The notes below the pieces were generated by a model. That model made no database searches and was not told the origin of the DNA. It saw only the letters and a program-made list of their open reading frames with translations. This document shows positions 1 through 64,000 of a stretch of 64,000 bases of DNA, in pieces; position 1 is the first letter of the stretch, and every line of letters starts with the position of its first letter. The DNA lies in assembly GCA_963920765.1 (NCBI GenBank), contig OY987246.1, positions 19,650,868 to 19,714,867 of the forward strand, written 5' to 3'. This stretch comes from Ulota crispa (Eukaryota; Streptophyta; Bryopsida; Orthotrichales; Orthotrichaceae). The translations under genes and the position numbers were made by a program.

Positions 1-3000
1 AGCCTAAGCCCAACGGCACCACGAACGGTAATTATGTGCACCCTTTTCTTATCAACAAATTCACCCTTTTTTCTTCTTCTTTTCTACCCCTACTCATCAA
101 CAAAATCAGTTTTTATGACACTCATCACAGTTGTCAAATCTTGGTAGCTGGGTGAAAAAAACATAATCTAGCATGCAATTAAGAGCTACGACCATGCCAG
201 AAGATTTGACACCCTCTGTTTTTTACTCGAAGTTTTCATATATTCTAGAACCCTAGTAAGAGCAAAATTGCGCAGGGATTGAATACCATAATCATCTTAT
301 GGTTTGTCGAGGGACTTGCCCAAGGGCGGTGCAAAAAAATTGCAACCTTGAATCATAGCTCTTGCTCTTCCTCCTCTTCAATTGTAGTAAGATAGGATCG
401 TGCACTGAATGGGTTGTTGTCATTATTGCCATGTTCTGATCTGTAGGACAAGTGAAAGGCGCAACAAATGGAGCTGCCACAAATAGAAGACCTACAAAGG
501 GAAGCACAAACGGATTGGCAACGAGCAGATCTACAACTCCAGGGTTGATGAGCGACGTTTCCATTGGCAAAGTGAAGGGAGGTTTGAGCACGCAGGTGGT
601 GATTCCCAACGTGGAAGTGGCGAAGAGGGTGCTATTGCCTCCAGTGGATGTAAACCCCAAGTATGGGGAGCAGTCTCTTCGGGTGCTGCCTTCAGACGAA
701 GGGTTTAGTTGGGCCAAGGACGACTACAGTGCAACGAAACGGAACATCGACGTGTGGAACTTTGTGCTCACCTTGAGATCGAAGGTGTGGTTTTTGGACA
801 CCAAATGGACGTATGTCGGTGGCTTCACTGAGGAAAAGCAGGTCTGTGGCCTACTCTCACCTTACACAACATCACTCAATTTGTCCCTTTGCTTAACCTT
901 AAGAAGTGGATAAATTCTCCTGCATTTTTGTTTAGATTTGCAACTTTATCTTAAACCTCCCTAGTCTCTTCTTGCACTGCACTCGTGAAACATCGCTTAC
1001 TCTAAATGGCAAATAGCTGTACTTGTGCACGTGCTCTAGGGTACTACGTTTACATCAAACATGAACTTGGTGGTAAGGAAATGTTATGTGATTTTTTTAT
1101 GCCAAGCAGGGTTGTGAAACAATTAGGGTTTTTTTTGGTTACCTTCGTGTTGACAGTAATGGTGCAATCATGGCAGAAAGCAAGGCGGCGGAGCTTAGCT
1201 GTGTGGATTAGAGAGAAGATTTTGCAACTAGGACCCACATTTATCAAGCTTGGTCAACTTTCCTCCACTAGATCAGATCTCTTCCCAGCCGAGATTGTGG
1301 AGGAGCTAGCAAAGCTGCAGGTACTTTAATACTCACGTCTCTCCCTGCTTTTTAAATTTTCCTCCGGTTTCATCTGATTTGTTCCGCAAATCTCTCAATT
1401 AGTACGGAGAATGGGCTTAGTGGTTATTGCATATAAGGACCATTTTAAGTTGCTTAGATCGAAGTAGCTCATGCTTATAAGTTGGATTATCATCATGTGC
1501 AAATGTGCTTGGTGTACAAAATCTATTACATGTATGATGCTTTTGGTTGAGCAAAATGGTAGAATATGAAGAAATGTTGATATTCGTATGTGTCAAGGTT
1601 TAAGTGGCTCAAAGGGTTCTATGCATGGCTGAGATGCAGGATCGAGTCCCAGCATTTTCAGCAGAGAAAGCCATGTCTTTCATAGAGAAGGAGTTGGGGG
1701 CGCCAGTAAGTGCGTTATTTGCAGATTTTGAACGGCAGCCCATTGCTGCAGCAAGTCTTGGACAGGTTTGGACTTTTTTCTGGGTTTTTTTTATGAAGTG
1801 CCGGGAACTTAATCAGCTCCTGCCAATATCAATAGCTCTCAAATATCCTGAATTTTTTTACACTTATTGCTAAATTTTTACCTTCTTCACCCACCCTTAT
1901 TTGCTGCGAATTCCAGCGTGACTAGTTCGTGCAGTCCATTTCTCCCAACCTTTTTGGAAGCTTTTTTAATCTTTTTACAGTTTTTAATCTTCCTTTCGAT
2001 GGTCTTTTTTCTGCAGGTACATCGAGCAATTCTGCCCAATGGGGAGAGAGTCGTAGTGAAAGTTCAGAGACCTGGCCTCAAGAGATTGTTCGACATTGAT
2101 TTGGGTATGAACTTCTGCAATTCAACTGTCTTTTGCTTGTAAATTTTGGAAACTAATCTCGTTTGTCCTGTTTATTGTCTCTACCTCCAAAGCAATAGAT
2201 GAAGCAATGGTTTCAAATTGTAGAAAATTGTGAAGTCCAATGACAATGAGACACACGCTAACTCATCTTTCCAAAGAGACCTTTCTTCTTCTATCTAGTA
2301 GAGTTTTGATGTGTGGGTATGGAAGCCTTAGCACTCCAAGGTTGTTGAACAGAGTTTTTGCTAACTATTCAATTTTGTGAGGATTCATACTTAAGGACGT
2401 ATAGAAAAATAATGTGGAAATTATACATTTCCATCTGGGGTAGGCACTTGCAACTAGCTGTTTGTTGGTAAAAGCTAAGAGCTTGCATTTGGCATTGGAA
2501 ACCTGCAGGTAATTTGAAGGTGATAGCTCAGTATTTTCAAAACAGTGAATCCATGGGAGGTCCAACGAGGGACTGGCTTGGTATTTACGAGGAGTGTGCC
2601 ACGTAAGTAGATGTGACCTAGACTGAAGCCATATCTCCCTACCGCACTAAACATGGCGGTTTCTCCAACTTCTGTTCATGATTTGACCGATACTCATAAC
2701 ATTCTTCGTTAATTTTGGTGAAGTATCTAAGTTTTCTTATGTTTGGGAATATGACCGATAATCATCATGGGCGTGTTGGTTTGATCAACAGAATATTGTA
2801 TCAAGAAATTGATTACTTGAATGAAGGACGCAATGCAGATAGATTTCGGCGAGACTTTCGAAAGCAAAAGTGGGTTAAAGTACCTGTGAGTCACTCTTTC
2901 TTTCCAACTTCATGTGCTTACTTGTTCACGGTTGAATCAATTGAAGGCTGATGAGCTCACTTAGTAGAGACCATTCCCTTTACAAGCTTGTTTATTGTGC

Positions 3001-5998
3001 ATTTTGTGTACCTTAAAGCCTTTCTTTTATGAACAGCTGGAGTTCAGATTTTGAATCCAATAAGGAAATTTTGAAACTTGTGATGCGCAGCAAGTATTCT
3101 GGGATTATGCATCGCAAAAGGTGTTGACATTGGAATACTTACCTGGTAATGTTCTCATCCTTCTAATTTCAAATAAATTCTTAACCCTAAACCCATAAAC
3201 CCTAAACCAATTTGAACATGCATTCAATGGGAGGAGTACCCAGCGTTTTTGTTGTTGAAATAATAGACTGAAACAAAAGTCCTTCAGGGTAGTTTGTACA
3301 GTACTGTAGAGGACTCGGAGGAGGACATTCAGCATGTTTTAAGGTTTCTTCCTCCATTGAAGAAACCGTAGGGTTTATGATATATCCTACTTACGGTTTT
3401 AGTACAGGTGCCATATCTTTTTTCTATTTTAAATTTTTTTCCTTGAATTCTGAAGGTATAAAAGTTAACGACGTTGCGGTTCTGGATGCGGGCGGATTCG
3501 ACAAAGCGAAAACAGCAAGTCTTGCAATAGAAGCATATTTGATACAGGTGCTCAGTGGTTTCACTTTCACATTATGATCGCTGTCTTGATTGCAAACTCC
3601 ATCACCATCAGTTATGTAACAACTCTCATCGGTGGTGTTACAGATCTTGAGAACAGGCTTCTTCCATGCGGACCCTCACCCCGGTAACTTGGCTGTGGAT
3701 GTCGACGGCTCGCTTATCTACTACGACTTTGGAATGATGGGCGAAATCAAGTCGTTCACGAGAGAGAAGCTGCTTGAGATGTTCTATGCCGTGTATGAGA
3801 AAGATGCACAGAAAATCATTCAAGCCTTGGTCGCTCTTGGAGCGTTGGTGCCGACCGGAGACATGGGATCGGTCAGTTGCTGAACTTTGAGGAACAAGGT
3901 TTTAAGAAAAGAATAAAAAATAACAGGTTATATTGCATTGTTCTTTTTGTCTTGTTTGGGACGATGAAAGTGGAGAGATCTCGTCTTTCTTTTCCTACAA
4001 TTCAAGCATTTTTTTTCATTTTGAACAGGTCCGAAGGTCAGTGCAATATTTCTTGGATAACTTGATGGACCAAAAGCCTGATCAAGCTGCAACCTTCTCA
4101 GCTATAGGAGAGGTACGTTGTCCACGTTGAAGTTATTCGTCTCATTTAACCCATCTAGACCATGTTTCAGATTCTGAGAGCAGACTCTGTGACTTGCTTT
4201 TCAGGATTTATTTGCAATTGCGGTGGACCAACCGTTCCGATTCCCAGCTACATTCACGTTCGTGCTTCGTGCATTCTCCACATTAGAAGGTTTGTACGAA
4301 ATCCTGTAATCTTCTTGCAAACCTGCTTTCCTTTCAAGTGAATATCTAGCCTAGTTGGGAAGTGTATTCATGCTTGTTGCTACAAAAGCGTGGTTTGAAC
4401 CTTAAGAACTAACTTTTCGTGAATTGGCAGGAATTGGCAACACGCTGGACCCTGGGTTTTCGTTTGCAAAGATTGCTGCTCCTTATGCCCAGGTACGTAC
4501 CAACACTTTCGCAAGAAATATACCTTTTTTGTGGTTTTCATCTCCAGTGGGTATATGTTCCTGAACTGCTGAAGTCACATGATATTTGAGGTCATATGGG
4601 AACTTCTTTTGTACAATATTGGCCAGTTTTAGTGTGACATATGCAATGCTCTTAACTGAATCTGGTGATATACGAGGTGACCCTATTTGAACCTTTCACA
4701 ATGTTTCAATTTAAAATCATGGATTCTAAGTCAAATTTTACTTATATCGAGCATGCTATTGTGTGCTTTATCAGGAGTTGCTGGATACGCGAAATGGGCA
4801 GACGAGTGGATCACAGTATTTTGTTCAAGAGTTGCAGCGACAGGCAACTGATGTATGTTTCTGAATATCCTCAAGGCTTGAGTCTCTACTTTCGCCAGTC
4901 AAAATTTTGAACAATTTTTATGCTCTTTTAGCTTCTTTTGCTGAATGTACATGATGGTCATGTGTGCAGGCAAGAGATGCCGCAGTTGCCATGCCCTTGA
5001 GAGTGCAGCGTGTTGAGAAAATCATGCGGCAACTTGAAGCTGGTGATTTGAAGTTACGAGTGCGGAGTCTTGAGGTGACAATCCTTGCCAATGCTCCCAT
5101 CCAACACCAGATCTGTACTCGCTTTAGGCTCATCTCAGTTCCTTAACTTCTCACACTAATTTTACCTTGCAATGTTTGGGGAGTTTTTTCTTTTTTTCTT
5201 TTAATTTTTTTGGTTATATACTGTTCTTTAGAGCTTGTGAGAACTGACCCCTGGGGCGTGTGTGGTCAAAGGCGGAAAGGGCGGCGAGACGACAATCTGT
5301 AATGCAAATGGCGACTATCAATTCTCTATTTGTCGTGGGTTTAGCAAATATTGGAGTCACATTAAGTGCTGCTCAAGGCATCACCGCTGTGTCAAATTCT
5401 TCATTTGTTGGGGCTGGTAAGTGATCAAAACCTCGCCCCCCCCCCCCCCCCCCCCCCCTCCCCTTGTCTTTTAGCATTTTTGAGGATTTTGCATATTGGA
5501 TCTTTTTCTTTGCAGCTGCGAGTTCATGTAATGCTCAAATTCGGTATCAGATTGCTTCGTGTCATAATGAAACACATCACCTAGGTGCCTTTGTTGCTAT
5601 AACCCAAACTGAAAAAACATAGTAGAAAGTTAATTTTGGAAGCTAATAGTAACTTCTAAACCATGATTCTATTTTTCTAAGACAGGAGGGTATGAATTTC
5701 TTGTTGGTATATTGTATTACTCCACTTGAATATTTGGTTACTTTCGACTATGGAAATGGACATGGAACTCTTGACCATTAGGGCAGATTATAGGTTTATT
5801 TCTTGCTGTGTAAAGTTGCTGGTCACTGAACATACAAGCAAGCTCCTTGATAGATCAGTAGGTTTATGAAAGAATTAGATTTTGTGGCAACTTTTTCTTA
5901 ATTTTCATGCCACTGTGTGTGCAGCTGTGTTTTTGTTACTGTTGGGAAATAACGTGCGCCGGATTCGTAACCTGGACAAATTTGAGAAGATGATTTAG
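1..5998 (+). CDS. ABC1K8: ABC1K-family (UbiB/ADCK-like) atypical kinase, 3' portion, 17 exons
   Basis: Spliced gene entering from the left edge. Exons: 1-27, 447-841, 1177-1320, 1640-1765, 2017-2104, 2509-2602, 2792-2885, 3091-3145, 3456-3547, 3644-3871, 4029-4112, 4205-4289, 4431-4492, 4775-4852, 4970-5074, 5272-5416, 5925-5998. All introns are GT-AG and the frame stays open for 657 codons to TAG. Motifs in order: KxGQ block ([16 protein letters not shown]), alanine-rich loop replacing the usual Gly loop ([12 protein letters not shown]), ATP-binding Lys (VVVKVQRPG), QEID, catalytic loop HADPHPGN and metal-binding YDFG. After the kinase core come a helical region, a hydrophobic C-terminal segment and the tail LDKFEKMI. 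Known plant relatives are plastid proteins affecting prenyl-lipid metabolism, oxidative stress or iron balance. The choice of ABC1K8 over ABC1K7 is from memory. The first exons and any transit peptide lie outside the window; the visible N-terminus is Gly/Thr/Asn-rich. Confidence 0.93.
3181..3212. repeat. Telomere-like CCCTAAA motifs in ABC1K intron 8
   Basis: Three imperfect copies of the plant telomere heptamer CCCTAAA lie just inside the intron between exons 3091-3145 and 3456-3547, in the order TAACCCTAAACCC, then ATAAACCCTAAACC. This is either a telo-box-like motif or a short interstitial telomeric patch. It is too short to choose. Confidence 0.6.
5436..5458 (+). repeat. Poly-C homopolymer (23 C) in the penultimate ABC1K intron
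   Basis: An uninterrupted run of about 23 cytosines starts 20 nt after the donor site of the intron 5417-5924. The length may be affected by sequencing or assembly error. A second C-run of about 19 lies at 22975-22993. Confidence 0.85.
5515..5584 (+). other. Possible alternative acceptor and short alternative C-terminal exon of the ABC1K gene
   Basis: TTTCTTTGCAG ending at 5516 is a good pyrimidine-AG acceptor. Joined to exon 5272-5416 in the same phase it would encode a short unrelated tail rather than the conserved [10 protein letters not shown]...LDKFEKMI end, and would lose the last hydrophobic segment. The conserved ending uses the acceptor at 5924. Whether the upstream site is used cannot be told from sequence. 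Confidence 0.3.
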
Positions 5999-6170
5999 TG
6001 TGAACGAGGCATAGCTCTTGTTTCTGTAAAAGAAGTTTCTTCTGTAAATATTAAATGTCTGGCATGTCAGAGCAACCTGTTATTAGTAATCTCATTTTGT
6101 TCCTTATATTGTTAGCGTAGATTTGAAAAACCCCAAAATTCGGGTACACTCTTACTTAAGATCTAGGTTA

Positions 6171-6243
6171 TCCAAGTTACTGATGGTAACAACTGTTCTA
6201 AAATTTATAAACCAATGTTTTTAACAAGGATATGATTTCATAG
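6171..6243 (+). repeat. Direct repeat, copy 1 (with 8081-8151)
   Basis: About 70 nt just 3' of the ABC1K gene, starting CCAAGTTACTGATGGTAA and ending AGGATATGATTTC, reappears in the same orientation at about 8081-8151 with roughly a dozen differences. No terminal repeats were seen, so it may be a local duplication or part of an unrecognised dispersed repeat. Confidence 0.75.
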
Positions 6244-6882
6244 CATTTTTGAGTGTATGCCTCAAACATTTGTCAATGCATTGGATTTGATTTGGTCCAG
6301 TATCTTCAGGTTCATATTGAAAATCTTGCTTCGCTTACTCAATTTAATTTTACATCATGTATAATATCCATAGATTAGTGGATAGGGTGTGCGTTTTCCA
6401 TTTTTCCTGATAATATGTTTTACAAGGAAGTATTAGTTGTCAATGCTGGCTTTCTAACATTGAGTTTTATTTGTTGACAGTGGCAATGTGAATGGAGTAT
6501 GTTTTTTCAAGATTTTGGTATCATGAACAATTCAAACGTTTTGGTAACAGGAATAAGTCAAACGTGTTTAAAATGGTGAAAGGAGAGAAAACTTAACTTT
6601 TGTATTGCTTTACTTGTTTGTATTCTTGCTAGGGCCATGACAAAGTTGGATATTCTTGAGAAATTGCTCTTACATGCTTGAATCAATGATCAATGAGTCA
6701 TTAAAAGGAATTTTGAATTTTGTTTGTTGATTACTTTGGACTCATTAATTCCTTTCCTTTTGTCCTTAGTGTGTTTGCACATGAATTCATATAGAGTTAT
6801 CACAAAAGCATCACCTTTTCATGTGAGAGCTAATCTCAATTATCCTAGGAGCATTAAAAGTTTATTTATTAATATAAAATAA

Positions 6883-7032
6883 GGAGAATTTCATGGATGC
6901 CTCCGAAGTTTGCCATATTTTCATAGATACCCCTGCTTTTTCAGAAATTTCACAAGTACCCTTAGACCAAAATTTAAGCAGAGGTACCTATGAAAATATG
7001 GCAAACTTCAGGGGTACCCATGAAATTTTCCC
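6883..7032. mobile_element. Foldback MITE, probably Mutator-like
   Basis: 150 bp with inverted arms of about 55 bp (GGAGAATTTCATGG... paired with ...CCATGAAATTTTCCC) around a short centre. The flanks TATAAAATAA and TACAAAATAA match at 9 of 10 positions, consistent with a 9-10 bp target duplication as in Mutator-like elements. No coding potential. Confidence 0.75.
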
Positions 7033-7431
7033 TACAAAATAATACCCTCTTTCCCCACTGTTAGTGACAAAAAAAAACAAAAGTTCTATCTTTGTGAGTT
7101 TTGTCCACACAATTGTTTTTGAAATTTAATCAACTGATGCATCTCAAAGAACATTTTCATTGGTCACTTAATTAACAGTTACCAAGTAACATGATGCTTC
7201 AACAAGAGGAAAAATTAACAGCTAGATATTACAATAAATTGTTGTAGTTGACCAAAGCTTGAAATGATATTTCGGCATTACACGATCTTCCCTTTTATGC
7301 ACAAAGAAAGTACACACATACAGAGAAAGAATCATCCAGGTTAGAGATGGAGAAGTTTACCTGCAAAGGAAAACCGTTTTTCTGTGCAATTTCATTTAAA
7401 GTACTGTACATGTCATAAAAACGGTGTACCA

Positions 7432-7930
7432 CTACAGAGGCTGGTGGACACTACAGAGGCTCAGGGACACTCCAGATTTAAGAAAACTCATCTCAATATA
7501 GTGAGGAGATAACACCAGATTACCAATTGTACACAATTTTACCGGGTGCTCATCATCTTCAACATCTACACATTTCACTTTGTGAGATGCTTCTAAAGCG
7601 GGAGGCAGGTCTCGCAACAGAAATTCGGAACCAGTGCACCTGCATGTCTTGCATCGCACAAGAAAGCAGTAGTTAATGAGCCTGTGACACACCTGTAGTA
7701 TATCGCTAGAAGTACCGGAATTTCAAAAAAAATCAAGACTTTATTCACGGAATGAAAAAAAATGGCCTACTGTCTCTGAAAACGATGAAATGACTAATAA
7801 AACGGACTAACGAGAAAGGAAACTGTACACCAGCTTGAGCCTTGATGGAGTCAAAATAAATCTAACAAGCATTGTAACCAATTTCTCTACCTGATCTTTT
7901 TCCATTTTGATATCTGTCCAAAGAAGTCCC
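7432..7930 (-). other. Possible 3' part of a minus-strand transcript
   Basis: The minus strand has an 86-codon open frame (7432-7692) with no recognisable domain, downstream (in that direction) of an AATAAA at about 7738-7743 and of the hairpin at 8602-8742. The frame contains no motif I can name and may be chance. Listed only because base composition rises here relative to the flanking AT-rich DNA. Confidence 0.15.
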
Positions 7931-8080
7931 CACTCCCCCCATTCACGCAGTTACAAGCCAACATATCTATTTAAGAAATCTCAAAACTACTGCACCTGCT
8001 CCAAGTAACCACCACTCTCACAAGACAAATCTCTAAACAAGCAGCTCCCTTTCGTAAAATCGCAAGGGTTGCATGATGAA

Positions 8081-8151
8081 CCCAAGTTATTGATGGTAAT
8101 AACTATTCTCAAAATTATCAACCAGTGTTTTTAACAACGATATGATTTCTG
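8081..8151 (+). repeat. Direct repeat, copy 2 (with 6171-6243)
   Basis: Second copy of the roughly 70-bp repeat described at 6171. It abuts the start of the GC-richer island. Confidence 0.75.
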
Positions 8152-8601
8152 CCAAAATATCAACTAAAATGACCCTTTCATATAGAAAAATGCCAAAACT
8201 TGCCTGCTCAAAATGGAATAGACAAACAAGTCACCTACCAAACTTATCAGGCTTCGATTCAAATCACCGTTCCGTACGTGCGGTACAACCGCTGACGACG
8301 ATAGCCAAAATAAACTTGAAACATTTTAGTGACATAGTTGATGATCCCAAAGTTTTGACACAGTTAACTGACGATCTGAGTCCACCTTGAATGGATCCAT
8401 GTGGGGTCAAGACTGTCACGTTCCGGTCCCTAAGAGACAGATACTGAGCACGTGGAGCAAGTTAGAACGGTGTTCACAAATTCAGCACTTCGAAAGGCAA
8501 ATCAAAAGAGAAGTACTTACAGTCGGCCATGTCCTTCGACTCCTTCCGAACAAGCCATCAATTTGACGATGCTAACCACACAATCGTCTCTAACTTTCCA
8601 A

Positions 8602-8742
8602 CCTTGGCCAAGGTCTCAGGCCTACAATGCCGTCTTTAACAATAAACAAGCCAAAACAGAATCATATTCTGGCGAGTCAGACAGATTGCGCTGCAGGCAA
8701 ACTGCTGTAGGTGGCATTGTAGATCTAAGATCTCGTCCAAGG
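8602..8742. ncRNA. Candidate miRNA-like hairpin, locus 1
   Basis: A 30-nt left arm (8602-8631, CCTTGGCC...CTACAATGCC) is the imperfect reverse complement of the right arm (8713-8742, GGCATTGTAG...CCAAGG), with seven differences of which six are transitions, and a loop of about 80 nt. The right arm shares GTGGCATTGTAGATCTAAGA (8711-8730) exactly with the hairpin at 20361-20457. If the minus strand is transcribed, the product UCUUAGAUCUACAAUGCCAC would start with U. I do not recognise it as a known miRNA family. Strand and expression are unknown. Confidence 0.45.
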
Positions 8743-9194
8743 AAGAATCTTTGTGCACTCGCGCTTCTCAGCCATAATAACTCTTGGGCCTGATCTTTCT
8801 GTGGACCACAACACAAAACATTACAGCACAATGAAATATGCCCTGCATACCTTAACTGCTAATAAGCTAAACATTAGTATGTGCATGCAGCAGGTATTGA
8901 GTACAATCTCCCCACTTGCACTGCATATCTTGGCTACCGACACAAGAACTATTAGCAATCGTGTGCAGCTGTCTGTACGGTGAAGACTGCGAAGATCAGG
9001 ATGTCGGTGGTGGTGAAAACCTCCGTGACCCAGACAACACTCTCGAGAGAAGGAGAACACGTGTCGTCAGCGCCGAGTCTAAACAAGGCTCTTCAAAACG
9101 CCATCGCCATTACCAAACTCAAGCCTTGGAGATGGCAAAACACTTCTCCCAGCACAATCTTCCTCTTCAGACAAGTTGCCTGAGTCGAGAATAG

Positions 9195-9228
9195 GGAGTG
9201 AGTGAGTGAGTGAGTGAGTGAGTGAGGG
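9195..9228 (+). repeat. GAGT tetranucleotide microsatellite
   Basis: About eight consecutive GAGT units followed by GAGGGAG. Confidence 0.95.
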
Positions 9229-9780
9229 AGCTCCTTAGGAACTGAAGAGGATTTCTATTTTGTGAGCTTCTGATGATCGTATTTATTGACCCTCGTGGGC
9301 ATTGTCGCCACTGCCACGATCTCCGCTTTGCCAAGAGATTTCTATGAAAAGAATCTGACGCTGATGCCGGCAGGATTGGTTGGAATGGGCTAGAAACTCA
9401 ACCTCAAGTGCACATGCAACAGGCCGGTTGCAGGCCGGCTGCATAGTTGCATGGCTGCGGCGCTAGCGGTGGTTCTCCACCACAGAATCTGATGCCACAT
9501 CATCAGTTCGCAGGGGCAGTGGCCCCAATCTGCTGTGTGGTCAGTGGTCCTCCTGAGCAGATTCGCTCAAAGCCTCAAACGCGAAGTGGGGCCATCCACA
9601 AGTTCAAGTGAATGAAATTCATCCAATAGGATGCATTCAGAAAAGAAAGTGAGGAAAACTAACTTGTAGTGACGAGAGATATGCATCATGTTATAGAGTA
9701 CAGAGCTTGGAGGAAAATTGGGATTGTTTTGACTCCTCATGGTAAACTTATCCCCTCTGCACTAACATTAGAGAACATAT

Positions 9781-10202
9781 GAACCCTCCACAAGGCCCTT
9801 AAGAATGGTCTCTCTAACATTTATTGGGTCTAGAGTGGGTACATTAAAAGCACGTGTGAATAGTCTCTACCTTGTATGACGTACATCACTAAAACTATGA
9901 ATAGAAAATGGCAATTTAGTACTATGTCATAATTTCTTAAATATTCTCCTACTATTGTACACAATCATAATTAATGTTACCCTCACAAGTACTAGGTTAA
10001 AGGTTTTAATATGGAGAAAAAGAACCATGATAATATGTACATGTAATTGTGACACCCAATGAAAATTGGACATGCTAAAGTGAGCCATGATTGAACTCAA
10101 AAGCATAGTAGGGTGTAAGGAATTTATTTTGTCCCAGAGTACAAATTAAAACAATTAAGGAGACCCCTTGAAAGGGATTCTTAGGGGCTTTGTAGAGGGC
10201 TC
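9781..10202. mobile_element. TIR element, GAGCCCTC family, copy 1
   Basis: The ends GAACCCTCCACAAGGCCCTT and AAGCCCCTAAGAATCCC (read on the opposite strand after GAGCCCTCTACA) form imperfect inverted repeats of about 30 bp, 422 bp apart. The same terminal motif occurs at 23551-24251. The flanks share only ATAT, so the target duplication and superfamily are unresolved. No ORF. Confidence 0.55.
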
Positions 10203-10469
10203 ATATTTTCTTTAATGATATTGCGTTTAGGTTGCGTCATGCTAATTTCTTGACATTTTACACTACATGAATACTTACTGATAGTAGAGTAATTTTCAAT
10301 AATAATTACTGCAACTTTTAAAGGGCCTGACAAATAACAAACTAGCAACATTTAGGTCATAAATCATGTAAAATTCTAGTATTTAGATATTTTGTAGTTA
10401 CATGCATCTCTAAGTGGCCAAGCAATGAGTCATAAGGTAACTTGGACTCAAGGTAAGACACCCTAATAG

Positions 10470-10840
10470 TTAAGGCAACCGAAATGCAGTATTTAGCATA
10501 CGTGAGAATGTCCCCTCTCTATGTTCCTGAGAGACTTGTAAACAACGATTGCATAGGGCTTTGGTTACAAAGCGTGAGTTTCGATGAATGCAAACCTTTC
10601 GAGTGGATTGAGAGATTTGTCCAGAAGGCATGATCAGGGTACTGTTCGCTTGTTGGGTAACTTTTGGCATTGAAGTGGTCACTTGCATTGACAAAGCATT
10701 CCAAAGCTTTGCTGGACTAGTTCCTTTTTCAATAAGTCATGCCGATATTGAAGCTGCCTGGGGGGTCAGAGAGACTGTGGAAACTCGTCCTCGGGTTCAG
10801 ATCACCGAGGGACATGAAGCATAAATCGCAAAAAACTTGA
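10470..10840 (+). pseudogene. Possible gene fragment of unknown identity
   Basis: A less AT-rich patch holds two short plus-strand frames: about 50 codons ending near 10632 (contains VPERLVNNDCIGLWLQSV) and the frame 10630-10824 (contains DKAFQSFAGLVPFSIS). Neither resembles a family I can name. No clear splice context joins them. It could be a captured or decayed exon, or chance. Confidence 0.2.
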
Positions 10841-11159
10841 TGGCGACAGTTTGAACAACTCATGTATGAAGAAGCCACAATCCAATACATCTGAAGAAGC
10901 TTACGCTTTCTATGCGGATTTTGGTATCTCAAGATATAATTATTTCTTCAAGGCGAGGCTGAAACGCAATACCCAGTAGCATATGCTTAAATTCTGCTCT
11001 GATCATAAAGCTGGGAAATTTGTACAGAGTATAGGGAAACATGTACCAATTCTAGAGCAAGGTTACCGAATGGATCACACAAGGCACATGCATCACTCAA
11101 AGACATGTTAAAATGTTGTCAATGCTTCGTGTGGTCAAACAAAATAAAGACATACAAGT

Positions 11160-11690
11160 AATCTCAAACAAGATGATCACGCCAAATCTCTTTTGTCATG
11201 CTTGATGAAGAGCTTCCATGGTTGACTACCTTTTTGTTGCTTCCTTTTTAGCTCTTGGAATTTACCTTTAGTTTCAATTAGAGAAACGTGGAAAAACTCA
11301 CTAGTGCAATCATCCAAGTCCCCTAAGGCATGGGCAATATAATATTGTAGTGTGGCCCTCCAATAATCTATGGTGCAACACATAAGTCTCTTGAAATAAA
11401 AATATAAACTCCAAGTAGAAGCTTGTGAATAGAGAGCCATTTTGGCACTTGTAGCTTAGCAAAGACAATTCTAAGATAAAGCTGGCACATGAGTATTATT
11501 TTGTAGGCCATTGCAATCAATCATTGCGGATCCAACACGTTTCGTAATTGCACAATGGCAACATTTATCTAAACATACTTGATAGCTGTTTGTTGATGAG
11601 CAATCTTTTGCAAAGATGACAATGATATAATGTTTGAGGTTAATGGTTATATCTACCAATTATTGTTGCCACTCAATGTTAAAAATTCTC
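11160..11690 (-). pseudogene. Possible decayed coding sequence
   Basis: Two adjacent minus-strand frames of 87 and 62 codons (11177-11440 and 11471-11659) lie in an otherwise non-coding stretch. The first ends in a Lys-rich segment (KGKFQELKRKQQKGSQPWK). The second contains several Cys and His residues. I recognise no domain. A transposon-related remnant is possible. Confidence 0.2.
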
Positions 11691-11706
11691 ATTTGAATTG
11701 TATGTT

Positions 11707-12097
11707 GGGAATTGATATGTGTACCACACCCTTTCAATTATTGTACCACACTCCAAAGTAAACTTTAGATTTCTACCATCAAAAAGTTGAATTTGAGAAT
11801 TTGGAATTCAGATTTGGGCTTAGAGACCATGATTTAGTCTAGAACCATAAAAAAAAGTTGCAGTTCAACAACACCCAATGAAAAAGTTTAGCTAGGGAAA
11901 AAAGTGTTACTTTATTTTTGTTTGCAAAAAATGTAAGCTTTTTCATTGGGTGTTGTTGAATTGCAACTTTTTTTTTATTGTTCTAGACTAAATCATGGCC
12001 TCTAAGTTCAAATATGAATTCCAAATTTTCAAATTCAGCTTTTTGATGGTAGAAATCTAAAGTTTACTCTAGGAGTGTGGTACACATTTCAATTCCC
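11707..12097. mobile_element. Mutator-like foldback MITE (9-bp TSD)
   Basis: A 391-bp near-palindrome whose ends are GGGAATTGATATGTGTACCA and its complement. It is flanked by the perfect 9-bp duplication TTGTATGTT at 11698-11706 and 12098-12106. The left arm has an extra 22 bp that repeats the GTACCACAC motif. The core is related to the centre of the larger element 12955-14092. The 9-bp duplication and long inverted arms fit Mutator-like elements. Confidence 0.88.
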
Positions 12098-12537
12098 TTG
12101 TATGTTTTTCTGTTGAGATAGTATTACAAACTAAGCACAAACACAATCATAATTAAATTTGAAATATAAGTATGAGGAATGATTATACAATGAGTTTGTA
12201 CACAAATTTATACATGTGGGAGGTACTTTAAAGAATTGAGATTTGAAAAAGGAGGCATTTGATTTGTGGATATCTTTGGATGAAGGTATGGATTGATGTA
12301 TTAACTAACACTTGTAGCCTATATGTGCATCATATGGAGAGAAGAAGGATCATTTCATATGCATGCAAATGCAACTTAGAAGGATATGAAACGGGTTCTT
12401 AATGTGCACAATAGAAACAATGAAGAATCCTTGCTTGTGATAGAGTTTGGCAGCCATCAATATCACACATTGTTGTGTAATTTTTTGCAATATGTTTATC
12501 TAAAATGAGCAAGATAAAGGCATCAAAACATAACTAA

Positions 12538-12687
12538 CACTACAAGGGAACAATGTCAATTTGGACATTTTTTGTCACTTATACGTGTTGATTTGAACAC
12601 TTTTTTGTTACTGCAGACATTTTTTTGTCATTTTGGACACATTTAATCAAATCAAACATGTCAATGTAGACAATTTTTCTTGTAGTG
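12538..12687. mobile_element. CACTA-type MITE (3-bp TSD TAA)
   Basis: 150 bp. The ends CACTACAAGGGAACAATGTC and GACAATTTTTCTTGTAGTG are inverted repeats starting with CACTA, flanked by TAA at 12535-12537 and 12688-12690. The interior has several GACA/TGTC-type subterminal repeats. CACTA ends with a 3-bp duplication define the En/Spm superfamily. Non-coding. Confidence 0.9.
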
Positions 12688-12954
12688 TAATAGAGGCATG
12701 CAACATGAGATTCTGTTTTACCTATTGATTGTTGGAACTAAGGAACTAAAAGATAGAAGTATGCACTATGTTTTGCAAAACAATGTTTGTGACCACCTTT
12801 AGCAACTGATTTGGTTTGAAGGCCACTATGGGCTAGAAGGGGTCACATTTTTGAAGGCTAGAAGGGGTCATGTCCCCAGACTTTAGCAATTGAGAAGAGA
12901 GGCAGATTTTAAAATATGTACTCATGCAAGATTCTTACACATGCAATAAAAGAT

Positions 12955-14092
12955 GGGAAAATATCAAAACTAGGCCTGACAATTGACCTTATTTCAAAAA
13001 CAATCTTGACTATTCTGAAATATTGAAATTGGGCCTCATCCAGGTCCTATGATTTTGTGGTTTTACAGTTGATTTTTTTCAATTCCCATATTGATTGGTC
13101 AAGGATTTTTTTTTGTTATTTTCTCTATATCAGATTATAAATATTGAAAAACTAGATTTTCAATTGGCTTTTCAGACAATGTTTACAAATTGCAAATTGT
13201 TTTTTCTCATTTCAATAGGCTAGCTTTGACCTAGCTATTGATTCTTCCTGGACCGCCTCATCCTATATAAAAAGGAGGCCTTGCAACTAAGAAGACCAAA
13301 ATTTTGTACATGTTTCTATATGGGAATTGATATGAGCACACCTGGGGTTTGATATATGCACACAAGGAGAGGAGAAATTTAAGATGTTTACCATGTACAA
13401 GTCAAATTTGGAAAGTTCAAGTTTAGATTTGGATTTAGAGACCTTGATTTGGTCTAGAACCACAATGGAAGTTACAATTGAACTACACCCAATGGAAAAG
13501 CTTAGCTAGAGGGCAAATTATTACTTTTGCCCTTATTTATAAAAACAACTAAGCTTTCCCATTTGGCGTTGTTCAATTGTAACCTCCATTGTGGTTCTAG
13601 ACTAAATCAAGGTCTTTGAATCCAAATCTGAACGTGAACTTTCCAAATTTGACTTGTACATGGTAAACATCTTAAATTTCTCCTCTCCTTGTGTGCATAT
13701 ATCAAACCCCAGGTGTGCTCATATCAATTCCCATATAGAAACATGTACAAAATTTTGGTTACCTTAGTTGCAAGGCCTCCTTTTTATATAGGATGAGGCG
13801 GTCCGGGAAGAATCAATAGCTAGGTCAAAGCTAGCCCGTTGAAATGAGAAAAAACAGTTTGCAATTTATAAACATTGGCTGAAAAGCCAGTTGAAAATCT
13901 AGTTTTTCAATATTTATAGTCTAATATAGAGAAAATAACAAAAAAAATCCTTGACCAACCACTTTGGGAATTGAAAAAAATCAACTGTAAAACCACAAAA
14001 ACTCAAAATGAGTCCTATTTTCAATATTTCAGAATAGTCAGGATTGTTTTCAAAATACGGTCAATTGTCAAGCCTAGTTTTGATATTTTCCC
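12955..14092. mobile_element. 1.14-kb palindromic Mutator-like foldback element (9-bp TSD)
   Basis: The element is an almost continuous palindrome: two arms of about 550 bp meet near 13540. The ends GGGAAAATATC / GATATTTTCCC are flanked by the perfect 9-bp duplication ATAAAAGAT at 12946-12954 and 14093-14101. The central 0.4 kb resembles the MITE at 11707-12097, but its immediate flanks are inverted rather than direct repeats, so it is part of the palindrome and not a later insertion. Short frames inside are incidental. Confidence 0.88.
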
Positions 14093-14101
14093 ATAAAAGA
14101 T

Positions 14102-14858
14102 TGCATTAATTATGAGCCTCATTTTTTGGAACTCATGCTTTTTAATTATTGTAATATTGCAACTATGATGACTGTTTAATTGTGTTTGAAAAGCATGAGA
14201 TAATTTGTGTCTAGCTGACAATGACAATTGCAATTTTATATTTTGACTTAGACAAATCATAAGGAAATAGCCTAGTGGAGGTTCTTTGAGACATAGAAGG
14301 TCTAAAATTATTCATTATCTGTGTGGTTGAAGTTACTTAATAGGGTGCTTTTAATATTTTGATATTTTATTTTTCAAATAGTAGGTCATTGTGTGTAATA
14401 AGAAAATAAATGATTTCTTTTTCCCCTTATTTTCTACTTTTATTTGTGTATCATAGTTTTTCTACAAAAGAACCATTGAGATCCTTCAGTCATTACTCAT
14501 ACAAATCACTGTTCTTTTGTCCAATTCAAATTCTCTTTATACTCTTGTTTGAACCTCTACAAGACTACAATCTATGAATGTAAGGAAATTATTTATTACT
14601 TCTATAGATTGTGAATGTGCATGTATTCTCACTAGCAAAATAATATAAACTTAGAAGATTTCTATTGGGAAGCAATTTGCTCTTACTTGTGTACTCCACA
14701 TTTTATCAATCCAAGACTATGATCAAATTATCTTAGATGATATCAAACTTATTTCCATGTACAAACTTCATATTTATAGGGTCTTACTCAAATTCTTAAT
14801 TTTTTGATTCATCATATTTCTTCTCTTTTACTTCTTTTTTGTCATCTTATTTATAAAC
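14102..14858. other. AT-rich spacer, no feature seen
   Basis: No coding frame with a recognisable domain, terminal repeat or tandem array was found here. Confidence 0.5.
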
Positions 14859-15115
14859 ACCATATTCAATAAATTGGGAAAAACATTACATTTTGGGACT
14901 TTTGAAGGTTTTAGGTGATCACCTAAAATTGAGCTCACAACATCTTTTTTAGTACACTTGCCCTCACCTAAGAGGAGGAATTTGCAAGGGAAAAAATCTT
15001 AATGCTTGAGACTGAATCTAATACCTTCAAATCTGGTTTAAGATAACTTTTGAGTTTAATGTGAAGTACAAAATGGTACCTCTGTTTTTCCTAATTTAAC
15101 GAGTATGGTGTTTTT
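14859..15115. mobile_element. TIR element, 'AAACACCATATTCA' family, copy 1
   Basis: The left end AAACACCATATTCAATAAAT and the right end (opposite strand AAACACCATACTCGTTAAAT) are inverted repeats of about 30 bp around 200 bp of unrelated sequence. Related ends occur at 25575-25722 and 37812-38090. No target duplication could be fixed. Confidence 0.55.
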
Positions 15116-16484
15116 ATTGATTTTGCTTATTTCAATCATATCAACTATTGTTGTCATCTGATTTGAGTTTCACAATCTCTATAATAGACACAAAAATCAA
15201 ATGAAAAAGACATATTTTTTTCTATTAAACTGGATTGGTGTATGTAAAAGACTAAAAGCTCATCAAAGACCATTTCAATTTTTATCTGTACATTTGTTAT
15301 TTTTGAAATCAACTTTGATTCCATAGATAGTTCATACGGAATCCCCTTACAACAACATATGTTCATAATACCAAAGAATATTCTGACTTTATACAAGAAA
15401 TAAAAGCTCAACTAAATTGTGTTAGTTATCATTAGAGGAAAAATGAGCTCAAGAGAAGGTCCCTATGGGAAGTGGTTGGAGGGGTCAAAAGCATTTAAAT
15501 GTAATGTCCTTTTTCAAATGAAAAAAGACTAATCCTCTATACCCATTTACAAGTACTTCACGAGAATAATTTCTTTTCACAATATCATATGCTTTTTATT
15601 TGATGAGCATCCTTGTTTGATTGGGAATTGTAGTCCTAATTTATTCCTGTGTCCCACTAAAGGTCCTTGCATTTGTCATTGTCATGTTATAATATTGTTT
15701 TCCATCATCAATCTTTTTGTTATGTACCATGGTATGCTTGAGTAGTTCACACAAGGTAGAGACACTTGTGTAAGTACCTTACTTATGCTTCTCTTGCCTA
15801 AATAAATAGGATGGTTTGTCAAGGTTGAAGGGCCTTCTCTTGAGCACATTTTTCCTCTAATAATTCCCCTATTTTTCATTTCAATTTTCAATTTTTTTAT
15901 GATGGAGATTGCTTTGTCTATCTTGGACATCCTTGACAACCAAGACCTTCAAAGGATTGACTTTCCACAACAAAAGCTTTTCATGGTTTTGGCAAGAACT
16001 CTCCAAACTATTTAATTGTTTCAACAACTACATGCACAAAGCAAGATAAGCGGAATTCCTTGGTCTTGTCAACACATGTTTTGGAGTGCTTGTATATATT
16101 TCTCTCATCAATCAAATTTTGTTCTTGCATATTTTTGTGTCATGAATAGTGAATCTTGTTCTTAATTTCTATGTCTTTAACTTTGTCCATAGAGTATTTA
16201 GCAAGTTTAAGATATTCCATTCTAGTGTAACTATATGTTTACATTAGAATTAATGCTAACATATTTAACTCTCATTAGTTCAAATTCTACATTTCAAATC
16301 AAATGTATAATCTTATTTGCTAAAGAGTTGAAGAAAGTGGTTAGGATGCGATTAATTCATTAGAGGTTTGGACCTCAAATCACTCAACTTTGTAGTTTCA
16401 AAAACCATCTTAGAAGAAATAGTTTATTTAGAGCCATAGACATCATTTGCAATCTTTTTTTGAAAATATAAACTTAGATTGAGC
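15116..16484. other. AT-rich intergenic stretch, no feature seen
   Basis: Only short frames without domains occur. No paired ends or tandem arrays were recognised. Confidence 0.5.
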
Positions 16485-16584
16485 AATCACTAGTAGAAAA
16501 TTTAGCACAAAATCAACAAAATTTCAACCAGAAACTATTGATTTTTTCTATTGAAATTTCAGATTTCAAAGACTGCTCTCAACC

Positions 16585-16750
16585 AGGTACCCATGGCACG
16601 GCCTAAGGCCTCCACCACGGCCAAGGGCACCGCAACTGAATGGTGGGAGTGGGGTGCAAACCCCCCACCTAGTGGTTGGGATTGCACCACCTCCCACAAC
16701 CACTCGTGCCACTTGCACTCATGCAATCACGCATGTGTACATTGGAACTA
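16585..16750. other. GC-rich patch inside the CACTA element, possibly captured host DNA
   Basis: About 165 bp rich in CCACC/GGTGG within an element that is otherwise strongly AT-rich. It can be read as a 66-codon frame with many His, Cys and Pro residues, but no domain is evident. CACTA elements are known to pick up gene fragments, which would explain it. Confidence 0.35.
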
Positions 16751-18229
16751 AAAATCTATTTGTACGTTACATGTGCATGATTTCTGTAGTTTAGAAAGCC
16801 AGTCCACTTTGGAGGCTATTTCGGCCTATTAGAAGACTTTTTCTCAGAAAACTTCAAACTATAAAAAGTTGATTAATGTAATGCACTTTTACCTCCAACA
16901 ATTATTTTTAGATTTCAAAATTTTAATCAAAAGTTATGAGCAAAAATCAGAGAAGGTGTTCAGAATTTTGTTTTTAATAATTTTATTTCCACCGTTTTGA
17001 TTTTTTTTATAACTTTTGATTAGAATTCACTAATTTGAGAAGGATTGTTGCAACTAAAGGTAGGCTTCATTTTTAAGTTTTTTTGAGTGCTAATTTTTTT
17101 TTTTTAAATTGTTATGTTAAAATAACCTCCACAATTTGCTAACTTTAAAAAACATGAAATTGTGAAAAGTTATGGAAATAAAACCTTGCAATTATAAATT
17201 AAAATTCTATAAACTTTCAAATATTCTTGAGTATTTTTTCAAATATTCTTGAGTATTTTTTTAAAGATTCTAAAATATTTCATAAGCTTTTTTTTAATTT
17301 TTTTAATTGGCCAATAAAAGAAGGGAAATTACTAAAATGCCCTTAAATTCTTTCAAAATATCAAATTTATGCCTCAAAAATATAAAACATAAAAAATACT
17401 CCTTATTTTTTGTAGGAGTATCAATTATACTCCTAGTATTTTGGAATAGTATTAAAAATGCTCTTCTATTTTGAAATGTCAAATATACCCTTGTGATATT
17501 TGAAATGGAAAAATTAACTTTGGTTTTTTGTAAGAATGTGAATCAAAATATATCCTTGGTTATCATATAACACAAAGATATTTGATAATTTAAAATAGTT
17601 GAGGAGAACTTTTAATATTTTCCCAATATATTAGAGGCATTGTTGATATTTTTACAAAAATCCAAGGGTATTATTTATACTTCTCTGGACATATATAATT
17701 TTTGTAAGAATTGAGGGGCATCTTTTGTGTTTTTTCACAAAGAAATTGTGGTATTTAAAACAACAAAATGTTGTACTTTTTATACAAAATTTTGTTGAAT
17801 TAATGAAGTTGTGTCCAAAAGTGTCCAGATCAACAGAAAATTGTTGATTTTCTATTGTTTTGTTCTGTCCAAAAGTGTCCAAATCAACAAAAAATTGTTG
17901 ATTTTATTGTTGTTTTGGTCATGCTTTTAGAAGACTTTAAAGGCTACTAACATTCAATCATACCAAATTGTAAAAGATGAATAAAATAGCCACATTCATA
18001 ATTCTAAAAGATTCTAACTTTCTTGAAAACTTCTTTTACTTTTTAAAACTTCAAAACATTTTCATGTAGTCCAAAAAGATTCTAGAAAGATTTCAAAAAC
18101 AATCCAAACTATTCTACTAGTTTTTTATGAAAAATTATTTTAAAGTATTTCAAGGAATTTCAAAAAGATTCTAAAAAAACTCTAAATGAGTCTAAGAGAT
18201 TCTATTTTTATAATGATTTTGAAGTGTTT

Positions 18230-18600
18230 TAATAATTTCATAATTAAAGATTTCAAAAAGATTATCAAAGATTCCAAAGAAGATTCTCAAAGATTCCTTA
18301 AAAACTTGAAAATGCTTTTGAAATATTTTTAAAGATTCTCCAAAATTTTCAAAGATTCTCAAAGATTCCCAAAAGATTCCAAAACAATCTCAAAGATTCT
18401 CAAGATTCTTGAGATCCCAAAAAGATTTTCAAAGATTCCCAAAGATTCTAGAGATTCCAAAAAGATTTCCAAAGATTCTTTAAGAATCCCAAAGATCCCA
18501 AAAAGATTCTCAAAGATTCTCAAAGATTCTCAAGACCTCCAAAATTCTTAAAGATTCTCAAAGATTCCAAAAAGATTCTCAAAGATTCCAAAATAGACTT
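18230..18600 (+). repeat. Degenerate AAAGATTC(T/C)C tandem array
   Basis: A run of CAAAGATTCT, CAAAGATTCC and AAAAAGATTC units of about 9-12 bp, getting denser towards 18600. It lies inside the CACTA element. Confidence 0.85.
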
Positions 18601-18771
18601 TGAAATATTTTAATATTTCTGTTGATTTGGACATTGGTGTCCAAATCAACAAAACATAGGTAGTTTTTTACACAATTTTGTTAAATTAGTCAATTAGCGT
18701 GTGCAAGTGCCCAAAACAATAAAAAATTGTTGATTTTCTATTATTTTGGATAAAATTTTCTACTAATGAAT

Positions 18772-20000
18772 TGAAGTAATTACATGAAGGCATATGGTTT
18801 AATATTCTATTTCTTTTGTAAAACTAGCACACAACAAGGCATTATAATATCACATCACCATGGAAACAACTTTCTTGTTAAATTAATCCGAAGCCTCTAC
18901 ATTGACTATTATATGAGTTTTGTATGTAATGGGGTACATCTTCACAAGATAATCATTTCCATCTATTACTCACGATACCCATTTGTAGGTATGTATCATA
19001 AAATGAGTATACTATAAATTCCTCAAAAAAAATTAATACATGTACATAAAATATATATAGAAAATGTTCCAAAATCTAAGAACATGAATGCATTTATAAT
19101 TTTATATGATATTTGAGTGATTTCATTAAATTGATATTTAGTCATTAATTATTTTTTAGCTCAAAAAACATTTTTTGTGGGCTCAACTGCTCAAGAGAGA
19201 GTCAACATAAGGTAAGAGGGCCGTAAACCAACCATCTAAGGGCTCATCCCTCTTTTTCAGGGTCTTTCGTGGGTGGGAGGATTTTTAGATCATTTTTCAA
19301 GCAAAGAGAAAGAGATGCAAAATGTAACACAAATTGTTTCATAATTTTTGAAGCATTTTTTAGTTACTTATGAATTTTCAAAGGGCCTGTGTCATAGGTC
19401 TCTATTTATGAACCTAGACTTTTCAAAAACCGTTCATTTGCAAGTTGTGAAGAGATTTGGAGAATTAAGGAGGATGATTGGCTTTTAGAACTTTTCTCCC
19501 ATGCATGCAATGATTGTAAGTGGATGATTTTAGAATCACCTCAAGTTCATTTTGATGTACTCTACATAGGCGGTTCAAAATGACCACACGCAATATGAGC
19601 CTCCTACCTTAGACTTTTATTGACAACCTTGTCCATATGATGTTTTGGATCATGTCTTTGATATTTGAAAATTACAACTAATATTCCAATCGCGTTTAAT
19701 ATACAAGTACGCAACTAATCAACCCATCCACATCCAAGACTTTTCCATTTACACATTTATTCCAATAACAATAACAAACATAAACAATTTATATGCACTT
19801 CCATTGTCCTCTCATGTCCCGCCCATGGCCATGATAGAGATTGCATTCAAGTATTCTTCAATATCTTGTAACACAAAATCCATTACAGATAAATGGTTGC
19901 AATAAAACCTTAACAAATAATACCTAACTAAATGTTACAATTAGCTACCCATACAAGTTAACACTACCTATCTACTATTAATAACATTAAAGCAAGCATA
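18772..20000. other. AT-rich intergenic stretch
   Basis: No gene seen. The motif ATGAGCCTCCTACCTTAG at about 19594-19611 recurs near 26770, 29395 and 40590 and may be an end of a dispersed repeat. Confidence 0.4.
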
Positions 20001-20024
20001 ATTGAAACGGCTATTTCTATCAGT

Positions 20025-20030
20025 TTTATT
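20025..20030 (-). promoter_or_regulatory. Candidate polyadenylation signal AATAAA (minus strand)
   Basis: Read on the minus strand this is GTTGAATAAAACTG, at the low-coordinate edge of the second GC-richer island, so it could end a minus-strand transcript carrying the hairpin at 20361-20457. Hexamers of this kind are frequent by chance in AT-rich DNA. Confidence 0.25.
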
Positions 20031-20360
20031 CAACAAGAGAAATCAGCAAGTCCGACTTTAGTCAGGAGACCCAGAGATCCATAAGGTAGAGAAAGAGATT
20101 CTGGAACTGAATGTACAGAGCAAACAGTAAACCAATTTCTGAACTTCTTCACCCTTTGGTAACATCATAAACTGCTTCAACTGCGGGTATTCTTCCTCGT
20201 GGAAGCAATCTAGTCCTCCTCGACTTTTGAGGGTAAAAACATGAGAACAAACACTAGTCACTATTTCTAAGAAAATGTAAGAGCTACAATGTCATAGTCA
20301 GAGAAGGTTTGTCGAAGGACCGTCTTGTTTCACCGACATAATCTTCCACATCCGAACCAG

Positions 20361-20457
20361 TTCTTAGATCTGCAATGCCGCGTGTCAGATAAATTTTGCA
20401 ACTTCTAATGTTACATGACACAATCAAGTCTAAATCGTGGCATTGTAGATCTAAGAA
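20361..20457. ncRNA. Candidate miRNA-like hairpin, locus 2
   Basis: The left arm 20361-20382 and the right arm 20436-20457 are reverse complements at 20 of 22 positions, and both differences are G/A, so they would be G:U pairs in a plus-strand RNA. Weaker pairing extends about 18 nt further from the loop, which is 53 nt. The right arm contains GTGGCATTGTAGATCTAAGA (20437-20456), identical to locus 1 at 8711-8730. A 21-22 nt duplex in a roughly 100-nt foldback is the plant miRNA layout. No known family recognised. Confidence 0.5.
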
Positions 20458-21978
20458 CCAGGCCGGAAATGGACAGTTTTTGCTGTAGATTGCCCGTTTG
20501 CAACTACGTACACGTGAGTGACCTGATCCTGCACATCATTCAAACACGAGCACACACATGCACATTCTCAGGTGTCAGCAATTGGGCAATTTCGTAAAAG
20601 ATCAGCAGTATCAATATATCGAATTCCTGTACACAACTGTAATGAAAGCAGTGAGATGCACCCAAACAGGAGTACCCATGCAATGTTTTTGACTGAAACT
20701 TTTCAAATACATCGAAGAGAGAAGACACACAGTCCTCATGGGGGGATGGGCATGGGCATTGTGGGACTGTTGTGCAGCAAACACCGATCTTCACAACTGT
20801 ACATTCCTTCACGGCACAGTCGACACTTGTCCATCGTTGACAGTGAACAGGAGAAGGAGGTCAGGTGCTGGGACCCATCGTGAACTTGTAGGCACTCTTT
20901 CGTGCTCTCCCATGCTTCCAACGCTGCTGAGAGAGAGATACGGTATTGAGGAAACCCATTGGGTGGGCAAGTGGAATACGGCACATTCAGTTCAAGCGGT
21001 GGCATCATCATGGGTATTTGTCCTGCCTGTCGTATTTCGCAACATCCCTACAGTTCAATGGAAATGAACAGACCACAAAGAGACAAGAAGATGGTACCCC
21101 GCCGGGACCCCTCCCCGGTGCTCCCATCTGCCATGTTTCTCATGGTTCAACGGTTGCTGATCTTCAAGCCAACAATTGCACGCAATATCTACAGACATGA
21201 TGGACATAAGCTTATATGGAGAAAAGAGAATCGAAGGAGACCTGTGATCTGGCACCATGTGAAAAATCAGTGCAGCAGCAGCTCATGCTTGCTGTGGTTT
21301 TCCGGCCATACTGTTGTCAGTGAAACTGCAAAACAAAGCCTCATTTGAAAGCACGCCATGATTCGTACCCACTCGCGCAGCTGATCACGGCATACATCAT
21401 ACATGGAAGCGAGAATTATGCAACGACGGTAATCAAAATGAAAGAACCAACGGATGTGGTGGTCCTGCTGCAGCTTATCTGGATCGGATGGTCACGGCGG
21501 AGGAGGAGGGAGGCATTGATCGGTCGCCCTTCGGAAAAATGCAGCCTCAATGCGAGCCATGTTTCAGAGCGAGGCGATCTCCATGCGGACATGGAATGAT
21601 GAAATTCGGAAGGAAGCGCGCTTGCGGGGCTGATATGCTGTGCCATGAGAGCGTCGGAGATTTAGAGGAGGATCTGGAGGTGGCCGGGATGGTAAAGCAG
21701 ACAGACATGTCTCTATGGGGCAAGAAAGATCGAGGATGCGAGCCCGACCTCAGACACGGGGTCGTCATGCCATGCCGAAACGCATTCTGAGAGGTGCTGA
21801 TCTCACACAGCCATTTATGCACGAAAACCGGGCCGCATCCACCGCCCGCGTGGCTGCATCGTCACCGCTCGTGACCTGGCTAACCGTAGTGTGCGGATTT
21901 CCGGAAGGATTAATACAGTTCCATCCCCTGCTCTCCACACATCGGAAGCAACTGTACCGGTCGAAGTCAGGGTTTGAG

Positions 21979-22026
21979 AAATCTCTCCCTCTCCCTCTCT
22001 CTCTTTCTCATTCTCTCTCTCTCTTA
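21979..22026 (+). repeat. CT-rich microsatellite tract
   Basis: Near-continuous CT dinucleotides with CCCT interruptions. Such tracts are common in plant 5' leader and core promoter regions, so a plus-strand start nearby is conceivable. Confidence 0.8.
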
Positions 22027-22974
22027 CCATTTCAAAGCACGAAGCCAGCTGCTCTAGTATCAAAAGGGGAGTCAACTACCACGGAAGATCCCACCTTTCA
22101 CTGCCTGTGTCAAAAATCAAAATAAAAACTGGGAAAGAAATAATTTTAAAAGAAAGATTGAAATCCTGGGGTGTGCAGGGGACGCGATGCTTTCCCACGG
22201 ATGCCGCTCCCAGCACAAGCTTACTCAGCCTGCACCCGCTGTTCGTACGAGTGCAACCCCACCTGCAAGGGAGCCAGAGAGAGTGATAGAACGCGTCAGT
22301 AAGCTTAGTACCCCCCTCTGGCAGGATAGGCTGGGCTGGCTTTGCTACGCGGCAATTAAACCTGAAAGTTAAACCATATCTTTGCCAAACGGAGATCGTA
22401 CCTGGGAAGCGATTACGAAGATTAACCCCTTGCCAGAGCACCTCCCCCTCCCCGTGCTGCGCGTGGGAATCCGGCTGGAGCCACTACACTGATCAATTTT
22501 TCTTTACCACCCACCCAGAGAAATCTTGCTATCTATCCAGAAAGTTAACGGTATTTACTTGGTGCTGCTCGATCAGGTCAGATCAGATCAGACCAGATCA
22601 ACTCCATGCCCGGCCCAGACTCTCTCTGCAAAGCCTCCGGAACTCGCAAGATGCCATTAATCATCAGCGCCATCTATCTTTTTTCATTACCACCAGTTGA
22701 TGATGTCCAGTTTCGGCCTTGAAGAGGAAGAGTACACAGTAGCAGCGGCAAATTCAGTGGACGCTGGAGACGACCATTTCCATTGCCGTGGGGGGGATGG
22801 GCCGGCCGGTCATATAGACACCATATTTGCATGAGGGGCACTGGGGGAGCGAGCGAGCTGGGCTGCTTCGTCTGTCTGACCATGCTGGGTCGTCTGTTAA
22901 GTTTTGGAAGATTCGGCATGCGAAGGCGAACATGTTGGATGATTTGCAAGGGTCGCATGCACTGATCTTTTGTG

Positions 22975-22993
22975 CCCCCCCCCCCCCCCCCCC
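22975..22993 (+). repeat. Poly-C homopolymer (19 C)
   Basis: Uninterrupted C-run; the length is uncertain for technical reasons. Confidence 0.85.
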
Positions 22994-23014
22994 GCGCCAG
23001 TCGCCACCAAGTTA

Positions 23015-23169
23015 GGGCCTCCTTCCGGGATCGGTACCGGGCAACATTAAATATAGCCGACCGATAATCGGTCGGATCCGGTTCTGGGTTTTCCGGAACC
23101 CGATCCAAACGATTATCGGCCGGCTATATATAATTTTGCCCGTTACCGATCCAGTATGTAAGGAGGCCC
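23015..23169. mobile_element. Tourist-like (PIF/Harbinger) foldback MITE, TSD TTA
   Basis: 155 bp. The ends GGGCCTCCTTCCGGGATCGG and AAGGAGGCCC are inverted, with arms of about 60 bp separated by a short loop. It is flanked by TTA at 23012-23014 and 23170-23172. A 3-bp TTA duplication with GGGCC-type ends is the PIF/Harbinger signature. The right-hand TTA is also the start of the TTAA of the next element, so this MITE apparently landed in that element's left TTAA. Confidence 0.85.
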
Positions 23170-23418
23170 TTAATCCTTGAACGTCTAAAGTTGAAACAAA
23201 AAAAGCTTGACTTGAGTGTAATCAAAGTGTCCATGTGGATTAAAAAATACAATCCAGAAGACTATATCATATGAATTGTTAGTGGAAAGCGTCTCCATCA
23301 TGTTGGGCTTGATTGAAAGTTGTTTCACTAGATGTGCAATGAGATTATAACGGTCAAAATTGAGTTGACCCAGCTTTTTGCGCGACAATATATTGTTGCG
23401 TGGGTGCTCAGGGGTTAA
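23170..23418. mobile_element. TTAA element, family G copy 1 (249 bp)
   Basis: TTAA-bounded; ends CCTTGAACGTC and (opposite strand) CCCCTGAGCACCCA. It has the same length and alignable sequence as 41842-42090. A palindrome CGCGACAATA/TATTGTTGCG (23381-23400, one G:T mismatch) ends 18 nt inside the right boundary. Confidence 0.85.
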
Positions 23419-23550
23419 TCTTGAACTCGAGACAGTGGTAATACTTTTTGCCGTGACCGTGACTCTCCCCATCTTCTACTTTTGTAGATTTGCCAGCCAT
23501 TCTATCCTTCCCCTTATTAAACTACAGCCCACCTTACAACTATGACTCCA

Positions 23551-24251
23551 GCATTAGCAAAGTTTTGAGTCCTCCAAGAGCCCTCTAAGGTTTGACAAAC
23601 CAAGCTATTAATTGGGTAGCGTGAGTACAAGAAAAGGGAAGTAGGAAACTCATACCCATTGCTACCTTGTATGAAGTACCTAAGCCACATGCACAACCAA
23701 CACCATAACATGTTTGACTTTGACCAAAATCACCAATTTCCATCCAAAATCACCAATTTTCATTAAAATGAGAGTTTTTGAATTGACATAAAACCTTTCA
23801 AATTTAGGTCAAATTTGAAAGATTTTATGTTAATTTAGCTCGATTCAAGCTGAATTGACCTAATTGTTTTTTGAATTTTGGATAAATTACCTCTCATTTC
23901 ATTAGAAAACTCTTATTATAACAAATATGGTGCTAACCCAAAAGAATTAAAAAGGTATTGAACTCATAAAATATATAAATGTACTTACTACTCACTATCC
24001 AAGTACTTCACTCATCTACTCAAATAGAGCAAAATAGAATTTATGGTCCTATCATACATTTGTACCCATAGTTTTTGTCCAATAGGGATAACATAATAGT
24101 ATAGTTTTTATGATTGCATTGAATTCAAAAGGTGAGCGGAAATAGGGGATTATCAGATTAGTGAATGATTTTTTTTGTAGTAAGTACATAATGTAAGACC
24201 CCTTTAGAGACTTTGTAGGGGCTCTTGGAGGGCTCAAAACCTTGCTAATGG
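23551..24251. mobile_element. TIR element, GAGCCCTC family, copy 2
   Basis: About 700 bp with inverted ends of about 40 bp: GCATTAGCAAAGTTTTGAGT at the left and its near complement at 24212-24251. The subterminal motif GAGCCCTCCAAGAGCCCCTA relates it to 9781-10202. No target duplication was found and no ORF stands out. Confidence 0.6.
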
Positions 24252-24334
24252 TCCGCTGCCGAGGTCCACCTCCTTCCTTTCTTTGCCCCTTGCATTGTCA
24301 ATTTTTGCAGTGAGCACATGCTCATTGTCGTAAT

Positions 24335-25296
24335 TTAACCCCTAAAGGACCAAGCCCTTTTTTTTGCAAAAATCTCTAAAAATTAGCACCTCTAGGAGAT
24401 GAGTAAGAAGGTGGGGTTTTTTTTTTGGAAACCCAACTATAGGATCTTACCTTAGACTAGAAGAGGTACTTGTGGGGAAAAAATTAGGTCATTCTAGAAT
24501 CTAGATGGAGATGAGGGAGATATTTACATTTGAAGTGAGAAAAAAAAATCTCTATAGTTCATAAATTTCAAAAGCCTTTGATAGTTTGACCACCTTTACA
24601 TGAAAAAAATTGCTCTACCCAAAGTTGAGCTTTTATTTTTCTATGTAGGAGATCAAGACATCAAGTTAGGTATATGTGAGAGAATTTCAAATCAATTGGA
24701 ACTATACAACACATGGGAAAAAACTAGTAAATAAAAGAAGTAGAGAGTGAGTCAAAACACTAATAAAATTGTTAAGACTTTAATTATTGAAATGAAAAAT
24801 GCAAATCCTAACGGTTATAATTTTGTAATGAACAATCTTCTTCCTTTAGTTCAATTTTTTTCCAAAATATCAAAAATTGAGTAAAATCATGGACTTCAAA
24901 GTTTATTTTAGAGTAGAAAATCCATAGTTGCCCGTAAACAAAAACTCCTCATAACTTTCATCTCATTGATTGAAATTGAATGATTCAAAGCTTCCTAGTT
25001 CCCACATATTAAAAAGATCTAAAGAATCAATTTAAAATTTTATTTAAAATATATATAAATTTCACAAAAAAATTTTAGGCTGCTTGGACAAGCAATCCTT
25101 CCCAAATTTTCATAACTTCATGCATAAATTCTTTATCAAATGTTGGAATGAAAACAAAATTAAATGTCCAAGTAGGTTTTTGAATTCCCCACCTTCAATA
25201 AAAGTTTCAAAAAATTACAAAAAGTAGCTTATCCAAAGGTACATGCCTCAAGTTCCACTTGTCCCCCGAGGGGACAGTTGGTCCTTTTGGGGTTAA
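24335..25296 (-). mobile_element. TTAA element, family A copy A1 (962 bp)
   Basis: TTAA at both borders; ends CCCCTAAAGGACCA and (opposite strand) CCCCAAAAGGACCA. The palindrome TGTCCCC-CGA-GGGGACA (25260-25276) marks the 'left' end, here on the right. It aligns along its length with 28276-29213 and 31364-32307. No ORF of note. Confidence 0.9.
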
Positions 25297-25299
25297 AGT

Positions 25300-25960
25300 A
25301 ACCTTCCCCATACCCAAGCATTTAAGGGTTTAGGTTACTCAAGGTCTTGGAAAGTGCTAGAAAAAATCCATAGGGTTAGCCTTTCAATAAGCTATCATGG
25401 AATGTCATTTTTGTGGTAAAAGTATTGTTGAATATTTTATGTTAAAGGGCAAAGTTACAACTCATAGAGTCATAGGATCCCTAAAAGCAACTCTAGACTA
25501 ACCTTGAAATTGCTTGGATGTATTCCTATAATGGTACTTGTTGGTCCCAATTCCAACTCTCCCAAAGCTCCTTAAACTCGTTATTTATTAAATTGGGAAA
25601 GTGACATTCTTGGGACTTGCGGGTTTTATGTTTTTTATAGAGTATTCATTGAATTCTCTTTTAAAAATATGAAATCCAAAAGTCCCAAAATGTCACTTTT
25701 TCCCAATTTAATAAATAAGGTGTTCTTAGCAACTGACTTGTGGCAAATTTTGCTTGTTCAAGTAACATTCAGTGCTCCACTTTGGGCTCATTATTGTACT
25801 ATGAAACCCTCAAATCTTGGGTGCAGAATCAAGTGTCGCTTGGAATTGGGTGTATTTACTTTAGTCAATGAGGGCGCAGAATTAGTGTTTCATGACTTTC
25901 ATTCAAGAAATATCTTTGGGAAATCTAGAATTTGCAAAAGACATTGTCATATAGCTTAGA
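25300..25960 (+). repeat. Dispersed repeat R, copy 1 (empty target site for E1)
   Basis: Aligns with 37141-38206. At 25442-25445 it has a single TTAA (GTTAAAGGGCAAAG) exactly where the other copy carries the 389-bp element 37295-37683. Part of it can be read as a 96-codon frame, but the frame is not shared with the other copy. Identity of R unknown. Confidence 0.75.
25575..25722. mobile_element. TIR element, 'AAACACCATATTCA' family, copy 2
   Basis: Inverted arms of about 45 bp (TTATTTATTAAATTGGGAAA against its near complement at 25693-25722) inside repeat R, with CAAAATGTCACTTTTTCCCA as part of the right arm. Related to 14859-15115 and 37812-38090. Confidence 0.6.
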
Positions 25961-25984
25961 GTTATATAACATTTGTGAATGCTC

Positions 25985-26094
25985 TTAGGCCAAATCCATG
26001 GTTGTCACATTGGACTACCTGTCTGTTTGATCGTTTGCCCAAAGTGCTTGATTGAGCTCATGTCCGTGTAATGTAGTCAACTCATAGTTGATTT
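25985..26094 (+). repeat. Left arm of a 3.3-kb inverted-repeat structure
   Basis: About 110 bp (TTAGGCC...GGTTGTCACATTGGAC...CAACTCATAGTTG) is inverted at 29214-29327. The motif GGTTGTCACATTGGAC also forms the ends of 30088-30455. This suggests a TIR transposon, or a pair of opposed copies, between 25985 and 29327. Confidence 0.55.
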
Positions 26095-26947
26095 CAAGAA
26101 ACAATAAAAAATGATAAGAAAAACTTACTTTGTACATGGTGGTGATACTCTTTGTTGCCAGCATGAAGTCAAAACGTGGATTTAAAACCAATACACTTAA
26201 TAAAAATGGAAAGTAGTAATTTGATTCTTCCTTTTTTAAGTCAAAAACCTTGAAGATGCCCTAAAGAGCAAGAGTGGATGGACTTGTCTGTCTGTGTCAT
26301 TTGTTTTGTGTGTCCACATGTGCTGTCCAACAACCAAATCTTGCCTTGAAGTAACAACCATGGTCAAACCTACATTTTTAGCTCCCAAAAAATAGAGTCC
26401 TAGTGTGTGAAAATAAGATTCATCACATCCTAGTTTTTGGTTTGCTTTTCAAATTTCCAAAATCCCAAATATTGTATTGAGCATTCATTTGTATTTGGAT
26501 TGATTCATAAATATGCCCACAAAGTCACAAAATAATTTCAAACGTAGGTAGACCAACAATGTTGTTGATGCCTTGTTCTTGGCATGCCAACTTGCCAAAG
26601 AGGGTTTGCTCTTGCCAAACAAAAGGTTGCTTTTGGAATAGTGGAGTTTAGTGTGCACTAGAAAGCGAGCAAGAAGGGTCACATGATTCACAATGCATGC
26701 ACATGTGAGCATTTTTGTTGATGAGAGGCATTTGAGAATACTAGAGGTCATGCAGCAAGTGGCAAGTCAGGTAGGAGGCTCATGAATGGAGCATCTAAGA
26801 ACCACTTTATACATGGCTTGGGATCAAATGGAAGGTCAGTACAATTTGAAGACTTTTGTGCTTTCAATTTGGCTCCAAGCCTTGCAATCAACTCAACCAT
26901 GTGTACATAAAGTTAGTAGGGCCAAAGATCACAAGTTTTCAAATTAT

Positions 26948-27091
26948 GGGAATTTTGGGAACATCATATGGGAATTTTGAGAACATCATATGGGAACTTT
27001 GAGAACATCATATGGGAACTTTGAGATCATTATTGGGAACTTTGGGAACTTTGGGAAAAGTTTTTGGGAACTTTGGGAACATCATATTATA
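26948..27091 (+). repeat. 22-bp minisatellite
   Basis: Five to six units of GGGAACTTTGAGAACATCAT plus two bases, with some units truncated to GGGAACTTT. Confidence 0.85.
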
Positions 27092-27479
27092 ACATTTAAT
27101 TTGAAAATGCACTTTAACAAATGAAATAAAAATTGAAGCTTTCTTTAAGTATTTTTTTTGTACATTTTTTGAATTCTATGGACTTTTTTAATTATTTTTC
27201 ATTAATGAATGGTGACAATTACTTTGATCTAATGGACAAGCTCAATTCGGCCCAAGTTTGTAGTTTGGGCCTTTGAAAACCTTGTCCCGATTATATCACT
27301 TGGAACTTGGCACCAAAGTATTGGTGCCAAAATAATGCCACCTATAGGATGCCACTTAGGATTATTGTAGTTCCGACCTAGCCCAAGTATAAAGCCTTTG
27401 GGCCAGATTTGGAAGAACCTAGCAATCCTATTGGTTGAAATTTGAAGACTTTGGGCTGGCCCTCAATTTGACCTCAAGT

Positions 27480-27700
27480 ATGAAGTGGCTGGTTTGAAAC
27501 AAAAATTTGGGGAGGTGAAACTTCTTCAAATGTTTTTCAATAAATTTTCCTTGAAAGATGAGGAATTGGCATCTAACCCAAATTGTTTCATATTTTTTGG
27601 AGCTTTGTGGAATTAGTTATGAAATTTTGAAGTGGAAAGGCCATAGGGCTCTAAAATGGTGCACCTCCTCAAATGTACATTATGCGTACATTGTTGAAGG
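27480..27700 (+). repeat. Dispersed repeat T, copy 1
   Basis: About 220 bp (TTTGGGGAGGTGAAAC...GGTGCACCTCCTCAAATG) recurs inverted at 40370-40590. Its edge also appears at 29325-29400. Ends and superfamily unknown. Confidence 0.6.
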
Positions 27701-28275
27701 CAGCGTTGTTACTTTGGGCAACTTGAGGCTGTTGGATAGCACGAACAGGTAGACAAATCATACTAGACGAGCAGATTAGGGCATTTTTAGGGTTTTTGAC
27801 CTGAAAATGGAATAATCAAATTATAAATTTACATTTTTATTACATCATATGGCTTTGAGTCCAAGTTTTGACTTCATGTTGGCAACATTAGGAAAAATAT
27901 GGGGCATGCAAAAGGCCTTTAAAAACAAATCCAACCCCCCATTCTTTTGGTTCCCAATGTGGGGAACCAACCTCTGCTGATGGCCAGAAAAAATTAATTA
28001 AAAAATCAAAAAAATCAAAAAAAATCAAAAATCTTATAAAAAAATAAGAAACTTTTTTGGTTTTTTTCATTTTTTTTAATTAAAAATTTTGAAAAAGCTA
28101 ATGTGGCATCAATGATGCCACATCAGCTTGCGCATGATTTTATTAGGAATTGGGTTCCCATGGCTAAGGACCCCCCAAATCTCAGGGCCTTATTGGGGCC
28201 CCATATTTTTCCTAATGCAATGAGTGTCACTAGCGTGTACAATTTAAGTTTTTTTTAATCATTTTGGACCATTTT

Positions 28276-29213
28276 TTAACTCCTAAAGGACCAACTATCC
28301 TCTCGGGGGATAGTTGGGATTTTGGGCATGTACTTACAACTAAACTACTTTGTATGATTTTTTGAAACTTTTATGGAAGATGAGGAATTTAAAAACCTAT
28401 GTGGGCAACTAATTTTTTCTTCATTCCAACATTTATTGAAGAAGTTGTGCATGAAATTTTGAAAAACAAGGGAGATTGGGCAGCCAAAAGCTCTTTTTAA
28501 AATACCATTTTTTCAAAATAAAAATCTGAAATTGGTTCTTTAGATTTGTACACTTTTGGAGAGCTTTGAATCACCCAATTTCAATTTGTGGGTGAAAAGT
28601 ACTTTGCGGGCAAGTATGGAACTCCCCTACCTCCATTCCTTTTGCCTTAAGTGCTTTACTTTTTTGTGCTCTTTGTGAATTTGTTTTTTGACTTCTTTTT
28701 TTTCCTTGTTGTAGTAGATTAAGATTCCTTGATTTTTACCATTTGGATAAAAGTAATTCACATTTCTCAATGTTACATAAATCCTCCAATTTTGCCTAGT
28801 GTATATGCAAATTTGACTACCTTACAGCATAGCAGGATTTTACAAAGTATGATTCATACCTCCAATTCATTTGAAATTTCTCCCACATATATCTAACTTG
28901 GTTTTCTACTTGGGAAAAATAAACCTCAAATTTGCATAGAGCAATTTTTTTGATTTAGAGGCAATCAAAGGCTTCTGAGATTTTTGGGCAGCACGGAAAG
29001 TAACTTTTTTTTTCACTTCAAAAGTCAATATCTCACTCCTCTACATCTAAAATGAGCTGATTTTTTTTCACAAGTACCTCCCATAGTTTAGGGCAAGATC
29101 TTACAATTGGATTTCCAAACATAATTGTTTTCCTACCTTTGTACTCATTCCCCCAAAAGCTACAGTTTTCAATAACTTTCACTGAAAAAAGGGCTTGGTC
29201 CTTTAGGGGTTAA
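28276..29213 (+). mobile_element. TTAA element, family A copy A2 (938 bp)
   Basis: TTAA at both borders; ends TCCTAAAGGACCA and (opposite strand) CCCCTAAAGGACCAAGCCC. A perfect 10-bp palindrome CCAACTATCC/GGATAGTTGG lies at 28291-28317. Its inner arms CTATCC/GGATAG differ from the TTGTCC/GGACAA of the copy at 43987, yet still pair. Confidence 0.92.
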
Positions 29214-29327
29214 ATTCAACTATGAGTTGACTTCACCGGACAAACCATGACCTCAATCGGACACTTTGAGCGTACAAGCGGACATGCAGACAAGCGGTCC
29301 AATGTAACAATCATGGTTGAAGGCCTA
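29214..29327 (-). repeat. Right arm of the 3.3-kb inverted-repeat structure
   Basis: Inverted counterpart of 25985-26094, directly beside the right TTAA of element A2. It runs on into a fragment of repeat T (to about 29400). Confidence 0.55.
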
Positions 29328-30087
29328 TGAAAAACAACATGTACAAATGGAGTACATTTGAGGAGGTGCACTATTTTAGAGCATGCATGGTTTATGAGCC
29401 TCATGCCTTAGTTGACAATTGGCAAATAGAAACTAGCATTAAGTAATGATGAGTTGTGAGTAAATGGTACTAATATTATGAACAAGCATTTATTTACTAG
29501 CATACGGACATTTGCTTTGAGATAGTTGGATGTGCATGGGTAATGCAATATTCAACTCTACAAAAAACTGGTAACTCACAACTAGTCTAAAATCTTACTT
29601 TGATGCACTATCATTTTGGTCTATTTTTTGAAATCAAAAAAAATAATCATCTTCAAGTTTCATCATTATGCTACTCTTTAATAATTTTGTGGGGTTTCAT
29701 GGCAATTTGTTGGGTTTCTAACACATGGTTGGAGGGTGTTTGGTGTTTCAAACTTGGGACGTCCTTTATTGCTTCAACTTCTGCCAAAATGTTCTAAAAG
29801 ATTTTGGATAAGAACATGGTTGGAGGGCACTTGGTGTTCTATATCTATAGCATTTTGTATTACTTCAACTTATACCAAAAAGTTTTATAAGGTTTTACAA
29901 GAGACCACAGATTCAACTGGGGAAATCCTCCCACTTAATAGTATAGAATATAGATGAATTCTTTTAAATTGTGCCCATATTTATAATTCTTTTGTGCTTT
30001 TGTGATCATATTTGTAAATTCCCATTTTTTTTGTACAGCATCTAGCACGTTAAAAATTTAAATCACATGATTAAACATATGTGTCTT

Positions 30088-30455
30088 GGTTGTCACGTTG
30101 GGCACACTACAAGGAAACATGGTCAAATCTACAAAAAAAAGTTGACAAAGATTGTGACCTAATCTACAGTGTATTGTAGATTAGGTCACAATCTTTGCCA
30201 ACTTTTTTCTGTAGATTTGACCATGTTTCCTTATAATAGCAAAATTTGACTATCACATAAGTCAAGCGGACGGACACATTGGACTTGGCAAGGTGGTTGT
30301 CCATGCTATAATTAGAATGCTAACATTAGGATGCAATTGCAAGGTTGCGTGTGTGCCCACATTTAAAAAATAAACAAATTCTTGAGTTTGTCCCTTAATT
30401 GATTGTGTTCACATCGGACAAACAAGCAATTTAGGTTTGGTCCAATGTGACAACC
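30088..30455. mobile_element. TIR element with GGTTGTCACGTTGG ends
   Basis: Inverted ends GGTTGTCACGTTGG / CCAATGTGACAACC about 370 bp apart, with a CACTA-type MITE nested at 30105-30238. Related ends occur at 25999 and 29310. No convincing target duplication. Confidence 0.5.
30105..30238. mobile_element. CACTA-type palindromic MITE (3-bp TSD GCA)
   Basis: 134 bp, almost a complete palindrome (arms of about 58 bp). The left end is CACTACAAGGAAAC; the right end CTTATAATA equals CTTGTAGTG after three G-to-A changes. Flanked by GCA at 30102-30104 and 30239-30241. Confidence 0.85.
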
Positions 30456-30923
30456 ATATTGTTTGCCTCTCATATAATCAAACTCCAATACTTAAATTTT
30501 AGATTTGTAAACCACACGGTTATAACTTTCAAAAAAATACCAAAAAAGCAAAGTAATGAATCAGCTATCAAAACTAAACAAGAACTTTGGAGATTTTCGT
30601 TTTCTATGTGATTTTTTATAGATGTTCAACTTTACAACTTGCATGAAAAATTGAAAATCGGGTTTTTTTTTGTCTTAAAAGTTCATTCAAGAAATCGTTC
30701 CAGATTTATTGGGATTATCTTGCTTCATCCATGCTTTTAGAAGAAGAAATATTAAGCAAGTGTCTCGAAATATTGTAAAAGGTATTTTAGAATGTTTATA
30801 AAGAGTTGGATTTTTTAATAAATCCTCATTGCCAAATTGTACACCCGAAAGGTGAATTTTCCCTTTGTTGGAAAGGATTAGGACATAAAATATATTTCTA
30901 AGGCCATTATGTGTAGCATGTCT

Positions 30924-31157
30924 TTAACTCTTAAACGATCATAGGGCATAGTATATATTTTGACGTATAATTGTCATTTGCTACTAATAAGAAATTTAAA
31001 TTTGGGATCTCAAATAGTCCATTAGAACCGCATTGATCTATTCTTCAACTTATTAGTTGGTCTCAAATGTAGTGGAGGTGTGGATTCATTCCAAATACAA
31101 GAAAAATATCCTGTATTGTATTGGTTGTAAAGGGCCTTTTGGTTGTTTAAGGGTTAA
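30924..31157 (+). mobile_element. TTAA element, family B copy B1 (234 bp)
   Basis: TTAA at both borders; left end CTCTTAAACGATCATAGGGC, right end (opposite strand) CCCTTAAACAACCA. Same length as B2 (33915-34148) and alignable throughout. A short palindrome AAAGG-CCCTTT lies inside the right end. Confidence 0.85.
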
Positions 31158-31292
31158 AAATTAGGGTCATGTATATTATAGTAAGAGGACAAATGAGTGG
31201 GTTCTACAAAAGATGATGTCATCCCACAATTTTGATTAATTTGTAGTACAATATTGTATAGGACAGAAATTGTAATGGTTTTAAATGCATTA

Positions 31293-32547
31293 GGGCATCT
31301 CCTTCGGTGGCTCAAACTTGCTCAAAGTGGATGAAAAGTGTTGAGGCCCCTCTCAAAACCCTCTTAACCCCTAAAAGCCCATTGTCCCCTTGGGGAACAA
31401 ATGGGACTTTGGGCAAGTACCTATGGCTAAACTACTTTGTGTGATTCTCTAAAAAATTTATTGAAAATGGTGAATTATAAGATCTGCGTGGGAATCTAAT
31501 TATTTCTTCATTCTGACAAGTATTGAAGAAATTATGCATGAATAACTGAAAAACAAGGGAGAATCGAGCAGCAAAAAAAATTGCAACTTTTTTAAATAAA
31601 ATTTTGAAATTATTTTGATAAATTTCTATTTATTTGGGAAGCTTTGAATCATTCAATTTTGATAGATGAGATGAAAGTTATGAGAAGTTTTAGTTTGCGG
31701 GTAGGTATGGGACTCCCAAACCTCCATTCCTTTTCCCCCTTGTAAAACTTGTTGCTTTATTTATTTGATCTCTTTGTGTATTTGTTTTTTGACTTTTTTT
31801 TGCCAGTTTTAGTAGACTAAGATTCCTTGGTTTTCACCCTTTGGATCAAAGTAATTTGGGTTTTTGAATTTTGCATAAATCCTCCAATTTTGCCTAGTGT
31901 ATATGCAAATTTCATGACCTTACAGCATTGCAAGATTTTACAAAGTATGATCCACACCTCCATTTCATTTGAAAGTTCTCCCACATATACCTAACTTGGT
32001 CTTCTACATGGGAAAAATAAACCTCAACTTTGAGTAGAGCAATTTTTTTGATATAGGAGCCGTCAAAGGCTTCTGAAATTTCTGGGCAGCAGTGAAAAAA
32101 CTATTTTTTTCACTTCTTATGTGAATATCTCACTCCTCACCATCTAGAATGAGCTAATTTTTTTTCCATAAGTACCTACCATTATCTAGGGCAAGATCTT
32201 ATGGTTGGATTTCTAAAAAGAAATAAAACTATATTTCTCCTCACTCCTCCAAAAGTGGCAGTTTTGAGTGATTTTCACAAAAAAGGGCTTGGGCCTTTAG
32301 GGGTTAAACACTTTGGTCTAGCAAGTCTAGCAAGCCACTCTTCAAGCCATTATTCATTCACTATTCACCATAAGGTTAGTGAGCTTTATCCTCTACTTTC
32401 TTTGATAAGTGGTCAATTGCTTATTTATGGGGCGTGTTGGAGTGTCATGCCACCTTTTCAAAGAGCATGGGTGAAGATCAAAGAGCTTGAGACCTTGCTA
32501 AAACAGATGAAAAACTTTGAAAGAGCTCGGACCAGTGGAGATGCCCT
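31293..32547 (+). mobile_element. PIF/Harbinger-like element W, copy 1 (TSD TTA)
   Basis: The ends GGGCATCTCCTTCGGTGG and CCAGTGGAGATGCCC are flanked by TTA at 31290-31292 and 32548-32550. It is interrupted by A3 (31364-32307), leaving about 0.3 kb of its own sequence. It aligns with the inverted copy 61698-62814. A 158-codon frame across 32201-32677 spans the A3/W junction and is not a gene. Confidence 0.75.
31364..32307 (+). mobile_element. TTAA element, family A copy A3 (944 bp)
   Basis: TTAA at both borders; ends CCCCTAAAAGCCCA and (opposite strand) CCCCTAAAGGCCCAAGCCC. The palindrome TTGTCCCC-TTG-GGGAACAA (one mismatch) lies at 31382-31400. Inserted in W copy 1. The uninterrupted site is visible in W copy 2. 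Confidence 0.92.
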
Positions 32548-33907
32548 TACATCATTATTTACAGTATTCAATTGTCCCTTCACCGTTCACCTGACAGGCA
32601 CCTGGGTCTGTAAAACAAAATCAAGGACCCTTCAATCTAGTAAGCTTTGGGTTTCAATAAGTCCTTTGCAAGTATAGGAGGAATTTGGAGTCCTCATCTG
32701 TAATCTTTAGTATAAGTCTTCCCCAATTTAAGAGTTCACTATTTTCCTCAAGAATATAACTTTGGTGTTCACAAATCATTTGCACATGAAGTAATAAAAT
32801 TGTATCCAAAAATCAATTAGAGATGAAAAAACAAACCCCAGAATTGTTGAATTCTCACGCTTTTCTTTGGCTGCAACTCTAATGCATTACTTATTATACC
32901 TTAGTAGCACGGAGTTGCCTTGTGTTAGTAGAGCCATTGCAAAGTCTCATCTATCAAAATTTTAAAATGTGTCTCATAATATTTGCTGTAAAAAACGTTG
33001 GGGTAATGCAAAATTGCACTAATATCCAAAAATGTGGAGATATATAATAAAGTATATTTCAAGGGAACAAAGATTTTTAGTAACTGCTTTCTCAAAACTT
33101 GTGAATTAGGACTAATGAACTGTACTTAAGGTAGGCGCAGCCATAAGCGTGGAAATTTGGGTTTTGAAGTAGGTAAAACAATCTACTAACTTTGAAAAAA
33201 ATACTGTAAGTTAGGAAATGGAAATCAAAGATATTGGCATCAATTTCAAGTTTTCAATTGCAAGCATTTGTTCACAAAGATTTTTTGAAGTCTAAATCAC
33301 TGAAATTGTAGGAACCATGTGTAAAAGATGCTAAAAGCAAGGCTTGTTGGTTCTTAAATAGTGAGATGTGTACTCAAAACCGTCATGGAGTCACCCACAA
33401 CCATCACTTTGTCACCCATAAATATCACTTAAGTACCCATAACCCCCCTAACTTTGTCAGTGACGCCCATGGGGACATCACGCCCATGGGTGTGGCTACC
33501 TTATGTTGGATCTACCATTGTAGTAACAAAAACTTTTTATAAAAGATGAATCATGAGATTAATTCCGATATAAATTTGATTACAAATTGAATTATAGTAA
33601 TTTTCATGCATTTTTCTTCCAATGATTTACAAAAATCAAAAATTTCTACCCATTATAATACACTGGTACCTATCATTTTTTGCTTACCTAATTAGTGAGG
33701 GTAGTTTTTTGAACTTGTGTAGCTAGGTTTTGTGATGAGGGATGTTGGCACTCTTAAAATCTTGTAGAACAATGAAAAGGGTGACTTTTCAATATTCATT
33801 TAGTAAAGCAATAATTATGTAGCTGAGCCCTGTAAAAAAGCACACTAGCCATTTAGTGCAGATAAATACAAGATCAATTTGAAATGAGTTGCTTGGGCCA
33901 TTCAAGG

Positions 33908-34379
33908 TTAACCCTTAACCCTTAAATGACAATAGGGCATAGTATATACATTACCATATAATTGGTATTTGTTAACAATAAGAAGTTTTGATTTGGGATC
34001 TCAAGTAGTCTACTACAACCACTTTGATCTATTTTTCAACTTCTTTGTTGACTTCAAATGCAGTAAAGGTGTGAATCTATTCCAAAGACAAGAAAAACAC
34101 TTTGTATTCTATTGGTCGCAGCCGCATGCTCTGTCCTTTAGGGGTTAAACAACCAAGCAACCATAGGACATAGTATGTACATTGCTATATAACTAGCATT
34201 TGCTACCAACAAAAAGTTTTAATTTGGGATCTTGACTACCTCACTAGAACAACATTGATCTATATTCCAACTTCCTTGTTGATCTCAAATGTAATAAAGG
34301 TGTGGATGTATTCCAAATACAAGAAAAATACATCATATTGTATTGCTTATTACGGGCTGCTTGGTCCTTTAGGAGTTAA
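33908..34379 (+). mobile_element. TTAA element, family B copy B3, split by B2
   Basis: The left border TTAACCC (33908-33914) continues at TTAAACAACCAAGC (34145) after the inserted copy B2, restoring the terminal repeat TTAACCCTTAAACAACC. The right end is CTTGGTCCTTTAGGAGTTAA. Own length is about 240 bp, like the other B copies. Confidence 0.85.
33915..34148 (+). mobile_element. TTAA element, family B copy B2 (234 bp), inside the terminal repeat of B3
   Basis: TTAA at both borders; ends CCCTTAAATGACAATAGGGC and (opposite strand) CCCCTAAAGGACAG. Its target was the TTAA that occurs within the CCCTTAAA end of B3. Confidence 0.88.
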
Positions 34380-34418
34380 ACTATATACAACTTAGATATA
34401 TATAGCATAAAGAGGGCC

Positions 34419-35320
34419 TTGAACCCCTAAATGCCCAAGGTACCAAATTTTGATGTTCAAAAAACTTTAGGAAACTTTAAACCCCGGTTGAAGGAAAGAT
34501 TGACCATTTCAAGGTTTTTTTTGGAGAAGTTGCGGGCATAAGTTAGCCTTAGCATTCAATCTTAATGTCCTCCCTGCCTTATTCCAATTGTTTTTGGTGG
34601 AAGCTAAATTGCAAGGATACCTCTTGGTCACCAAATAGTGTGATGAATAGTGTCATTATAAAGCCTATGACAAGCTGCCACATTGAACAAACAGACATCA
34701 AGTTGAGAATAAAGTGAAGGTTTCTCTTAGGCACTACCCTTAGCAATGAGGGCCCTTTTACTAAAATTCCATCATCTAACAAGATCTAAATGTGTTGTTG
34801 CCCTAATTTCACTTGGAATGTTTTTGTTATACAAATTAGAAATCATTTGCCCTTGGATTTTCTTTCATTCATAATTATTTTTGGTCAATAATTAGAGCTG
34901 AACATTTTCTTTATATTAGGTGGTAGCTCTTTAACAGTTGCATTGCATGCTCATTTGTAAAACTGTGATCATGAATTTGGAAGGGGGATCATTAGTTTTG
35001 TAGTAACAACAACAAATTCTAAACCATCATAGGTGATTTTTTCCCATTTTTGTACACAAAAATTGCCATTTTGCATTAGAAGTTTGGGGTGGCTAATAAA
35101 AAAACCAAAAAATTCCATACTCATCCACATTCAATCACAAAGATTTTAAAATCTGCTTGGCCCTCTTTGGAGACTTTTTTGGTAGCATCATCTAAAAATC
35201 TTGAAGTTCAAGATCCTGCATCTACAATGATGTTCAATGATGATCATACAAAAACAATTTAAAAACTCCAAAATTGCCTTCCAAAAACAAGAAAAACACC
35301 CTTGGGCATTTAGGGGTTAA
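34419..35320. mobile_element. TTAA element, family F (902 bp)
   Basis: The inverted ends CCCCTAAATGCCCAAGG match perfectly over 17 bp. The right border is TTAA and the left border TTGA, one substitution away. Non-coding. A single copy in the window. Confidence 0.88.
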
Positions 35321-37294
35321 GTAGAAACCTAAGTTGCACATTTCAAGATTTGCACATTCAAGCATGTAAACAAGGAGATTTCACTTTCAATATCATGAAG
35401 TTTCTTCAAATAAACAAACAATTTTTTGTTGTGCATTAAGAGAGGAATTCAAAGAGCCTAAAACTTCGACTTTCAAACTGTATGTGCATGTAGTACTGTT
35501 CACTATTTTGAATAATTTTAACACAATTTACACCTAAAATCTATTGTTAATAAAAATTGCAGTTTTCCTGCCAAAATCACAACAATTTGTGATTCTCAAC
35601 ATTTGTGCGAATTACGGTGGTGAAGTCATGGGAGACAATGGAAGTCATAAGCAAATAGAGGCTGCCGCTTCACTCTTTTTATTCACTCTTTAGCTTATGA
35701 AAATTGTTTGACATATTTAGTTATACTTTAAAATAGGTATTGACATGCACTGTAATACTTCAAACATACGGAATATGTCATATGTATGTATGTATATAGG
35801 CCCGTGGGTGTATATGTATCTACCTACATGCATGTTTTTTAATATTTGAGATTGTCATTCAGAAAACATGAAATTCCTAAAAGAATATGGCATCCATTGA
35901 TTGAGGTACATTTGGATAGTGATAGCCACTCACTAGTATATTTTGATCTTAAAATTTTAGATTAAAATAAACACACAAATTCTCAAGGAGTCTACAAGCA
36001 TAAAATGTAGAAAGTATTTGAAAGACAGTATAGGGTGAATTTTATTGTTTAAATTTAAAACTCAGAAATTGTATAGATTTATGATGAGGTAATTATAATA
36101 ATTTTGGGTCAAAATAAATATTGCAAGCTATCTTTATTCAACACAACAATAAAATAGATAATTTAGGATGGATTTGAATGCAAAAGATGTATATACACAA
36201 GGTTTAATGAAGTACCCTTGTCTTGCATTGAGGTACTTTAAATTCTGAAAGAGTAATATTTCTAAGTGTAAATTAAAAATATTTATCCACAACTCAAATA
36301 AGCAAGCAAATGAGTAAGTAAATGATTGAAGCAGTTTAGTATGTATTTCCGTGCATTGTAAGAAAATTAATAAAAAAGAGCGCACTATAAAATAGTGTCA
36401 CAAAGGACAATTTTGCATCTTTAGTAAAAGACAGTCAAATTTTGTGTCACTACAAAATACATTGTAATTAATATAAAAGCATATTTTCATTCACATTATC
36501 CATTGACATAATTAAAAATATCTAAACATGTTCATTATTGCACAATCAGATTCAAAGCACCACAGCCAAAATTGACATTTTCACAAATATGACATTTATT
36601 CAAGGCTTACTATATGAAATTTTTTACTCATTAATATTCCTATTAAACTTTGGCTAGATAATTTGCATGAAACATTTGCATATTCTACAAAGACTTCTGT
36701 AAATGTTTGTTATTTGCCAATGGATGCAATAGTTAAATGACTAAAAAATCTTTGTCAAGAAAAAGGTGTTCAATATGCTACTACTTTATGGCATTGACAT
36801 TATTACTTTAAAAGCATGTTCGATTAGCTTTTTCACGTAACAAACACAAACAGCTTTATACAACCTTTAAATTTTAAAATTACCTATGAATTTATAGCAG
36901 AGGTTTTTGAAGTAAATAAAAAGTCAAATTTGCAATCACGTGTGCAATTTTTTTTTACAAGTGCCTTCTACTCGAATTACTTTAGCAGAATTTCTTTTGT
37001 GCTTCATATGAAAAATGCTCTGTTTTTATTTGCAAAGCATTTTTTCAATCCATTATTGTTTTACATTTATCTATTCTTGAATTCTCATGCAATGAAGAAG
37101 TTTCATTTGATTTGCATTTCAAGAGATTGCTTCCTTATGCTAAGGCAAGGTAGGTATACCCATATCCAACTGTTCAAGGGTTTGGAATACCTCAAGGTCT
37201 CAAAAAATTCAAGAAAAAAACTATTGGGTTAGCCTTTCAACAAGCTATCATGGAACGTCATTTTTGTGGAAAAAGTATTGTACAATGTTTTATA

Positions 37295-37683
37295 TTAACC
37301 CCTAAATGTCCATGAGAACGATTATCATCCTTTGGCCCTGAAATAAAATTATGTACAACAAAAAAAAGTTGTTTTTCATCTATTTTTTTTTCAAAATGAC
37401 CTTAAACACATGATCCATCATAGAAGGCAAAAAATCATCTTATCAAATATGCACATATTTTTAGGTAACTCAAATTGTGAGAAAACTCAAAATCATGATG
37501 TTGGGTCCCAAGTTGCCCTTATTGCAATTTTCATGAGGTCGGCATGCACTATTGACTTTTGAAACTTTTAGAAGCAATACTATTGGTGCCCATCAACCAA
37601 AACATTGTTGAAGCTACAATAAAAGTACTATTGAACCTACAATGTGGGCAGGCCACGGCCACCCATTGGTCTTTAAGGGTTAA
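37295..37683 (+). mobile_element. TTAA element, family E copy E1 (389 bp)
   Basis: TTAA at both borders; ends CCCCTAAATGTCCATGAG and (opposite strand) CCCTTAAAGACCAA. A GC-rich palindrome (TGGGCAGGCC/GGCCACCCA, 37645-37665) ends 18 nt inside the right border. The unoccupied target is at 25442-25445 in repeat R copy 1. Confidence 0.93.
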
Positions 37684-37811
37684 AGGGCAAAGTTACAACT
37701 CATAAGACCCTAAAAGCAATTGTAGACTAACCTTGAAAATGCTTGGATGTGTTCCTATACATGTACTTGAAACCCAATCTCAACCCTCCCAAACTATCTC
37801 CTAAGTTGACA

Positions 37812-38090
37812 AACGTGGTATTCATTAAATAGGGAAAAAGCACTTTCTCAAAATGAATTTTGGAAATACTAAATTTGGAAATACTAAATTTTGCATTTGT
37901 GATAATATTTTGGTAATTTGAAGTGAGTTTTTTTTTTTATAATTTCTATAAGGTATTTCATCATTAATGTAAGGTCTTGAAAAAAACATCATAATATTCA
38001 CTCCAAATCCCCTAAAAACTCTTAAAAATGAAAAATTCAAAAGTCTCAATATGTAAACTTTTTTCTAATTTAATGAATGCCACATATCAT
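37812..38090. mobile_element. TIR element, 'AAACACCATATTCA' family, copy 3
   Basis: Inverted ends (GTGGTATTCATTAAATAGGG against CTAATTTAATGAATGCCAC) about 280 bp apart inside repeat R. The interior differs from 25575-25722, which shares only the ends. Confidence 0.6.
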
Positions 38091-38206
38091 GTGGCAACTG
38101 GCTTGTGCAAGTGGCATTTTTTGCTCCATTTTGGATTCAAGAGTATGTGAAGAACACCTCAAATATAGAGTGCAACATTGGAAGGTGATTGGCAATGGGT
38201 ATGTCT

Positions 38207-39928
38207 ACCTCATCAACAAGCCATTGTTCAAAATCTTTTTATTTTTTATGACAAAGCTATATGTTTTTAAATATATGAAAGGATTTTGTTTTAACATTTA
38301 TAATTTAATATAAAAAATGTTGTAGCATTTTTATTTTATCTTCATAGACATCAATATCAAGAAATTATAGCATTTCGTCCAATATTATCTACTAGAAGAT
38401 AAAGTAGTACACGCGTTTATATTCATTTTGGGGGGTTTTTTTTTTTTCACATAGAAGTTTCTTTTTACTCAAAATTTCCAAAGTTTTTTTTGCTTCTTGT
38501 AGAACTCACGAACCTCATTCTAAACTAGGTTGATAAGTTTTTAATCAATTTTTAAAATTAAGTGCATGCGTAAAATGAGCTAAACTTCATAGCAAATTTT
38601 GGATTATGACAAACCATGATATTAAGAAAATACAATAAAGGTCATTGGACTATCATCAACTAGTCAAAGGATAAAAAAATCGTACCATGTAGATGTGTAT
38701 AAAGAAAAAGTTGGGGATTTTATTTTAAATGCATGAAAAATTACAATTGTCTATCTTTAAATACCATCTACTTGAATTCAAGTGTTAGGCACACAATTTC
38801 ATTTCAAAATAAATCTAAAAAGTCTGAATTCTTTTTGTTTAAACCCAATACATGTAAGCATTCATCTAAAGTGCATCTAAATTTAGTTTTTGAAATAATC
38901 AATTCAAAAACTTATCATATATACAGCCCAAATTTCAAATTGACTATTCAAACTCTTGTATTTTTAATATACATGTATTTTCTCATAGCTTTCCTACAAC
39001 CATAGTAATACATGAATTTTTATCCAAATAAAACTTAAGAAATTAATCAATTTAATTATAAAACCTCAATCATGTGTGTACATATTGCATATAGCATTCA
39101 AAAATCTATGTCAAATTATTGACTATATGACATTTTATACATGAAGAAGTAACCAGTTCAATTTTCATTTTTAAATTACCTAGTAGATCCAATAAAGATG
39201 TTTTGAAACAGGCAATGGAATTTTGGCTTGAAATTATCTAAGTTGCTATTTTCTATTCAATTTTGGCCATATTTGTTCAAGGCTTAAATATTTCAGAAAA
39301 AATGTTGTTTAGTACAATCCTCAAAAAAACTATTAATAGTTACTGCCTAGATTCACATAGCCTACTTCATAAAGTTGCTTTTAATATAAGTCTATCGAAG
39401 GAGAGTCAAATTTCTTATTTTCTTCCAAAATATCAACTAACTTTGAGAAATCAAAATTGGAATAGGCAGTACGTAGCCAAAATCAAAATGTTACACAAAA
39501 AAGCTTTGCTCTTGTCATCACTATTAACGTTTTGTAAAGGCTTCAGTGATGGTTTGAAAACCTCTCATTTTTAAATTATAAAATCTTCATGATTACCCAA
39601 CGCATTGTAGAATGAAAGTGTCCTTCCTTTGTGTTCAAGAATAATTCTAAAATGCAGTTATGAACATGCATTACAATTTATGGATATTATTTATTTAACC
39701 TTTTAAGCCAACAAATTCGGTTATTAAAGATTTGTTTTTGAAGTTTGTTGTGTTGTGTAAAGCTTTATAAATCTTAATAGTTTAAGATTCTTGATAATAT
39801 TAAAACTAAAATTTGAAAGTATTTAAAAAAAATCTTTAATGATTAAATGCTTATTTGATTGGTGATTGAATTTCAAATACAGCTCATTAAAATTGGTCAC
39901 TTGAATCAAAGGAGTTTTGAATAATGAC
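38207..39928. other. AT-rich intergenic stretch, no feature seen
   Basis: Short frames without domains only. No paired ends or tandem array recognised. Confidence 0.5.
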
Positions 39929-40283
39929 TTAATCCCCAAACGTCGGCACAGACAAAAATCGTCCATTGCCTCCAAAAAAAACTTTGTATCCCAAAAAAAG
40001 ACTTATTTTGATCTGATTTTTTTCAAAAGTGATCATAAAAGCGTAGTGCATCATGGAAAGCAAAAATTTACCTTTTGAGATATATTCATTTTATTTTGAA
40101 ACTCAAATTGTGATACATGGTGTTAGCTCCCGAGCTACCCTTCTTGCAATTTTCATGAGGGCACCATGCATTGTTGACTTTTCCAACTTTTTGGAGCAAT
40201 ACTATTGGTGCCCATGTGCAAAACACTGTAGAATGCTACAGGCAAGGCAAGCCACGTTGATCCATCCGTCCTTTAAGGGTTAA
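39929..40283 (+). mobile_element. TTAA element, family E copy E2 (355 bp)
   Basis: TTAA at both borders; ends TCCCCAAACGTCGGCACAG and (opposite strand) CCCTTAAAGGACGG. Diverged from E1 but shares its central block (ATACTATTGGTGCCCAT and neighbours). Confidence 0.88.
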
Positions 40284-40369
40284 GTAAGAAGAGGTTCTAA
40301 AAGTGTGCATGTTCTAAAATGGTGCACCTTCTTAATTGTACTTTCTTTGTACATGTTGTTTTTCATAAC

Positions 40370-40590
40370 CCTTCAACAATGATAGGCAATGTACATTGTA
40401 GGAGGTGCACCATTTTAGAGCCCTATGGCCTTTCCACTTCAAAACTTTATAACTAACTTCACAAAACTCCAAAAAACATGAAACAACTTGAGTTAGATGC
40501 CAATTCCTTTTATCTTTCAAGGAAAATTTATCAAAAATTATTTCAAAAAATTTCACCTCCCCAAAATTTAGTTTCAGCCCTTAGATGCTT
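40370..40590 (-). repeat. Dispersed repeat T, copy 2
   Basis: Inverted counterpart of 27480-27700. A further inverted piece of its edge precedes it (about 40315-40370), including a second GGTGCACC. Confidence 0.6.
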
Positions 40591-40599
40591 CATTCATGA

Positions 40600-41841
40600 G
40601 CCTCCTACCTTAGTTAATGATTTCCATTTACTTTAGTTAAACACCATTTGAATTGAAGCAAATCAAATCAAATTTCTATATTATAAAGACTAGGTTGTCT
40701 ATCTCATGATCTAATTCTCTAATAACATCACCAGTTCTATTAGAGAGGGGGAAGAGAGAAAAAAGAATCCGAAAGGAGCCTGAGAAGTCATTGGTATTTC
40801 TCTAAATTCTCTTTTACAATTTTGAAGTTCTTTATCATAAATTGTTGGGTGTCAAGCATTGGGTGACTACCAATCATCCAAACTTTGAAATTCAAGGCAA
40901 AAGAAAGAGGAAAAAGGTAGGGAAAGGGATGGTAAAATTTAACTTTTAATATTTTTGAAATGTTTTTGGTTCACATAGTATATACGCTGCAAATGTATAT
41001 TGAATAGTATAGCAGACCAAAATATTTTTTGATAACCTTTTTATTTTCTTGATTTTGTAATAGAAATACAAATGTATTGTGTGTCTGAAGAAAATTAGCC
41101 ATTTGTATACTTAAATGCTGCATCATTCAAGTATATTTTAAAATGGAAGTATGTATTAAAGTTGTGGTATTATACTTTACATACCTTCCACGATAAAAAG
41201 CTCAACCATCCAACCATACAAGGGAGACAAATTATAAGGCAAGTGCCACCTTCACTTGGCATTTTTGAGAGGACAATTTCAACTCAATGCCAAAATAATT
41301 TTAGAACACTGTTTACAATTCTAACAATATTAGTGGATGCATTGAATTGCTTGTTATTAGGCATCAAAATTTAAAACTAATCTACAGTTCATTTTTAAAA
41401 TACACGTTTTTCTTTGTTAAGCAAACTTCTAGAAGTTAAATTGTGTATAAGCATACATTGACCCAAATGTGACATATCACATATGAACTATTAAAAAGCA
41501 TATATTCTACTTGAAAAAAAATTATAAAAATTGTTGATCTATCTTTGGAACGTTTAATTGTCACAAATGTATCAATTATACACCCCAATATCACCTAGCA
41601 ACCAAATATCAAACAAGGATCAATGTTAAAGCACACATTCAAAGCCTTTTAGCAAATTTCTAAGAACAGTGACGGTACTTTTATTCACAAGGCATTGCCC
41701 TTGAGCTTGCTTGGCTTACAAGCAAAGTAATATGGATCCCAAGCAAATCACTTTTGATTTGCTTGAAAAGTATGTAGAGCAACTAGTGACTCAAGCATGT
41801 TTTAAGTTGGCTTAAGCTTAAAGTATGGTAAACTAATCTAC
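40600..41841. other. AT-rich intergenic stretch, no feature seen
   Basis: Nothing beyond short frames without domains. Confidence 0.5.
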
Positions 41842-42090
41842 TTAACCCCTAAGCGCCCAGACTTGAAATGAAAAAAGTTTGATTTACTTGCAGTCAAAGT
41901 GTCCCTGTGGATTGAAAAATACAATCTACAAGATTGGAACCGTACTAATTGTTAATAGGAAGCATCTCTATCATGATGGGCTTGATTGGAGGTGGTTTCA
42001 CCAAAAGAGCAATGAGATTATCTTAATCAAACTTGCATTGACTTAGCTTTTGGAGAGACACTATAATGTCTATTGGGCCTCTGGAGTTAA
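41842..42090. mobile_element. TTAA element, family G copy 2 (249 bp)
   Basis: TTAA at both borders; left end CCCCTAAGCGCCCAG, right end (opposite strand) CTCCAGAGGCCCAA. Exactly the length of 23170-23418. The palindrome AGACA-CTATAA-TGTCT (42056-42071) stands where copy 1 has a different palindrome. Its right TTAA is also the left TTAA of 42087-42738. Confidence 0.9.
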
Positions 42091-42738
42091 CCCCTCAACA
42101 CCCTTGGAATTTTGGAATATCTCAAAATTTGCTTGAAAGTGAACAAAATGCTGGCATTTTGATCAATCTTATCAATTTCTTTTGAAATGTAACCGTACAA
42201 ATTTAAAGTAGACATGTTATAGATTGCATACAAAAAGAAATCACAACTATGTCACTTATGGATTGAAAAATTGTAATGTTTGATCATGAGGGTGTTAAAA
42301 CTGTGAAAGTGATTTGAAGTCTTTCAATCCTCTTTTTGCATCTCAAATCTAAAATTGAGGGTACCAAAAAAATATAAGTGTGTAAAGTATGACATGCATA
42401 ACCCCAATCAATTTATAGCTTCTCAAAATCTATTCTACAATTTTATTAAGTGAATTTTCAATGCAATTTTTTCTCCAAGTTCTAGTGTACTTGAGGCTCA
42501 TTTCCAAGAGCCTTTAATACTAAAAAGTGAAGATTTGCAATAGATACCCTTACACAAAATCTTGAATAGACAAATTATGTTAATTCATTTTCAAGATCAT
42601 ACTCATAATGCTGAAACTAGACTTCAACAACAATTTAAACATAACAATAACTACAAAAAAATCTTGAAAAAACTTTGGGAATCCTTGAACAAAATTCAGA
42701 GGGGCGGAATTTCAGCCCCTCTGGCGTTGAGGGGTTAA
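42087..42738. mobile_element. TTAA element, family H (652 bp)
   Basis: TTAA at both borders; ends CCCCTCAACACCCTTGG and (opposite strand) CCCCTCAACGCCAGAGG. A perfect 8-bp palindrome AGAGGGGC/GCCCCTCT (42698-42722, 9-nt loop) ends 16 nt inside the right border. Confidence 0.9.
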
Positions 42739-43896
42739 GTAAAGGGGTGAAGTACATAGTTCCTCACTCTCATCAACATGATTTGAAACGTACTATTGTT
42801 CCAATCTTCAATGATTAATACAGCTCTTATTTCTTACTTTTTGCTCTTGTTTAAAACATGTACATCTCAATTTTAATTTTGATCTTCTTGAGAATTAGGG
42901 GAATCTCTGAAACTTTAATTTTAAATGTCAATGAGTTACATTTCCAACATTAATTCTATTGCACCTTTTTTTATTTTCAAAGTTGTCTATTGTAGCTTCA
43001 GTGATTGTATATTTATCTTTGAAGCCAATTGATTTTAATACACTTATTTTTGTCCTTACATTCCTATGAGTCTAATGGCTTGTTATAAAAATTAGAATGT
43101 TTGAATCCAAAATTCAACTTATCCATTTGAAAATGTCCAATTCTAGTCCTTTTTTTGCTCACACACTACCTATGATAAAAATAGTCAATAAATGTTTATG
43201 GAAAACCTCATTTGGCTCCACTACATATACGTATAGTAATTGTTGTGTCATACTTATTAACATTGTTACAAATTTGTTAAATGTCTTTAGTAACAATCAT
43301 TAATTATAGTTTCTACCAAAAATTGTTTAAAACTACTTAAAATATTTAAGTATTTTTTATCAATAAAATATATAGAGCCAAGTTAGTCTTTATAGTTTAC
43401 ATGTATAAGGACAAACATAAAGAAAATGTACATAATTGCATCTTAATTGTAGAACTAGTCACTTTGAATATTGGCTCATCTCACTTGAATTTAATTATTT
43501 TGAACAATGGAGCCTAAGATTGTATAAATTCAAAACTTTGAATATTCAGAGTTCTTTGTACAACGCCTAATGGATATACATCATAATAATATAACACCTT
43601 CTTTGAATTGTTAATAAGATCCAACAAAACTAAGACAAGTTTTAGAATACAAAAGCACTTATATGTTTATTTGGGTAATGTCAAATTTAGAGTTTTTTAC
43701 GTATGTTATAACAAAACAACCACAATGAGGTTTTATTGATAACCTTAAAAATATAATTATATATCTCTCAAATTTTGAGTAATTGTTACAAAAATGCATG
43801 GTTCTCTATTATTGCTAAAAATCAATAATATATTAAAAAATAAGCAAGAATTGTAAAGAGCATGCACATTATATGGTAATGACATAATTTCTATGT
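42739..43896. other. AT-rich intergenic stretch, no feature seen
   Basis: No terminal repeats, tandem arrays or credible coding frame recognised. Confidence 0.5.
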
Positions 43897-43990
43897 TTAA
43901 CCCTTAAATGTCAAGGCGGACGTTTTGCGTCCGCCTCGGATACACGGGGGGCCATGTATTCACGGTCACACCCCAGCATTTAAGGGTTAA
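43897..43990. mobile_element. Minimal TTAA element, family I (94 bp)
   Basis: TTAA at both borders; ends CCCTTAAATGTCAAGG and (opposite strand) CCCTTAAATGCTGGGG. Almost all of the interior is a perfect 9-bp GC-rich hairpin, AGGCGGACG-TTTTG-CGTCCGCCT (43914-43936), plus about 37 nt. Its right TTAA is the left TTAA of the next element. Confidence 0.85.
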
Positions 43991-44030
43991 CCCTTAAACG
44001 ATTGTTGTCCCTTGGGGGACAAATGGGATT

Positions 44031-44435
44031 GAGGAAATTACAAATAGGGGCATGAAAATGAAAAATATTACAGATAGGGGCACCTATACAATCTCAAAAT
44101 AATTTTTAAATTTTTGTAATTATTTCTGGTTTGGATATTGGTTGATTTAGATACATTATTAAATGTTAGTTAACTTTCCAAAAACTTTGAGGCTTCTCCA
44201 AACTAAGCCTAAATAAATAAATTTTAGTAAAGGGGACGGCAACTTTTTGGAGAGACTTCTATTTTTTGGGAATTTAGCTAACATTTAATGTGATGTATCA
44301 ATCAACCAATGTCTAAATAACTAAATAAAAAATAAATACAAATTATTTTTAAATTGTGCCTCTATTTGTAATTATTTTGAAACTTTGCCCCTATCTATAA
44401 TATTTTCATTTCATGCCCCTATTTGTAATTTCCCC
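44031..44435. mobile_element. Mutator-like MITE nested in A4 (9-bp TSD)
   Basis: 405 bp with inverted ends of about 65 bp (GAGGAAATTACAAATAGGGG / CCCCTATTTGTAATTTCCCC). It is flanked by the perfect 9-bp duplication AATGGGATT at 44022-44030 and 44436-44444. Family A copies elsewhere have this motif once, which confirms the empty site. Confidence 0.95.
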
Positions 44436-44810
44436 AATGGGATTTTGGGCATGTACTTATAGGTAAACTACTTTGTGCGATTTTTTGAAACTTTTATGGA
44501 AGATGGAGATTTCAAAGATCTGTGTGAGCATCTAATCTTTTCTTTATTTTGACATTTATTGAAGAAGTCAAAAATGAATATCTAGAAAACGGAGGAGGGC
44601 AGGCAACCCAAAAACTTTTAAAAAAATTGCATCTTTCTGAAATAAAAATCTAAAAGGTTCTTTAGATTTACATGTAAGTGGGAAGCTTTGAATCATTCAA
44701 TTTCCATTAATGCGATGAAAGTTACAAGAAGTTTAAGTTTGTTGGTAGGGATGGAGTCATTCAAAACCACACCTACTCGCAAACTAAAAGTTCTCATAAC
44801 TTTCATCTCA

Positions 44811-46844
44811 TTAACCCCTAAAGGCCCAATTGTCCCCTTGAGGGACAAATGAACCTCAAGCATGTACCTATGACTAAACCAATTTTTATAATTTTTTTGA
44901 AACTTTTGAGGAAGTTGGGGAATTCAAATATCTGCAAGTATATATAATTTTTTCTTCATTCCAACATTTATTGAAGAAGTTATGCATGAATTTCTCAAAA
45001 ACAAAGGAGGGCAAGTATTCCACACAGCCAAAACTTTTTCAAAAATCGCATTTTCTTAAAATAAAAATCTGAAATTGGCTCATTAGATTTGTATATATAT
45101 GGGAAGCTTTTAATCATTCAGTTTCAATTTATGAGTGAGAAGTTTTTGTTTGCTAGTGGGTCTCGGGGAGGTCACTCTATGTATATTTTGAGTACCCCGT
45201 GTGGCGAGGGGTCTTTTTGGGGGGCTATTTATCTTGCAGGCCAGAATTAAAGGATCCTTATAATGACTTATAATTGGCAAAATGGCTTATTTGATGGAAC
45301 TCTACCATTACTTATACTTTCTATTTCAATGTAATTTATTCTAGGCTATATTCTTTATAAAGAAAAACCTAGAATTGAAAAACAAGTTGAAAGGAGAAAA
45401 ATTAGACAAAGAAGTACAGAATTCTTTTTTACTTCCTAAAGTCTTGAAGCTACCAATTTTAATTTGAAGAAATTGGACATTGAATTGCCAAAAAAAAAGT
45501 TTGACCCAACTGTGCACCTAATTGTACAGTGCCCTCCAATAAGTCCTCATACACCTTGTTTTGCCAGTCAAAGAACTTTTCTAATACAAAACATAATTTC
45601 CATTTTTTTTGTTTTTAATCATAGAAATTTGATCCTTATGCAATCTCAATCAAGCATGTCAAATTTTGATTCCTCAAAACCAAAACCCTATTTTTGGTGA
45701 ATTGTTTTGTATTAAATTCATGGTTTTACATGATAATTGGTTGGAAAATGTTAGTGATGAATTCTTGAAATTGGATTCCATGGATATGTAGGAAACATCT
45801 ACACACACATCTTCTATGCTGAAAAGGACCCCTTAAGTAACAAAAATTTGATCTAAATATATTTCAATGGGATTTGTGATATATTCAAATTTTGTTAAAT
45901 AGATATTTCTCTAAGATATTCAAATTTTGCTATTTGGTTCATACATTGTGACTAAGTTTGTACCTTTGCACATGATGTTATGTTTACCGGGTGAAAAACT
46001 AGTTAAAAGCTAGTTAAAAAATAAACAAAGAGCAAGAGGACTCGGTTTCAAAAAACTTGAGGACTTGTTGGAGGCCACTGTACACACATGCTATAGCAAA
46101 TTTAGTCAAGAGGATCCAATATATGGCAAACTAAATTATATGTACAAAATATTAATGACCCACATTTGAAGGCTACATAAATTACTTATAAATTTTTTGG
46201 CTTTTAATGGCCTCTATCTTATTTTAAGCTTTTTGTAAATTTTACCCAAAAAGAATAGAAGGCTATCTATATTCTGCCACACGTTGTTTCTAAAATGTGG
46301 TAAGTTTCCTCCCCAAGTGGTAGGTATGGGACTCCCAAACTTCCATTCCTTTTGCCCTTTGTTAAATTTGGTGATTCGATTCTTTTTTAATTTTCATTCT
46401 AGGTTGTAGTAGACTAAGATTCCTTGGTTTTCACCACTTGCATCAAAGTATTCAGATTTCTGAATTTTACATAAATCTTCCAATTTTACCTAGTGTATGT
46501 GCAAGTTTCATGGTCTTTTGGCATTGCAAAATTTTACAACATACAATTTACACCTCCAATTCATTTGAAAATTCTCCCACAATTACCTAACTTGGTCTTC
46601 AAAATGGAAAAGATAAACCTCAACTTTGAGTAGAGAAATTTTTTTGATGTAGGAGAGGTCTAACCGTCAAAGGCTTTTGAAATTTTTGGGCAGCAAGCAC
46701 AAGTACCTCCCATAGTCTAGGGCAGGATCCTATTGTTGAATTTATTGAAAGAAAACAAATTTTCTACTTTTCTATTCATTGCCCTAGAAGTAGAAGTTTT
46801 CAATGACTATCACAAAAAAAAAGGCTTGGACCTTTAGAGGTTAA
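44811..46844 (+). mobile_element. TTAA element, family A copy A5, nested in A4 and itself interrupted
   Basis: TTAA at both borders; ends CCCCTAAAGGCCCA and (opposite strand) CCTCTAAAGGTCCAAGCC. The palindrome TTGTCCC-CTTGA-GGGACAA lies at 44829-44847. About 1.16 kb of foreign sequence occupies 45160-46315. Removing the element restores the CTCATTAATTGAAATTG site of the A4 arm. Confidence 0.9.
45160..46315. mobile_element. Unclassified insertion inside A5 (about 1.16 kb)
   Basis: It replaces the continuity seen in A1-A3 between TTTGCGGG and TAGGTATGGG. The ends GTCTCGGGGAGG and (opposite strand) TTGGGGAGG are weakly inverted. AGTGG occurs on both sides (45155-45159, 46316-46320), a possible 5-bp duplication. 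Its central part (45620-45990) is related to the palindrome 60617-61490. No domain seen in its short frames. Confidence 0.6.
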
Positions 46845-46885
46845 TTGAAATTGAATGATTCAAAGCTTCCCACACATGTGTAAAT

Positions 46886-47604
46886 TTAACCCCTAAAGGA
46901 CCATTGTCCCTTCGGAGGACATTTGGGATTTTAGGCATGTACCTATGGCTAAACTACTTTGCGGGATTTTTTGAAACTTTTATTGAAGGTGGGGAATTCA
47001 AAGACCTACAAGGGCATCTAAATTTTTCTTCATTCTGACATTTAGTGAAGAAGTTAAATATGAAATTTTGGAAAAAGATGATCAAGGGGCAACCAAAAGC
47101 TTTCCCAAAAATTGCATTTTTTTCAAACAAAAATCTAAAATAGGTTCTTTAGACTTATATAGACGTGGGGAGCTTTGAATCATTCAATTCTGATTTATGA
47201 GGTAAAAGTTATGAGAAGTTTTAGTTTGCGGGTAGGTGTAATTTTGAGAGAAACCACACCTATCCACAAACTAAAACTTCTCATAACTTTCACCTCATAA
47301 ATTAGGAATGATTCAAAGCTCCCCACGTCTATATAAGTCTAAAGAACCTATTTCATATTTTTATTTGAAAAAAATGCAATTTTTGAAAAAGCTTTTGGCT
47401 GCCCCTTGATTCTCATTTTCTAGATTTTCATTTTAAACTTCTTCACTAAATGTCAGAATGAAGAAAAAATTAGATGCCCACATAGGTCTTGGAGTTCTCC
47501 AACTTTCAAAAAAAATCAGAAAATCAAGCAAAGTAGTTTGGCCATAGGTACTTGCCAAAATCCCATTAGTACTCAAAAAGGGCCCACAATCCATTAGGGG
47601 TTAA
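46886..47604. mobile_element. TTAA foldback element A6 (719 bp), nested in A4
   Basis: TTAA at both borders; ends CCCCTAAAGGACCATTG and (opposite strand) CCCCTAATGGATTG. Two arms of about 330 bp, each the left half of family A, meet near 47245. The left arm has the palindrome TGTCC-CTTCGGA-GGACA. Removal restores the GGTTTTTTAAATTTACAC stretch of the A4 arm. Confidence 0.92.
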
Positions 47605-47864
47605 AAAACCAATTTTAGATTTTTAATTCAGAAAAATGCAATTTTTAAAGAAGTATTTGGGGCTGCCTGCCCTCTTCGTTTTCTAGATATTCATTTTTAA
47701 CTTCTTCAATAAATGTCATAATGAAGAAAAAATTAAATGCCCATGCAAATTTTTGAAGTCCCCATCTTCCATAAAAATTTTAGAAAATCACACAAAGTAA
47801 TTTACTTGTACGTGCCCGAAATCCCATTTGTCCTCCAAGGGATCAATGGTCCTTTAGGGGTTAA

Positions 47865-49060
47865 ATTTTCTCATGACGCATCTTGCTAGGATTTCAACAC
47901 AATTGAGTGTTTTTCAAAAGCTATCAGCAATGTTCTAAGAATTCTTAAAAACAAATAAAAAATTCCTAAAAAAATGTAATCTTTTGCAATGGAGGCATTG
48001 AAAATAATAACTTATTTGAATTGTCTTAGAAAAAAAGTAAGTGTCACATCTCTCATCTATGTTTTTTTGGGTTCATAGCTTTGTACACAAGAAGTTTCTG
48101 TTTTAGGTTCCTTTAAGAGAAAATCCAATTTTGCATACCTTTAGGATGATAACCATCCAAAATCGCATGCAAAATATAGGTCTTTGAAGAAAACAGAATT
48201 GTCCCAATATATTATTTACCTTGATCATATGGAAAAAGCTACATTTTTCTCAAGTTGAAACAATCATGTTTTTATATAATTAAACGAGCCCTGATCCCAT
48301 TTTGCCGCTTGTTTATCACGGTGACGTGGGATTCAAGTTGGAAAATTATTAAGAAGGAAGTGGCCCCATTTAGCATAGCAAAGATAAATGTGGTGTTTCC
48401 ATTTAGCATAAAGCATTTTTTTTGTAAAAACTCAACTTGAAATTTTTATTAGAAATTTAATTTTTCAAAAAGATTGGTATTAAATTAAACTCAAATATTT
48501 GAATTTAAATAAACTAAATTGGACAATTCTCACTATTTTTTCTAAAAATATGAGCAAATTATGATTACAATGATCATTTAAATTTAATTTATTAACAAAA
48601 AAATACATGCCATTCATAAAAAGAGTACAAAAAAAAATTCAGTTTTTTTTTAATTAAATGAAAAAATGGCCAATGAGGCACTTTGAATTTTAAATAAATA
48701 TAAATATGCCCTTTCATTTACCTCCATATTGTTTGAATTTGAATTTCAAATTCAAACTAAGAATTATCTATGGGGCTCATTAAATATGTCTTTTCATGCC
48801 AATCTATACCTCTTCCAATTTTAAAGTTTGTATTTGAAATGGGTTCATTTGAATTGTCTTTTGTGTCCCTCCCCACCCCTTTGTATTCAATTTAAAACAC
48901 ATAAAATTTAAGAGCTATCCAATAAGGTTCATTGAGGATGTCCTTTCATCTCCCAAATTCAAATTACCAATAATGCCCCTTGGCCCTTGACCATCACTAA
49001 TTATCAAACTGACACACAAACACACACAAAATACAAAAGAAAAGTGGATATTCTTTTATC
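47865..49060. other. AT-rich intergenic stretch, no feature seen
   Basis: A 61-codon frame at 48255-48440 has no domain. Nothing else recognised. Confidence 0.5.
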
Positions 49061-49066
49061 TATATT

Positions 49067-49455
49067 CCCTAAATGCCATGAGGACAATTATCATCCTCTG
49101 GCCCTAAAAAAACATTCTATACAACAAAAATAAGTTGTTTTTTATTGTTTTTTCTTCCAAAGTGATCGTAAACACATTATCCATCATAGAAGGCAAAAGA
49201 CAATCTTATCAAATATGCTCATATTTTTAGGTAACCCAAATTGTGAGAAAATTCAGAATCATGGTGTTAGGTCCCAAGTTGCCCTTATTGCAATTTTCAT
49301 GAGGTCGGCATGCACTATTGACTTTTGAAACTTTTAGAAGCAATACTATTGGTGCCCATCAATCAAAACACTATTGAAGCTACAGTACAAACACTATTGA
49401 AGCTACAGTACAAACACTATTGAAACTATAATGTGGGCAGGCCACGGCCACCCAG
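49067..49455 (+). mobile_element. TTAA element, family E copy E3, ends decayed
   Basis: Aligns with E1 from CCCTAAATGCCATGAGGAC to GGCCACGGCCACCCA. The left TTAA is mutated and the last roughly 20 nt of the right end are gone. A 23-bp unit ACACTATTGAAGCTACAGTA plus CAA is repeated almost three times at 49367-49429. Confidence 0.8.
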
Positions 49456-49539
49456 TAGATATTTTATAATTGAATGCAATTTACGGTTATGGTCATCCTT
49501 GATAGTTTCATAACTCAAGATAACAATTCCGTAACCATA

Positions 49540-49795
49540 TTATGGAGATGGGAGGGTATGAGAAGGTGAAATATCATTGGAAATAGTGAATGAAAAGGCA
49601 TTGGAATTGTGAAAGGTTATTGAAAGGTGAAATGTCATTGTAATTGTGATATGTCATATGAGATGGAGAGACACAAAATGGAGATGGAGCCATGCAATTG
49701 GGGAATGGAGGCATGAGATTGGGACATGGGATGGCGGGCATGGGATGGGGACATGGGACTAGAGCATGGGACTAGGGCCTAGAATGGGGAGACAC
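49540..49795 (+). repeat. Purine-rich GATGGG/CATGGGA low-complexity tract, copy 1
   Basis: Irregular repeats of GACATGGGAT and related purine-rich words. A similar tract lies at 50575-50692. No regular unit length. Confidence 0.6.
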
Positions 49796-50574
49796 GCTCA
49801 GGGAGTGCACTTTATAGGATGTTTGTGAGTACCCTGCGTTCAAGCCCCTATAACATATAGGCTATTTAGGTAAATTTTTGTAATTTATGTAGGGCTATAT
49901 TTACCTAAATTTCTAAATGATGGTCATTTTGTGTACCTTGCATTTCATTTAAATTTGTTTGAGAGACTATTTACATATACCCTATATTCATTATAAATAC
50001 AAAACTTTGGCAAAAAACAATTGCAAACACTTTGTCAACTCACAATGAAACCCATGGTTAACAACTCTAATACTAATAATAATGTATGAACAATGCAAAA
50101 TTCACAAAAAATATTTTGAATAACACTTTGATTGATACTAGAAGTTGGCATTGAGATCTCAACACAAAAATTCATTACACAAAATTGACCTACCTTTGTG
50201 GTGTAAAAGGTTTGATGCCAATTTTAGCCTTAATTTGGTCCATTCACAAATGAGTATTTTAGGCCTTTAGGCTTTAGACAAGGAACTAGCCCAACCCATA
50301 AGTGTAAAGCGGCCCTTAATGTAGAAATCTACAGATTTTGGAAGGAGCTAGCTACACAATAATACTTCATAAAAGTTTAGATTTTGGGGAGACATTTTTG
50401 GATAGTCTACTTTAGAAAAAAAAAAAAGGTAAATTTGTATAATATCCCATACCCTACATTACTTATAATTCCCTAACCCCTATTCCAATGACCCTAATTT
50501 ACTTCAAAGTATTTTCTAAATTTTAGCACCATGGTAATTAAAATTACCCTTCATTTGATCGCACGCTACCAAAA

Positions 50575-50692
50575 AAAAGGGGGGGAGTGCATCCCCAAGG
50601 AGACACGGGATGGGGGATGAAGGGATGGGGATGGAGGGATGAGGGACACAAAATGGGGGCATGGGATAGAAGATGGGGGGCATGGACCTACA
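50575..50692 (+). repeat. Purine-rich GATGGGG low-complexity tract, copy 2
   Basis: GGGATGGGGATGGAGGGATG-type repeats. The 780 bp between the two tracts shows no gene. Confidence 0.6.
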
Positions 50693-50699
50693 TCACCCA

Positions 50700-52348
50700 T
50701 TGATATGACGGGTAAGCAGGACTTGTATATAATTATTAAATTCTTAGCTCTTTCCCTTTCAAATGAAGCCTATGTAAGGACATTGCATTTGATAGCTAAT
50801 TAGTATAGTAAATTATATTACATAAAAATAAATAATGAATGACTTTGTGTTCATGTTAAACTATCTTTAGTTTGTTATTAGATAGGAGCTCACGTTATCT
50901 CTTCATTTGTAATTGATTTGTAAACATTATATCATATTTTTTGAGGATCATTGAACCACTTGGATTCAAGAGGTTTTGTTGTAAAGATTGCAAGTAAACT
51001 CTTTGATAAATGAAAAGAACATAGTAAAGCATAAAGCTTAGATTTCAAACATTGGTTTCTTAAACTCTATTTTATAAACATGGGTGTGTGTAATACATGT
51101 GAAGAAATAAACTCCAAAGGATTATTTTGTAGCCTTGTGCTGTTTTTGCAACTTTCATAACCACGTGAAGAAATAAATGTAGGAAATGGAGCAGCTCCAA
51201 TATAGTTTTGGAACATGTGCGCCATTCTAAAAAATATATCAGCAGTAAAAATTTGGTGATATTCGTAGAATAAGAGACCATGCCACTTACTATTTAAACC
51301 CTAAAATTAGGTGTGCATTATTTAGCAAATTTGGATCTCTTATGGTATGTTCACACTTGATGTTAGGAGGGGTATTAGCAATATGAATGTAGCCTAAAGA
51401 TGTGTCCAAATACATCTAATTTTCCCTTGCTACTACCTCTCTTAACACCAAGTGTGAACATATCTTTAGTGTACAAAAGCAAAGAGTATCTTGTCACTCA
51501 TCATAATGTAATAGTGATGAGAAAAAAAATAGTGTTTGTAAAGGTTGTCAGATCCCAAAAATAAAAAAAGATGAAAATTTTGAATGGAGATTTAAGCCAT
51601 TACTTGTACTTTATTCATTCAAATTTTGGAGATACTATATAAACCTGAGAGGATGTTCTTACTTTTATAGTGAAAATGTTAAGAATAAAGCATGTTGGTT
51701 TTTTGCACAAACAACAATGAATTGTTTTACACCAAAAACATGTAACATTGTGCTTTTGACAAGTGATAAGTTTAGAACAACCGCAATGGCAAGACAATAT
51801 ATGAGCATGGTAAAACTCATTTGGAGCAGAAATCCTTGACTCCTCAAGTTGAAGTGTAGGATATGGGATGGAGGACTAAATGGCATAAGCATTTTAGGCT
51901 TGCCAAATGGGGGGACTAATGCTCTTGGCTTGGTTAGCAACAAGAGACATGCCTAGTTGTTGTCATGGTGTTGTTGACTATGCTTTTTGTTTTGCTTTGC
52001 ATGTACAACAACAAGCTGCAAAATTCTCTTGTGAGGCTCTCCATTGGCAAGTATCCAAATCACAAAGTGTTAGTTATTGTTCCCATTGAATCCCTTATTT
52101 TCCTAAACTCTAGAGCCACATCTACATGGCACTTCCAATGAAGATGCTCTTGGATGTGATTTGCATTAAGAGTTCAAGCTTCAAAACAGGTCATTGCCAA
52201 AATTGCAAAAGATTCAAATAAAATATTGTTCTATTCATAAATTTTTGTTAGCACAAAGAGGGTTTGATATATATTTTTTGGTTAAATCTAGCCAAATTGA
52301 TATCCATGATTCACTTGTGACAAGCTATTAGGTCTAACTACAAGTTGG

Positions 52349-52380
<32 letters not shown>

Positions 52381-55317
52381 TTATATATTTATATATATTT
52401 ATATTGTTGTCACTTGCTTCTAGACACTTGATTCTTGCTAGCCTTTGCTAGCAACTCAAGCAACAACATGGTCACCAATGCTGATCATGTGGCATGCCCT
52501 CATGTAATAAAGTTCCATTAGAGGATTTCAAACTTTGACAATTTATGCTTGTAGTAGATATTGATTTCTTGCTTTTCTTCTCATGCAAACACATATCACA
52601 GCATATATGTTTGTATGATGTGACAAATGAAACACCCTTTAGGAGGTGTTTGTGTAGCCATATAAACATTTATATGGTTTCATCTAAATTCTTTGAGCAA
52701 AGTTTGGTTTTCACCCATGCTATTCACCCACTCAAGTCAACTAATTGTCTACCAAGATATCTTTAGGATTTGAGGCTCCCTACAAAAACAAGATCATCTT
52801 TTTCTCTCACAATTTGAGCAAAATGGCACCACTCAACCTACCATTATAGAATTGGCAATGAGCAAGTTGCCATTGGCATTTGTTTTTTTGCACACAACTC
52901 CGCTTTGCTCTCCTTAGCTACAAATTTAATCCAATTGTCCTTCCATATGGTCTCTTTTTACAATCTCTTTTTGAGATAGTAGAAACAAGAGATTTCCATT
53001 TTGAAATAATGTGGATGTTTGGGTTGACCAAAGTCCATAAATTCAAAATTTTGAAACCATATAAGTGACTTTAGAGATTTAATTTACCAAGGTTTTAAAT
53101 CCCCTATCCATCATACTACTAAAATCACAATGCTGTTTGTAACATCACAAATCCAATCTTTGCAATATCATACTACTAAAATCATAGTAACCATTGTAAT
53201 ATCACATCTCTAATCTCCATGATATATTATGGAAAACTCGGAGATGGCAATTCTTTGATTTCCACTTCTTTGATTTTTAAAATTTTGTGCTTTTGGGCAA
53301 TTTTGGACTTTCATGATTTCACTTTTCTCTTGCTATTATTGAACAATTTGAAACATTTGTTACATAGACTCTAATGATGAAGCTGTAGCATAGCAAGCAC
53401 CAACAACTAGTATGTTCCAAAACACTAATGATAAATAATATTAGGAATGTAATAGTATGAATTCCTAATTAAGTGTGAAGCATGTATTTTGAAAAATTTG
53501 AGGATAAGCAAATGATGGTTTAGAATGGATTCTAGACATTAAATCTTGCTTTTGCAAGATTTCTTTGATTTCCTTCCATCTCATCTGAACATGAACTAGA
53601 TCAAAGTCTTGCACAAAATTTATGAAGCTTCTAGTGATTAAAAGTAAACAAGAATTATTTCTAAACATTTTTGAATTTGCTTCATCTGTTTCATACAGTT
53701 TTGCATGAAGCATTTGAAACTATTCATTGTCAACATTGAGAAATTGGCTCTCTTTTTTAAATATCAAGGAAAAAAATGCAATTATTTAGCTAGACTTTAG
53801 TGGAAAAGTGCTCATAATTGGACTATTGCTAGAAGACAAGTAACAATACGATTGATGGATCCAATGTGCAATGGAGAATGATGCAAAATACCAAAGTTAA
53901 TTGCTGAAAAAAAACTGTTTGTCATACTCCAAAGGTTTCAATGGAAAGGCATACAGATTAGTTATGTTATTGCAGACCCAACTTGCAGAAAAGCCAAGAT
54001 TGAAATTGAAAAGATATTGTAAATCGTAGATCCAAAATCAAAGAAAATACCTCACATTACAAGATCCATATCAAGAAAATGTTTCAACAAAAAATGATTA
54101 CAACACAAGCTTATAACAAAAACAACAACCAAAATACAACAACCAAAATGCTAAAAATTAGAAATGTAGCAATAATCAAGAATTGTGAAACAGTGATATA
54201 CAAATAATGTTGATGAGAGTGAGGAACATTTTACTTGACTTGCTGTATAGTCTACAATTAAACTAGTCTAATATGCTTTAAGCTCAAGCCACCTCTAACA
54301 TGCTATCTTGAGTCTAATGTTATTTTGCTTGCATTATGAACAATATAAAATAGTTCCTCATGAATTAATACATGGCTTGCTTTCTAGATCTATTGAGGAA
54401 CCTTTTAATCTATATTGCAATGCTTTATCTTTGATCGATAATTGTTTGCAAGTTGAGATTGAGGTGTAAGCTTGTCATGTTTGCAATATATGTCCAAAGA
54501 AGTAGTAATTTTGAAGTTTAAGTATCACATGACCATTTTTAAAAAACAATCTCTTTAGAATAACTTTTAATAAAATAACAAATCATTGTCATTGTTTTAA
54601 AGAATGTTTTGAAAACTAAATATACAATGTTTTTGTAGAACTATATTAAAAAAACAAAAAACTAAATTTCTAGAGTTGGTAAGTCATACCAACTAACTCA
54701 CTACTCAAGTGCATGACCAAGTATAAAAGACCATTTAGGACATTTACATTGACCACATGTTGGTGAATCAACCAATGGCGAACCAACCTCATCTAAGTTT
54801 CCTCCAAAATAAATAGTTAGTTGGTTTTTTTGTGACTTGCCTCATCAAAGTTGCTAAGTTACCATGCATGGTTTAGCTTTTGAAGTGCTACATACAAGAG
54901 CTAAGGTATAGAGGCATTTTTTTTGGGCGATATGTAGCCAAACTTGCAATTTAGCTCTGACATATTTGGACCAATGGTTGCTGATCCCTCCATTTATTAC
55001 TCAATGAACTATAGACAACAAAAATTTGGCAAAAACTCCCAACACCAAAAAAACATGTTGCTATGATCTAAAGGTGCCTAGAGTGCAAGTTGCAAGAGCA
55101 ACAAACAAACTTATCCTTATACATTTTTCTTTTGATTTTTTTTTTTGATTTTTGATTTATTTATTTTTTACTTGTTATTGTTTTCCTACATTGAGATTAA
55201 TTTTCTAACCATCTTTGTATCTTATGGTTGGTTTTGATTTAAAGTATGTAAGTTAGGATAATAGGTAAGAATATTTGTTTCATTATTTCATGCGTCTATC
55301 TTTTTTTTCGCCGGTCT
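50700..55317. other. AT-rich intergenic stretch with little recognisable structure
   Basis: About 4.6 kb without TTAA elements or paired ends that I could detect. Frames of up to 92 codons (51665-51943 minus) carry no domain. An (AT)n tract is listed separately. Confidence 0.45.
52347..52404. repeat. (AT)n microsatellite
   Basis: AT dinucleotides interrupted by occasional TTT. Confidence 0.9.
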
Positions 55318-55865
55318 TTAACCCCTACAGGTTCAAGTGGGTAAGGGCAAAACATAAACGTGTTATAAAATGGTACTTTTGTAACTTTGATGAAGTTTGC
55401 TTCAAAAGAAAAAATCAAAATCATAATGTTTAGTAAGTATCCGTATGGTCAAATACTCAAAAAAAGTTTTGGATTTTTATGTAATGAATTTAGAAGCATT
55501 TACCATTTAAAAATTCACCAAAATTACAAATTTTATTGATAGATTTCAAATTTTGATATGATTGGTTAAAATCAAACATCCTATCCTAAACTTCAAAAAT
55601 GCAATTCTTTGAAAGGAGAGAACATCATTAGTTTCCTGAAATAATAAATTTTACAACACTAGTAAATATTGAAGTGTTTGCCTTTGAAAAATTATCCTTG
55701 GTGGAATTCAACTTAAATTGGCATGATTCAAGTTAAGTTGGAAAGAAGACTTGGTTTTCTATTACAAAAAAAAAAAACTAAAATTCAAAAAGTTTTTTTT
55801 GTCTCAGGCAGCCCAAAAAAACAAGCGGCAACCACAAAATGGTCAATTGGGTGCGTAGGGGTTAA
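55318..55865. mobile_element. TTAA element, family J (548 bp)
   Basis: TTAA at both borders; ends CCCCTACAGGTTCAAGTGGG and (opposite strand) CCCCTACGCACCCAATTG. A weak palindrome ACCA-CAAAA-TGGT (55831-55843) lies inside the right end. Only copy in the window. Confidence 0.82.
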
Positions 55866-56238
55866 TCTTCTCACTAAAAAGAAATATGCATGGCATCTAA
55901 ATTTTATTTTTTGGTTCCAAGCATTCCTTTTTGCAAAATAATCAAATAAGGACTGTACCTAAGCAATTTGCATCTACATTATTTCTCCTAGTTGTTTCCA
56001 CAAGTGTTGTCTCAAAAACTTCTGTCAATGCACATGGATGAAAATTCTAATGAGGAGTGTCTTGAGGAGGACATTGATTAGATATTTAGAATTTGAAAAA
56101 TGGTGCTGTGAATGGTGAGAATATTCCTTGAGTTGCTGAGAGGAAAATGTTTATATTGAGTAGATTTAAAACAAGATTGGAAAAGTAGGCAGCAATGGTT
56201 TATGCTTCTTTGACCTGATGGTGGACTCTGTAGTGGTA

Positions 56239-57095
56239 TTAACCCTTAAAGTTCAATGCATCCAAAAAGTGGATGCGCCTTGGTCAACCTTGATTGTAAC
56301 TTTTGAAATATCAAATTTTGGTATGTGGTTCAAGCTATGAAAATGAAGCTTGATCATTTTTCTTGTTATCCCATATAATTTTTTTGAAAAATGTCAAAAA
56401 TCAAAAGAATTATTGCCATTGAAAGCTCCAAGTGCTAGAATCAAAATAATACAATATGATGTGTTTTTCATTCATATTTTCTACTCTTTGTATTCATTTT
56501 AAATTTTAAACTACAAAACCATGCTTCTCATTCTACCATTTATTTATGGTAGAAATCATAGATTTCTTTAATATGTATTCTGATTGATATGATTTTATTT
56601 CCACATTTAGCTTTAAAAAGTCACAATAATTCAAAATTTTCATCAAATTCATCAAAAAAGAAAAAGAAAAATAATGTGTCTTCCAGCAAAATATCAAAAT
56701 TTTATAAATTAACCAAATATAAGGACAAACTTGGTTTGATAGTCAAATTTGACTTTAAATTCTTTGTTGTGGTTGTTTTGGGTGTAAAAAACAAAATAGC
56801 CAATTGAAATTTTTTCACACTAATCTTTAATGCTATTTGTACCTCTTCAAAAAAATTCAAGTAATTTGGATTTTTTTTGCTATTTTAACTTATTTATGTT
56901 TGGTTTTTGAAAAAGAAATCATAACAATTACAATTTTTCATGAAAACAAATTGAAATTTCTTGTAGTGATATATCATTCATAGTTTCAAACAATAAAAAT
57001 ATAAAATTATTGTTTGAACACACCTCAAAAAGAAAAATTGAGCTTAAACATGAGGTTTAACCATTTCAAAATGGATCAAGTCCTTTAGGGGTTAA
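56239..57095. mobile_element. TTAA element, family K (857 bp)
   Basis: TTAA at both borders; ends CCCTTAAAGTTCAATG and (opposite strand) CCCCTAAAGGACTTGATC. Palindromes occur near both ends: GCATCC-AAAAAGT-GGATGC (56258-56276) and CCATTT-CA-AAATGG (57061-57074). Confidence 0.87.
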
Positions 57096-58820
57096 AAAGT
57101 GTGCAGCATGTGTGAAATTGACAATTCCAACACCTTATGAAGTTATAAACAACATCATTTGCCCCAACTTACATTAGTCAAGATCAGTGTAAATTTGTGA
57201 TGAGTCTCTTTTCTTTTTATAAATATATGGTGATGCGATGTATGTTTTTAACTATTATCTTTTGTAATGAGTTCAAAATATTTTTTATTTAATATTCACT
57301 AGCAAAACATGAAACACTATAGATTTAGATTTGAAGTCACTTTTACAAAAAACAAATTTGAAAATGAAATATGTATTGTAATACTAAAAATTCTATAGCA
57401 ACAAATCAAATGAATATTGTAAATCAAAACCTTGACTAATTAGTTTGTAGACATGATTGATTTTTGGAATCATTTACCCTATGCAAACATGTCATTTTTC
57501 TTTCTATTTTATACAAGAACAATCTTTATAACTCATAAACCCTTTATTTTTTTAAATTTATTTGTAAATGAATAAGAAGAGTGGTGCTAATATATTGTGC
57601 CTTTAAAAAGGTAGACATAGGTCAAAATGTACTAGAAACTATTTCTATGGTTTGACATGTGACACGCATTATTGATATCAAATCTACAAAGATTTTGATG
57701 TGTATGAAGCTACTTTACTTCATTATCTTAAAAATAGAGAGTTGTTTGTCAATACAGGGGTACATCTTGAATGCATATTTACTTGCACACTTTGATTATG
57801 TTTGCTACTAATAATTACGATTCTTATAATATTAGATATTGTGATTTATTGTGGGTTATTTCTTATCATTAGAAAGATATAAACTCACAAAAGTCAACTG
57901 CTTTGGAGTATTTGTACTTTTGAATGGTGAGTTAATAGTTTGCATTCTTGAGTAATATTTTATAGTAAATATTTGTATTTCAGCTTGCAAAATGTATCCT
58001 ATATGCCTTTTGTTTAATTGCTGGGAATTTTGGTGCATTATTGAAGTTGCACCTATGATATTGATGAACCTTTTTTATTGCCCAAAAACAATATGTAAAG
58101 AAAGTCATGACTTCAATTACAAAGAGAAAATCAACTAGAACATGTTGTAAAACAAGACTAGCATCTACATTTCACTAGATAAATCTACAACTTATCAACA
58201 TACATTGCATTGCTCATTGATGAATTTTTATTTAACTACTTTAACTTTTGCAATTTCATATATCATTTAAAATAAAAATTTCAGCTAACTCATAACTCTA
58301 TGCAAAAAGGCATTAGCTACTATAGATGCAACTAGAGCCATTGCCAAAATTCTTAGTTTGATGACTTTGTCAACAAAATTTGCATCTAGGTAGATTTACT
58401 AAACAATCCAAAGAAAGAAGTTGTACTTCAAATTGGTGGCGTGAGGTAGTTATTTTGTGGGCTAATATTTGCAACACATCTTGGATTGTATGTTTGCATT
58501 CTCAAAGACATTTTGAGTGGATGAGCTCAGCTGGTGCCATAAAATCACCTCTTTTTAGTTTTACTTCATTCTTCATTTGCTTAGAAATGTTTTTGTAAAG
58601 CTGAAAATTTCAACAAAACGTAATAGTACAACCATTTAGACATCATACGCATTGAAGGGCATTTGAAGATTTGCAATTTTATTTTCACACAAATATATTT
58701 TTTCATTAAAAACCTTACATAATTAGAGAGAATCCAAGTTCTTGTGGCCATTCTTAGAAGCATTTGGCAATATTTAAAAGACTATTTATGCTCTTCCAAG
58801 TGATATAAAGAAATCTTAAG
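57096..58820. other. AT-rich intergenic stretch, no feature seen
   Basis: No credible gene or repeat boundaries recognised. Confidence 0.45.
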
Positions 58821-58823
58821 CTC

Positions 58824-59737
58824 ATAACCCTTTAGGGCAGCCTGCTTTCCGAGCTGGTCGTTTTTTTGGAAAAATTAATTGTTTTAGGTATTTTGGCAAT
58901 TCAATTAGATGTAAAAAGTACAATTCAACTATACCAATGTAAACTGCTTTCTTGGAAGATAAGCATGTAAAATTTTTTGGACCTATTTGCTTATGATATG
59001 TGCAGCATTGGTTAAGTGAAAGGTGGTGCATTGGATTAAGTTTGGATTGTACAAGTTGAATGAATGGCTCCTACAAGCAACTACAGTAGAATTAGATTTT
59101 GAAATTGTGCACTTTTCTCATGTGTGATATGTTGAAGGGCTTGAACTTAAGATTTTGGGAAAAAGTTGTACCATTTGTTGTATTCAATGAAGGAAAGGCA
59201 TGGGTGGTTAGGGTGCAGAAATTGTGGAAAGGACCATGAAATTTTGATCATTTTTAGAAAAATAAGATTTGCATGGTTAGAAAATCCAACCGGGCAAGTT
59301 ATTTGAATAGTATTAATCTACAACCATGTGTTCCAAAAGAAGTGTGATAGTATATAAGTAATTTTGACCGTGCAACGCTAAAAGGATTGAAAAGCTCAAG
59401 TAGGGGGTATAAAGCCAAAGAACAATTGGTTTGGTTGTTGTCGTGGCACTATTTACTTGGTCCCTAAAGACATCAAGTGATGTCATCCTCTTGTTGGTGT
59501 TTTAGTGAGTGATTTGTACTAAACACTCAAATTTTCCAATACCCCTTCTGATGAATCACTCTCTCTACAACAGGATGTAATTCCAAACTTTGATCAAACA
59601 AGTGCAAGTGAAAATAGACTTCATTCCTTACATGTTTGTAATTGGTCAACCCATGATCCAAAATTGGCAATACAACGTAAATTTCATTTCAAAACCTACA
59701 AAGGCAGTTTTTGCCTCCTCTGGCCCTAAGGGATTAA
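58824..59737. mobile_element. TTAA element, family M (about 914 bp)
   Basis: Right border TTAA, left border ATAA; ends CCCTTTAGGGCAGCCTG and (opposite strand) TCCCTTAGGGCCAGAGG. The palindrome AGGCA-GTTTT-TGCCT (59702-59716) lies inside the right end. Its right TTAA is also the left TTAA of the next element. The left end is the less certain one. Confidence 0.65.
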
Positions 59738-59970
59738 TCCTTGAGCGCCCAGAGTTATTTTAGGATTTAGGAGAAAATGGGGGGTTTGATGGCCACCACA
59801 TCCTGGAAAATTACATTTAGAAAAAGTGACCGTAGGATTTGAAAAAGGACGACCTTCTCTATTGATGGGGGCCAGCCATGACTGTTTTCACCGTACAAAT
59901 TAAGAGAAAAATAAGATAAAGTTGTGGGCCCCAACAACAAGATCCTGTTGCTCGGGCGCTTAAGGATTAA
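59734..59970. mobile_element. TTAA element, family L (237 bp)
   Basis: TTAA at both borders; ends TCCTTGAGCGCCCAGAG and (opposite strand) TCCTTAAGCGCCCGAG. The palindrome CAACA-AGATCC-TGTTG (59935-59950) lies inside the right end. Confidence 0.87.
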
Positions 59971-60616
59971 TGAAAGAAGCGTTTTTATTGCATCAGTACT
60001 GTTGAGGAGTGTTGTTGGACTATTAGGGTGTTAAATATGTGCAAAGAATTGTGGATTGCTTGAATGAGAGATACTTTGACAAACAATGCCATTTTATGAG
60101 AGTGAAACGATGAATATGAGCAATAATTTTGGATTCTATGAGCATGAACCAATTTTAAGCTCAAAATTAATTAAAAAACTAAAAAAACACAATTTCTACA
60201 AAAGATGATAGTTTAAATTGCACAATTGTAAGGCCCTATGTACACAGTTATAGGCAAAATTATAAATTTTGATAAAACATCATGGCTCACGGCTCCCGGA
60301 TCTCTGCTCACAAAACAACAATCCCTGTACCGTACTTTGACCTCCATGTACTTGGTGCATAAGTTCTTTAGCCTGATTGCTTCTTGTAAATGATCATGAA
60401 AGAACCTTATGTTTAGAGTAGTGGTTAGAAAGATATTGTGACAAGTTTGAGCTTTTTAAAGTAAAGCTCAACTACTGCCTAGGTGAATATCTAGCTAAGG
60501 GATAGCTTCTGAGGAAGATGGATAGATTTTGAGGAAGATAGCATTCAAATAATTTTTGTGGGAAACATGGGATTTTGCAAGCGCAACTCTAGAGTGATTT
60601 CTGAATCAGATAAGGT

Positions 60617-61490
60617 TGTACAGTACCAATTAGTATTGATAGGTAGAACATGTTTTGGCATTCTAAAGAAGTTTGTATAGCAAAAAATGTAAAGGTTATT
60701 TTACTCTCATATTTTTGAAATATGATTCTCATGCAATCCCAATTGACCATACCAAATCTTGGTTACTAAAAATCAAAATCCTATTTTTGGTAAGTTGTCT
60801 TGTGTCAATATCACGGTTTTACAAGAAAGTTGATTAAAACACATTGGTGATGAATTTTTGAGATTTGATTGCATAGATAGGTAAGAGACATCCATACGCA
60901 CATCTTTCCTTTTAACAAACATATTCAAAAAGTTTAAAATCTTGTCAATAGAGGTTCAAATGCTCAAGTGATCATGACCAAATTTAGTAAGATAAATATC
61001 TCCATTTTGTAATTAGCTTTTGGCAAAATAAACATATCATCATGTTCAAAGGTATAGATTTAATCATAATGTATGATTCAAATAGCACAATTTAATTACC
61101 ATGAAGAATTATCTATTTTACTAAATTTGGTCATGAACACTTGAGCATTTGAACCTCTATTGACAAAATTTTAAACTTTTTGAATATGTTTGTTAAAAGG
61201 AAAGATGTGCATATGGATGTCTCTTACCTATCTATGCAATCAAATCTCAAAAATTCATCACCAATGTGTTTTAATCAACTTTCTTGTAAAACCGTGATAT
61301 TGACACAAAACAACTTACCAAAAATAGGATTTTGGTTTTTAGTAACCAAGATTTGATATGATCACTTGAAATTGCATGAGAGTCATATATCAAAAATATG
61401 AGAGTAAAATAACCTTTCCATTTTTTGTTATACAAACTTCTTTAGAATGCCAAAATAGGTTCTACCTATCAATATTACCTGGTATTGTAC
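60617..61490. mobile_element. Large palindrome, family S foldback (about 874 bp)
   Basis: Arms of about 390 bp (outer ends GTACAGTACC... and ...GGTATTGTAC) flank about 65 bp of spacer near 61030-61095. One arm is related to 45620-45990. No target duplication was evident, so whether it is a mobile element is inference from the duplicated relative. Confidence 0.65.
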
Positions 61491-61697
61491 AGTACATGCC
61501 TCTAAAAAGGTGGTGATAATGTTAATTAGTACAACAACGTGAGAGGAAATGTCCTAAATAATAAATGGACAAAAAACCACTTGTATTTTTTTGCAATTGG
61601 AGAGTTTCCATGCACGAATGTGCATGACTTGTGCAAATATTTGTATAATTAACATTGATTGAAATGATGTCATTTGTTTGTGTGGTGAAATACGATA

Positions 61698-62814
61698 GCA
61701 TCTCCACCGGTTTGGATCATTTCAAAGTTTTATTTCCATTTTTTAGAAGGCCTTCAAACTACTTGATCTTCACCCATGCTCTTCAAAAAGGTGGTCTTGC
61801 ACTCTAACAAGCCCCATAAAAAATCATTTGACCACTTATCAAGGAAAACAGAGGATAAAGTTCACTAAACTTAACCCTTGAGCCCCCACAATTGAATTGA
61901 GAGAATGAGGCTAGAGGACCATGCTTGAAAATATTGTACGCCCCCGTTTGGGAAATTAGATAGGGGAGGACTCATTGCTGAAATAACAAAAAGGATGCTT
62001 GATGCACCCATCCAAAAAGATGTAAGACTTTTGTCCGCACCATTTTGGAGATTATAATAGTCAAATATAGTTGACTATGTGGCAACCGGCCAATTAGGGG
62101 GGTCCGTGGATGTGGACACAAAAATTCATGCCTCAAAGGAGGCTCTTTTTGATGAAATTTGGGCAATGGGTGCAATTTACAAGTATCTTGTTTGTAGTCA
62201 AATTTGGTGATGTTTTGACACCAAGGTGCTATTTGAGAGGCCCAAAGTTGCAAGGCTCACACAACATGGTGGACGATAGACGGAGGACAAGTATGGTTTT
62301 GGCTTCCACAAGGGCACGGCTCCTGGTGGTACATTTTGCAAAACACTTCTCCAGTATGAGGCATGTGTGCCAAAATATCCCTAACGGTATGGAACCAGCC
62401 ATATTTGGTGGTCTCTATCCTTGTGCCCAAACCCTAAATTGCACAAAATGAGATTATGGCGTACTATTGCCACATTGGACTTATACAATTTGCGTTTGTA
62501 CAAGTGGTGAAACTCCCATCACCCACTATGTAGCATGAGAGTAGTACCATAGGTTAAAGCAAGTACAGTTTTCAAGGCAGTACAATTTTGGTTTGGACCT
62601 TGTTTTCAAGAAACTTTGATTTTGGGAGGTCACATTCTGGCATGTGGGGCGTTCAGGGATTAAAATGAATAATGCTAAATAGTGTCTTGACGTTGAAGGG
62701 CCCTTGCTAGACATGGGCTTGAAACGGTAAGACACATTGTCTTTAGAGAGTTTTGAGAGGGCCCGCAACACTTTTCATCCACTTTGAGCATGTTTGAGTC
62801 ACTGGTAGAGATGC
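61698..62814 (-). mobile_element. PIF/Harbinger-like element W, copy 2 (inverted), interrupted by N
   Basis: Aligns, reversed, with 31293-32547 outside their respective TTAA insertions. The ends GCATCTCCACCGG and GGTAGAGATGC are slightly eroded and no target duplication remains. Confidence 0.7.
61871..62663. mobile_element. TTAA element, family N (793 bp), inserted in W copy 2
   Basis: TTAA at both borders; ends CCCTTGAGCCCCCACAATTG and (opposite strand) TCCCTGAACGCCCCACATG. Palindromes CAATT-G-AATTG (61889-61899) and CACAT-TCTGGC-ATGTG (62631-62646). W copy 1 lacks it at the corresponding place. The 113-codon frame inside (62110-62451) shows no domain. Confidence 0.88.
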
Positions 62815-62922
62815 TTTGAAGGATCCAAAATCCCATCCACTTTGGTAACACTTTTTGTAACCTTTTCAACACAATTTGAGTGACTTTGAATCTATGTATT
62901 GCAATCCGTCTATTCTCGTTTG

Positions 62923-63893
62923 TTAATCCCTAAAGGACCAAGCAGCCCTTTACAACCAGTACAATTTGGGGTATTTTTCTTGTATTTGGAGTGCATCCAC
63001 ACCTTTATTACATTTGAGATCAACAAAGAAGTTAGAATATAGATCAATGATGTTCTAGTGAGGTAGTCAAGATCCCAAATTAAAACTTTTTATTTGTAGC
63101 AAATGCTAGTTATACAACACTATACATATTGTGTATTATGGTAGCTTGGTCCTTTAACCCTTAAATGTTGAAGTAGCCATTTTGTGGCTTTTAGATGACT
63201 GAAAAGTGCTCTACATTGGAATTACACTATTTGTCATCCAAGATTATGTTGGGATATGAAGAATGCAATCTAGAGCATGTAGATAGATAGCTTTTGCATG
63301 TACAATGTTCATAAAAGGGTCTCACTTTGCCAACTAAGTGGTAAAGATGCACCACCATGTAGTGTATTTTGAATTTTAAGAATCTTTTTACCAAAACTTC
63401 ATATGAGTTATTGAAATGATGTGTTTTTAGTTTGAGCATAATTAGCATTAGAAAGTTTACCAAATTTAGTTTCTCCTTGTACTTTAAAATTTTGAAATTT
63501 TTTAAGTTTTGAAATTTTTATAACTGTCACAAGTTGAGTACCTATTACCATGGAATGGTTACTTTTTTTATATTTACCAACATGAGAAGAAAAATTCCAT
63601 CATGATGATCTTCATCATGATTCGCACCTATGATAAAAAAAATTGGTATAATTGGATACATTTTATAATTAGTATGAATTTCTTTAGTATTTGCTTCAAA
63701 ATATTACAATAATTTCAAATTTTCACCAAAATTTATGAATATTTTTTATAAATGTAATATGATCATACCTTCTTCTACTAAAATTATAATATTGAATTTT
63801 AATGTTGATTACATTACCAAAATAACTTCTAGAAGATGGTTGCAATTCCATAGAAAATCCATGGTTATAGGCCCGTCTTTTAAGGATTAAGGG
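62923..63893 (-). mobile_element. TTAA element, family B copy B4, split by D
   Basis: Left border TTAA with end TCCCTAAAGGACCAAGCAGC. The body aligns in reverse with B1-B3 up to GGTCC (63153). The family's last bases reappear as GGG after the inserted element (63891-63893), but the outer TTAA is lost. Confidence 0.75.
63154..63890. mobile_element. TTAA element, family D (737 bp), inside the terminal repeat of B4
   Basis: TTAA at both borders; ends CCCTTAAATGTTGAAG and (opposite strand) TCCTTAAAAGACGGGCC. The palindrome AGCCA-TTTTG-TGGCT (63175-63189) lies inside the left end. The target was a TTAA within the end of B4. Confidence 0.82.
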
Positions 63894-63916
63894 AGGCCTC
63901 TCTAATTTATGTTTTG

Positions 63917-63998
63917 TCACAAATTAACAAATTAAGCTAATTTGTGCACATCATGAAAGTTAATTTGTGTATTGTCACATATTAACAAACTAAGCTTT
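63917..63998 (+). repeat. Short direct repeat at the window edge
   Basis: GTCACAAATTAACAAATTAA at about 63917 recurs as GTCACATATTAACAAACTAA at about 63976. It may belong to a longer array beyond the window. Confidence 0.6.
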
Positions 63999-64000
63999 GT

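Follow-up and report, generated by a model that had tools for sequence, protein, structure and literature searches.

The piggyBac transposon has a CCCT tip and a palindrome whose arms, unlike in sequence those of the present locus, lie 4–8 bp from its axis. In the left end of piggyBac from Trichoplusia ni the palindrome is described at bp 17–33, with an A-tract at bp 22–25; a dimer of the transposase cysteine-rich domain (CRD) binds and bends it at about bp 25, and in the solved complex one end is bound and bent by the CRD dimer (PMC7351741). In the left end of piggyBat from Myotis lucifugus (P1LE), a core motif is followed by an imperfect palindrome and a bend at about bp 25, this palindrome being reported for the left end only and as unrelated to that of piggyBac (PMC11707139, PMC13405395). 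The human elements MER75, MER85 and Looper are described with subterminal inverted repeats (search settings of 5–15 nt with a spacer of 2–10), one of which was lost through substitutions in MER75B (PMC12324416). A CC[C/T]T terminal motif and a TTAA target are given as hallmarks of piggyBac (PMC2872659), a superfamily reported to have been isolated from plants too (PMC10813416). The preliminary description of this locus stated that no subterminal palindromes were known for TTAA elements, which is wrong in view of piggyBac, piggyBat and the human piggyBac-like elements. Among the matches listed in our literature searches, no title described piggyBac or TTAA elements native to plants or algae, and none dealt with palindromes of this kind coevolving or changing in a compensatory way.

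We analysed a stretch of 64,000 nucleotides of the Ulota crispa genome (the window; Table 1). As in piggyBac, the elements have a TTAA target, a dyad axis at about bp 25 and usually an A/T-rich centre; unlike piggyBac, in which both ends are described with one and the same 19-bp repeat placed at different distances, they are mostly palindromic at a single end (among 19 tabulated elements, one end above the threshold given below in 11, both in 1, none in 7), and no transposase was detected in the regions scanned. With P1LE they share a core motif directly inward of the tip with a dyad behind it at about bp 25, a one-ended palindrome and an A/T-rich centre, but the piggyBat left end is described with three such sites, and the window tips are unlike its GCGGGA core motif. 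Short inverted repeats just within the ends of TTAA elements also recall MER75, MER85 and Looper, whose repeats are, in contrast, stated for both ends. Several small non-autonomous TTAA families keeping the CC[C/T]T tip, and one element inserted at a TTAA within another, are features in common with the coral CMITEs, in the description of which a text search did not find the word palindrome (PMC2872659).

Table 1. Elements and subterminal palindromes of the window (centres in bp inside TTAA).
Feature	Position	Strand	Length (bp)	Palindrome and centre	Remarks
G1	23170..23418	+	249	23381-23400, right end; 24.5
A1	24335..25296	-	962 with both TTAA	25260-25276, right end, stem 7; 25.0	TTAA at both ends, common tip
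A2	28276..29213	+	938	28295..28313 (+), CTATCC/GGATAG; 25	TTAA-flanked
A3	31364..32307	+	944	31382-31400, imperfect; 24
D3	33908..34379	+			D2 (33915-34148) inserted at TTAA within the D3 tip CCCTTAAA
G2	41842..42090	+	249	42056-42071, right end; 23.5
H	42087..42738	+	652	42698-42722, right end; 25
I	43897..43990	+	94	43914-43936; 25
A7 palindrome	44005..44022	+		TTGTCCC/GGGACAA; 23.5	After TTAA 43987; known from one end alone
A4	44811..46844	+	2,034	44830-44848; 25	Boundaries inferred from tips
A5/A6	46886..47864	.		46905-46921	Two left-type ends face to face
K	56239..57095	+	857	56258-56276; 25 and 57061-57074; 24.5	Ends paired by tips; different arms
M palindrome	59702..59716	-		AGGCA/TGCCT; 25	Before TTAA 59734; known from one end alone
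P	59734..59970	+	237	59935-59950, right end, CAACA/TGTTG; 24.5
N palindrome	62631-62646
Element with the palindrome first listed under D	63154..63890	+		63175-63189, AGCCA/TGGCT; 25	Right boundary inferred from tip

Position of the dyad and matching of its arms

TTAA ends were picked solely by the first nucleotides after TTAA (CCCTTAAA/CCCCTAAA-like tip, n=41) and compared with a background of 951 TTAA ends. Dyads were scanned in 49 two-bp bins, a stem score of at least 5 defining a palindromic end and a score of at least 7 serving as a stricter cut. With centres 23.5–25.0 bp inside TTAA, the main bin, 14/41 tip-selected ends were palindromic vs 36/951 background ends (Fisher P 1.4e-9), and 8/41 vs 4/951 reached the stricter cut; the remaining 48 bins of the same 41 ends held 0–5 and 0–2 ends at the two scores, respectively. 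Shuffling of positions 13–60 of the ends in 500 rounds gave a mean of 1.1 and a maximum of 5 at the lower score, and a mean of 0.08 and a maximum of 2 at the higher one. When right arms were swapped among all 41 ends in 2000 rounds, with no preselection for a dyad, the 91/205 Watson-Crick cells observed at centre 25.0 were never reached (mean 55.7; 0/2000; z 5.5), and the same was found for the 27 ends left after removal of 14 A and D duplicates (59/135 cells vs a mean of 35.7; 0/2000; z 4.4). Since swapped right arms lose their pairing at this centre, each arm matches its own partner.

These data show that the subterminal dyads at a set offset are real and beyond chance, and that what stays constant is the position of the dyad centre, at about bp 25, and not the start of the palindrome, the letters being variable. 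All the arm pairs of the preliminary description (A2, the A4 type found at both A7 and A4, G1, G2, H, I, K, M, N and D) were located, and the tabulation of offsets against interior positions that it had proposed peaks in the main bin. Each of these palindromes starts 12–17 nt inside a TTAA; N, centred at 21.5, is out of register, and the range 28276–63189 given in that description leaves G1 outside. Families D, L and Q are under the threshold, as is the mismatched palindrome of A6, the right copy of A5/A6, and D3 and D2 have no palindrome at bp 23–25.5. A3 has an additional 5-bp stem that scores at centre 23.5. Among 12 looser ends, two exceeded the threshold, G2 and one at 39695, the AT-rich dyad of the latter being probably due to chance. 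A second palindrome position at centre 51.5–53.0 (4/41 ends, score at least 6) was set aside, since 49 bins had been examined and the four arm pairs were mutually unlike; the right-end repeat of piggyBac would presumably fall near it.

Among rows preselected for having a dyad, pairing was 0.89–0.97 at 3–7 bp from the centre and 0.36–0.44 at 1–2 bp. The A/T fraction, averaged over 10 groups, was 0.72–0.95 from -3 to +1 vs 0.20–0.52 at 4–8 bp, and an A/T run of at least 4 inside bp 21–27 occurred in 6/10 groups including the below-threshold Q (5/9 without Q) and in 15% of 1008 TTAA ends. The centre of the palindrome is thus usually A/T-rich.

Arm changes between and within families

The preliminary description had inferred that the fold or dyad, rather than its sequence, is selected. 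Between families, the dyad is indeed kept rather than its letters, as the arm exchange shows, whereas covariation inside families is weak. The two paired arm changes that it had noted between A2 and A4 are real, but one-sided changes are commoner: five A copies compared with A4 (A7 and A8 excluded) have 2 paired changes, both in A2, against 8 one-sided ones. In the alignment of eight A ends, 4 pairs changed on both sides, a number that shuffles reach in 5/500 rounds, which suggests some excess; among these pairs, one is a T-A to G-T change, which forms no DNA pair, and one comes from the decayed copy A8. A2 and A3 are 77% identical along the entire A2 length, and A4, which exceeds the remaining A copies in length, is presumably interrupted. 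From G1 to G2 (75% identity, 228 bases), 2 pairs changed together, 1 was restored and 2 were broken. For the four paired changes of A and G taken jointly, simulations gave P of 0.004–0.03, and 0.10 under higher divergence.

Probable piggyBac-like ends and alternative explanations

From the tip, the TTAA, the dyad centre, the own-arm matching, the arm distance, the A/T-rich centre of most groups and the single palindromic end of 11/19 elements, we infer that the elements probably are non-autonomous members of the piggyBac type, with a protein that would dock as a CRD dimer on the palindromes and bend them. By analogy with piggyBac and piggyBat, both bent at about bp 25, a dimer site is also the best reading among those put forward in the preliminary description. 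The transposase core would read the conserved tip (about bp 1–14), while a CRD dimer would dock on the palindrome and bend the DNA, the homodimer reading one half-site twice. Because the same half-site would be read twice, a change of preference would be imposed on both arms, and with both arms forced to change together the letters would differ between families, the dyad, its centre and the arm distance being constant.

The paired elements carry TTAA at both ends (the ends were sought by TTAA), and the nested insertion of D2 in D3 leaves an empty site with a single TTAA, that is, a clean TTAA target. A D-family element (62923-) seems to carry the element at 63154..63890 as an insertion within its tip. 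CC[C/T]T was found within the first five bases of 36/41 ends and at base 1 of 11/41, the tip rule favouring the motif. Six-frame Pfam scans of 1–12,002 and 34,001–64,000 revealed no transposase domain, including DDE_Tnp_1_7 (PF13843), an absence that is expected if the copies are non-autonomous; in the interval 12,003–34,000, the Pfam scan covered five of nine long ORFs. Together with the scan of 44,811–46,844, the six-frame searches gave an ABC1 kinase gene and otherwise matches below cut-off, and 8/12 ORFs of at least 120 aa gave nothing but weak Pfam matches under the cut-off. There were no matches in Rfam at gathering scores, in a tRNA scan, in a megablast of 28,000–36,000 against plasmids or in viral contigs searched with an exact 32-base A-element pattern. 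Against the piggyBac-like reading count, besides the absence of a transposase domain from the regions scanned, the lack of a palindrome at bp 25 in the four copies of family D, the G/C-rich palindrome centres of family A, the lesser own-arm excesses at centres 23.0, 23.5, 24.5 and 28.5 (at 28.5 reached in 10/2000 and 43/2000 rounds) and the two palindromes of K, whose mutual unlikeness would be unexpected from one type of homodimer.

TTAA targets are not exclusive to piggyBac, and Kolobok and Sola are other superfamilies with such targets. It is therefore conceivable, if rather unlikely, that the elements belong to one of these or to another superfamily, in which the dyad is recognised by some other dimeric protein; the lack of an identified transposase in the regions scanned and the scarcity of CC[C/T]T at base 1 are in agreement with it, but the dyad centre and the central A/T tract agree with piggyBac, of which this motif and the TTAA target together are described as hallmarks (PMC2872659). 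The preliminary description had also suggested a hairpin made during excision. A role of the dyads as single-stranded hairpins or cruciforms in excision or replication, with the fold itself selected, appears very improbable to us, although the arms are predicted to pair around a short unpaired centre, own-arm matching fits a fold as well as a dimer site, and the human piggyBac-like subterminal repeats are described as theoretically able to form hairpins or cruciforms (preprint PMC12324416). The dyad centre is at a constant distance from the tip, a register for which a hairpin has no need, so that an excision hairpin is disfavoured; furthermore, the predicted DNA hairpin energies spread widely, from -2.7 to -12.1 kcal/mol (15 ends), and the known piggyBac excision hairpin is described as made by attack at a site four nt beyond the end of the transposon rather than at its palindrome (PMC7351741). 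Finally, the possibility that the palindromes are due to chance and were singled out by eye in a region rich in repeats, in favour of which it may be said that 6/14 hits come from the single family A and that some background ends also pass, is practically dismissed by the stricter cut with its shuffles and by the arm exchange, which never reaches the observed pairing even without the A and D duplicates.

Taken with the described systems, the feature is by analogy already known in kind, piggyBac-type transposases docking as a pair and bending the DNA there. The positional signature, a dyad axis at about bp 25 with arms 3–7 bp away and usually an A/T centre, could serve to recognise non-autonomous elements of piggyBac-like type when a transposase gene is lacking, and several families with different arms at one locus are a natural data set on the evolution of CRD DNA preference. 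We tentatively propose, as a possibility that we do not favour over its contrary, that piggyBac-like families in one genome have repeatedly switched the sequence of their CRD-dimer palindrome while the dyad axis, the half-site distance and the tip stayed fixed, related elements such as G1 and G2 already differing in their palindromes. On this view the palindrome would act as a rapidly evolving key by which families are sorted among diverging transposase CRDs, and every palindrome switch would be recorded in paired changes of the arms.

Elements of the window and their target site

The region contains numerous elements that are bounded by TTAA and share a tip (the nucleotides next to TTAA); they were defined by pairing the tip-bearing TTAA ends by eye.

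Elements of each family and the basis of their limits
Element	Position	Limits
G1	23170-23418	well-paired ends
A1	24335-25296	well-paired ends
A2	28276-29213	well-paired ends
D1	30924-31157	well-paired ends
A3	31364-32307	well-paired ends
D2	33915-34148	well-paired ends
L	37295-37683	inferred from tips
G2	41842-42090	well-paired ends
H	42087-42738	well-paired ends
I	43897-43990	well-paired ends
A4	44811-46844	inferred from tips
A5	46886-47864	inferred from tips
Q	55318-55865	inferred from tips
K	56239-57095	inferred from tips
P	59734-59970	well-paired ends
N	61871-62663	inferred from tips
63154	63154-63890	inferred from tips

Within families, identity is 77% between A2 and A3 over the full length, 75% between G1 and G2 across 228 of 249 bases and 80% between D1 and D2 across 202 bases. 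A5 is bounded on both sides by left-type ends, and its internal arms (46978-47185 and 47306-47513, 88%) are inverted relative to each other, as if two copies were joined head to head.

In D3 (33908-34379), D2 is inserted at a TTAA inside the tip CCCTTAAA; when D2 is removed, the D3 strand reads TTAACCCTTAA followed by ACAACC with the tip intact, which supports a 4-bp TTAA duplication. Some nested ends are accounted for by the tip including its own TTAA target site. A second nesting, at a TTAA within another element's tip CCCTTAAA, is seen at 62923-63890, the outer TTAA of the far side being unrecognisable.

ABC1 atypical kinase was the sole Pfam family above cut-off in the stretches scanned; its plus-strand pieces lie in different frames at 2000-3830 (about 2.0-3.8 kb), as if the gene were split by introns. 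From this split gene and from the tRNA and Rfam searches, which gave no matches, the window looks eukaryotic, and its sequence may be that of a plant or an alga. Two long foldbacks are present at 13107-13947 (arms of 399 nt, 94% complementary, centre 43 nt) and 60617-61491 (406 nt, 92%, 63 nt).

Position and composition of the subterminal palindrome

Only the nucleotides directly following TTAA were used to select ends: these had to match one of five consensus words at 7 or more of 8 positions, or fit a short regular expression, the rule having been devised after the sequence was read. A dyad with a stem score (pairing score) of at least 5, centred 23.5-25.0 bp inward from TTAA, was found in 14 of these 41 ends against 36 of 951 background ends, and a score of at least 7 in 8 of 41 against 4 of 951; when positions 13-60 of these ends were shuffled, the mean counts were 1.14 and 0.08, respectively. 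The short inverted pairs at fixed offset reported in the preliminary description are thus real. The passing ends comprise six A copies, G1, H, I, both ends of K, M, P and element 63154; in a looser set, to which G2 (end 42087, minus) belongs, 2 of 12 pass. For the 14 dyads plus G2, the centre averages 24.57 with an SD of 0.56, its range being truncated by selection and A3 and A5 being set at 24, compared with an SD of 1.79 for the outer arm start (extents entered by hand), which suggests a fixed axis and arms of varying length.

Averaged over nine groups (N and Q left out; A3, A5 and A6 centres hand-set to 24) and counted outward from the centre, pairing is 0.36-0.44 at 1-2 bp, then 0.95 (3 bp), 0.89 (4 bp), 0.97 (5 bp), 0.93 (6 bp) and 0.89 (7 bp), and drops to about 0.6 at 8-9 bp. 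The A/T fraction is 0.72-0.95 from -3 to +1 of the centre, and 6 of 10 groups (Q counted) have an uninterrupted A/T stretch of 4 or more within bp 21-27, compared with 15% of all TTAA ends. A stretch of this kind is missing from G, H, P and A, and the A centre is G/C-rich.

When 19 elements were tabulated, D3 and D4 among them with their interrupted left ends scored too, 11 passed the threshold at a single end (G1, G2, A1-A5, H, I, P, 63154), K at both, with arms differing between ends, and seven at neither (D1-D4, L, Q, N). M and A7 each show a palindromic end with no partner end assigned. The seven elements with no end above threshold and K speak against a strict one-end rule.

Elsewhere in the ends, a stem score of at least 6 occurs at centres 51.5-53.0 in 4 of 41 tip-bearing ends, with arms unlike one another, and this weak second excess is probably due to chance. 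In the related A right ends (24335, 29210, 32304), a dyad at centre bp 14 (AAAGG...CCTTT) reaches a stem score of 5; it may be a side effect of the tip.

Matching of the two arms

Right arms were exchanged among all 41 ends, anchored at the tip and taken without selection for a dyad. At centre 25.0, the native arms gave 91 of 205 Watson-Crick cells where exchanged arms averaged 55.7 (z 5.5; reached in 0 of 2000 exchanges), and 59 of 135 against 35.7 (z 4.4; 0 of 2000) when 14 A and D duplicates were excluded. Lesser excesses were observed at 23.0, 23.5 and 24.5, none at 24.0 and 25.5, and a small unexplained one at 28.5. Across the set, arms match their own partner. At this level the exchange is the covariation test proposed earlier, and its result makes it extremely improbable that the palindromes are a product of chance.

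Within families, the A family shows 8 one-sided changes versus 2 paired, both of the latter in a single copy. Judged by the preliminary description's criterion, an excess of paired over single changes, the within-family claim falls short in these data. The A-family shuffle test (5/500) is suggestive and the covariation score reached 6/500, with slid controls lower; taken together, the evidence from this family is mixed. One-sided decay accumulates in old copies and could hide selection. Between the G1 and G2 arms, our alignment shows two paired changes, both transversions, along with one pair restored and two broken.

Element 63154 and Q both have CCATTTTGTGG at bp 20-30; between them, G-C at bp 19/31 is replaced by A-T, a paired change, and pair 18/32 is broken. 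K left has T-A at 19/31. The ends 63154, 55862 (minus) and 56239 carry CCA...TGG arms in a common register (bp 20-22 and 28-30) with G-C, A-T and T-A as the next pair outward, hinting at a single lineage with a covarying position. CAACA at bp 17-21 is common to G1 and P. Since arms are shared in register in both cases, the palindrome groups are not all unrelated.

Relation to known piggyBac-type ends

A dimer of the piggyBac transposase cysteine-rich domain (CRD) binds a palindrome at bp 17-33 of one end of the solved complex; the DNA is bent by about 40 degrees, and the minor groove is narrowed around bp 25, where an A-tract occupies bp 22-25 (PMC7351741). The piggyBat palindrome, whose sequence is unrelated and whose CRD folds differently, is described at the left end only, with an A/T-rich centre (PMC11707139), and the bend is centred around bp 25 (PMC13405395). 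The two systems already display a fixed axis with differing letters, as in the elements of the window. Human piggyBac-like elements have short subterminal inverted repeats in common, one of which was lost through substitutions in MER75B (PMC12324416), and CRDs are known as diverse (PMC8086355). The earlier statement that such a pattern is not described for TTAA elements does not hold against these sources.

The preliminary description had named a hairpin made during excision and a site for a dimer as examples of what might be selected. The dimer-site reading is supported: the palindromes are most likely docking and bending sites for the CRD dimer of a piggyBac-like transposase, which would be supplied from another place in the genome. 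What the sequence itself shows is their position, the own-arm matching, the arm distance and the A/T centre; the protein, its dimer and the bend are inferred. A homodimer would impose one preference on both arms, so pairing would be kept while letters change; a hairpin would be unnecessary, and is disfavoured. These elements may prove useful as a record of how the palindromes turn over.
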